Shown here piece by piece: positions 1 to 35,113 of a DNA stretch of 35,113 bases (positions are counted from its first letter, which is position 1; each line of letters opens with the position of its first letter). The notes below the pieces were generated by a model. The model was not told where the DNA came from, did no database searches, and was given only the letters and a program-made list of their open reading frames with translations. Source of the DNA: Polaromonas sp. YR568 (GTDB taxonomy: Bacteria; Pseudomonadota; Gammaproteobacteria; Burkholderiales; Burkholderiaceae_C); contig CAMCUN010000038.1 of NCBI GenBank assembly GCA_945878995.1, positions 1 to 35,113 of the forward strand. Reading direction: 5' to 3'. Position numbers and translations under genes: made by a program.

Positions 1-430
1 AGGTCACCACACAGGGCAAAGTTTCGTAGTCGATCTCGGCCAGCTCAGCGGCGTTTGCAGCCAGCTCAGCGGTGTCAGCTATCACCATGGCCATGGGCTG
101 GCCCACGTAGAGCACCTTCGAGTCCGCCAGTACCGGCATCCGGCAGACAACCTGCGGCTGGCCCAGCGGGCCTTCGACGGTCGCCGAATTGACCAGGCCG
201 GAAAAACCGGCCGCCGCCACGTCCTGCGCCGTCAGTACTGCGCGAACGCCGGGCGCTTGGCGCACCTTGCTCCAGTCTGCTCGAAAGCGGGCATGGGCAT
301 GATCCGTCCGCACCACGGCCGCATGCAGCGTGCCTTGCTCCCAAGTATCAGAGGTGAACTGTCCGGTGCCGGTGATCAGGCGCTGGTCTTCCTTGCGCAG
401 CAGCGGCTGGGGGCTCAGGACCGCGCTCAC
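1..430 (-). CDS. Molybdopterin-binding large subunit of a xanthine dehydrogenase/CO dehydrogenase-type hydroxylase, N-terminal part only
   Basis: This is the N-terminal part (about 143 residues) of a gene that runs off the left edge. It starts with GTG, which overlaps the TGA stop of the upstream 2Fe-2S gene (GTGA), so the two are probably translationally coupled. The first residues read MSAVLSPQPLLRKEDQRLI, followed by TGTGQFTSD, a typical N-terminus of CoxL/XdhB-type subunits (R-x-E-D-x-x-L-x-T-G). A later stretch, LYVGQPMAMVIADT, matches the 'VGQPVAAVVA' region of the aldehyde oxidase a/b hammerhead domain. Enzymes of this family hydroxylate aromatic heterocycles or aldehydes using a molybdenum-cytosine-dinucleotide cofactor. 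The substrate cannot be told because the catalytic and substrate-binding parts are outside the window. The FAD-binding subunit is not visible and may lie further left or be absent. Confidence 0.88.
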   Translation of the reverse strand, partial: MSAVLSPQPLLRKEDQRLITGTGQFTSDTWEQGTLHAAVVRTDHAHARFRADWSKVRQAPGVRAVLTAQDVAAAGFSGLVNSATVEGPLGQPQVVCRMPVLADSKVLYVGQPMAMVIADTAELAANAAELAEIDYETLPCVVT

Positions 431-897
431 GCCTGGCTCCCCCGCATAAGCTGCGCCGCCTCATGCACCGCCTCCACGATATTCACGTAGCCGGTGCATC
501 GGCACAGATTGCCTTCCAGGCCTTCTTCGATCTGCTCGCGGGTCGGCTGGGGCAGCTCCCGCAGCAAATCGACGCTGGCCATGATCATGCCGGGCGTGCA
601 AAAGCCGCACTGCAGACCGTGGCAGCGGGAAAACGCCTCTTGCATCGGGTGCAAGCCAGCCAGGCCCAGGCCCTCGATGGTCAGCACCTGGCCGCCGTCG
701 GCCTGCGCAGCCAGCACACTGCAAGACTTGACCGCCCGACCATCAAGGTGAACGGTACAGCAGCCGCACTGTGAAGTGTCGCAGCCGACATGGGTGCCGG
801 TCAGGCCGCAGTGATCACGAATCACATTGACCAGCAAGGTATGGTCAGGCACGTCGAGGGTGCGAAGAGTACCGTTAAGCGTTAAATTTATGAGCAT
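427..897 (-). CDS. 2Fe-2S iron-sulfur subunit of a molybdenum hydroxylase (CoxS/XdhC type)
   Basis: This 156-residue protein has the usual length for the small electron-transfer subunit. The N-terminal plant-type ferredoxin domain carries one cluster with Cys39, Cys44, Cys47 and Cys59 (motif CDTSQCGCC then a later Cys). The C-terminal helical domain carries the second cluster with Cys97, Cys100, Cys132 and Cys134 (CGFCTPGM and CRCTGY). The subunit passes electrons from the molybdenum centre of the downstream large subunit towards FAD or an external acceptor. It is the first gene of a leftward operon and overlaps the next gene by 4 bases. No clear Shine-Dalgarno sequence precedes the ATG. An AT-rich stretch with a TTATAA hexamer lies just upstream, so the message may have a very short leader. 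Confidence 0.93.
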   Translation of the reverse strand: MLINLTLNGTLRTLDVPDHTLLVNVIRDHCGLTGTHVGCDTSQCGCCTVHLDGRAVKSCSVLAAQADGGQVLTIEGLGLAGLHPMQEAFSRCHGLQCGFCTPGMIMASVDLLRELPQPTREQIEEGLEGNLCRCTGYVNIVEAVHEAAQLMRGSQA

Positions 898-1120
898 ACC
901 GAAATTTGTAAATTTATAACAATGTAATCTACCTCATTGCAGCCGTGCTTGCAGGGCGGGCCTGTCGCCTGGGGTTCAGGCCGGGCCGCGGTTGACTGTC
1001 GCGCAAACGAGCCAGGGGCCATAACCTTTCCTAAGTAGCAGGAAAGTCATTGGTTTCATCAATATTCGCCGCGTGTTGGAGCCCATTGAGGGCCAGGACA
1101 TGGGGGGTCACGGCCCAAGG
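898..1120. other. Intergenic stretch with a weak leftward promoter candidate and a small hairpin
   Basis: No gene is supported in these 223 bases. The right-to-left reading has a TTATAA hexamer at 914-919, about 17 bases before the 2Fe-2S gene start, which could be a -10 element; the -35 region is poor. A perfect 7-base inverted repeat (CTTTCCT / AGGAAAG) at 1026-1046 with a 7-base loop lies downstream of the DUF1501 gene, but no T-run follows it on the minus strand, so it is only a weak terminator candidate. Confidence 0.35.
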
Positions 1121-2506
1121 TCAGACCCTGAACAAACCGAGGTCACGCTGGCTGTACTCGCCAATGTTCGGTGCCACCAAGGGTATGTCGCTGTCGCTCA
1201 CGCCCATCCAGCGCGCCAGTGTGGCGGCCAGCTGATCGACGGCAGTGGTCGGCAGCAGCCGACCCTGACCGACATCATCGGGACCGTTCAGGGCCAGCTC
1301 AGGGTTGCGGCCATGAAAGCGGCCGCCGGCCACCGCCCCGCCCAACACAAAATGGTGGCTGCCCCAACCGTGGTCGCTGCCGTCGCCATTGCTGCTGAAG
1401 GTGCGCCCGAAGTCACTGGCCGTGAAGGCGGTGACCTGCTGGGACACACCCATCTCTGTGGTGGCGTCGTGAAAGCTGCGCAAGGCACTGGCCAATTGGG
1501 CCAACAAACCAGGGTGCTGGGCCACCAAGAAGTCATGCAGGTCAAAGCCGCCCAGGGAAACAAAAAAGACCTGCCGCTTGACTCCCAGGGCCTGACGCAC
1601 GCTGATCAGCCTGGCGACCATGCGCAGTTGCATGGCCAGTGGGCTGCTGGTGTCAAAGGCGGTGTTCAAGACGGGGGCGGCGGCCATGGCTGCGCTCAAA
1701 GTGTCATTGGCTTCTATGGCGCGGCTCATCACACGGGTGTACTCAGCGCGCATCAAGTGGCTGTGGGGGGCGGTAACCAACTTGAGCATCGCATTTTGCG
1801 CGACGCTGCTGCCAAACAAGGCTTGCCGCACGCCTTGCAGAGGCACGCTGCCGTTGCTGCTGACTTGGTACTGCACCGCTTGGCGTCCGCTCATGTAGAC
1901 GGCGTTGCCACTGACGTTGACGCAGGTGAAGCTGGCGCGTTCATTGCTGGCCATGAAGAGGTCGCCCAGGCGACCACCCCAGCCTGAAATGCTGCCCTCC
2001 GGCAGCGAGCTTTGCCACACCGATTGTTGGTCGTTGTGGGAAAAAAGCTTGGGCGGCAGGGGCACACTGGCCGCGTTGTACTGGGCTTTGGTGGTGGGTC
2101 GCATGAGTGTGCCCACATTGAGCAGCACGCCCAGCTGTTGACTGTCAAACAAGCTCTTGAGGGGAGCCAATTCTGGGGCCAGCGCCAATTGGCGCCCGCC
2201 AGGCAAAGGCTCGCGGGGCACCAGTGCGGTGGCCGCCAGGGCGTCGCGAGCGGTGGCCATGCTGGTGCGCACACGCAGGTACTCGGCATGGGTGGCCGCA
2301 TCAAACGGAGGCAAGGTGTTGATGTGGTCATTGCCGCCGTACAAAAAAACACACACCAGGGCTTTGTAGTCGTTGGCGCTTTGGGCTGCGGCCTCGGACA
2401 TGGCCAGCAGGTGCAGTGCCCAGGGGCTGGCCAGACCTGCCAGCGACAGCTGGGCGGCGCGTTGCATGAACGCGCGGCGAGACGCTTGGGACAGGGGGGC
2501 GCTCAT
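1121..2506 (-). CDS. DUF1501 domain protein, probably Tat-exported
   Basis: This is a 461-residue protein of the DUF1501 family (alkaline-phosphatase-like fold, function unknown). The N-terminus has a twin-arginine signal (SRRAFMQ at about residues 9-15), then a hydrophobic stretch ending in an Ala-rich AAAQS site, so it is predicted to be exported folded. After the signal come the family hallmarks 'VCVFLYGGNDHINTL', 'SLGGFDLHDFL' and 'DFGRTFSSNGDGSDHGWGSHH', rich in Asp and His as expected for a metal-binding fold. It lies 15 bases downstream of the DUF1800 gene, and this pairing is a common co-occurrence in proteobacteria and planctomycetes. No enzymatic activity can be assigned from sequence. 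Confidence 0.9.
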   Translation of the reverse strand: MSAPLSQASRRAFMQRAAQLSLAGLASPWALHLLAMSEAAAQSANDYKALVCVFLYGGNDHINTLPPFDAATHAEYLRVRTSMATARDALAATALVPREPLPGGRQLALAPELAPLKSLFDSQQLGVLLNVGTLMRPTTKAQYNAASVPLPPKLFSHNDQQSVWQSSLPEGSISGWGGRLGDLFMASNERASFTCVNVSGNAVYMSGRQAVQYQVSSNGSVPLQGVRQALFGSSVAQNAMLKLVTAPHSHLMRAEYTRVMSRAIEANDTLSAAMAAAPVLNTAFDTSSPLAMQLRMVARLISVRQALGVKRQVFFVSLGGFDLHDFLVAQHPGLLAQLASALRSFHDATTEMGVSQQVTAFTASDFGRTFSSNGDGSDHGWGSHHFVLGGAVAGGRFHGRNPELALNGPDDVGQGRLLPTTAVDQLAATLARWMGVSDSDIPLVAPNIGEYSQRDLGLFRV

Positions 2507-2521
2507 GGTGAGGTCTTTGCG

Positions 2522-4189
2522 TCAAATTTGAATGAGGTACTCTGGCGCGCACAAGACCAGATGCACAGCCGCGTACACGCGGTTGTTGCGGCCAGCGGCG
2601 GTGGCCGCAGAGATGCTGTTGACCGCCTGGGTGATGAGGGCCAGCGTGTCCTGCGACAAAGCGTTGGCGGCCAGCAGCAAGGCCACGCGGCGCACCAGGG
2701 CTGGGGCGTCGCTGGCCAAGGCCAGCTCGGCGCTGTAGTTGGGTCTGAGCTCTGCGACGCCGCTGGCCACAAAGCTTTGCGCAAAATTGGCCCAGCCCAC
2801 CACGGTCGATTCGTTGGTGATCTGAAACTCAGGCGCGGTGATGCCTTGCTCACCCAGAGCGGAGTTGGGTGGCACATAGCCGGGCCTGAAGAAGTTGAAC
2901 ACCGAGGGCGCCCGAAACGGGCTTTGACCCAAGCGGGTGGCCGGGTCCGAGAGGTTGCCCACATTCCACAAGCCAGTGGGCGATGTCACGCCAAAGGTGC
3001 GGGCCCACTGCACAAAGCGCACCACTGGCTCGCGCAGCATGCCTCGGCTGTTCTGGCCGTCTGCGGGTGCGCGGCTGGCTTCAGGGTCGAGAAGCACCGC
3101 ACGCAGCACCGCTTGGAGGTCACCGCGCACGCCCTGGCCGTTGTTGTTGAAGACGGCGGCCACGCGGCTGACATAGGCCGCACTGGGGTGGCTGCAGACC
3201 AGGCGCTGTATCAATTGGCGGCCTATGAAGGGCCCTACGTTGGGGTGCTGGGCAATGGCATCCAAGGCCATGGCCAGACCCTCGGCGGCGGGCGTGTTGG
3301 CCGGCACTGTGGTGCCCAAAAATCGCTTTTCTGCGCTTTCGTGGTTGGCGCTGTTGACCACCATGGGGCGTTGGGCGTGGCCGGGGTCGGTGCGCACAAA
3401 GCGGTCGTGGTCCCAGCCTGTGAAGACGCGCGCCAAGCCGGTGATGGTGTCTTGGCTGTAGGTCTCTTGGGGCTGTCCTCGGCCGTCGAGCCGGGCGCTG
3501 CCATCAAGGTTGAGCTCGACCAGCCCCACAGAAAACAACTGCAGCACCTCACGGGCGTAGTTTTCGTCGGGCACGCGCCCGGTCGCCGCGTTGGCTTTGC
3601 GGTTGCCACGCATGTTCAGGTACACCCCCATGGCCGGGGACAAGGTCACCGCCTCCAGCAACTGCCGGTAGTTGCCAAAGGCGTGGGTCTCCAGCAGGTC
3701 CACATAGGCGGCCATCACAAAACCGCGCCAAGGCACGGGCAGTCCTTGCATGGAGACCACAAAAATTTCAGACAGCGCCAGCACCATGCGCTGCCTGAGC
3801 ACGTCGGGTGATGCAATGAGCTTGCGCCAGACTGTGTTTTCAAACCCATTAAAGCCATTGAGGTTGGCCTCCACCGCCAAGCCCTGACTGAGCATGGTGC
3901 TGTAGTGGCCCTCGGTGCGCGGGATGGCGAACTGCTCGTCCAACCAAGCGCGGGCGCCCAGCGCCTTGACGCGGTCGATGTGCGGGTCGGTCGCGCCAAA
4001 CGCGGCCTGTGCCAGCAGGCGAGAAGCATCTTCATCCGTCAAAGCAAGGGCCAAGAGCGTTGATCCGTCTTTGGCACTGTCAGCGCCAAGCTGACTGCCA
4101 GAGCCTCCTCCACCACAAGCGGCCAACAGGGCTGCCGCGCCCCATGGTGCGCACGCAGACAACTGTGGCTCGGCAGGTGATGGGCTCAT
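2522..4189 (-). CDS. DUF1800 domain protein, probable lipoprotein
   Basis: This is a 555-residue DUF1800 family protein. The N-terminus contains a lipobox-like LLAAC with Cys25 followed by a Gly/Ser-rich linker, suggesting lipid attachment. The n-region before it has no Lys or Arg, which is unusual for a lipoprotein signal, so export is not certain. Typical family segments are 'RLLAQAAFGATDPHIDRV' near residue 58, 'NYAREVLQLFSVG' and 'FIGRQLIQRLVCSHPS'. The role of the family is unknown; it almost always accompanies DUF1501, and here it is the first gene of that two-gene leftward operon. An in-frame upstream ATG at 4194 is followed at once by a stop, which fixes the start at 4189. Confidence 0.9.
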   Translation of the reverse strand: MSPSPAEPQLSACAPWGAAALLAACGGGGSGSQLGADSAKDGSTLLALALTDEDASRLLAQAAFGATDPHIDRVKALGARAWLDEQFAIPRTEGHYSTMLSQGLAVEANLNGFNGFENTVWRKLIASPDVLRQRMVLALSEIFVVSMQGLPVPWRGFVMAAYVDLLETHAFGNYRQLLEAVTLSPAMGVYLNMRGNRKANAATGRVPDENYAREVLQLFSVGLVELNLDGSARLDGRGQPQETYSQDTITGLARVFTGWDHDRFVRTDPGHAQRPMVVNSANHESAEKRFLGTTVPANTPAAEGLAMALDAIAQHPNVGPFIGRQLIQRLVCSHPSAAYVSRVAAVFNNNGQGVRGDLQAVLRAVLLDPEASRAPADGQNSRGMLREPVVRFVQWARTFGVTSPTGLWNVGNLSDPATRLGQSPFRAPSVFNFFRPGYVPPNSALGEQGITAPEFQITNESTVVGWANFAQSFVASGVAELRPNYSAELALASDAPALVRRVALLLAANALSQDTLALITQAVNSISAATAAGRNNRVYAAVHLVLCAPEYLIQI

Positions 4190-4776
4190 TGCATGAATTT
4201 ATGTCAAAAAAACTTTTTTTACCCAGCTTAATTCGGATTAGTTAAAGATTAATGTATTTAATTGCAAACTAATCATCGTTTGCGGGGTGCTGCATGAGGG
4301 CAGCAGTTTTGAAACCCAACAGAGCCCTCAGAGCCCATGCTGCTTGCTGCCATGGCCTGCACGCAGCCGTCCAGCCTGCCTGCCTGCCGCGGCGATATGG
4401 TCAGACCTCTCGCTGTGAGAGTCGCCGACTCAAGCGGCCATGAGCAAGAGCTCGCGCAAGCCATCGTCGGCAGGCAGGCTCCTAAAAATACGAAAGGCTT
4501 GTCTTCTGTAGAGGCTGGCCTGCCGGCGATTCTTGGCCTGCGGGAATGACCGTTGACCGGTGCGATTCGCCAGCAGGCTGGCTCCTACAAGGCCCCAGGT
4601 TTTTTGTATTTGTAGGAGCTTGCCTGCAAGCGATTTGTGGCGCTGAACCAGATCAGTTTGCCGCCAAAAATCGCCGGCAGGCCGGCTCCTACAAAGAAAA
4701 AATACAGTGGGCGCAGCGCCAGTGGCGGCCCAATCCAGGGGAATATCAGTGCGCCACTGCGGTCACGGGCAAGCCG
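4190..4776. other. Long gene-free gap with AT-rich promoter region and REP-like repeats
   Basis: No convincing gene lies in these 587 bases. The part next to the DUF1800 gene (about 4190-4275) is markedly AT-rich and presumably holds its leftward promoter; a TTGACA hexamer occurs at 4207-4202 on the minus strand but is too close to the start codon to be its -35. The part from about 4460 to 4700 is built of short REP-like palindromic units listed separately. Short open frames across this stretch translate the repeats and show no family resemblance. Confidence 0.6.
4464..4694. repeat. Cluster of five REP-like palindromic units
   Basis: Five imperfect copies of a roughly 24-base element are present at about 4464-4485, 4504-4530, 4564-4590, 4609-4634 and 4669-4694. 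In one orientation the core is TCGCCGGCAGGCCGGCTCCT, in the other it is TGTAGGAGCTTGCCTGCAAG. Orientation alternates and the first two copies are more diverged. The same family makes up the array at 32216-32511. The design resembles Pseudomonas-type REP/REPIN elements that are mobilised by RAYT transposases; no RAYT gene is in the window. Confidence 0.75.
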
Positions 4777-6027
4777 TTAAGTGTTGTTTGCCACGCCGAC
4801 TTTGTGCAGCGGCTTGGTCGCCAACATGAAGGCCAGCGAGCCCATGGCCGCCGTGAGCGCCAGCAGGGTGAAGCCCAGGCGGTAGTCGCCGGTCAGATCG
4901 GCGAGCACGCCTGCCACCATGGGGCCAGCGATTTGCCCCACGGCAATCACGGCAGCTGATATGCCCATGATGGCGCCAATCGCGCCAACGCCAAAATAGT
5001 CGGCCCGGATGGCCTGCATGAGCGGGCCCCGCAGCCCCCAGGCCAGGCCATGAAACACGGCAAAAGCGACGAGTTCGGCGAGGTGGGTGGAAAAAGTCAA
5101 GAAAAGCAGCCCGATGGCGTGGGAAAGCATGCACAGCGCCGCGACCTTTCTTTTGTCGAAGCGCTCGCCCATGCCCGCGCCCAGCAGCACGCCCACCAAC
5201 TGGCCAAACGTCATCAGCATGATGACCCAGCCGGCCGTGGCCACCGAGTAACCCAGCCCCTCTTTGATGTGGGTGATGGCGTGCACATTGACGGCGGTGA
5301 CCACCAGCAAAGCCAGGCCGTGGCCCAGGGCCAGCATCCAAAAGGCGCGGGTGGCCAGCGCTTGCCGGGCCGTGAAGCCCACGGGTGCAGGCGCTTTGGG
5401 CGCGGACAAGGGGTCTGCAGGCGTTGAAGCAGGCGCGATGCCATCGACATAGTCACCATGGTCTTGCGGGCGACGGCGTATCACCCTGGCCATGGGCAGG
5501 CCCACCACCAAGGCCAACACACCCGTGCCCAAGGCGGTGTGGCGCCAGCCCCATTGCTGCATGGACCAGGCCATGAGCGGGACAGCCAAGCCACCCAGGG
5601 CCAGCCCCAAGCTCATGATGGACAGGGCGCGGGCGCGCTGCTTTTCAAACCAATGAACAATGGCCACCGACAAGGGGAAATAGCCCGCCAGGCTGGCGCC
5701 CACGGCCATGAGGGCGGCGCTGAAGTAAAAGGTGGCGACCGAATCCACCTGGCTGAGCAGCAGCAGCCCGGCGCTGAAAATCACAATGCCCCAACGAATG
5801 ATGGACTGCGGCCCTAGGCGGTCCATCAGCCAGCCGAGCAGCGGCCCAATGATGGCCGACTCGGCCGACTGCAGGGCGGCCGCACCGCTGAGCGTGGTTT
5901 TGCTCCAGCCCATTTCCTCAGACAGCACGGCGATGTACAGGCCAAAGGACTGCAGCAGCAAGGCGCCCAACAAAAACTGGATGGCGCAGGCGGCGCCCAC
6001 CATCTTCCAGCCGTAAAAAATCTTCAT
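4777..6027 (-). CDS. MFS transporter, monocarboxylate/oxalate-formate antiporter-like
   Basis: This is a 416-residue major facilitator with about 12 hydrophobic segments. The N-terminus MKIFYGWKMVGAACAIQFL followed by 'SFGLYIAVLSEEMGWSKTTLSGA' is characteristic of the OFA/monocarboxylate-porter type group (W-S-r/k-t-x-l-s-g after TM1). The middle contains a charged cytoplasmic loop (VIRRRPQDHGDY) separating the two six-helix halves. I place the start at the ATG at 6027 because homologues begin with 'FYGWK'; a TTG at 6060 in the same frame has a weak AGGA upstream and would add 11 residues. It is divergent from the BenE gene across a 180-base gap. The substrate is likely a small organic acid, by family only. 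Confidence 0.85.
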   Translation of the reverse strand: MKIFYGWKMVGAACAIQFLLGALLLQSFGLYIAVLSEEMGWSKTTLSGAAALQSAESAIIGPLLGWLMDRLGPQSIIRWGIVIFSAGLLLLSQVDSVATFYFSAALMAVGASLAGYFPLSVAIVHWFEKQRARALSIMSLGLALGGLAVPLMAWSMQQWGWRHTALGTGVLALVVGLPMARVIRRRPQDHGDYVDGIAPASTPADPLSAPKAPAPVGFTARQALATRAFWMLALGHGLALLVVTAVNVHAITHIKEGLGYSVATAGWVIMLMTFGQLVGVLLGAGMGERFDKRKVAALCMLSHAIGLLFLTFSTHLAELVAFAVFHGLAWGLRGPLMQAIRADYFGVGAIGAIMGISAAVIAVGQIAGPMVAGVLADLTGDYRLGFTLLALTAAMGSLAFMLATKPLHKVGVANNT

Positions 6028-6207
6028 TTGTGCTTGTTGTTCATGCACTTGTATGAACAAAAGTCCTGATGGTCAAACATCGGCCAATGTAGTTCAATCA
6101 AGCCATTCTCTTATTGAGCTAAGTTTTTGCATGGTAGCGCAGGCGCAGCTCGCTTGTGTTGGCACGCCAAACCGTTTGAATGAAAAGCCACGCCCTCCGC
6201 CCCCTCC

Positions 6208-7440
6208 ATGTCCCCCATGAGCTCTCCTTTTGAAAAACCGGCCGGCCCTGCAGCCACCCCCGCCCACTTGTTGAGCGACTTTGGCGGTGTGTATGCCCTG
6301 AATGGGGTGGTAGGCTTTTTGTTTGCCTGCACCGGCCCGGTGGCCATCATCCTGAGCACGGGCGCGCGCGGCGGCTTGTCGGAAGCTGACATCACGTCTT
6401 GGATTTTTGGCTCATTTTTCCTCAACGGCTTTTTGACCATGGCGCTGTCCATGTACTACCGCCAGCCACTGGTGCTGTTTTGGAGCATTCCCGGCGCCGT
6501 GTTGGTGGGACCGGCCCTGGGCCACCTGAGCTTTCCTGAAGTCATAGGCGCTTTTTTGGCCACCGGCGTGTTGATGCTGGTGCTGGGTGTGTCGGGCTGG
6601 GTGCGCCGAGCCATGGACGCCATTCCCCTGCCCATCGTGATGGCGATGGTGGCGGGCGTGTTTTTGCGCTTTGGGCTGGATTTGGTGCGTGCTTTTCACT
6701 CTCAACTGGGGGTGGCGCTGCCCATGACGCTGGCCTTTGTGGCGCTGAGCGTGTGGCCGCGGGTGGCCCGGGTGCTGCCGCCACTGGTCGGTGCGCTGGT
6801 GGCGGGCGTCGTGGCGGTGTGGCTGCTGGGCGCCTACCAGCCTCCCACGGGCGAGCTTTTCAGCGTGGTGCAGCCCCAGCTTTACACCCCGCAGTTCAGC
6901 TGGGCGGCCATGTTTGAGCTGGTGGTGCCGCTGGCCATCACTGTGCTGGTGGTGCAAAACGGCCAGGGCGTGGCGATTTTGCGCACCCACGGCCACCAGC
7001 CACCCGTGAACGCCATCACCATCGCCTGCGGTGTGGGGGCGTTTGTGACGGGCCTCTTTGGCGCGGTGTCCACCTGCCTGACCGGGCCTGTGAATGCGCT
7101 GATTTCGTCCAGCGGGCAAAAAGAGCGGCAATACACCGCGGCTGTTTTTGTCGCCCTGCTCGGCCTGGGTTTTGGCCTGTTCGCGCCGTTTTTCACCCGC
7201 TTGATGCTGGCCATGCCCCCAGCCTTCATGGCCACGCTGGCCGGCCTGGCCATGCTGCGGGTGTTGCAGTCGGCGTTTTCGTCGGCGTTTACCTCAACGC
7301 CCAAGGACCAAGCCACGCTGGGCGCGCTGGTGTGCTTTTTGGTGACCGTGGCCGACATGCCCATTTTTGGCATAGGCGCGGCCTTTTGGGGCTTGGTGCT
7401 GGGCTGGCTCACCACGCGGGTGCTGGAGCGCCAGCGCTGA
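6208..7440 (+). CDS. Benzoate/H+ symporter family transporter (BenE type)
   Basis: This is a 410-residue membrane protein with about 12 hydrophobic segments and the BenE family pattern: 'NGVVGFLFACTGPVAIIL' in the first helix, 'SWIFGSFFLNGFLT', 'PLVLFWSIPGAVLVGPAL' and, in the second half, 'NGQGVAILRTHGHQPPVNAIT' followed by 'FGAVSTCLTGPVNALI'. Family members carry benzoate or related aromatic acids with protons across the inner membrane. No ben catabolic genes are next to it, so the actual substrate is open. A second possible start lies 9 bases downstream (MSSPFEKP); neither has a strong Shine-Dalgarno sequence. It is a single-gene unit as far as visible, with arsR 60 bases downstream. Confidence 0.88.
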   Translation: MSPMSSPFEKPAGPAATPAHLLSDFGGVYALNGVVGFLFACTGPVAIILSTGARGGLSEADITSWIFGSFFLNGFLTMALSMYYRQPLVLFWSIPGAVLVGPALGHLSFPEVIGAFLATGVLMLVLGVSGWVRRAMDAIPLPIVMAMVAGVFLRFGLDLVRAFHSQLGVALPMTLAFVALSVWPRVARVLPPLVGALVAGVVAVWLLGAYQPPTGELFSVVQPQLYTPQFSWAAMFELVVPLAITVLVVQNGQGVAILRTHGHQPPVNAITIACGVGAFVTGLFGAVSTCLTGPVNALISSSGQKERQYTAAVFVALLGLGFGLFAPFFTRLMLAMPPAFMATLAGLAMLRVLQSAFSSAFTSTPKDQATLGALVCFLVTVADMPIFGIGAAFWGLVLGWLTTRVLERQR

Positions 7441-7471
7441 AGGGCAAGGGGCTTGATGGCCTCACAGTTGC

Positions 7472-7487
7472 TTCAACAGCGCTTGAA
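7472..7487. promoter_or_regulatory. Candidate ArsR operator in the arsR promoter
   Basis: The 16-base site TTCAACAGCGCTTGAA is an inverted repeat with the same half-sites and spacing (TTCAA-N6-TTGAA) as the site before the GAPDH gene at 8808-8825. It ends 13 bases before the arsR start and sits between a TTGCTT (7468-7473) and a TATGCT (7489-7494) that could be -35 and -10 elements (15-base spacer). Binding here would give autorepression of arsR. Confidence 0.6.
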
Positions 7488-7500
7488 CTATGCTTGAGCC

Positions 7501-7836
7501 ATGGATGAAAAAGCTGCCGTCACCGCCCTCACCGCCTTGGCGCACGAAGCTCGGCTGCGCATTTTTCGCGCGCTCATGGGTGCGGGGCCCTCGGGCCTCA
7601 CGCCCACCAGCTTGGCGGCCATGCTGGGTTTGACGAGCTCCAACCTGTCTTTTCACCTCAAGGAACTCACGCAGGCCAACTTGGTGTCGGCCGAGCGCGA
7701 CGGCCGGCAGCTGTTTTACCGCCCGCACTTGAGCGCCATGAACGGCTTGGTGGGCTACTTGGTGGACCACTGCTGCCAGGGCCAGGGCTGCGCCGAGGCG
7801 CCCCAGTCTGCGCTCAGTTGCGGGCCGGCCTGCTGA
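7501..7836 (+). CDS. arsR: ArsR-family metalloid-responsive repressor
   Basis: This is a 111-residue winged-helix repressor. The DNA-binding part is the region 'SLAAMLGLTSSNLSFHLKELTQANLVSAERDGRQLFYR' (residues about 38-74), with helix-turn-helix and beta wing in the usual order. The C-terminus has a cysteine cluster: Cys91-Cys92, Cys97, Cys107 and Cys111. A Cys-Cys-x4-Cys arrangement near the C-terminus is like the As(III) site described for Acidithiobacillus ferrooxidans ArsR (Cys95, Cys96, Cys102), and differs from the CxC site in the DNA-binding helix of plasmid R773 ArsR. Candidate operators occur before this gene and before the GAPDH-arsJ genes, so it probably controls both. The two extra Cys at the end are of unknown use. 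Confidence 0.9.
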   Translation: MDEKAAVTALTALAHEARLRIFRALMGAGPSGLTPTSLAAMLGLTSSNLSFHLKELTQANLVSAERDGRQLFYRPHLSAMNGLVGYLVDHCCQGQGCAEAPQSALSCGPAC

Positions 7837-7876
7837 GCTTGGGGCGATTGCCAGAAAGACTTAGAAAGTAGACAAA

Positions 7877-8083
7877 ATGCCCACGGTCACCGTTTCCACA
7901 AAATTTCAAGTGGTGATTCCCAAGGACATCCGAGACGCGCTCAAGTTGGTGGCGGGTCAACGAATGGAAGTGCGGCTCAGCGGCGGCAAAGTGGAGTTTG
8001 TGCCTGAAAGGTCCATCTTGTCCTACCGGGGGCACTGGCCAGTACTTGACAGCATGGTGCAACGGGACGATGACCGCGTGTGA
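7877..8083 (+). CDS. AbrB/MazE/SpoVT-type antitoxin-like DNA-binding protein, no toxin partner
   Basis: This is a 68-residue protein whose first 45 residues form a swapped-hairpin AbrB domain: '[21 protein letters not shown]' followed by '[17 protein letters not shown]'. The C-terminal tail ([17 protein letters not shown]) is the acidic type that in VapB-like antitoxins contacts a PIN-domain toxin. No PIN toxin follows: the next gene is a convergent BrnA antitoxin 38 bases away. It may therefore be an orphan antitoxin, a remnant of a vapBC pair, or a stand-alone regulator. It starts 40 bases after arsR on the same strand and may be transcribed with it. Confidence 0.82.
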
Positions 8084-8120
8084 GCTTGGGCTCTGTGCCT
8101 GCTCAAGACCCACTCGGCTG

Positions 8121-8405
8121 TCAGTGGCCGTGCAATTTCTCTTGCAACCAGACCTTGATGAGCGACTGGTAAGGCACATCCCGGGCGTTGGCCGCCACCT
8201 TGATGCTGTCTAGCAAATGCTGGGGCAGACGCAGCGAAATGGTCTTGGTGGTGGGGCGCAAGTTGGGCAGTCGAACCCTTTTGGCTTTGGCCCAGTCAAG
8301 CTGCAAGGTCGAATCTTGCCCTTGCGGGCTGGACTCCCAATAGGCGCGCTCTTGTGCCTCGGTCTCGAACACTGGAATGGTTTGTTTAACGATTTGTTGA
8401 CTCAT
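8121..8405 (-). CDS. brnA: BrnA/CopG-type antitoxin
   Basis: This 94-residue protein has an N-terminal toxin-interacting part (PVFETEAQERAYWES, then DWAKAKRVRLPNL) and a C-terminal ribbon-helix-helix segment 'KTISLRLPQHLLDSIKVAAN' followed by 'RDVPYQSLIKVWLQEKL', which binds DNA as a dimer. This is the arrangement of the BrnA/CopG-type antitoxins of type II systems. The start codon lies inside the end of the upstream toxin gene (20-base overlap), so toxin and antitoxin are made from one message with the toxin first, as is usual for brnTA. It should neutralise BrnT and repress the operon. Confidence 0.85.
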   Translation of the reverse strand: MSQQIVKQTIPVFETEAQERAYWESSPQGQDSTLQLDWAKAKRVRLPNLRPTTKTISLRLPQHLLDSIKVAANARDVPYQSLIKVWLQEKLHGH

Positions 8406-8688
8406 AAACAGTGCGCTCCTTTTTGTGCATGTCCCGTGCAGAAATCACGCGAATCAACTCACCCGATTGACGCAGCGTGAACGTGAGGTGCAAGCGCCTG
8501 CCTTCATCCGTCATGCCCAAAGCGTGAAAGCGCACCTCGCTTTGGCTGTGCGCCACGTCGTCCAGCAAAAGCAAAGGTTCATTGAAAAACACCTGTTCAG
8601 CTTCGGCCATGCTGACCCCGTGCTTGTCATTTTTTCTCTCGTTGCCCGCATCCCACTCAAAGCCAACAATGAAGGAAAGATCGGTCAT
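8386..8688 (-). CDS. brnT: BrnT-family ribonuclease toxin
   Basis: The protein is about 100 residues from the ATG at 8688. It has the BrnT signature at both ends: 'FEWDAGNERKNDKHGVSMAEAEQVF' near the N-terminus and 'IRVISARDMHKKERTVYE' at the C-terminus. Family members have a compact RNase fold and inhibit translation by cutting RNA; BrnA binds and blocks them. A GTG at 8712 in the same frame with AGGCAA before it would add eight residues, but it would put the candidate operator inside the coding region, so I prefer 8688. The key residues look intact, so nothing in the sequence says the toxin is dead. Confidence 0.85.
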   Translation of the reverse strand: MTDLSFIVGFEWDAGNERKNDKHGVSMAEAEQVFFNEPLLLLDDVAHSQSEVRFHALGMTDEGRRLHLTFTLRQSGELIRVISARDMHKKERTVYESTNR

Positions 8689-8692
8689 GGTT

Positions 8693-8711
8693 TGTATATG
8701 ATGATCATACA
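8693..8711. promoter_or_regulatory. Inverted repeat at the brnTA start, candidate BrnA operator
   Basis: An imperfect palindrome with arms TGTAT / ATACA and a central ATGATCAT lies 4 bases before the preferred brnT start on the minus strand. brnTA operons are autorepressed by the toxin-antitoxin complex binding at the promoter, so this is the most likely site. The assignment rests on position and symmetry only. Confidence 0.45.
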
Positions 8712-8807
8712 CACTTGCCTTTGCTAATAGCCATCATTGACAGTGATCTTGATTTGGCGGTGCTGGTGGAAGGAAGTGTCACAGAACCGACATCATTTCA
8801 CCCAATA

Positions 8808-8825
8808 ATTCAACAATCGTTGAAT
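8808..8825. promoter_or_regulatory. ArsR operator before the GAPDH-arsJ operon
   Basis: A perfect 7-base inverted repeat ATTCAAC-N4-GTTGAAT, the type of site bound by ArsR/SmtB repressors. It is followed within a few bases by an AT-rich GAATAATA stretch, a Shine-Dalgarno AAGGA (8829-8833) and the GAPDH ATG at 8842, so a bound repressor would cover the promoter. Its half-sites and spacing match the site in the arsR promoter at 7472-7487. Confidence 0.75.
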
Positions 8826-8841
8826 AATAAGGATCAGCACC

Positions 8842-9891
8842 ATGAAAGTAGGCATCAACGGCATGGGTCGCATTGGCCGCTTAGCCCTGCGTGCGGCCAT
8901 GGGGGCGGTCGACCGGCCGGCCGAAGACCCGCGTGCGGCCAACCGCTTGGAGGTGGTGCACCTCAATGAGCTCAAGGGCGGTGCGGCGGCCACGGCCCAT
9001 TTGCTGACCTTTGACTCGGTGCAAGGCCGCTGGAAGGCGAGCATTGAAGCCGACGGTGCTGACGCGCTGCACATTGACGGGCAGCGCCTGTCTTTCAGCG
9101 CGCACGCCAGCGCCAGCGAGATTCCTTGGGGCGACATGGGCGTGGACCTGGTGCTCGAATGCACGGGCAAGTTCCTCACCCCCGAGACCCTGCAAGGCCA
9201 CTTGGACAGAGGCGCCAAGCGGGTGATTGTGGCGGCGCCCGTGAAGGTGGGCGGCGTGCTCAACATCGTGGTCGGAGTGAACGACCACCTGTACGACCCA
9301 GCGCGTGACCACATCGTGACCGCCGCGTCTTGCACCACCAATTGCTTGGCGCCTGTGGTCAAGGTGGTGCACGAGGCCATAGGCATTCGCCACGGCCAAA
9401 TCACCACGCTGCACAACCCGACCAACACCAACTTGGTGGTGGACGCGCCGCACAAAGACCTGCGCCGCGCCCGCAGCGCCATGGTCAACATGGCGCCCAC
9501 CACCACCGGCAGCGCCACCGCCATTACGCTGATTTACCCCGAGCTCAAAGGCAAGCTCAACGGCCACGCGGTGCGCGTGCCCGCGCTCAATGCCTCGCTG
9601 ACCGACTGCGTGTTCGAGCTTGAGCGGGCCACCACGGCCGAAGAAGTGAACGCGCTGTTCAAAGCGGCCGCGCAAGCGGGCTCGCCCTTGGCCGGTGTGT
9701 TGGGCTACGAGGAGCGCCCGCTGGTGAGCGCCGACTACGCCCGCGACACGCGCAGCTCCATTGTGGATGCGCTGTCCACCCTGGTGACCGACGGCACGCT
9801 GCTCAAGGTCTACGCCTGGTACGACAACGAAATGGGCTACGCCACGCGCATGGTCGATTTGGCTTGCCAGCTTGATCGCGCGGGCCTTTGA
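8842..9891 (+). CDS. gapdh: ArsJ-associated glyceraldehyde-3-phosphate dehydrogenase
   Basis: This is a 349-residue GAPDH with an N-terminal Rossmann fold ([11 protein letters not shown]) and the catalytic segment [11 protein letters not shown], with nucleophile Cys164 and the His of 'ITTLHNPTN' downstream. The end has the usual '[15 protein letters not shown]'. In arsenate resistance this enzyme uses arsenate in place of phosphate to make 1-arseno-3-phosphoglycerate, which ArsJ then exports. The gene overlaps arsJ by one base (TGATG), so the two are coupled. A strong AAGGA lies 8 bases before the ATG and a matching ArsR operator lies just upstream. A housekeeping glycolytic role is less likely given this context. 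Confidence 0.93.
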
Positions 9892-11126
9892 TGAACCTGG
9901 CCGAACGCCACTACGCCATAGTCACGGCCTCGTACTGGGGCTTCACACTCACTGACGGCGCACTGCGCATGTTGGTGCTGCTGCACTTTTACCGCCTGGG
10001 CTACTCGCCTTTCACGCTGGCTTTTTTGTTCCTTCTCTACGAAGCGGCCGGCGTGCTCGCCAACCTGATTGGCGGATGGCTGGCCACACGCTACGGCATT
10101 GCGCGCATGCTGAGCGTGGGGCTGGTGATGCAAATTGCAGGTTTTGGGCTGCTGTCCATGCTGGACCCCAACTGGAGCGCCACCTTGTCTGTGGCCTGGG
10201 TGGTGCTCTCGCAAGGCGTGTGCGGCGTGGCCAAAGACCTGACCAAGACCGCCAGCAAGTCGGCCATCAAGATCACCCAGGCGCAGGCCAAAGAACAAGG
10301 CGCGGGCCAGCTGTTCAAGTGGGTGGCGTGGTTCACGGGCAGCAAAAACGCCATGAAGGGCGTGGGCTTTTTCTTGGGCGGCGTGATGCTGCAAAGCCTG
10401 GGCTTTCAGGGCGCGCTGTGGGCCATGGCCGGGCTGCTGGCCTTGGTGCTGGTGGGTGTGCTCAGTGCGCTGCCGCCCATGATGGGCAAGAGCCGCGCCT
10501 CCAAGTCGGCCAAGGAGTTGTTTGCCAAGAACGCCGGCATCAATGGCTTGGCCGCCGCGCGGGTGGCTTTGTTCGGCGCCCGCGACGTGTGGTTTGTGGT
10601 GGGCGTGCCGGTGTATTTGTATTCGGCAGGCTGGACGTTTTCAATGGTCAGCGGCTTTGTGGCGGCCTGGACCATAGGCTACGGCCTGGTGCAGGCCATG
10701 GCGCCCCACATCGTCAAGCGCAGCGAAGACGGGCTCACCCGCGAGGTGCCGGCCGCACGCTGGTGGTCGGCGGCGCTCGCCGTGGTGCCCCTGGCCTTGG
10801 CCGCGGCGGTGGCCGCGCAAGTGCCGCACCTGGTGTGGGTGGTGGTGGGCGGGCTGAGCCTGTTTGGCTTTGCCTTTGCGGTGAACTCCTCTGTGCATTC
10901 TTACTTGGTGCTGGCCTACGCTGGGTCTGAAAAAGCCGCCGAAGACGTGGGCTTTTACTACGCGGCCAACGCGCTTGGGCGCTTTTTAGGCACGCTGCTT
11001 TCTGGCCTGCTTTACCAGTGGGGCGGCTTGCTGTATGCCCTGCTGGGCTCGGCGGCCATGCTGGTGGTGTGCTGGGGGGTGACGCTGAAGTTGCCTTTAA
11101 AAAGGGACGATGCGGTGGCCCGCTGA
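9891..11126 (+). CDS. arsJ: ArsJ, MFS exporter of 1-arseno-3-phosphoglycerate
   Basis: This 411-residue inner-membrane protein has about 12 hydrophobic segments and the ArsJ pattern: 'YAIVTASYWGFTLTDGALRML' in the first helix, the conserved cytoplasmic 'GVCGVAKDLTKTASKSAIK', then 'LFKWVAWFTGSKNAMKGVGFF' and 'FGARDVWFVVGVPVYLY'. It exports the unstable organoarsenical produced by the adjoining GAPDH, which breaks down outside to arsenate. The ATG shares its A with the stop codon of the GAPDH gene, and a TTG one codon earlier is less likely. No arsC, arsB/acr3 or arsH is in the window, so as far as visible this locus handles arsenate only. Confidence 0.93.
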   Translation: MNLAERHYAIVTASYWGFTLTDGALRMLVLLHFYRLGYSPFTLAFLFLLYEAAGVLANLIGGWLATRYGIARMLSVGLVMQIAGFGLLSMLDPNWSATLSVAWVVLSQGVCGVAKDLTKTASKSAIKITQAQAKEQGAGQLFKWVAWFTGSKNAMKGVGFFLGGVMLQSLGFQGALWAMAGLLALVLVGVLSALPPMMGKSRASKSAKELFAKNAGINGLAAARVALFGARDVWFVVGVPVYLYSAGWTFSMVSGFVAAWTIGYGLVQAMAPHIVKRSEDGLTREVPAARWWSAALAVVPLALAAAVAAQVPHLVWVVVGGLSLFGFAFAVNSSVHSYLVLAYAGSEKAAEDVGFYYAANALGRFLGTLLSGLLYQWGGLLYALLGSAAMLVVCWGVTLKLPLKRDDAVAR

Positions 11127-11137
11127 GGGCGTTTGCA

Positions 11138-12430
11138 ATGGATGCGGGTGATGGCGCCCGTGGGCTGCCAAAGGCTCAGCCACAATGGCAGCCCGTGAAC
11201 TCTCCATACCGCCTGTTTCTCAGCATCACCTTGCCCTTGGCGGCGGTCAACCTGCTCAACCAGGCTTCCCGCACCGTGATGGCGCTCATAGGCCCGGTGA
11301 TGGCGGCCGAGTTTGCTTGGTCGGCCAGCGAGCTCGGCCTGCTGGCCGCCTGCATGTACGCCGCCTACGCCGTGGCCCAGCTGCCGGTCGGGGTGGCGCT
11401 GGACATGTTCGGCCCGCGCCGCATTCAGGCCGGCTTGGCCCTGCTGGCTGCTTTAGGCTTTGCGGTCTTTGCCATGTCGCATTCACTGGCAGGGTTCGCC
11501 CTGGCACGCATCATCCTTGGGGTGGGCGTGTCGGCCGCGCTGATGGCCATCATCAAAGCCCACAGCCAGTGGTTCGCACCGGCGCAGGTGGCCCACATGA
11601 CGGGGCTGGCCATGGTGGCCGGATCGCTGGGCAGTGTGCTGACCAGCACCCCGGTGCAGGCCATCTTGCCCAGCTTGGGCTGGCGCAACGTGTTTTGGCT
11701 GATGTGTGGCGCCGCCATCGCCACGGCAGTGTGGATCGCCGTGTCTGTGCGCGACAAGCCGGCCACAACCGCCCGCAAAAGCCTGAAGGCACAGTCAGCG
11801 GTGGTGGTCACGATTTTTCGCGCCCCACGGTTTTGGCGCTACGCCCCCGCCGTGGCCATGCTGTCGATTCTCAATTTCACCTACATGGGTTTGTGGATAG
11901 GCCCCTGGCTGCGTGATGTAGCGGGGTTCGACGCCCAGGACCGCGCTCAAATTTTGCTGTGGTATTCGCTGGCCATGATGCTGGGCGGCCTGGTCGTGGG
12001 CTGGGCCGCCAGCCGTGCACAGGCGCACGGCTGGCCGCCCATTGTGGTGCCTGCCCTGTGCACAGGGGGCCTGGTGATTGCCCAACTCGGGCTGATGCTC
12101 CAGCCCCAGAGTTGGGCCGCGGTCACCGCACTGTGGGTGTTGTTTGCGTTTTGCGGCACAGGCGGGCCGGCCGGCTACATTGCCGTCGGTCAGTTGTTTC
12201 CGGTGGAGCAAACCGCGCGCGTTTCCACCGCCATCAACACGCTGACCTTGGCGGGCGCCTTCTTGCTGCAATGGGTGATAGGCGCGATGCTTGACCTGTG
12301 GCCACGCAACGCCAGTGGCGGCTGGGATGCACAAGGCTATACCGCTGCGCTGGCCTTGTCGGTCATTGTTCAGCTGTGGGTGTCCGCACAGGCTGCGGGT
12401 TGGCGCAGCCCATGGCGCCGCAGCGCCTGA
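11138..12430 (+). CDS. MFS transporter of unknown substrate, downstream of arsJ
   Basis: This is a 430-residue major facilitator with about 12 hydrophobic segments, including the loop 2-3 signature 'GVALDMFGPRRIQAG' and 'LGWRNVFWLMCGAA' in the first half, a charged central loop (RDKPATTARKSLK) and a second half with 'FCGTGGPAGYIAVGQLFP'. I chose the ATG at 11138 because GAGGG lies 8 bases before it; a GTG at 11195 (MNSPYRLFL) would remove a hydrophilic 19-residue lead and is a real alternative. It begins 12 bases after arsJ and is probably cotranscribed with it, yet it is not an ArsJ or a known arsenic transporter. It converges with the next gene. Confidence 0.8.
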   Translation: MDAGDGARGLPKAQPQWQPVNSPYRLFLSITLPLAAVNLLNQASRTVMALIGPVMAAEFAWSASELGLLAACMYAAYAVAQLPVGVALDMFGPRRIQAGLALLAALGFAVFAMSHSLAGFALARIILGVGVSAALMAIIKAHSQWFAPAQVAHMTGLAMVAGSLGSVLTSTPVQAILPSLGWRNVFWLMCGAAIATAVWIAVSVRDKPATTARKSLKAQSAVVVTIFRAPRFWRYAPAVAMLSILNFTYMGLWIGPWLRDVAGFDAQDRAQILLWYSLAMMLGGLVVGWAASRAQAHGWPPIVVPALCTGGLVIAQLGLMLQPQSWAAVTALWVLFAFCGTGGPAGYIAVGQLFPVEQTARVSTAINTLTLAGAFLLQWVIGAMLDLWPRNASGGWDAQGYTAALALSVIVQLWVSAQAAGWRSPWRRSA

Positions 12431-12471
12431 TGCCCGCGCAGACATCCAGCCCCGCCCTCACCTTTCGCCTC

Positions 12472-13740
12472 TCACCTCTCCAACTCACCGGCCTTGGCCG
12501 CCACAAACTTGGCCCGGGGCCGAATCAGCTGGGGCGACAGGCGCTGCTCCAGCACATGGGCCACCCAGCCGGCCAGGCGGGCGAGCAAAAACAAGGCGGC
12601 GGCCGAACCTGGCGGGCAGTGCAGGGCGTGGCAGGTGGCGATCACAGCCAGCTCGTGGCGGGGGTAAAGAGCGTGGCGCTGCCCCTCGTCCACCAAGGCC
12701 AGCGCCTGCGCAGCCGCAGGCGGCAGGCCGGGCCGGCTGCGAAGGCGGGCCAGCAGCCAGGAGGCGCGGGGATCGCCCAAGGGGTAGAGCGGGTGTTCAA
12801 AGCCGGGCACCGCCTGGCCCGCAGCCACGCGCTGGGCCAGTTGGCTTTGTGCGCTGAGGCCTCCCTCGCCTGCGAGCAACATTTCTATGCGCTGGTAGCG
12901 GCGCGTCACCTCGGTGCCCGCGCTGGCCGCCAAGGCCGCCGCCAGACACGCATGCAAGGGGCTGGCACTTGATGCGGCAATGCGGGCGGCAAATGTGCCG
13001 GGCGAGAGTTCATGGTCGGCCAGCAGGACCAGGGTGGCGTTGAGCAGCGCCACATCGTCGGCGCAGCCTGGCCGGCCCAGGGCCTGCAGCGCCGCCAGGG
13101 CCACCGAGGCCCCGGGGGCAGGGCGCACAAAGCGCCCCGCTTGGCCCAGCACCCCCAAGCAGCCGGCCAGCGTGAGCACCAACTCGCGCGCGGCCTCCAG
13201 CGGGTGTCCGTGCATGAGCCGCGCAGCGGCCGAGCCCCGGCCCAGGCCCAGCTGCAGCACGGCCATGGCCAAGACCTCGGCCATTTGCGCTTGGGCCAGG
13301 GCGGGAGTGAGCTGGCCCAGCAAAGTGCCCAGGGCGGGGGGCAGCTCAGGCGCGCGCCAGACCACGGGCTCTTCGTGCCACAGCCCGCTCCACAGCAGCT
13401 CGGCGGTGTGCTCAAAAGAGGCGCCCTGCTCGGCCAGCTCCAGCGCCAGCCGCCCCCGGTAACTGGGGCCCCTGGGCGTGATCTCGGTGATGCTGGTGGG
13501 CACCATGGGGTGGCCCAGGTTGAGCGCCGAGGCGGCCACCGCCGCCTGGCCGCCTTGCACCTGGGCGCGCTGCAGCAGGCGGTCTAAGTCGGCGCGGGCA
13601 TACAGGCGCTCGCGCGCGCCGTCGGCTTGGACGCTGCGCACCAAGCCTCGGCTCACGTAGGCATACAGGGTTTGTCGCCTGACCTGCAAAAGCTCGGCGG
13701 CTTCGGCGGAGTTCAAAAAGTCTTTGGGGCGGCTCGTCAT
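12472..13740 (-). CDS. HTH-citrate synthase-like protein 1, probable metabolite-sensing regulator
   Basis: The protein has 422 residues. Residues about 8-58 are a MerR/excisionase-type helix-turn-helix (SAEAAELLQVRRQTLYAYVSRG). Residues about 85-412 are a citrate-synthase-like domain, with 'ADHELSPGTFAARIAAS' (His243), 'FEHPLYPLGDPRA' (His316, Arg325) and a C-terminal 'RLAGWVAHVLEQRL' then IRPR. Against E. coli GltA by eye, catalytic His264 (GPAHGG) is lost (Val278 or nearby), His305 is kept as His316 and catalytic Asp362 is Glu363, while the substrate-binding Arg positions are kept. It is annotated in databases as citrate synthase family, but loss of catalytic residues plus a DNA-binding domain suggests a ligand-responsive regulator. 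It is divergent from the Bug receptor gene and is a paralogue of the gene at 26362. Confidence 0.88.
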   Translation of the reverse strand: MTSRPKDFLNSAEAAELLQVRRQTLYAYVSRGLVRSVQADGARERLYARADLDRLLQRAQVQGGQAAVAASALNLGHPMVPTSITEITPRGPSYRGRLALELAEQGASFEHTAELLWSGLWHEEPVVWRAPELPPALGTLLGQLTPALAQAQMAEVLAMAVLQLGLGRGSAAARLMHGHPLEAARELVLTLAGCLGVLGQAGRFVRPAPGASVALAALQALGRPGCADDVALLNATLVLLADHELSPGTFAARIAASSASPLHACLAAALAASAGTEVTRRYQRIEMLLAGEGGLSAQSQLAQRVAAGQAVPGFEHPLYPLGDPRASWLLARLRSRPGLPPAAAQALALVDEGQRHALYPRHELAVIATCHALHCPPGSAAALFLLARLAGWVAHVLEQRLSPQLIRPRAKFVAAKAGELER

Positions 13741-13741
13741 G

Positions 13742-13768
13742 TTGATTGGTCAATCAAGATTGATCAAT
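13742..13768. promoter_or_regulatory. Overlapping palindromes, candidate operator of the HTH-citrate synthase-like regulator
   Basis: This short region between the divergent genes contains three nested symmetries: TTGATTG-N2-CAATCAA (13742-13757), CAATC-N2-GATTG (13751-13762) and ATTGATCAAT (13759-13768). The CAATC-N2-GATTG part recurs in the equivalent position next to the second regulator (26232-26243). The last palindrome covers the -35 of the rightward promoter, so a bound regulator could act on both genes. Confidence 0.6.
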
Positions 13769-13788
13769 TCTAGGGATCAACCTAGTAT
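13760..13788 (+). promoter_or_regulatory. Sigma-70 type promoter for the Bug receptor operon
   Basis: TTGATC at 13760-13765 and TAGTAT at 13783-13788 are separated by 17 bases, a good match to a sigma-70 promoter. Transcription would start near 13795, about 45 bases before the Bug receptor ATG, whose Shine-Dalgarno GGAGA is at 13829-13833. The -35 lies inside the palindromes described for the regulator. Confidence 0.55.
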
Positions 13789-13839
13789 TCGCCCCTTGTT
13801 TGCACCGCACAAGCTCAGACCCATCCCCGGAGACACTTC

Positions 13840-14835
13840 ATGAAATCCCAAGCCCAAGCCCTGATCAACCGCCGCACCTTGCTGCAAAGCGCAGCCCTGG
13901 CCGCCCTGCCTCTGGGCGCGGGCGCCCAGAGCGCCAACTTTCCGCAGCGGCCCGTGCGCATCGTGGTGCCCTACCCGCCAGGCGGCTCCAACGACGTGAT
14001 CGCCCGCTTGGTGGCGCAAAAGCTGCAGGAGCAGTGGTCGCAGCCGGTGGTGGTGGAAAACAAGCCAGGCGCAGCCGGTAACCTGGGCTCGGCCGAGGTG
14101 GTCAAGTCCGCGCCTGATGGCTACACCTTGCTGCTCAACAACATCAACATCACCTCCATGAACCCGGCGCTGATCGAGCGCATGCCTTTTGATGCCAGCA
14201 AGGACTTTGCCCACATCTCGCTGCTGGGCACCACCGCATTGGCCTTGGCCGTGCACCCCAGCGTGCCCGCGCAAAACGTGCAGGAGCTGGTCAAGCTGCT
14301 GCGCGAGCGGCCAGGCCGCTTGAGTTACGCCTCCAGCGGCAACGGCAGCCCGCAGCACATGGCCATGGAGATGTTCAAGGCCATGACCAAAACCAGCATC
14401 GTGCACATTCCTTACCGGGGCGCGGCACCCGCCATTTCTGACGTGGTGGGCGGGCAAATTGAGATGACGATTGGCGTGGTCAACCAAGTCATTCCGCATG
14501 TGCGAGCTGGCCGCCTGCGTGCGCTGGCCGTGACCAGCCGCAAAAAACTCGCCAACCTGCCCGAGGTGCCCACGCTGGACGAATCGGCCGCCCCCGGCTA
14601 CGAGTGCGAAATCTGGCTGGGCCTGTCGGCCCCCGCAGGCACGCCCGCACCCGTGGTGGACGCCATCAACCAGGCCGTGCGCCGCGTCATGGCCTTGCCC
14701 GACGTGGCCCAGCGCCTGAACGGCCAAGGCATTGAGGTGCTGACCAGCTCGCCCGAGCAAATGCGCCAGCGCGCGGCCGACGACCTCAAGCGCTGGACCG
14801 AAGTCATTCGCACCGCTGGCATCAAGGCCGAATAA
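13840..14835 (+). CDS. Bug-family (TctC) periplasmic solute receptor of a tripartite tricarboxylate transporter
   Basis: This is a 331-residue extracytoplasmic receptor. The N-terminal signal has a twin-arginine-like 'NRRTLLQ' (residues 10-16), a hydrophobic stretch and a cleavage region GAGAQSANFP. Bug hallmarks follow: 'RPVRIVVPYPPGGSNDVIARL', 'VVENKPGAAGNLG' and 'HIPYRGAAPAISDVVGGQI'. These receptors bind carboxylates, often without a dedicated TctAB permease next door, and none is here. It heads the rightward block and lies 39 bases before the TPP enzyme gene. GGAGA six bases before the ATG supports the start. The ligand is probably an organic acid degraded by the neighbouring enzymes; its identity is not given by sequence. 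Confidence 0.93.
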   Translation: MKSQAQALINRRTLLQSAALAALPLGAGAQSANFPQRPVRIVVPYPPGGSNDVIARLVAQKLQEQWSQPVVVENKPGAAGNLGSAEVVKSAPDGYTLLLNNINITSMNPALIERMPFDASKDFAHISLLGTTALALAVHPSVPAQNVQELVKLLRERPGRLSYASSGNGSPQHMAMEMFKAMTKTSIVHIPYRGAAPAISDVVGGQIEMTIGVVNQVIPHVRAGRLRALAVTSRKKLANLPEVPTLDESAAPGYECEIWLGLSAPAGTPAPVVDAINQAVRRVMALPDVAQRLNGQGIEVLTSSPEQMRQRAADDLKRWTEVIRTAGIKAE

Positions 14836-14874
14836 CACGCTCTCCTGCCCCCTTCAACCCCACGGATTTTTGCC

Positions 14875-16668
14875 ATGACTGCTCCACTGCCGCCGACTGC
14901 GCGGCGCGATCACCCCTTGCCCAGCGACCCCAGCGAGGCCTGCTGGGGCAGCGACGCCATTGCCGACATGCTGCGCGCCTTGCGCGTGCCCTATGTGCTG
15001 CTCAATCCGGGAGCGAGTTTCAGGGGACTGCACGACAGCTTGGTCAACCATCTGGGCAACGCCGAGCCGCAAATGCTGCTGGTGCTGCACGAAGAGCATG
15101 CCGTGGCCATTGCGCACGGTTTTGCCAAGGTCGGCGGCCAGCCGCTGGCGGCCATCTTGCACAGCAACGTGGGCCTGATGCACGGCTCCATGGCGATTTT
15201 TGACGCCTGGTGCGACCGCGTGCCCGTGCTGGTGCTGGGCGCCACCGGGCCGGTGGACGCGGCCCGCCGCCGCCCCTGGATTGATTGGCTGCACACAGCG
15301 GCCGACCAAGCGGCGCTGGTGCGCTCCTTCATCAAGTGGGACGCCCAGCCCGCCTCTGTGCCTGCCGCCCAAGAGGCCTTGCTGCGCGCCTGGCGCATTG
15401 CAGACACCGCACCGCGCGGTCCCACCTATGTGTGCTTTGACGCGGCGCTCCAAGAGGCCAAGCTGGCGCAGCGCCCGGCCTTGCCCGACGTGGCGCGCTA
15501 TGCGGCCCCCGCCTCGCCAGAGCCTGCCGCGCAGGACCTGGCGCGTGCGCTGGCGTGGCTGCAAGGCGCCCAGTCGCCAGTGATTTTGGCCGGGCGGGTC
15601 TCGCGCAGCGAGGCCGGCTGGCAAGCCCGCGTGGCATTGGCCGAGCGCCTGGGCGCGCGCGTCATCACCGACCTCAAGCTGGGTGCGGCCTTTCCCACCC
15701 GCCACCCGCTGCACACCGGCCCAGCCGGCATGTTTTTAACGCCCGAGGTGGCCCAGGTGCTGCGCCAGGCCGACGTGGTGCTCAGCCTGGACTGGCTGGA
15801 CCTGGGCGGCACGCTCAAGCAAGCCTGGGGGCAAGAGGCCGTGGGCAGCCGCATCATTCAAGTCTCGGTGGACCACCACATTCACAACGGCTGGAGCATG
15901 GACCACCAAAGCCTGCCGCCGGCCGACTGCTTCATGGCCTGCGAGCCCGAGCCCGCCGTGAACGCCATGCTGGCCGCCTTGGGCGCAAGCTCCATAGAAC
16001 AGACCTGGCCTGACACAGCCCCCCCAGCCGCGCGCCTGGTGGACCCCGACGCGCCAATGCAGGTGGCCGACGTGGCCGCCTTGGTGCGCGAGGCCACGCA
16101 GGACTCGCCAGTGAGCCTGCTGCGCCTGCCCCTGAGCTGGGCCGGCGACTTTTGGGACTTTGCACACCCGCTGGACTTTTTGGGCTACGACGGCGGCGGC
16201 GGCATTGGCTCAGGCCCGGGCATGGTGGTGGGCAGCGCGCTGGCCTTGCAAGGCAGCGAGCGGCTGCCGCTGGCCCTCATTGGCGACGGCGACTTTCTCA
16301 TGGGCGTCACGGCCTTTTGGACGGCGGCCAACGCCCGCATCCCGCTGCTGTGCCTGGTGGCCAACAACCGCTCGTTTTTCAACGACGAGCTGCACCAAGA
16401 GCGCGTGGCCCGCGAACGCGGCCGCCCTGTTGAAAACCGCTGGATAGGCCAGCGCATTGACGACCCCGCACCCGACCTCGCCATGATGGCGCGCGCCCAG
16501 GGGCTGACTGCCTTTGGCCCGGTGCGCAACGCCACCCAAATGCGCGAGGTTTTGCCGCAAGCCCTGGCCGCTGTGCGGCGCGGTGAATCGGTGGTGGTCG
16601 ATGTGCTGGTCAAGCCCGGCTACTCGCCGTCCATGGCGCAGGGCATGACGCGCACGCAAGAGGGCTGA
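14875..16668 (+). CDS. Thiamine-pyrophosphate-dependent enzyme, acetolactate synthase/2-oxoacid decarboxylase-like
   Basis: The protein has 597 residues with the three-domain layout of the POX/ALS family. The N-terminal PYR domain has 'LLNPGASFRGLHD' and 'LHEEHAVAIAHGFAKVGG', in which Glu73 is the expected cofactor-activating glutamate. The middle domain (about 190-330) resembles the FAD/ADP-binding fold, but FAD use cannot be told. The C-terminal PP domain has the TPP/Mg motif GDGDFLMGV (Gly470-Asp471-Gly472-Asp473) closing with 'VANNRSFFNDELH'. It could decarboxylate or ligate a 2-oxoacid, or cleave an acyl-CoA. Linked to a Bug receptor and a regulator with an oxaloacetate-binding-like domain, it probably acts on the acid taken up. 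The substrate is unknown. Confidence 0.88.
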   Translation: MTAPLPPTARRDHPLPSDPSEACWGSDAIADMLRALRVPYVLLNPGASFRGLHDSLVNHLGNAEPQMLLVLHEEHAVAIAHGFAKVGGQPLAAILHSNVGLMHGSMAIFDAWCDRVPVLVLGATGPVDAARRRPWIDWLHTAADQAALVRSFIKWDAQPASVPAAQEALLRAWRIADTAPRGPTYVCFDAALQEAKLAQRPALPDVARYAAPASPEPAAQDLARALAWLQGAQSPVILAGRVSRSEAGWQARVALAERLGARVITDLKLGAAFPTRHPLHTGPAGMFLTPEVAQVLRQADVVLSLDWLDLGGTLKQAWGQEAVGSRIIQVSVDHHIHNGWSMDHQSLPPADCFMACEPEPAVNAMLAALGASSIEQTWPDTAPPAARLVDPDAPMQVADVAALVREATQDSPVSLLRLPLSWAGDFWDFAHPLDFLGYDGGGGIGSGPGMVVGSALALQGSERLPLALIGDGDFLMGVTAFWTAANARIPLLCLVANNRSFFNDELHQERVARERGRPVENRWIGQRIDDPAPDLAMMARAQGLTAFGPVRNATQMREVLPQALAAVRRGESVVVDVLVKPGYSPSMAQGMTRTQEG

Positions 16669-16693
16669 GGCTTCCAAGCCAGGCGGCCAAAAA

Positions 16694-16716
16694 AGGGATT
16701 GCATAGCGCAATCCCT
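16694..16716. terminator. Perfect hairpin at the end of the Bug-TPP unit
   Basis: AGGGATTGC and its exact complement flank a 5-base loop. On the plus strand it is followed by only a short GATTTA, but read on the minus strand it is followed by six T. It lies 25 bases after the TPP enzyme stop and before the promoter region of the carboxylase genes, so it probably separates the two rightward units, perhaps incompletely. Confidence 0.55.
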
Positions 16717-16758
16717 GATTTACTTCGACGTCTAAGTTAAAGCAAAATCAGCGACATA

Positions 16759-16781
16759 TTGCACAGCACAGAGCTGTGCAA
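16759..16781. promoter_or_regulatory. Perfect inverted repeat before the carboxylase operon, candidate operator
   Basis: TTGCACAG and CTGTGCAA (8-base arms) flank a 7-base spacer, 33 bases before the carboxyltransferase start. Size and symmetry fit a site for a dimeric regulator such as a GntR or LysR protein; it could also form an RNA hairpin in the leader. It differs from the CAATC-N2-GATTG palindrome, so a second regulator outside the window may act here. Confidence 0.5.
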
Positions 16782-16813
16782 AGTGCCGCGCCAGACCTAT
16801 ATCGGGAGATCCC

Positions 16814-18268
16814 ATGAGTGAGATTCGGTTCGTGGACACGACAGTGCGCGATGGCTCGCAAAGCTTGTGGGCCATGGGCATGCGCACCGACATGATTCTG
16901 CCCATTGCGCAGCGGCTTGACGAGGCGGGCTTTGACGCCATTGAGATCATGGCCACCAGCTTTGAAAAAAAGCTAATCCGCGATTTGCAGGAAGACCCCT
17001 GGGAACGGCTGATCGAGGTGCGCAAGCGCGTGCAGTTGACGCCGCTGCGCATGATACGGGGCCGGCAACTGGCGGCCTTTCAGATCACGCCCGACGTGAT
17101 CGAAGACCTTTGGTACGAGCGCATGGCCGCCATGGGCATTGCTCAGATCCGCCTGTCTGACTCATCGAACACCGCCGTGGGTTGGAAGAAAAACATGGTC
17201 CGCGCCCGCAAGGTGGGGATCGATGTGGTCATCAACCTGATTTTTTCGCAGTCCCAAAAGCACACCGACGCGTATTACGCCAAGCGTGCGCGAGAGGCGG
17301 CCAGGCTCAAGCCGCACCGCATCTGCCTGAAGGACCCGGGTGCGCTGCTCACGCCTGAGCGTGTGCGAACGCTGGCGCCTATCGTGCTGGCCAATGCAGG
17401 CGGCATACCCGTGGAATTCCACACCCACTGCAACACCGGACTGGGCTTGCTCAGCACGCTGGAGGCCATTCGAGCCGGCATTCATATTGTCAATACGGCG
17501 ATTCCCCCCTTGGCCGAATCCTCATCGAACCCATCGCTGTTCGACGTGGTGCACAACGCCCGCGTGATGGGCCATACCCCCCTGATCAATGAAGCGCTGC
17601 TGCGGCCCGTGCAAGCGCATTTCCTGGAGATCGCACAGCGCGAAGGCCTGCCTGTTGGCGTGCCGCTGGCCTACGATGCCCACCATTACCAGCATCAGGT
17701 GCCAGGCGGGATGATCTCCAATTTGCGCTTTCAGTTGGGTGCTGCGGGCCTGGCGGACAAACTGCCTGCCGTGCTGGAAGAAATTGCACGGGTGCGCGCC
17801 GATTTCGGCTTTCCCATCATGGTCACGCCCTACTCCCAGTTTGTGGGCGCGCAGGCGGTGCTCAACGTGATCACGGGCCAGCGCTACAAGCAAGTTTCTG
17901 ATGAAATCATTCATTACGCCTCAGGGGGCTGGGGCGAGGAAGAAAGCCAATCCATCAACCCCGAGGTGCGCGAGCAGATTCTCCAGCGTCCACGCGCCAA
18001 AGCCCTGGCAGCCCAACACTATGAGCAGCCCACCTTGGCGCAGGTGCGCCAGCAATACGGCGGCTTTGGCGTGTCAGATGACGAGTTGCTGCTGAACTTT
18101 TTCACCAGCGCCCAACAGGTGGCCCAAATGCGCCAGGCCAGACAAATGGGGCGAGATGGACAAGACCCGCGTGGGCTGCTCGCCTTGATCGCCAAGCTGG
18201 GCGCGAGCCGCAGCGTCAAGTTTCTTGAACTCAAACGCGACGGCAAAACCCTTCGCATGCAGGCCTGA
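16814..18268 (+). CDS. Carboxyltransferase subunit of a biotin-dependent carboxylase (pyruvate carboxylase B/oxaloacetate decarboxylase alpha-like)
   Basis: This is a 484-residue protein with the HMGL-type TIM barrel and the PYC/OADA C-terminal region. It keeps the equivalents of the Rhizobium etli pyruvate carboxylase metal site: Asp13 (DTTVRDGSQSL), Lys173 (CLKDPGALL, the carbamylated Lys) and His203/His205 (HTHCNTG). The pyruvate-binding Arg is present as Arg82 (MIRGRQ). It departs from the standard form at RDGSQSL (normally RDAHQSL) and HTHCNTG (normally HTHDT), so the acceptor may not be pyruvate. The C-terminal 'PGGMISNLRFQL' and 'VTPYSQFVGAQAV' match the family. GGAG five bases upstream supports the start. 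Biotin carrier and biotin carboxylase follow on the same strand, so this is a three-gene enzyme. Confidence 0.88.
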   Translation: MSEIRFVDTTVRDGSQSLWAMGMRTDMILPIAQRLDEAGFDAIEIMATSFEKKLIRDLQEDPWERLIEVRKRVQLTPLRMIRGRQLAAFQITPDVIEDLWYERMAAMGIAQIRLSDSSNTAVGWKKNMVRARKVGIDVVINLIFSQSQKHTDAYYAKRAREAARLKPHRICLKDPGALLTPERVRTLAPIVLANAGGIPVEFHTHCNTGLGLLSTLEAIRAGIHIVNTAIPPLAESSSNPSLFDVVHNARVMGHTPLINEALLRPVQAHFLEIAQREGLPVGVPLAYDAHHYQHQVPGGMISNLRFQLGAAGLADKLPAVLEEIARVRADFGFPIMVTPYSQFVGAQAVLNVITGQRYKQVSDEIIHYASGGWGEEESQSINPEVREQILQRPRAKALAAQHYEQPTLAQVRQQYGGFGVSDDELLLNFFTSAQQVAQMRQARQMGRDGQDPRGLLALIAKLGASRSVKFLELKRDGKTLRMQA

Positions 18269-18303
18269 ATCGCCGCCCGCCAAGCCCCGACCCTGGAGAC
18301 ACC

Positions 18304-18837
18304 ATGACACAAGCACTGGACTTACTCACCGACGCCGAGGTGCGGCAGATCATCAGCCTGATCGACAGCCTGGACCGTTCCCATTTCGATCACCTGCAGA
18401 TCGATGTGGGCACTTTCAAGCTCACCTTGGGCAAGGGACAGTGGCCGGCCGACCCCACCTTGGCACCTTCTCAAAGCAGCAGCTTGCCCGCGCCTGCGCC
18501 CATGGCCTCCCACGCAGCGCCACCTTCATCTGCAGCCGCGCCGCAAGCTGCCACGGCCAGCGCCGCAAAATCCCCCGCCAAGCCGCTGCCACAAGCCGAC
18601 TGGCTGCCGGTGGCGGCCACCACCATGGGGCGCTTTTACAGCCGCCCAGATCCGAACAGCGCCCCTTTTGTGCAGCTCGGTGATAGGGTGCAGACCGAGG
18701 ACACGGTGTGCCTGATCGAGGTCATGAAGCTGTTCAACGCCATCCCTGCGGGCGTCACTGGCACGGTGGTGCAAGTGTGCGTGCAAGACACCGACGTGGT
18801 CGAGTACGGCCAAGTGCTCTTTTACGTTCAGGCCTAA
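18304..18837 (+). CDS. Biotin carboxyl carrier protein
   Basis: This 177-residue protein starts with an AccB-like helical part (DAEVRQIISLIDSLDRSHFDH), has a flexible Ala/Pro-rich linker (residues about 52-97) and ends in a biotinyl domain. The biotin attachment site is EVMKLFN with Lys142; the usual motif is EAMKM, and the EVMKLFN form is common in alternative AccB-type carriers. It shuttles the carboxyl group between the biotin carboxylase (next gene) and the carboxyltransferase (previous gene). GGAG before the ATG supports the start. The gene is 35 bases after the carboxyltransferase gene. Confidence 0.92.
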   Translation: MTQALDLLTDAEVRQIISLIDSLDRSHFDHLQIDVGTFKLTLGKGQWPADPTLAPSQSSSLPAPAPMASHAAPPSSAAAPQAATASAAKSPAKPLPQADWLPVAATTMGRFYSRPDPNSAPFVQLGDRVQTEDTVCLIEVMKLFNAIPAGVTGTVVQVCVQDTDVVEYGQVLFYVQA

Positions 18838-18851
18838 GGACCGAGTCAGGC

Positions 18852-20210
18852 ATGCCCGTCACCCGTGTCCTGGTTGCCAATCGAGGGGAAATCGCCGTCC
18901 GCATCATCCGGGCCTGCCAGGGCCTGGGCATAGACACCGTGCTGGCGGCCTCTGAGGCCGACACCGACAGCCTGGCCGCTCGCCTGGCCGGCCGCACCGT
19001 GTGCATAGGGCCTGCCAGTGCCAGCCAGAGCTACCTGAACGCGCAGCTGCTCGTCCAGGCGGCGCTGCTGACGGGCTGCGACGCCTTGCATCCGGGTTAC
19101 GGTTTTTTGGCAGAGTCGGCCCAGCTGTGCCGTTTGTGCGTGGACCAAGGCATCACCTTTGTCGGGCCCAAAGCCGAGCAAATTGAGCAGATGGGCAACA
19201 AGATCCGCGCACGGGTCCTGGCCGCCGACATGGGCCTGCCCACCTTGACAGGCTCAACCCGGGTCCAGACGCCACAAGAGGCCGCTGACATTGCCCAACA
19301 GGTGGGCCTGCCCATGATGATCAAGGCCGCCGCCGGGGGTGGCGGGCGGGGCATGAAGATCGTGCAACATGAAGCGGACATGGCGCCCATGTTCACCGCC
19401 GCCGCCAACGAAGCGCTCGCCGCCTTTGGCGACGGCACGCTTTACCTTGAACGCTACATTGCCAACGCGCGCCATGTCGAGGTCCAGGTGCTGGCCGACC
19501 AGCACGGGCATGTGATTCACCTGGGCGAGCGCGACTGCTCGCTTCAGCGGCGTCACCAAAAACTGGTCGAGGAGGCGCCGGCGCCCTTTTTATCACCGTC
19601 TTTGCGCCAGCAAATTCTGGATGCTGCCGTGCGCTTGGCCCAGGGCTTTGGCTATGAAAATGCGGGCACCGTGGAGTTCATCGTGGACCAGGACGCACAG
19701 GCCTTTTATTTCCTGGAAATGAACACCCGCATCCAGGTCGAGCACCCGGTCACTGAGATGGTCACCGGCATGGACCTGGTGCAAGAGCAGCTTCGCGTGG
19801 CGCGCGGTGAGCCCTTGCGCTGGAGCCAGGCCGATGTGGTGGTGCGCGGCCACGCCATGGAGTGCCGGATCAACGCCGAAGATGTCGCGCAGGGCTTTCG
19901 CCCCAGCCCTGGGCTCATCACCGAATGGAGCCCCCCTGCCGGTCCCCACATCCGGCTGGACACCCACTGCCACGCGGGCTACAGGGTGCCGATTTTTTAT
20001 GATTCGATGATTGGCAAGCTGATCGTCTACGGCATGGACAGAGAAGACGCCAGGCAGCGCATGTCCCGGGCACTGGACTTGTTCAAGGTCTCTGGCGTGG
20101 CCACCACCATCGGGCTGCAAAAGTTCCTGATCAACCAAGAGCGCTTCATTGAAGGCCGCATGAACACCATGCTGGTCGCAGAGGTCCTGCCCGAGTACTT
20201 GGGTAGCTGA
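18852..20210 (+). CDS. Biotin carboxylase subunit (AccC-type)
   Basis: This 452-residue protein begins with the standard 'VLVANRGEIAVRIIRAC' (start chosen at the ATG at 18852, with AAGGA 11 bases upstream). It has the HPGYGFLAE segment (80-88), the ATP-grasp glycine loop AGGGGRGMK (161-169), 'GERDCSLQRRHQKLVEEAP' and 'EMNTRIQVEHPVTE', all complete. It carboxylates the biotin of the carrier using ATP and bicarbonate. Most AccC copies work with AccB in fatty-acid synthesis; here the company of a PYC-B-like transferase points to a dedicated carboxylase for a catabolic intermediate. It is the last gene of the rightward block. Confidence 0.93.
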   Translation: MPVTRVLVANRGEIAVRIIRACQGLGIDTVLAASEADTDSLAARLAGRTVCIGPASASQSYLNAQLLVQAALLTGCDALHPGYGFLAESAQLCRLCVDQGITFVGPKAEQIEQMGNKIRARVLAADMGLPTLTGSTRVQTPQEAADIAQQVGLPMMIKAAAGGGGRGMKIVQHEADMAPMFTAAANEALAAFGDGTLYLERYIANARHVEVQVLADQHGHVIHLGERDCSLQRRHQKLVEEAPAPFLSPSLRQQILDAAVRLAQGFGYENAGTVEFIVDQDAQAFYFLEMNTRIQVEHPVTEMVTGMDLVQEQLRVARGEPLRWSQADVVVRGHAMECRINAEDVAQGFRPSPGLITEWSPPAGPHIRLDTHCHAGYRVPIFYDSMIGKLIVYGMDREDARQRMSRALDLFKVSGVATTIGLQKFLINQERFIEGRMNTMLVAEVLPEYLGS

Positions 20211-20240
20211 GCGGGCAGCTAAGCGGGCAGCTGAGCCCGC
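20205..20240. repeat. Three tandem 12-base units at the convergent junction
   Basis: AGCTGAGCGGGC, AGCTAAGCGGGC and AGCTGAGCCCGC follow each other across the stop codon of the biotin carboxylase gene. The last two can pair (GCGGGC / GCCCGC) as a GC-rich hairpin, and further CCCCGG/GGGG pairing follows up to 20275. It probably serves as a shared terminator between the convergent blocks, although no T-run is present. Confidence 0.5.
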
Positions 20241-20275
20241 ACCCCGGCCGAAGGGGCTGCGGGGCTGCAGCCGGG

Positions 20276-21778
20276 CTAGAGCATGGAGACGTTCACGTTC
20301 TTGATCTGCGTGAATTCATGGAGCTCCTCCTTGGACTCCTCACGCCCCTGGCCGGACTGCTTGTAGCCGCCAAAGGGTGCGCCTATGAAGTGCGAGGAGC
20401 AGTCGTTGACCCACACATAGCCGGCCTCCACGCGAGACGCGGCCTTGTGCGCGGTCACCAAGTCACGGGTCCAGATGGAGGCGGTCAGCCCAAAGTCCAG
20501 ACCATTGACGGCGTCAAACAGCTCGTCTTGGTCGCGCCAGCGCAGCACGCACAAGACCGGACCAAAGATCTCCTCGCACGCAATGCGCATAGATGGCGTG
20601 ACCCCAGTGAACACCGTGGGCTCAATGAAAAATCCCTTTTCAAGCAAGGGGTCTGCCGGATGGCGGCCACCCGCCACCAACTGAGCCCCCTCGGCCTGGG
20701 CGCTGGCAATGTAGGCCAGGCTGCGCTCGTACTGTGCGCGGTTGATCAAGGCGCCCATGGTGGTGTCCATGTGGGTGGCCAAGCCGGGCCGGTGGCGCTG
20801 CGCCAGCAGGGCCACCAACTTGTCCACAAACGCATCGTGCAGGCTGTCGTGGATGAACAGGCGGCTGGTCGAGCCGCAGGACTGACCGCACCAGGTGAAG
20901 TTCATGCCGCGCACCGCCCCATCCACGGCGCGCTCGAGGTCGGCGTCGGGAAAGATCATCATGGCGTTCTTGCCGCCCAATTCCAGCAGCGTGCGCTTGA
21001 AGGTATCGGCCGCCGCGTGCAGCACGGCCCGACCGGCCGGCACGCTGCCGATCAAGCCCACCGCCGCCACCTTGGGGTGGCTGGCCAGTTGCGCCCCCAC
21101 GTCGCGCCCGCCTACCACGCAGTTCAGCACCCCGGGCGGGAACACGTCGGCCAGCAGCTCCATCAGGCGCAGGGTCGACAAAGGCGCTTGCTCGGGTGGC
21201 TTGATCACCACCGTGTTGCCAGCGGCCAGCGGCGCGGCGATTTTTCCGGCCGCGAACATGAAGGGATGGTTGAAGGGGTAAATGCGGGCGACCACGCCCA
21301 GGGGCTCGCGCCGGGTGTAGTTGAGCGAGCCATTGCCGGTGGGGATGGTCTCGCCCTTGATCTCCAGCACCAGGCCCGCAAAGTACTCGAGCTGGGTGGC
21401 GGCGATCTCCGCATCAAACAGCATGGCCTTGACGGGGTTGCCGCAGTCGGCGGCATCGAGCAGTGCCAAATCGGCGGCATGGGTGCGGATGAGCGCAGCG
21501 GCTTGCCGCAAACGGCGTGCGCGCTCCAGCGGTGGCGTGGCCGCCCAGCCGCGAAAAGCCGCTTGCGCGCTCGCCACGGCGGCGTCGACCTCGGCCGGGC
21601 TGGCCAGATCGACCTCGGCCAAAACCTCGCCGGTGGACGGGTTGATGCTCGCCAGCCGCTGAGCATCGGCACGCTGATGCCAGCTCCCGCCATAAAACTG
21701 GCCGCGTTGCACCGGCAAGACGGAGGGAACTCGGGAAGACAAATCGCTGGCTTGGTCAGATGACACAGAGGGCCTCAT
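20276..21778 (-). CDS. NAD(P)-dependent aldehyde dehydrogenase
   Basis: This is a 500-residue aldehyde dehydrogenase with all catalytic elements: Asn170 (YPFNHPF), Lys193 (VIKPPEQAP), Glu266 (LLELGGKN) and the nucleophile Cys301 (WCGQSCGSTSR), plus 'EEIFGPVLCVLRW' and 'PFGGYKQSGQGRE' at the end. It is of the betaine-aldehyde/semialdehyde type. The start ATG overlaps the stop of the upstream hydrolase gene (ATGA), so it is the last gene of the leftward operon after the SDR, TRAP transporter and cysteine hydrolase. It likely oxidises an aldehyde made by the SDR or after hydrolysis. It ends 66 bases from the convergent biotin carboxylase gene. Confidence 0.93.
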   Translation of the reverse strand: MRPSVSSDQASDLSSRVPSVLPVQRGQFYGGSWHQRADAQRLASINPSTGEVLAEVDLASPAEVDAAVASAQAAFRGWAATPPLERARRLRQAAALIRTHAADLALLDAADCGNPVKAMLFDAEIAATQLEYFAGLVLEIKGETIPTGNGSLNYTRREPLGVVARIYPFNHPFMFAAGKIAAPLAAGNTVVIKPPEQAPLSTLRLMELLADVFPPGVLNCVVGGRDVGAQLASHPKVAAVGLIGSVPAGRAVLHAAADTFKRTLLELGGKNAMMIFPDADLERAVDGAVRGMNFTWCGQSCGSTSRLFIHDSLHDAFVDKLVALLAQRHRPGLATHMDTTMGALINRAQYERSLAYIASAQAEGAQLVAGGRHPADPLLEKGFFIEPTVFTGVTPSMRIACEEIFGPVLCVLRWRDQDELFDAVNGLDFGLTASIWTRDLVTAHKAASRVEAGYVWVNDCSSHFIGAPFGGYKQSGQGREESKEELHEFTQIKNVNVSML

Positions 21779-22410
21779 GGGGGGAGAAGTTGTTCAATGA
21801 ATCGGCAGGTCTCGGACAGACCCACCACGTCGGCATACTTGGCCTGCAGGTCAAACAGGCTTTGCTCATGGGCGTTTTGGGAGCGGTCGCCCACGCATTC
21901 GCGCACGACCATGGCGCGCAGACCCGTCTGCAAAGCGTCCACCGCAGTGGCACGCACGCAACCGCTGGTGGTGCAACCGGCCAGCAGCACGGTGTCTATG
22001 CCTTGAGAAAAAAGGCGGGTGGTCAGGTCGGTGCCGAAAAAGCAAGAAGCGTATTTTTTAAGCAACCAAGCCTCACCCGGCATGCGATGCAGCCGGGGGT
22101 CCAGTTCCACTTCTGGCGTGCCCGCGCGCAAAGACATCACACCACGCTGCTTCAAGGCCCAGATGCCGGCATCCTTGAAGTCAGCGTCCTCATAGCTGAC
22201 GCTGGAAAAGAAAATCGGCAGGCCTCGCGCGCGTGCACTGGCCAGCAACACCTGGGTGGCCGAGATTTGGGCGTCAAGGTTGGCGCCCAACATGGCCTCT
22301 GGGTTGGTAAAAGCCTGGATCATGTCGATCACCAAGACCGCCGGACGCTGGCCGAACCCTATGGTTTGGCCAAAACCACGCTGGGCGAAAAAATCTTTTT
22401 CAGCGCTCAC
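21775..22410 (-). CDS. Isochorismatase-family cysteine hydrolase (N-carbamoylsarcosine amidase-like)
   Basis: The protein has 211 residues and starts with GTG. The catalytic triad is visible: Asp29 (VLVIDMIQAF), Lys118 or Lys119 (LLKKYASCFFGT) and Cys151 (AGCTTSGCVRATAVDA). This closely follows the pattern of N-carbamoylsarcosine amidohydrolase and maleamate amidohydrolase rather than true isochorismatases, so a C-N bond of an amide or carbamoyl compound is the likely target. It lies 11 bases after the TRAP DctM gene and overlaps the aldehyde dehydrogenase gene. The substrate is not certain; nicotinate or creatinine-like routes are possibilities only. Confidence 0.88.
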   Translation of the reverse strand: MSAEKDFFAQRGFGQTIGFGQRPAVLVIDMIQAFTNPEAMLGANLDAQISATQVLLASARARGLPIFFSSVSYEDADFKDAGIWALKQRGVMSLRAGTPEVELDPRLHRMPGEAWLLKKYASCFFGTDLTTRLFSQGIDTVLLAGCTTSGCVRATAVDALQTGLRAMVVRECVGDRSQNAHEQSLFDLQAKYADVVGLSETCRFIEQLLPP

Positions 22411-22421
22411 GGTGACTGTGA

Positions 22422-23738
22422 CTAGCCCATCACACTGGGCAACCAGGTGGCAATGGGCTTGACAAAAAAGACCAACACCAACATCAAGAGGCTGATCACC
22501 ACAAAAGGATAGGCCGCAGAGAAAACCTCACGCATGGTGATCTGAGGCGGGGCCACGCTTTTCATGGTGAACAGCAGCAAACCAAAAGGCGGCGTCATCA
22601 GACCGAGTTGCATGGCAATCAAAAAGAGCACGCCAAACCAGATCTGATCAATCCCCGCGCTGATGATCAAGGGCATGAAAAACGGCAGCGTCAGCAGCAT
22701 CATGCTGACCTGATCGACAAAGCAGCCCAGCACCAACAAGATAAGGATCATGGCCAAAATCAACATGTTCGGGCTCAAATCAAGTGCGCCCACCGCGCTG
22801 AGAAAACCATTGGTGGCACCCGAGAACCCCAAGAGCTGGGAAAAAGCCGTGGCCCCTACGATGATGAACAACACCATGCACGACACCTGCACCGTGCCTT
22901 TGAGCGACTGCACCAAGCCCTGCCAGGTCAAGGCCCGGTAGCACGCTGCCAACAAAATGGTGGCAGCAGCGCCCAAAGCCGCCGCCTCGGTCGGGGTAGA
23001 AATGCCAGAGGACATGGCACCAATGACCACGCCAAAAATCGACAGCAAAGGCAGCACATAAAGCACAAACAATCGCCAGCGTTGCCAGCCGGTGTAGCGG
23101 GTGCCTTCATCATCGACAGGGACGCTGCCCGGCACCAAAACAGCCTTGGCAATGATGTAGGCCACAAAGGTCACCGCCAACAAAAGACCAGGCACGATGC
23201 CGGCAAACAAAAGCTTGGTGATAGAAATGTTGGCCAAGCTGCCAAACAAGACAATCAGCGCGGAAGGCGGGATCAACATGTCCACCCCCCCAATGGCAAT
23301 GATGGGCCCCATGGCCAGAGAAGGGTGGTATTTTTTCTCCAACATGATGGGGGTCATAGAGCGACCCAACATGGCGGTGGTGGCGATGGTGGAGCCAGAG
23401 ATGGCCGAAAAAGCCGTGCCCGCCACCACAGAAACCACCGGCAGCCGCGCAGGTACGCGGTGAATCAGCCGGTCAAAGGCATCAATCACCTTCAAGGCCA
23501 AACCGGTCTGGAACAGCACCTCACCCATCAAAATAAACAAGGGGATGGGCGTGAGCGAGAAGGTGATGACCGATGCAATGGAATTGCGTGCCAACTGATC
23601 GACGCCGGCCAAACCACCCATGAAGACAAAGGCCGCCACGACGTTGGTGGCTAAAAAAGCCAATGCCACCGGAAGACCGATGAACATCAGAAAAATCACG
23701 CCTGCAAGCAATGCGGTCAGGCTAAGGATCCAGTCCAC
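22422..23738 (-). CDS. dctM: TRAP transporter large permease (DctM)
   Basis: This is a 438-residue protein with about 12 hydrophobic segments and the DctM landmarks 'FLMFIGLPVALAF', 'TPIPLFILMGEVLF', 'GTAFSAISGSTIATTAMLG' and 'PPSALIVLFGSLANISI'. It forms the sodium-driven transport channel with DctQ. It starts with GTG, with GGGAGG six bases upstream. It comes after DctP and DctQ in the operon and before the cysteine hydrolase. The substrate depends on the DctP receptor. Confidence 0.95.
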   Translation of the reverse strand: MDWILSLTALLAGVIFLMFIGLPVALAFLATNVVAAFVFMGGLAGVDQLARNSIASVITFSLTPIPLFILMGEVLFQTGLALKVIDAFDRLIHRVPARLPVVSVVAGTAFSAISGSTIATTAMLGRSMTPIMLEKKYHPSLAMGPIIAIGGVDMLIPPSALIVLFGSLANISITKLLFAGIVPGLLLAVTFVAYIIAKAVLVPGSVPVDDEGTRYTGWQRWRLFVLYVLPLLSIFGVVIGAMSSGISTPTEAAALGAAATILLAACYRALTWQGLVQSLKGTVQVSCMVLFIIVGATAFSQLLGFSGATNGFLSAVGALDLSPNMLILAMILILLVLGCFVDQVSMMLLTLPFFMPLIISAGIDQIWFGVLFLIAMQLGLMTPPFGLLLFTMKSVAPPQITMREVFSAAYPFVVISLLMLVLVFFVKPIATWLPSVMG

Positions 23739-23770
23739 TGTGAGCCTCCCGTTTTATTCAACACAAGTCT

Positions 23771-24319
23771 TCAGGCCACAGAAGTGGCTTCGGAGCGGAC
23801 TGCCTTGGCCCCGCTGAGCAAGCGCCACAGCCTGAGCACACATTCGATGGTCAGCACACCAAAGAGCATGCTCGCCGGCGTGATCAGCCACCATTCAGGG
23901 AAAACAAAAATCTTGAACACCAAGGAGCCCTGGGCGGCACTGGCCAAGGCTGCCTTGGCGCAGGCCCAAGTCAAAGCGGCGCAGGCCAAAATCGCCACCA
24001 CATCGGCCAACGCCTCCAAAGCCCAGGCCAAGTGCGCAGGCAGCATCTTGAGCACAATGTCCATGCGCACATGCGCGCCTTGGCGCAGCAGCCAGGGGGC
24101 AGCCAGAAAGGTGGACAAATAAAGCGTGTACTCGGCCACCTCATTGGCCCAAGCCAAGTTGCCCAACTTGGCGTTGCGCACCAACACGTCTGCGCAAATC
24201 ACGGCCACCATCAGAGCCACCAGGGCACAAGCGAGCAGCGCCAGCGCACTGAGCAGGCGCGCCCAATGTGCATCCAGGCGAGTGGACAGCTTCATGCGCG
24301 AGGGCTCTGACTCAGACAT
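23771..24319 (-). CDS. dctQ: TRAP transporter small permease (DctQ)
   Basis: This 182-residue membrane protein has four hydrophobic segments, as is usual for DctQ, with the family pattern 'VAVICADVLVRNAKLGNLAWANEVAEYTLYL' around the second segment. It bridges DctM and the periplasmic receptor. It begins five bases after the DctP stop and ends about 30 bases before DctM. The N-terminus is charged and cytoplasmic (SESEPSRMKLSTR). Confidence 0.92.
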   Translation of the reverse strand: MSESEPSRMKLSTRLDAHWARLLSALALLACALVALMVAVICADVLVRNAKLGNLAWANEVAEYTLYLSTFLAAPWLLRQGAHVRMDIVLKMLPAHLAWALEALADVVAILACAALTWACAKAALASAAQGSLVFKIFVFPEWWLITPASMLFGVLTIECVLRLWRLLSGAKAVRSEATSVA

Positions 24320-24324
24320 CAGGC

Positions 24325-25299
24325 TCAGCGTGTGAGCAGCTGGCGCAACTTGGTGCCGTGCTCAGGACTGCGTTTGTTGATGCTCTCCCAAATGGTGTCG
24401 GTAGCGCGCTTGGTGTAGGCGGCCGTTTCTGCAGGCGAGAACACGATGGGCTGAATACCGGCAGCCGTCTGGCGTTTCTTTTCCTCTTCCCACTTCTTGG
24501 GGTTGTCCAAGTTGAGGTTTTCCATCCAGATGGCCGCGCTGGTGAGCACCGCGCGCTGCTTTTCGTTCAATCGTTTCCAGGTGTTGAGGTTCATCAAAAC
24601 CCCCACCTCGGTGTTGTAAAAGCCTGGCTCGACGCGGTATTTGGTGTGCTCTTGCAAGCTCAGGTCAAAGATCCCAGAGACCGGCCAGCCGTAGCCATCA
24701 ATCACACCCCGCTCCAATGCGGTGTAAGTCTCACCCGGTGCAATGGTCAGCACATTGCCGCCCATGCTGGTAAAAAATTCTCTGTAAATGGGGATGCCAC
24801 GCAACCGCATTCCGGCCAAATCAGGCTTGCTGATTTGCTTTTTCATAAAGAGGTGGTAGGGCATGTTGTCAATGGCCCGGCCCAGGTAGTGGGCGTTGAG
24901 CTTGTCACCCCAGAGCTTGTTGACATAGTCATAAGCGCCATTTGAGCGCCACTCTTGCACTGGAATGGTGCTGACTGACAGGGCATCGGACTCGGGCAGC
25001 AAGTTGGTGTAGAAATTGCCAGTCACATTGGCCATGTCAACCACACCGCTCTTGACGGCATTGCCCACCTCAAACGGAGGCATGACCTTGGCGCCACCGC
25101 CCAGGTAATTGATTTGGATAGATCCTTTGCCTTCAGCATTGACTTTTTGAACAAATTTCTCAAAGTTCTGTGAGAAAAAATTGCCCTCAGGCCAAGCGCT
25201 CACCGCCTTGATGGTGATCTCCTGCGCAAGCACTGGGGAGGCGCCCAGCGCCATCGCGCAGGCGGCCGTGAAAAGGCCTAGTCTTTTAATCAATTTCAT
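24325..25299 (-). CDS. dctP: TRAP transporter periplasmic substrate-binding protein (DctP)
   Basis: The receptor is 324 residues from the ATG at 25299, chosen because AGGAGA lies 7 bases before it and a Sec signal starts at once (MKLIKRLGLFTAACAMALG, cleavage after VLA). DctP features follow: 'VSAWPEGNFFSQNFEKFVQ', 'LRGIPIYREFFTSMGGNVL' and 'ETYTALERGVIDGYGWPVSG'; the Arg in 'GMRLRGIP' is the usual carboxylate anchor. The ligand is therefore probably a carboxylic acid. The gene is 57 bases after the SDR gene and heads the transporter trio. Confidence 0.94.
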   Translation of the reverse strand: MKLIKRLGLFTAACAMALGASPVLAQEITIKAVSAWPEGNFFSQNFEKFVQKVNAEGKGSIQINYLGGGAKVMPPFEVGNAVKSGVVDMANVTGNFYTNLLPESDALSVSTIPVQEWRSNGAYDYVNKLWGDKLNAHYLGRAIDNMPYHLFMKKQISKPDLAGMRLRGIPIYREFFTSMGGNVLTIAPGETYTALERGVIDGYGWPVSGIFDLSLQEHTKYRVEPGFYNTEVGVLMNLNTWKRLNEKQRAVLTSAAIWMENLNLDNPKKWEEEKKRQTAAGIQPIVFSPAETAAYTKRATDTIWESINKRSPEHGTKLRQLLTR

Positions 25300-25356
25300 G
25301 TCAAGTCTCCTGGTGGGTGGGGGTGATTCAAAGCTCAACTGAGTCTCAATGCGTGG

Positions 25357-26130
25357 TTACACAAAACAGTAACCTCCGTCTACAACGAGGGATTGGCCCG
25401 TCACAAAAGCACTGTCGTCCGAGGCCAAAAAGCTGACCACGCCTTCCAGGTCTTGGGGACCTTCTTCGCGCTGAATGCAACGCATGGCGATTTGCTGGCG
25501 CTTTTGCTCAGGCGTCACCGTCTCACGGGGAACCTCGGTGTCCGTGGCACCGGGCAGCAAGGCATTGACAGTGATGCCGTCGGGGCCGAGTTCGCGCGCC
25601 AAAGAGCGGGTCATGCCCACCACCGCTGCTTTGGAGGTGGTGTAGTGCAGGTAATTGGGGCGACCCATCAAAAATGCGGCCGACGACACGTTGATCACCC
25701 GCCCCCATTTGTGGCGGCGCATCAGCGGCACCAAAGCCCGGGTCATCAAAAAAGTACCGGTGATGTTGACATTGAGCACACGCACCCATTCGTCCACCGG
25801 AATCTGCTCAAAAGGACGCATGGTGATGGTCGAAAAAATCGCAGCGTTGTTGACCAACACATCGCAGCGCCCAAACTCTTGCTCAATGGCCGCAGCGGCT
25901 TTCTCAACGCTGCTGACATCTGACACATCAACCGTCAAGGGCAGGCAAGTGGCACCCAAGGCTCTCACCTCCGTAGCCACCCGTTCGAGTGCTTGGGTTT
26001 GCAAATCAAGCACCACCACCCGGTGACCCTCTTTGGCGAACCGCATGGCATAAGCACGCCCCAGGCCTTGCGCAGCACCTGTGATCACAACCACCCGGCC
26101 TGCCGAGTTCCGCATTGTTGGATTTGTCAA
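25357..26130 (-). CDS. Short-chain dehydrogenase/reductase (SDR)
   Basis: This 257-residue classical SDR has a cofactor motif VITGAAQGLGRAY (residues 15-27), NNAA (94-97) and the catalytic Ser150, Tyr163, Lys167 (NVSSAA then YTTSK). The Asp after the second strand (LDLQT) suggests NAD(H) preference. I keep the TTG at 26130 because GAGGG sits 7 bases upstream; an ATG at 26115 with poorer spacing is the alternative and shortens it by five residues. It is the first gene of the leftward operon and divergent from the second HTH-citrate synthase-like gene. It probably oxidises a hydroxyl of the imported compound. Confidence 0.9.
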   Translation of the reverse strand: MTNPTMRNSAGRVVVITGAAQGLGRAYAMRFAKEGHRVVVLDLQTQALERVATEVRALGATCLPLTVDVSDVSSVEKAAAAIEQEFGRCDVLVNNAAIFSTITMRPFEQIPVDEWVRVLNVNITGTFLMTRALVPLMRRHKWGRVINVSSAAFLMGRPNYLHYTTSKAAVVGMTRSLARELGPDGITVNALLPGATDTEVPRETVTPEQKRQQIAMRCIQREEGPQDLEGVVSFLASDDSAFVTGQSLVVDGGYCFV

Positions 26131-26231
26131 AAAAATGCCCTCTTGTGAAGACCTGCTTTGTCAGGCGTGGATTTTCTTAGTTGACGAACTATATTTAATG
26201 GGGCTAGTCTAAGAACAAGTCGATCCTGTAT

Positions 26232-26243
26232 CAATCTCGATTG
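26232..26243. promoter_or_regulatory. Palindrome shared with the other regulator gene, candidate operator
   Basis: CAATC-TC-GATTG lies about midway in the 231-base gap between the SDR gene and the second HTH-citrate synthase-like gene. The same CAATC-N2-GATTG is at 13751-13762, next to the paralogous regulator. A TATAGT at 26193-26188 on the minus strand, 38 bases further left, could be the -10 of the SDR operon; its -35 is weak. Confidence 0.55.
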
Positions 26244-26361
26244 CATCATCGATCAACGAAAACCCCTAGGAGCATCCCAAGCTGTTGACTCGCCTGCCAA
26301 GACGCGCCAGGCATGGATTGCTTGGTTTGTCGGACATGGCCGCACCGATACTTGTATTCAT

Positions 26362-27627
26362 ATGATGAAACCAGACCCCGACCTGGACGCCAGTCAGCTG
26401 CTGACTGCCCAAGAAGCCAGCGCCATGCTGGGCATCAAACCAGCCACGCTTTACACCTATGTCAGCCGCGGCTTGCTGCACCCTTTGCGGCAGTCCAATC
26501 GCAAAGCCAACCGCTACCAGCTCGATGAGATTCAGAGCCTGAAAGTCCGCAGCAGCGTCCGGCAAGGCAGCGGCCCGGTGGCAGCGGCGGCGATGCGCTG
26601 GGGTCAGCCGGTGATAGAGACAGCCATCACAGAGATAGAGGCAGGCGGCCCACGTTACCGCGGCCATTTGGCGACAGAACTTGCCAGGCATCCGGGCCGG
26701 TTTGAAAATGTGGCCGAGCTGTTATGGAGCGGCTTGCTCACCGATGGACCTCAAACTTGGCCGGTGGAGCACATGCAAGTCGATGTGGCTCGCGCTTTGG
26801 AAGCCGTGCTGCAGCAAGGCCGAACCAGACCGCGCATGATGCGTGTCTTTTCCATCGTCGCCACAGCCTTGGGCGGCGGCACCTTGGCGCAAGAACTTCG
26901 CATGGGATCGACAGAGCATTTGTCGCGGCAAATGCTGTTTGCCTTTGCAGGGGCTTGCGGCTTGCTCGGGCCGCGGGGCGTGTATGCACAGGCCCAAGGC
27001 GAGCAGCCACTGGCCGTGCATGTGATGCAGGCCATGGAGGCGGCACCGACCCCAGCTTTGGAGCAAGCCATCAACACAGCCCTGATTCTTGGCGCAGACC
27101 ACGAACTGTCATCCAGCACTTTTTCAGCGCGAATAGCAGCCTCCACAGGCGCCACCTTGCATGCTTGTGTGGTGGCGGCCCAAGCCACGCACCAAGGCGC
27201 CGCGTTGGCTGGAGGGGCCGATGCCGCCGAAGACTTGATAGACACCCTGCAATCGAAAGCGGACTTGAAGGGCAGACTGGCCGAGGCCGAACTCAAAGGG
27301 CAGCGGCTCCTTGGTTTTGGACTGCCCATTTACCCGAAAGGCGATCCGCGCGCGGCGATGATGATCAAACTGGCGCAAACGGCCCCGGGGTCGGCACAAA
27401 CGGACTTGGCGCTGCGCTTCGTGGAGGGTGTGACTGAGCGGGTGGGCCTGCATCCCAACATTGAGATGGGCTTGGTGCTGCTATGCAAAGCTTGGCGCCT
27501 GCCGCCCCGCAGCGCCTGTGCGCTGTGGGGCATTGGCCGCACCGCAGGCTGGATTGCGCACGCCTTGGAGCAACGACTGGCCGGCTTCACCATACGGCCG
27601 CGGGGTTTGTATCAAGGCAAGCGCTGA
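26362..27627 (+). CDS. HTH-citrate synthase-like protein 2, probable metabolite-sensing regulator
   Basis: The protein has 421 residues and the same plan as the gene at 12472: helix-turn-helix at about 13-60 (TAQEASAMLGIKPATLYTYVSRG) and a citrate-synthase-like domain at about 87-417. It keeps 'ADHELSSSTFSARIAAS' (His247), DPRA (Arg330), GRTAGWIAH (Arg393) and IRPRGLY. Compared by eye with E. coli GltA, all three catalytic residues are changed: His264 to Ala283 (AGGAD for HGGAN), His305 to Leu321 (GFGLPIYPKGDPR) and Asp362 to Glu368 (LHPNIE). It is therefore unlikely to make citrate. It is divergent from the SDR-TRAP operon and probably regulates it. The start codon is ATG followed by a second ATG; either is possible. 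Confidence 0.88.
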   Translation: MMKPDPDLDASQLLTAQEASAMLGIKPATLYTYVSRGLLHPLRQSNRKANRYQLDEIQSLKVRSSVRQGSGPVAAAAMRWGQPVIETAITEIEAGGPRYRGHLATELARHPGRFENVAELLWSGLLTDGPQTWPVEHMQVDVARALEAVLQQGRTRPRMMRVFSIVATALGGGTLAQELRMGSTEHLSRQMLFAFAGACGLLGPRGVYAQAQGEQPLAVHVMQAMEAAPTPALEQAINTALILGADHELSSSTFSARIAASTGATLHACVVAAQATHQGAALAGGADAAEDLIDTLQSKADLKGRLAEAELKGQRLLGFGLPIYPKGDPRAAMMIKLAQTAPGSAQTDLALRFVEGVTERVGLHPNIEMGLVLLCKAWRLPPRSACALWGIGRTAGWIAHALEQRLAGFTIRPRGLYQGKR

Positions 27628-27659
27628 AGGCAGGTCTCATGCTCACACCGATTAACCGG

Positions 27660-28532
27660 TCAAACTTGATACGGGTCGGTAGCACTTAACTCGGTTGAAA
27701 TCAAGCCGCACAAGGCCTCCCCAGGCACCGCAAAGCGGCGCGTGCGCGGGCAGTGGTGGGCCCAGACGAGCTCACCACCTGCAAAAACCTGGGTGTCACC
27801 GGTGTTCAGTGTTTGCCAGTCCTCGCCTTGGGTCAGCGGCTCGGTGGCCACGATGACCATGCGGTCGCCTTGGGCGTTGAGCTCGCCCAAGTCCATGCTG
27901 AGGTCGCAGTCGACCAGTTGCGCGCGTGGAAATGGATGGGCGCGTTGCAAGCTGGCGAGTTGGCTGGAGCAGTGCACAAACAAGGCCTCGCCATTGGTGA
28001 GCAAGTAGTTGAAGTTGCCGTGCCGTGCAATCTCTTCATTGCAGGCGGCCAGCTCAGGCGCAAGCGCTTGCCAACCGGGGGCGCGCTGCTCCGTGGCAAA
28101 GGCGGTGCGCAGGCGCTGCATCAGGTAGCAAAATGCTTTTTCACTGTCGGTGCTGCCCACGGGCAGGTAGCTGCCGTCCAGCGGAGGGTGAAAGTTTTGC
28201 AAATCGCCGTTGTGTGCAAAGTACCAAGGCTGGCCCTGCCACTCGCGGCTGAAGGGGTGGGTGTTGGCCAGCCCCACCGCGCCTTGCGTGGCTTTGCGGA
28301 TGTGCGAAATCACGTTGTGCGAACGTATGGGGTAGCTGCGCACAAAGTCGGCCAGTGGCGACTGGCTGGCCGGGCGGTCGTCCAAAAAAGCCCGCGTGCC
28401 CGAGGGCTCATAAAAAGCAATGCCCCAGCCGTCCACATGGTCGGCCGTGCAGCCGCCGCGCTGGGCAAAGCCGGTGAATGAAAAACGAATGGACGCAGCC
28501 GCATGGCTGTTCATGCCCAGCAGTTGGCACAT
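27660..28532 (-). CDS. yafJ: Class II glutamine amidotransferase domain protein (YafJ-like)
   Basis: This is a 290-residue N-terminal nucleophile hydrolase that begins MCQLLGMNS, so Cys2 is the catalytic residue after Met removal. Other class II amidotransferase features are 'DGWGIAFYE', 'ISHIRKATQGAVGLANTHPF' (substrate-binding Arg), 'FAHNGDL' and 'GSTDSEKAFCYLM'. YafJ proteins lack a synthase domain and their amide acceptor is not known. It lies 9 bases after the racemase gene and is probably cotranscribed with it. It converges with the second HTH-citrate synthase-like gene. Confidence 0.92.
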   Translation of the reverse strand: MCQLLGMNSHAAASIRFSFTGFAQRGGCTADHVDGWGIAFYEPSGTRAFLDDRPASQSPLADFVRSYPIRSHNVISHIRKATQGAVGLANTHPFSREWQGQPWYFAHNGDLQNFHPPLDGSYLPVGSTDSEKAFCYLMQRLRTAFATEQRAPGWQALAPELAACNEEIARHGNFNYLLTNGEALFVHCSSQLASLQRAHPFPRAQLVDCDLSMDLGELNAQGDRMVIVATEPLTQGEDWQTLNTGDTQVFAGGELVWAHHCPRTRRFAVPGEALCGLISTELSATDPYQV

Positions 28533-28541
28533 GGCGCTCGC

Positions 28542-29234
28542 TCAGTGCGCCAGTGAAAACTCAACCGCCGCCAGCGCATGCAAGGCAGTGGTGTCGAAGG
28601 TGGGCAGGGCACTGTCGGTGGGGCGCACGATGAGCGGCAGCTCGGTGCAGCCCAGCACCACGCCTTGCGCACCCCGTGCTTGCAGCCCGGCGATGCACTC
28701 CGCAAGCCAAGCGCGCGAGGTTTCGCTGATAAGGCCCAGGCACAACTCCTCAAAAATAATGCGGTGAATTTCTGCGCGCTCGGCTTCTTCGGGCACCACG
28801 CAGCTGATGCCGCGTCTGGCCAAATGGGCCACGTAAAAAGGCTGCTCCATGGTAAAGCGCGTGCCCAACAGGGCCACGGTGTGCAGGCCCTGGGCCAAGA
28901 TGGCGTCGGCCGTGACTTCGGCAATGTGAATCAAGGGCACGTCTGTGGCGGCCTGCACCTGCTCGGCCAGCAGGTGCATGGTGTTGGTGCCAATCAACAG
29001 GCACTGCGCGCCGGTGGCGCTCAAGTGCCGCGCCGCCTCGCACAAGATGCCTGCCATGCCGTCCCAGTCGCCCTCGCGCTGGCGCTGGGCAATGTCTGCA
29101 AAGTCCAGGCTGACCAGGTTCAATTTGGCGCTGCGCAAGCCACCCATGCGCTTGGCCACCTCGCGGTTGATGAGCTGGTAATACAAGGTGGTCGACTCCC
29201 AGCTCATGCCGCCTATCAGGCCTATGGTTTTCAT
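28542..29234 (-). CDS. Aspartate/glutamate racemase family protein (YgeA-like)
   Basis: This 230-residue protein starts with MKTIGLIGGMSWESTTLYY, a hallmark of the YgeA group. The two acid/base positions are Thr83 (GTNTMH) and Cys196 (GCTELP), the same Thr/Cys pair that E. coli YgeA has at Thr83 and Cys197 in place of the usual Cys/Cys. YgeA is a broad-specificity racemase acting on homoserine and several other amino acids, so this protein probably racemises an amino acid other than, or besides, aspartate. It is divergent from the Lrp-type regulator, and the YafJ gene follows. Confidence 0.92.
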   Translation of the reverse strand: MKTIGLIGGMSWESTTLYYQLINREVAKRMGGLRSAKLNLVSLDFADIAQRQREGDWDGMAGILCEAARHLSATGAQCLLIGTNTMHLLAEQVQAATDVPLIHIAEVTADAILAQGLHTVALLGTRFTMEQPFYVAHLARRGISCVVPEEAERAEIHRIIFEELCLGLISETSRAWLAECIAGLQARGAQGVVLGCTELPLIVRPTDSALPTFDTTALHALAAVEFSLAH

Positions 29235-29323
29235 GTGTGTGTCCGGTGGTTTGCCATGCAGTGCAGTGTGCGTGCATGAGCGAAGAAGCCAATTGCTTTT
29301 TGCGCCCTCAAGACGCCAAAAAG

Positions 29324-29338
29324 TAGAAATGATTTCTA
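29324..29338. promoter_or_regulatory. Near-consensus Lrp-type site in the racemase/lrp intergenic region
   Basis: TAGAAATGATTTCTA is a 15-base inverted repeat that fits the E. coli Lrp consensus (YAGHAWATTWTDCTR) at 12 of 15 positions; only the three central bases differ. It ends 9 bases before the start of the Lrp-type gene and would suit autoregulation and possibly control of the divergent racemase. Confidence 0.55.
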
Positions 29339-29347
29339 ATATTCACC

Positions 29348-29821
29348 ATGAAAAAGAAACTGGATGCGACAGACCGGAAGATTTTGGCCTTGTTGCAGCA
29401 AAACGCCGAAACGCCACTGGCCGACCTGGCGCTGGCCGTGAACCTGTCGAGCACGCCCTGCTGGCGACGCATTCAGCGGCTGCGCGAGCACGGCTTCATC
29501 ACCCGGCAGGTGGCCCTGGTTGATGCGCGCAAGATCAACTTGGCCGTCACCGCCTTTGTGGCCGTGCGCACCAACCAGCACAACCAAGCCTGGTTTGACA
29601 GCTTTCGCGACGCGGTGCGCGACATCCCAGAAATTGTGGAGTTCTACCGCATGAGCGGCGACGTGGACTACCTGCTGCGCGTGGTGGTGCCCGACATCGC
29701 CGCCTATGACGCGGTTTACAAGCGCCTGATTCGCTCGGTCAATTTGTCAGACGTGAGCACAAGCTTTGCCATGGAAGAGCTCAAGTTCACCACCGCCTTG
29801 CCCTTGGACTATGCGGATTGA
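29348..29821 (+). CDS. Lrp/AsnC-family transcriptional regulator
   Basis: This 157-residue protein has an N-terminal helix-turn-helix (DRKILALLQQNAETPLADLALAVNLSSTPCWRRIQRL, residues about 7-43) and a C-terminal RAM ligand-binding domain with 'YRMSGDVDYLLRVVVPDIAAYDAVYKRLI'. Members sense an amino acid and often control the adjoining divergent gene, which here encodes an amino-acid racemase. A near-consensus Lrp site lies in its leader. The C-terminal 'TTALPLDY' is typical of the group. Confidence 0.93.
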   Translation: MKKKLDATDRKILALLQQNAETPLADLALAVNLSSTPCWRRIQRLREHGFITRQVALVDARKINLAVTAFVAVRTNQHNQAWFDSFRDAVRDIPEIVEFYRMSGDVDYLLRVVVPDIAAYDAVYKRLIRSVNLSDVSTSFAMEELKFTTALPLDYAD

Positions 29822-29985
29822 GGCGCGCCTCGGCCCAAGGTAAAGTTGTTGGGTGCCCCACCCGAGCACTTGGAGACTTGGCTTGAGTGGGCCTGCGCAC
29901 TGCCCATTTGAGCGGCAAGGCGACCCCCACAGAACCCATGCCGCCCCGTATCATGAGACATTTATTTCCTCATCCCATCCACGCG

Positions 29986-31440
29986 ATGACCCGACTTTCC
30001 CCGGCCCTCCTGGCGCAATTGACTGATATCGTGGGCGCCGACGGCGTTTTGCAAACCCCTGAGGACCTGCGTGCTCACGTGACGGATTGGCGCCAGCGCT
30101 ACAGCGGCCCCACCGATGCCGTTTTGCTGCCCCGCAGCACCGAGCAGGTGGCCCGCATCGTCCAGCTGTGTGCCCAGCACCGACTCCCCCTCATTCCGCA
30201 GGGTGGCAACACCGGGCAAAGCGGCGGGTCTGTGCCCTTGGCGGACCAGGGCGCCAATGTCATCGTCAACCTGGCGCGCATGAACCGCATTCGCGCCCTG
30301 GACCGCGACGACAGCACCATCAGCGTGGATGCCGGCGTGGTGCTGCAAAGCATCCAAGAAGCTGCGACCCAATGCGGGCGCTACTTTCCGCTCACCCTCG
30401 GGGCCGAGGGTTCCTGCCAGATCGGTGGCAACCTGGCCACCAACGCCGGGGGCACCAATGTGCTGCGTTATGGCAATGCCCGCGACCAGGTGATCGGGCT
30501 CGAAGTCGTGCTGCCCGACGGCCAGGTGTGGGACGGCATGCGCAAGCTGCGCAAAGACAACACAGGGTACGACTTGAAGTCGCTGTTCATGGGTTCCGAG
30601 GGCACGCTGGGCCTCATCACGGGCGCGGTGCTCAAGCTCTATGCCCAGCCTGTGGAGCGTGCCGTGGCCTGGGCCGCTGTGCCCAGCCTGCAGGCGGCGG
30701 TGCACACGCTCTCGCTGCTGCGCGATTCGTTCGAGTCTCGGCTGTCCGCGTTTGAATACCTGTCCAAAGGGCAGTTGCAACTCGTCAACCGCCATGTGGC
30801 GGGCACTGCCAATCCCTTGCCGGGCGATCACGACGGATTTTTGCTGGTCGAGCTGAGTGACTCGGTGGCCACCGGGACGCTGGACGCCATGCTGCAAGGC
30901 GCCCTGGCGAACGCCATGGAGCGGGGCCTGCTGGAGAACGCGGTGGTGGCCACCAGCCACGCCCATGCCGCGGCGTTCTGGAAGGTGCGCCACAGTGTGT
31001 CTGAAGCCAACCGGGCCCATGGCATGAGTTTGAACCACGACGTGGCAGTGCCGACCTCGGCCTTGCCCCTGTTTGTGTCGCGCGCGACCGAGCAGATTCG
31101 GGCCCGTTTTGCGCAGGCCGAGGTGATCACCGTCAGCCACTTAGGCGATGGCAACGTGCATTTTTTAACCATCTTTCCTCGCCCGTTTTGGGAGCAGCTT
31201 GAAGATCCGGTGCAGTACGCCGCCGATGTGAGGCGTGTGGTTTTTGATTTGGCGGCTGAATGTGAGGGCACCTTCAGCGCCGAGCATGGTGTGGGTCAGG
31301 GCCTGACCACTGAGCTTTCGCGCTACAAGTCGCCTGTAGGCCTGCAGCTGATGCACCAAGTCAAGGGCCTGCTGGACCCGCACTGCATCATGAACCCCGG
31401 CAAGGTCTTGCGGGCTGACCCTGCGCTGGCAAGGCCATGA
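29986..31440 (+). CDS. FAD-binding 2-hydroxyacid dehydrogenase (GlcD/D-2-hydroxyglutarate dehydrogenase-like)
   Basis: The protein is 484 residues from the ATG at 29986. It has a PCMH-type FAD-binding domain with 'LIPQGGNTGQSGGSVPLAD' and 'GSCQIGGNLATNAGGTNVLRYGN', and a C-terminal FAD-oxidase domain with the metal/substrate-binding 'SHLGDGNVHFL' and 'SAEHGVGQ'. Such enzymes oxidise D-lactate, D-2-hydroxyglutarate, glycolate or similar acids to 2-oxoacids. The start is chosen because homologues begin close to it; a GTG at 29887 with GGAGA upstream gives a 33-residue extension and is an alternative. It converges with the flavin reductase gene. Confidence 0.88.
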   Translation: MTRLSPALLAQLTDIVGADGVLQTPEDLRAHVTDWRQRYSGPTDAVLLPRSTEQVARIVQLCAQHRLPLIPQGGNTGQSGGSVPLADQGANVIVNLARMNRIRALDRDDSTISVDAGVVLQSIQEAATQCGRYFPLTLGAEGSCQIGGNLATNAGGTNVLRYGNARDQVIGLEVVLPDGQVWDGMRKLRKDNTGYDLKSLFMGSEGTLGLITGAVLKLYAQPVERAVAWAAVPSLQAAVHTLSLLRDSFESRLSAFEYLSKGQLQLVNRHVAGTANPLPGDHDGFLLVELSDSVATGTLDAMLQGALANAMERGLLENAVVATSHAHAAAFWKVRHSVSEANRAHGMSLNHDVAVPTSALPLFVSRATEQIRARFAQAEVITVSHLGDGNVHFLTIFPRPFWEQLEDPVQYAADVRRVVFDLAAECEGTFSAEHGVGQGLTTELSRYKSPVGLQLMHQVKGLLDPHCIMNPGKVLRADPALARP

Positions 31441-31473
31441 GCTTGCTGCGCAGCGCGCGGCAGGCGCAAAGCC

Positions 31474-31488
31474 GGCGGCTCAGCCGCC
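31474..31488. terminator. GC-rich hairpin between convergent genes
   Basis: GGCGGCT and AGCCGCC flank a single base, overlapping the stop codon of the flavin reductase gene. With no T-run it would act only as a weak or Rho-assisted terminator for the two convergent genes. Confidence 0.35.
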
Positions 31489-32109
31489 TGGGGAGCCCGG
31501 CTTGCCCGCAGGCCTGAGCATGGTGAACAACTCCCGCGTGTAGGCGTACTCGCCCCGCCCGTGCATGCGCCCAATCAGGTCCAAGACCGGGGTGTCGATG
31601 TGGCACTTGCCGGCGTCAAGCACGGCGTTGTCGTCGACATAGACCGACAGCACGCGTGCAGCAACAATCACCCGGCCAGCGCCCAGTTCCAGAAAGTGCA
31701 TGGGCACACACTCCAGGGCCACCGGGCTTTCGGCAATTCGGGGCACGCCCACCAAGTGGCCGGGCACTGTCGTCAAACCCACTTGCGCGAGTTCATCAAT
31801 GCCGTAATCGAATTCGACCGAGGTCTCGTTCATGGCCTGAGCCAGCCGCTGCGGCACCAGGTTCACCACAAACTCATTGCGCGCTTTGATGTTGGTGGAG
31901 GTGTCCTTCATGCCCGCACCCCGACCCATGATGCCCAGACACACGACAGGCGGGTCGTCGGAAAACAGATTGAAAAACGAAAACGGAGCGGCGTTGAGCA
32001 CGCCCTCGGGGCTGGCACTCACCACCCAAGCAATGGGGCGTGGAACGATGGTGGCAGACAGCAGTTTGTAGCCGTCGCTGGGGGGGAGTTGGGCAAGATC
32101 GAACCACAT
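31480..32109 (-). CDS. Flavin reductase family protein (FMN-binding split barrel)
   Basis: This 209-residue protein has the split-barrel FMN pattern: 'LLSATIVPRPIAWVVSASPEGVLNAAPFSFFN' near the N-terminus and 'RNEFVVNLVPQRLAQAMNETS' in the middle. Family members supply reduced flavin to oxygenases or act as flavoprotein reductases. The ATG at 32109 is chosen over a GTG at 32115 because GGAG is five bases before it. It is divergent from the Rieske oxygenase gene across a 543-base gap filled by repeats, so a functional link to the oxygenase is possible but not shown. Confidence 0.88.
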   Translation of the reverse strand: MWFDLAQLPPSDGYKLLSATIVPRPIAWVVSASPEGVLNAAPFSFFNLFSDDPPVVCLGIMGRGAGMKDTSTNIKARNEFVVNLVPQRLAQAMNETSVEFDYGIDELAQVGLTTVPGHLVGVPRIAESPVALECVPMHFLELGAGRVIVAARVLSVYVDDNAVLDAGKCHIDTPVLDLIGRMHGRGEYAYTRELFTMLRPAGKPGSPGG

Positions 32110-32215
32110 AAGCACTCCATTGTCGGTGGCCCCCGCTTGTGTGCTGCCCCGCCCTGCAGGGGCTCAGGCCAGCGGCTTGAAAGAGGTTCCCGTTGCCCGC
32201 GTTTTTCAAGGCCCG

Positions 32216-32511
32216 TTGTAGGAGACAAGCCTGCAAGCGATTCGTGCCGGACCACAGGCGTCACCGCAGGCGAACATTCGCCGGCAGGCCGGCTCCTACA
32301 GGGAGAGCATCGGTTTGTCTTTGTAGGAGCTTGCCTGCAAGCGAATCGTGGCAGTAAACGGACATTGCCTCACGCCAACATTCGCCGGCAGGCCGGCTCC
32401 TACAGGGAGAGCATCGGTTTGTCTTTGTAGGAGACAAGCCTGCAAGCGAATCGTGGCAGTCAACGGGCATCACCTCACGCCAACATTCGCCGGCAGGCCG
32501 GCTCCTACAAA
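32216..32511. repeat. Tandem array of three REP-like doublets
   Basis: Six REP-like units form three head-to-head pairs with a period of about 104 bases: at about 32216, 32321 and 32425 (TGTAGGAG-type arm) and at about 32276, 32379 and 32485 (the opposite arm, core TTCGCCGGCAGGCCGGCTCC). The stretch between pairs (GGGAGAGCATCGGTTTGTCT) is repeated exactly at 32301-32320 and 32405-32424. The first arm comes in two versions, GGAGACAAGCC and GGAGCTTGCC. The array is REPIN-like. It lies in the 543-base gap between the flavin reductase and Rieske genes, which holds no credible gene. Confidence 0.8.
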
Positions 32512-32588
32512 TACAAATAACCTGGGTCCCTCAGGCCAGGAACGGAAATTGGAGGAATCTGCTGAATTTTCAGCGCGCCTGAGCAATA

Positions 32589-32608
32589 ATACTTAGAGGA
32601 CGAAGTAT
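32589..32608. promoter_or_regulatory. Inverted repeat upstream of the Rieske oxygenase gene
   Basis: ATACTT and AAGTAT flank 8 bases in an AT-rich stretch 45 bases before the Rieske gene start. It may be an operator for a regulator of the aromatic acid genes; no regulator is seen beside it. Symmetry and position are the only evidence. Confidence 0.35.
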
Positions 32609-32652
32609 ATGATCGTAGGTTCTGATTCCTTTTTTTAAACCATCGCCCCACC

Positions 32653-33972
32653 ATGATCACCCGCGAAGACAACGAACTGCTGTGCCGCGTCGAGAACGAC
32701 GCGCCCATGGGCCGGCTCATGCGCCAGCACTGGATGCCCATTTGCCTGACAGAAGAAGTCGCCGAGCCCGACTGTGACCCGGTGGCCGCCCAGGTGCTGG
32801 GTGACAAGCTGGTGGTGTTCCGCGACAGCGAGGGCCAAGTCGGCGTCATGGACGAGGCTTGCCCGCACCGGGGCGTCTCGCTGCTTTATGGCCGTAACGA
32901 AGAAGGCGGCCTGCGCTGCCTTTACCACGGCTGGAAGATGGACGTGCGCGGCAAGGTCACGGAGATGGTGTCTGAGCCGGCCTCCAGCGGCTTCATGGAC
33001 AAGGTGCAGCACCGGGCCTATCCGGTCAAAGAATGGGGCGGCGTGGTCTGGGCCTGGTTGGGGGCCCTGGATGCCGTGCCTGAATTTGTGCCGCCGCGCT
33101 GGGCGCCCACGGCCGATGTGCGGGTCTCGCTGGTCAAGGTGCTGGTGCCGGCCAACTGGGCGCAAATTCTCGAAGGCGCCATTGACTCGGCGCACAGCTC
33201 CAGCCTGCACAGCTCAGACATGGTGCCTGCCCGCGTGCAAGGTGCCGAGGCCACCGCCTCCAACTGGTTGCGCCCCTCCACCGACAAAGCCCCGCGCATG
33301 CAGATGCAGCGCGCAGGCTACGGCTTTCGCTACGCGGCCATTCGCCGGCCGCTGATGAACGCGCAAACCCACGAGTACGTGCGCTCCACCGTGTTTGTGG
33401 CGCCTTGGACGGTGCTGATCCCACCCAACAACCTCTACAACGTGGCCAACATGAACGTGCCGGCCGACGACACGCACACCAACTTTTACTTCATCGCCTG
33501 GGGCGACCCGGCGCAAACGCCAGAGACTGAAACCTGGCGCAAGTTCTTGGGCCAAACCGTGGGCGTGGACCTGGACGAGCGCTACCGCCCCAAGCGCAAC
33601 CACGAGAACCGCTTTTGGCAAAACCGCCAGGCCATGAAGGCGGGCAACTTCACCGGCATCACGGGCTTTCCCAACCAAGACATTGCCATGTGGGTGACCA
33701 TGGGGCCCATCGCCGACCGCACCAAAGACCGGCTGGGCGCCAGCGACATGGCGGTGGTGGAGTTCCGCAAGCAAATGGTGGAAGCCGTGCACGCCGTGGC
33801 CCAGGGCGCCCCCGCCATTGGCACGGGCGAGCACGCCATTCCAGCCGAGGTGTGCGCCTTTCAAAGCGTGATCCCCAAAACCCAAGATTGGCGCGAATTT
33901 GCCGCCGCGCCTGTGAACGCCAGCAGCCAGGCGCAAGCCGGCACCGACAACAACTACGCCGTGAAGGCCTGA
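32653..33972 (+). CDS. Rieske non-heme iron oxygenase, phthalate 4,5-dioxygenase alpha subunit-like
   Basis: This is a 439-residue oxygenase. The Rieske [2Fe-2S] ligands are Cys70 and His72 (CPHRGVS) and Cys89 and His92 (CLYHGW). The mononuclear iron site has the D-x2-H-x4-H motif at Asp178, His181 and His186 (DSAHSSSLH). Length and the motif context fit the phthalate 4,5-dioxygenase (Pht3/OphA2) group, which has only an alpha subunit and needs a separate reductase. The reductase is not in the window. The next gene is a 4,5-dihydroxyphthalate decarboxylase homologue, supporting a phthalate-like substrate. No strong Shine-Dalgarno sequence precedes the ATG. Confidence 0.9.
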   Translation: MITREDNELLCRVENDAPMGRLMRQHWMPICLTEEVAEPDCDPVAAQVLGDKLVVFRDSEGQVGVMDEACPHRGVSLLYGRNEEGGLRCLYHGWKMDVRGKVTEMVSEPASSGFMDKVQHRAYPVKEWGGVVWAWLGALDAVPEFVPPRWAPTADVRVSLVKVLVPANWAQILEGAIDSAHSSSLHSSDMVPARVQGAEATASNWLRPSTDKAPRMQMQRAGYGFRYAAIRRPLMNAQTHEYVRSTVFVAPWTVLIPPNNLYNVANMNVPADDTHTNFYFIAWGDPAQTPETETWRKFLGQTVGVDLDERYRPKRNHENRFWQNRQAMKAGNFTGITGFPNQDIAMWVTMGPIADRTKDRLGASDMAVVEFRKQMVEAVHAVAQGAPAIGTGEHAIPAEVCAFQSVIPKTQDWREFAAAPVNASSQAQAGTDNNYAVKA

Positions 33973-33977
33973 ACACC

Positions 33978-34967
33978 ATGAACCGCTTGAGACTCTCCGT
34001 TGCCATGGGCGACTACGACCGCAACCGCGCCTTGTTTGACGGCCGCACCCAGATCGACGGGTGCGACCCGGTCTACATGCTGCTCAGCCCCGAGGAAATG
34101 TTTTTCCGCGCCATGCGCAGCCAAGACTTTGACATCACCGAGCTGTCGTTTTCCAGCTACCTGGTCAAGCACTCGCGCGGCGACTGCCCCTACATTGCCG
34201 TGCCGGTGTTCCTGTCGCGGGCGTTCAGGCACACCTCGATTTACGTACGAAAAGACCGCATCCAGCGGCCCGAAGACTTGGCGGGCAAGCGCATAGGCAT
34301 CCCCGAGTACCAGCTCACCGCCATTGTGTGGGCCCGCTCCATCTTGCAAGACGACCACGGCATTGCGCCCGAAGACGTGACCTGGGTGCGCGGCGGCATT
34401 GACACGCCTGGCCGCCCTGAAAAAATCAAGCTGCAGTTGCCACCAGGCGTCAAAATCGAAGACGCGCCCGAAGGCAAAACCATCTCCGACCTGCTCAACG
34501 AAGGCGAGATCGACGGCTTCATTGCCCCGCGCCCCCCCAGCGGCGCGGCCCTGCACAACCCGAACGTGGGCTGGCTGTTTGAGGACCCGACCACCGTGGC
34601 CAAGGACTACTACAAGCGCACAGGCATCTTCCCCATCATGCATGTGGTGGGCATACGCAAAGAGTTGGCCGAGCAGCACCGCTGGCTGCCTGGGGCCGTG
34701 GTCAAGGCCTTTGGCGAGTCCAAAACCCGCGCCTTGGAGTTGCTGGCCGACACCTCGGCCACCAAGGTCACCCTGCCCTTTGTGGAGGAGCAACTCAAGG
34801 CCGCCAGAGAAACCCTGGGCGCAGACTTTTGGTCCTACGGCGTGGGCCCCAACCGCCGCACGCTAGAAGCCTTCAGCCGCCACCACTTTGGCCAGGGCTT
34901 GTCCTCGCGCCAGGTGCCGGTGGACGAGATGTTTCACCCGTCGACTTACGAGTCGTACAGCATTTAA
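33978..34967 (+). CDS. 4,5-dihydroxyphthalate decarboxylase-like protein (Pht5 family)
   Basis: This 329-residue protein has a periplasmic-binding-protein type fold but no signal peptide, as in the Pht5 family. Typical segments are 'ACP-free' start MNRLRLSVAMGDYDRN, 'MLLSPEEMFFRAMRSQDFDITELSFSSY', 'PEDLAGKRIGIPEYQLTA' and 'GEIDGFIAPRPPS'. In the phthalate pathway it decarboxylates 4,5-dihydroxyphthalate to protocatechuate; non-standard members may act on other substituted aromatic acids or bind them. It starts 5 bases after the Rieske gene, so the pair is one operon, in the order oxygenase then decarboxylase. The dihydrodiol dehydrogenase step is not in the window. Confidence 0.87.
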   Translation: MNRLRLSVAMGDYDRNRALFDGRTQIDGCDPVYMLLSPEEMFFRAMRSQDFDITELSFSSYLVKHSRGDCPYIAVPVFLSRAFRHTSIYVRKDRIQRPEDLAGKRIGIPEYQLTAIVWARSILQDDHGIAPEDVTWVRGGIDTPGRPEKIKLQLPPGVKIEDAPEGKTISDLLNEGEIDGFIAPRPPSGAALHNPNVGWLFEDPTTVAKDYYKRTGIFPIMHVVGIRKELAEQHRWLPGAVVKAFGESKTRALELLADTSATKVTLPFVEEQLKAARETLGADFWSYGVGPNRRTLEAFSRHHFGQGLSSRQVPVDEMFHPSTYESYSI

Positions 34968-35094
34968 GGGGCGAGGGAGCCAAGTTCCCCGATTTCCTTA
35001 CTGCGCGCTGGAGCAGTCCCCGATTTCCTCCCTCCCCCTTTGGGGGGAGGGCTGGGGAGGGGGGCACGCGTGAGGAAACAGTGGTTCGATCCGT
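34968..35094. other. Intergenic end region with a G/C-run hairpin
   Basis: No gene is visible. A 13-base direct repeat (TCCCCGATTTCCT) occurs at 34986-34998 and 35017-35029. A 9-base hairpin (CCCTCCCCC / GGGGGAGGG) with a 4-base loop follows at 35030-35051, a pattern often seen as an intergenic element in this group of bacteria; it may act as a terminator after the decarboxylase gene. Confidence 0.45.
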
Positions 35095-35113
35095 GGGGGG
35101 GGGGGGGGGGGGG
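35095..35113. other. Terminal poly-G run, probable assembly or sequencing artefact
   Basis: The last 19 bases are all G. Such a run at the very end of a sequence is a known product of two-colour short-read chemistry or of contig ends and should not be read as biology without checking. Confidence 0.75.

Follow-up and report, generated by a model that had tools for sequence, protein, structure and literature searches.

The mandelate pathway consists of mandelate dehydrogenase, benzoylformate decarboxylase and benzaldehyde dehydrogenase. PatE, encoded beside a phthalate ABC transporter in Rhodococcus jostii RHA1, is presumably a monoalkyl phthalate hydrolase, and we take the catalytic His/His/Asp of citrate synthase to be H264, H305 and D362 of the E. 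coli enzyme. HpeCBA and XccBCA are described as three-subunit biotin-dependent aryl-ketone carboxylases (PMC9618137, PMC8461187).

Features reminiscent of all these systems are found in the window analysed here, a stretch of 35,113 nucleotides (35 kb) from Polaromonas sp. YR568, in which the locus of interest occupies positions 12472-27627 (Table 1) and apparently continues to a phthalate-dioxygenase-type gene pair further right (32653-34967). Our main reading, to which we assign a probability of roughly 0.6, is that the two blocks of this locus form one catabolic regulon channelling phthalate-related compounds into phthalate breakdown, both regulators acting at a common palindrome. A role in converting phthalate-related compounds to phthalate is likely because both promoters carry this palindrome and relatives of most of these enzyme types sit together in phthalate-degradation islands of other bacteria. 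The observations behind the main reading comprise gene content, the common palindrome, a decayed catalytic triad with kept arginines, a motif upstream of most family members, the joint presence or absence of the thiamine diphosphate (TPP) enzyme and carboxyltransferase in seven genomes, and the linkage with phthalate genes, in other bacteria, that the TPP, aldehyde dehydrogenase (ALDH), hydrolase and carboxylase types show. The compound class can be named (phthalate and its precursors), and individual substrates, above all that of the carboxylase, are proposed conditionally.

Table 1. Features of the locus and of the gene pair to its right (window positions).
Feature	Position	Strand	Basis or comment
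csL: HTH_17/MerR-like domain + citrate-synthase domain	12472..13740	-	Pfam HTH_17, Citrate_synt above cut-off; would regulate the Bug-TPP block
Predicted operator ATCAATCTTGATTG, between csL and Bug	13751..13764	-	Exact palindrome
Bug/TctC tripartite-tricarboxylate receptor	13840..14835	+	Pfam TctC, E 7e-74
TPP enzyme, benzoylformate-decarboxylase-like; predicted 2-carboxybenzoylformate decarboxylase	14875..16668	+	Solved relatives, Rieske linkage
Hairpin between TPP and carboxyltransferase genes	16694..16716	+	-15 kcal/mol, z -2.6; terminator-like scan
Carboxyltransferase subunit, biotin-dependent carboxylase (pyruvate carboxylase B/OadA/transcarboxylase 5S superfamily)	16814..18268	+	Pfam PYC_OADA, HMGL-like
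Biotin carboxyl carrier protein (BCCP)	18304..18837	+	Biotin_lipoyl; E-V-M-K-L motif
Biotin carboxylase	18852..20210	+	NCBIfam PRK08591 above cut-off; Biotin_carb_N/CPSase/Biotin_carb_C
ALDH; predicted 2-formylbenzoate dehydrogenase	20276..21778	-	Pfam Aldedh; phdK homology
Isochorismatase-type cysteine hydrolase; predicted phthalate monoester or phthalamate hydrolase	21775..22410	-	
TRAP large permease DctM	22422..23738	-	Order conserved in L028, L146, L206, L208
TRAP small permease DctQ	23771..24319	-	Conserved gene order
TRAP solute-binding protein DctP	24325..25338	-	
Short-chain dehydrogenase (SDR)	25357..26130	-	Pfam adh_short_C2
Predicted operator ATCAATCTCGATTG, between SDR and csR	26230..26243	+	Palindrome arms exact
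csR: HTH_17 + citrate-synthase domain	26362..27627	+	Pfam; would regulate the SDR-TRAP-hydrolase-ALDH block
Rieske oxygenase, phthalate 4,5-dioxygenase type (LigXa_C)	32653..33972	+	PDB 7fjl/7v25/7v28, E 7e-228
4,5-dihydroxyphthalate-decarboxylase-like protein	33978..34967	+	Homology to annotated decarboxylases

The genes named in a preliminary description of the locus are all real and on the strands claimed (ORF list and Pfam), except that 12 were counted where there are 13. Pfam scans of ten proteins gave the domain assignments, the TRAP M, Q and P genes were assigned from position and homology, and the biotin carboxylase start was set at MPVTRV inside the ORF at 18708. Each regulator gene and the first gene of its block do run divergently; the mirror symmetry also described is present locally but not conserved, since in two sister genomes (G442 and G459) the csL/Bug-TPP block is found on a different contig, and the carboxylase genes, collinear with the right-hand run, form its tail.

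Both csL and csR, which are 37% identical, exceed the gathering scores of PF12728 and PF00285 and hence belong to an HTH-citrate-synthase (HTH-CS) family. In its own assembly csR has four matches, namely itself, csL, C90 (31%) and C10 (25%), the last two aligning as ordinary citrate synthase and citryl-CoA-lyase-like protein. When aligned to the organism's own GltA, the catalytic triad reads V/H/E in csL, which retains one residue of three (His), and L/L/E in csR, which retains none; both proteins keep the three arginines that should contact the ligand. These losses are fixed within the respective clades (9/9 for csL, support 100/99; 4/4 for csR, support 100/98), and a TPP homologue was found in the fetched stretch for seven of the eight other csL-clade members (L145 is without). 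Proteins combining citrate-synthase and DNA-binding domains occur in 18 of 120 family genomes (E 1e-30). Fully catalytic-looking relatives persist in the HTH-CS family, and at least some of its proteins are annotated as citrate synthase in records. That these proteins remain enzymes (citrate synthase or citryl-CoA lyase), the small HTH domain having another role, would fit the complete triad of 12 of the 32 family members and the one His left in csL; it is nevertheless very improbable, given the two (csL) and three (csR) triad residues that are gone clade-wide, the divergent gene placement and the conserved promoter palindrome. From these sequence features, csL and csR are predicted to be enzyme-derived regulators of the phthalate-feeding regulon that sense a carboxylic acid.

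The palindrome in question, ATCAATCTYGATTG, is present at both divergent promoters, where it makes the top two operator-like sites in 35 kb; its exact form has two matches in 35 kb versus 0.05 expected, and none of 100 shuffles had two. It was recovered by a de novo motif search of 32 upstream regions with a log-likelihood of 152.7 (60 starts), compared with 24.9-36.3 for ten base-shuffled control sets (30 starts each). When the window and its relatives were excluded from matrix training, the sites at 13751 and 26230 still rank first and second in the window. Across the family (relatives left out), 20 of 32 HTH-CS genes have the best site of the whole locus within the 400 bp before them, versus 0.69 expected, and 23 do so when 400 bp downstream are also counted; a top-ranked site directly upstream is missing for 12. 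The two proteins therefore have, as expected of one-component regulators, a conserved operator-like motif at their own or the adjacent promoter. In G442 and G459, the top site is again at the now unlinked csL/Bug promoter, here with the window sites among the training sites of the matrix. Genome-wide, 19 sites were found with two mismatches allowed, versus two for the control, the uniqueness of the exact match being partly circular because the pattern was derived from those two sites.

Since the motif occurs across the family, its sharing need not imply co-regulation, and the locus could house two unrelated adjacent pathways, Bug-TPP for one substrate and SDR-TRAP-hydrolase-ALDH-carboxylase for another, under regulators that are mere paralogues with a family-typical operator. 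The two contigs of G442 and G459 would suit this, as would the fact that either block is also found without the other: the right block stands without a TPP gene in G435, G063 and G168, and G099, G114, G150, G162 and G175 have Bug-TPP-ALDH and neither carboxyltransferase nor a second such ALDH. We consider it fairly unlikely, however, because left blocks elsewhere (the same five genomes and G056) include their own ALDH, which in the window, G440, G442 and G459 sits in the right block, and exactly one such ALDH (E<=1e-170) was matched in each of 12 genomes searched (own not among them). Moreover, in all seven right-block genomes TPP and carboxyltransferase genes are either both present (four) or both absent (three), and one island of a Sulfitobacter faviae plasmid unites TPP, ALDH, hydrolase, DctPQM and carboxylase genes with phthalate genes, though without SDR and Bug. 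Together with the common palindrome, these last two findings support the earlier proposal of one pathway for a carboxylated compound. That proposal was to be given up if the blocks occurred independently and never near HTH-CS genes: they do occur independently, yet an HTH-CS gene adjoins the right-hand block in five of seven loci.

The link to phthalate starts with the gene pair at the right. The Rieske protein matches 7fjl, which we take to be phthalate dioxygenase, over its full length (residues 1-438) and is 57% identical to the depositor-named pht3; by homology it is the oxygenase component of the phthalate 4,5-dioxygenase pathway. Its neighbour, a candidate decarboxylase of that pathway by homology, is 79% identical to an annotated 4,5-dihydroxyphthalate decarboxylase of CJ2 and 61% to pht5 of pLA6_006, and has zero NCBIfam model matches; proteins of its type are labelled substrate-binding protein in many records. 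Relatives of the Rieske gene lie directly behind Bug-TPP in G442 and G459, and behind Bug-TPP-ALDH in G114. At E 1e-100 for both, 23 of 39 plasmid records with a TPP homologue carry such a Rieske gene (21 within 20 kb), which overall occurs in 46 of 72,556 records; it is absent from the other 16, including all seven of Sinorhizobium, and on Cupriavidus necator p1 no Rieske or HTH-CS gene lies within 12 kb of Bug-TPP-ALDH. The best solved relatives of the TPP enzyme are benzoylformate decarboxylases (E 3e-26), and it is still predicted from sequence to work like one, despite scoring 143.8 against the NCBIfam model NF005485 (cut-off 493). The PDB matches of the Bug receptor include Bug27 and a terephthalate-binding protein, and the hairpin behind the TPP gene is possibly the end of the Bug-TPP transcript.

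In the right block, ALDH is 56% identical to the depositor-named phdK 2-formylbenzoate dehydrogenase of pLA6_006, and SDR has as best and second PDB matches 8cxa (3-oxoacyl-ACP reductase) and 2ew8 ((S)-1-phenylethanol dehydrogenase). The cysteine hydrolase has the fold and catalytic cysteine of the maleamate amidase/N-carbamoylsarcosine amidohydrolase subfamily, its best solved match being named after the latter and its fold neighbours being maleamate amidases. One might hence think of a non-aromatic carbamoyl or amide compound, with an N-carbamoyl amidohydrolase and a TPP enzyme acting on an aliphatic 2-oxo acid, especially since an Asp/Glu/hydantoin racemase gene at 28542-29234 (a racemase-family gene is annotated on pACP4.2 too) fits hydantoin-like substrates. 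This is quite improbable, because that racemase was matched only in its own genome and the near-identical sister G440 (among loci compared), the TPP enzyme is tied to the phthalate-type Rieske on plasmids, and three (Marinibacterium, Martelella, Limimaricola) of the four plasmid hydrolases at least 58% identical adjoin both. A 62% relative lies inside an annotated phthalate island, and relatives of 53-55% lie within actinobacterial operons that we take to be phthalate operons. Against a phthalate role, the hydrolase type is widespread (280 plasmid records at E 1e-25, with the contexts of four read), the best plasmid match (Salipiger abyssi) adjoins TRAP and arylmalonate decarboxylase genes rather than phthalate genes, and island DctP proteins are just 28-31% identical to that of the window. 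The gene context favours a phthalate monoester or monoamide as substrate; of the "possibly amide-containing" compound suggested earlier, the class is amended to phthalate-related, and the hydrolase need not be an amidase.

The carboxylase shares with aryl-ketone carboxylases its three separate subunits. The solved relatives of its carboxyltransferase, 5ks8, 2nx9 and 5S (pyruvate carboxylase beta, OadA and transcarboxylase 5S), would suit an ordinary pyruvate carboxylase or oxaloacetate decarboxylase refilling central metabolism. This is improbable in view of (i) their E-x-W-G-G-x-T-x-D stretch, which reads E-I-M-A-T-S-F-E-K here, (ii) the sub-cut-off scores for all 24 NCBIfam models matched (323.1 vs 402 for PRK09282), (iii) a close copy (E 1e-100) in just three of 399 drawn family genomes, own included, and (iv) relatives (38-39%) on two plasmids carrying comparable clusters, one of them in a kinase/BCCP/BC/CT/phosphatase cluster that is hpe-type-like.

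On the one-regulon reading, csL and csR would be dimeric one-component regulators that bind the palindrome, their grip on DNA changing when the former active site is occupied by a carboxylate or acyl-CoA. The Bug and TRAP systems would import aromatic acids, the TPP enzyme would decarboxylate 2-carboxybenzoylformate to 2-formylbenzoate, which ALDH would oxidise to phthalate, SDR would convert an alcohol to an aldehyde or ketone, and the hydrolase would release phthalate from a monoester or monoamide. The Rieske enzyme and decarboxylase would then turn phthalate into protocatechuate. The weakest step is that of the carboxylase, which may act on an aryl ketone side chain, e.g. of 2-acetylbenzoate.

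A wider and more tentative reading, at slightly less than even odds, is that HTH-CS proteins are a new class of bacterial transcription regulators reading the palindrome ATCAATMTTGAT, an old enzyme of central metabolism stepwise turned sensor, and that the pair here runs an unrecognised funnel from ortho-substituted benzoates to phthalate. The members of that funnel would be TPP decarboxylase, aldehyde dehydrogenase, phthalate-type cysteine hydrolase and biotin-dependent aryl-ketone carboxylase. If HTH-CS proteins were named as regulators and their operator defined, citrate synthase misannotations could be corrected and targets predicted from sequence, and the gradation from intact to empty active sites in one family would open the enzyme-to-sensor transition to direct tests. 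Phthalate and plasticiser breakdown would gain precursor routes through this enzyme set, possibly with biotin-dependent carboxylation within an aromatic pathway.

As for known systems, csL and csR share fold family and ligand-binding arginines with citrate synthase type II and 2-methylcitrate synthase, and differ by the lost triad, the added HTH domain and best scores against curated NCBIfam citrate synthase models (89.7 and 128.8 bits) that are below cut-offs (421.3 and 332). The mandelate pathway likewise has a TPP 2-oxo-acid decarboxylase followed by an ALDH, and an alpha-hydroxy acid oxidase gene is present on two plasmid islands with this TPP type, but the TPP score is below cut-off and the neighbours here point to an ortho-carboxylated ring. 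For PatE, a 53% identical RHA1 protein, whose gene immediately follows the four genes of an ABC transporter and precedes a ring-hydroxylating dioxygenase operon, is a candidate at most, whereas the window hydrolase belongs to a TRAP operon. HpeCBA and XccBCA (PMC9618137, PMC8461187) resemble the window carboxylase in subunit make-up, with BCCP, carboxyltransferase and biotin carboxylase on separate chains and a place in an aromatic pathway; they differ in their co-located kinase and phosphatase, and no kinase, CoA synthetase or phosphatase of that kind was recognised by Pfam among 26 window proteins. The alphaproteobacterial islands use MarR/IclR genes, and regulator pairing looks lineage-specific because no HTH-CS gene was annotated or matched in those read. 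Compared with the phthalate 4,5-dioxygenase pathway (pht3/ophA1/pht4/pht5, Marinibacterium anthonyi pLA6_006), no reductase or dihydrodiol dehydrogenase was recognised in the scanned set of window proteins, the last gene ending at 34967, and no HTH-CS regulator or carboxylase is annotated in the two stretches read of pLA6_006. The window nevertheless shares with that pathway Rieske and decarboxylase-like genes, and with the pLA6_006 island also DctPQM and the enzymes that are labelled there mdlC (TPP enzyme), phdK (ALDH) and nicF (hydrolase).

The genes that the preliminary description had placed between two paralogous regulators are all present where it had them, in the order csL (-); Bug, TPP, CT, BCCP and BC (+); ALDH, hydrolase, DctM, DctQ, DctP and SDR (-); csR (+). 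Here, csL and csR are the left and right HTH-citrate synthase (HTH-CS) proteins (37% identity to each other), Bug is a TctC-type receptor, TPP a TPP enzyme, CT, BCCP and BC the three biotin-carboxylase-system subunits, ALDH an aldehyde dehydrogenase, DctPQM a TRAP transporter, SDR a short-chain dehydrogenase, and the hydrolase an isochorismatase-type cysteine hydrolase. The feature is real and its nature had been well guessed. It is now possible to assign the pathway to phthalate, while the greater novelty lies in the HTH-CS regulator family together with its operator. Coordinates of the features discussed are collected in the table.

Features of the window that bear on the regulators, their operator and the phthalate reading
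Feature	Position	Strand	Remark
BenE-type benzoate transporter gene	6208-7440		left flank; fits an aromatic-acid neighbourhood
csL	12472-13740	-	HTH_17 and citrate synthase domains
Predicted operator site, csL/Bug promoter	13751
Predicted operator site, SDR/csR promoter	26230
csR	26362-27627	+	HTH_17 and citrate synthase domains
Third-best operator-like site, CGGTCAAACTTGATAC	27657-27672		just behind csR, where a glutamine-amidotransferase gene has its 3' end; no obvious promoter role
Gene group lying between csR and Rieske	28542-32115		Asp/Glu/hydantoin racemase, Lrp-type regulator, GlcD-like FAD oxidase, flavin-reductase-like gene
Rieske oxygenase	32653-33972		full-length match to 7fjl/7v25/7v28, E 7e-228
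4,5-dihydroxyphthalate-decarboxylase-like protein	33978-34967		79% to an annotated 4,5-dihydroxyphthalate decarboxylase

Other genomes of the family bear on whether the two blocks form a unit. HTH-CS genes are found in a minority of them, that is, 18 of 120 with csR as the query (E 1e-30) and 21 of 399 with csL (E 1e-40; own genome counted). In the surroundings of these genes, a left module (HTH-CS with Bug-TPP-ALDH) was read in genomes G099, G114, G150, G162, G175 and G056, an association with HTH-CS that arises partly by selection, since the left loci were collected via the HTH-CS gene or handles picked for it. A right module, in which csR diverges from SDR-DctPQM-hydrolase-ALDH, is found in seven genomes. 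It adjoins csR in the window, G440, G442, G459 and G168, while the G435 contig ends near the SDR gene and no HTH-CS gene was found next door in the stretch read of G063. The two blocks are separable modules. In G442 (locus L208), SDR-DctP-DctQ-DctM-hydrolase-ALDH-CT-BCCP-BC form a single run on a single strand, which G459 (L209) matches as far as its contig end, and csL/Bug-TPP lie on other contigs in both (L216, L217), without ALDH. The carboxylase is part of the right module. Because it is collinear with that module and csL/Bug-TPP are unlinked in these two genomes, the mirror symmetry initially described is only local. The window layout would have arisen from the joining of two loci, the carboxylase genes ending up on the left strand. 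A -15 kcal/mol hairpin sits between TPP and CT. The same layout is seen, in pieces (L206, L218, L219), in G440, mostly at 94-98% identity to the window, with lower values for DctQ and the hydrolase (88%) and BCCP (84%). Loci on the same contig (L028 and L209 and, judged from length and content, L027 and L219, L055 and part of L148, and L029 and L107) were never counted twice.

The proposal that both blocks serve one pathway is supported by co-occurrence, and also qualified by it. Of the seven right-module genomes, four (own, G440, G442 and G459) have TPP as well as CT and the other three (G435, G063 and G168) have neither at E 1e-60, which, in genomes that are few and related, is support rather than proof. 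Against it stand the separability of the modules and TPP without CT in five genomes (G099, G114, G150, G162 and G175); G382 has CT relatives without TPP. At E 1e-170, the 12 genomes searched have one ALDH of the window's type each, within the left module in the same five genomes, within the right module in G440, G442, G459, G063, G168 and G435, and outside both in G382, where operator-like sites lie ~200 bp upstream of ALDH, between it and a Rieske gene of the phthalate-dioxygenase type. Most simply, the two modules would yield one and the same aldehyde. The count of ALDH at CT loci (0/80) is an underestimate, the L028 gene being masked by a wrong ORF.

The regulators themselves look like former enzymes. 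In an alignment with the citrate synthase of the same genome, the catalytic H/H/D reads V/H/E in csL and L/L/E in csR, losses that are fixed within their clades (9/9 and 4/4, respectively), and both keep the ADH histidine and three arginines at the oxaloacetate-binding positions (residue roles as in the E. coli enzyme). The complete triad is kept in 12 of 32 HTH-CS family members, a census from which an antisense ORF that had entered the alignment (L170, 9198-11234) was excluded. Loss of catalysis with a kept ligand pocket is the expected look of an enzyme turned sensor, and csL and csR are predicted to bind a ligand and DNA. There are four csR matches in the assembly: csR, csL and two weaker ones, by alignment an ordinary citrate synthase and a protein resembling citryl-CoA lyase. 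No description of citrate-synthase-domain regulators was found in the literature searched, which consisted of titles and abstract openings, with few subscription papers and mostly generic-word matches.

Both divergent promoters of the window share CAATCNNGATTG, the only two exact hits of which in the window lie there (0.05 expected). A palindrome, ATCAATATTGAT, was found de novo in the 330-bp regions preceding 32 HTH-CS genes, with a log-likelihood of 152.7 vs 24.9-36.3 in 10 base-shuffled controls run with half as many starts. When the matrix was trained only on sites scoring >15, excluding each locus and its close relatives (groups assigned by hand from the HTH-CS tree), the best site of the whole locus fell in the 400 bp preceding the HTH-CS gene in 20/32 loci vs 0.69 expected, and in 23/32 when the 400 bp downstream of that gene were added, the location of the Bug promoter in L142, L143 and L144. 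With relatives excluded from training, the csL/Bug and SDR/csR promoters of the window rank first and second in 35 kb. The csL/Bug promoter of G442 and G459, although unlinked there, again has the top site, and so has their csR/SDR promoter, using a matrix to which the window and L028 sites had contributed; this full matrix also served for G382 and the plasmid records. Across the 4.1-Mb assembly, exact ATCAATCTYGATTG occurs only at the two window promoters, a uniqueness that is partly circular because the pattern was taken from those sites, and near-matches number one with one mismatch and 19 with two mismatches vs 2 for the reversed control. The single one-mismatch match is ATCAAGCTTGATTG (contig C46, 24137-24150; L174). 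Elsewhere, intact-triad HTH-CS genes that carry the palindrome upstream diverge from genes for CaiB-type CoA transferases (L157, L158, L160, L161 and L162), and others adjoin 2-hydroxyacid dehydrogenase (L163, L165) or TonB receptor (L166) genes.

Gene neighbourhood links the modules to phthalate. The structure 7fjl, which the Rieske protein of the window matches, is the phthalate dioxygenase of Comamonas testosteroni. Lignin O-demethylation (LigXa), suggested by the Pfam name LigXa_C, was dropped in view of this full-length match and of the adjoining decarboxylase-like gene. Rieske relatives directly follow TPP in G442 (86%) and G459 (85%), follow TPP-ALDH in G114 (76%), and share the fetched stretch with the left module in G099 and G162 (73%). 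Among 72,556 plasmid records (E 1e-100 each), 39 have TPP, 46 the Rieske gene and 23 both, with no more than 20 kb between the two genes in 21; the records are not independent (eight are Phaeobacter), and a hand count per genus gives 13/21. Rieske genes at this threshold are missing from 16 of the 39 TPP records, including all seven from Sinorhizobium, and Bug-TPP-ALDH stands alone on Cupriavidus necator p1, which counts against the linkage.

Annotated islands also point to phthalate. Marinibacterium anthonyi pLA6_006 carries, with other genes interspersed, DctPQM, phdK (2-formylbenzoate dehydrogenase), pht3, ophA1, pht4, pht5, a TPP gene named mdlC and a hydrolase gene named nicF (hydrolase 62% and ALDH 56% to the window). 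Acidovorax carolinensis pACP4.2 has Bug-TPP-ALDH, a phthalate set, an annotated citrate/2-methylcitrate synthase matching the window HTH-CS proteins and a second such stretch (53% to csR) that the annotation splits into two short genes. The 28-kb island of Sulfitobacter faviae OXR-9 combines CT-BC-BCCP (48, 60 and 46%), DctPQM (DctP 31%, DctM 39%), hydrolase (48%), ALDH (57%), TPP (55%) and Rieske (57%) genes with CoA transferase, citryl-CoA lyase, phthalate reductase and dehydrogenase types, decarboxylase and pca genes; SDR and Bug were not found in it. The alphaproteobacterial islands read have no HTH-CS gene, their regulators being MarR, IclR or other. A nadC-type quinolinate phosphoribosyltransferase gene recurs within or beside phthalate gene sets (L229, L230, L231 and L232), perhaps with phthalate as a quinolinate mimic.

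The amide or carbamoyl substrate favoured initially is no longer the first choice because close hydrolase relatives adjoin TPP and phthalate-type genes. Four plasmid hydrolases reach >=58%, three of which have TPP and Rieske genes next to them; the best match, in Salipiger abyssi, has TRAP and arylmalonate decarboxylase genes as neighbours, which counts against the phthalate linkage. Relatives on Arthrobacter keyseri pRE1 (55%) and Rhodococcus jostii pRHL2 (53%) follow an ABC transporter and precede a ring-hydroxylating dioxygenase operon, which we take to be the phthalate operon in each case. PatE is a monoalkyl phthalate hydrolase. Judging by protein family and neighbourhood, from which all steps derive, TPP would convert 2-carboxybenzoylformate to 2-formylbenzoate, ALDH would oxidise this to phthalate, the hydrolase would release phthalate from a monoester or monoamide, SDR would oxidise an upstream alcohol, and the Rieske enzyme and decarboxylase would lead onward to protocatechuate. 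The ligand of 4mnc/4mni, benzoylformate, plays no part in this argument. A role as 2-hydroxyacid dehydrogenase is possible for the GlcD-like FAD oxidase.

The carboxylase is harder to place. CT keeps D13, K173, H203 and H205, invariant among 22 aligned sequences and presumably serving as metal ligands and carbamyl-lysine, and is without the E-x-W-G-G-x-T-x-D stretch, which the three nearest proteins of solved structure share. Our guess, held with low confidence, is a predicted aryl-ketone carboxylase acting on something like 2-acetylbenzoate. Two Candidatus Binatia genomes (L056, L060) have three adjacent, differing CT copies (46-50% to the window CT). On another contig of the genome (L170, contig C10, 6644-11219), Bug, citryl-CoA-lyase-like and CaiB-type CoA transferase genes form a single run, which may complete the carboxylase branch; such a lyase/transferase pair accompanies the carboxylase in S. 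faviae and 6/80 CT loci. One plasmid CT relative adjoins a beta-keto-acid cleavage-type gene (annotated 3-keto-5-aminohexanoate cleavage protein). The acetovanillone pathway was also set aside as a reading. In Rhodococcus, its carboxylase acts with a kinase and a phosphatase (PMC9618137, PMC8461187). These partners were not recognised in the window, and a regular-expression search for PEP-utiliser-like kinase motifs gave no match in the ORFs of 80 CT loci. Another plasmid CT relative lies in a kinase-BCCP-BC-CT-phosphatase cluster that includes an annotated pyruvate, phosphate dikinase and resembles the hpe type.
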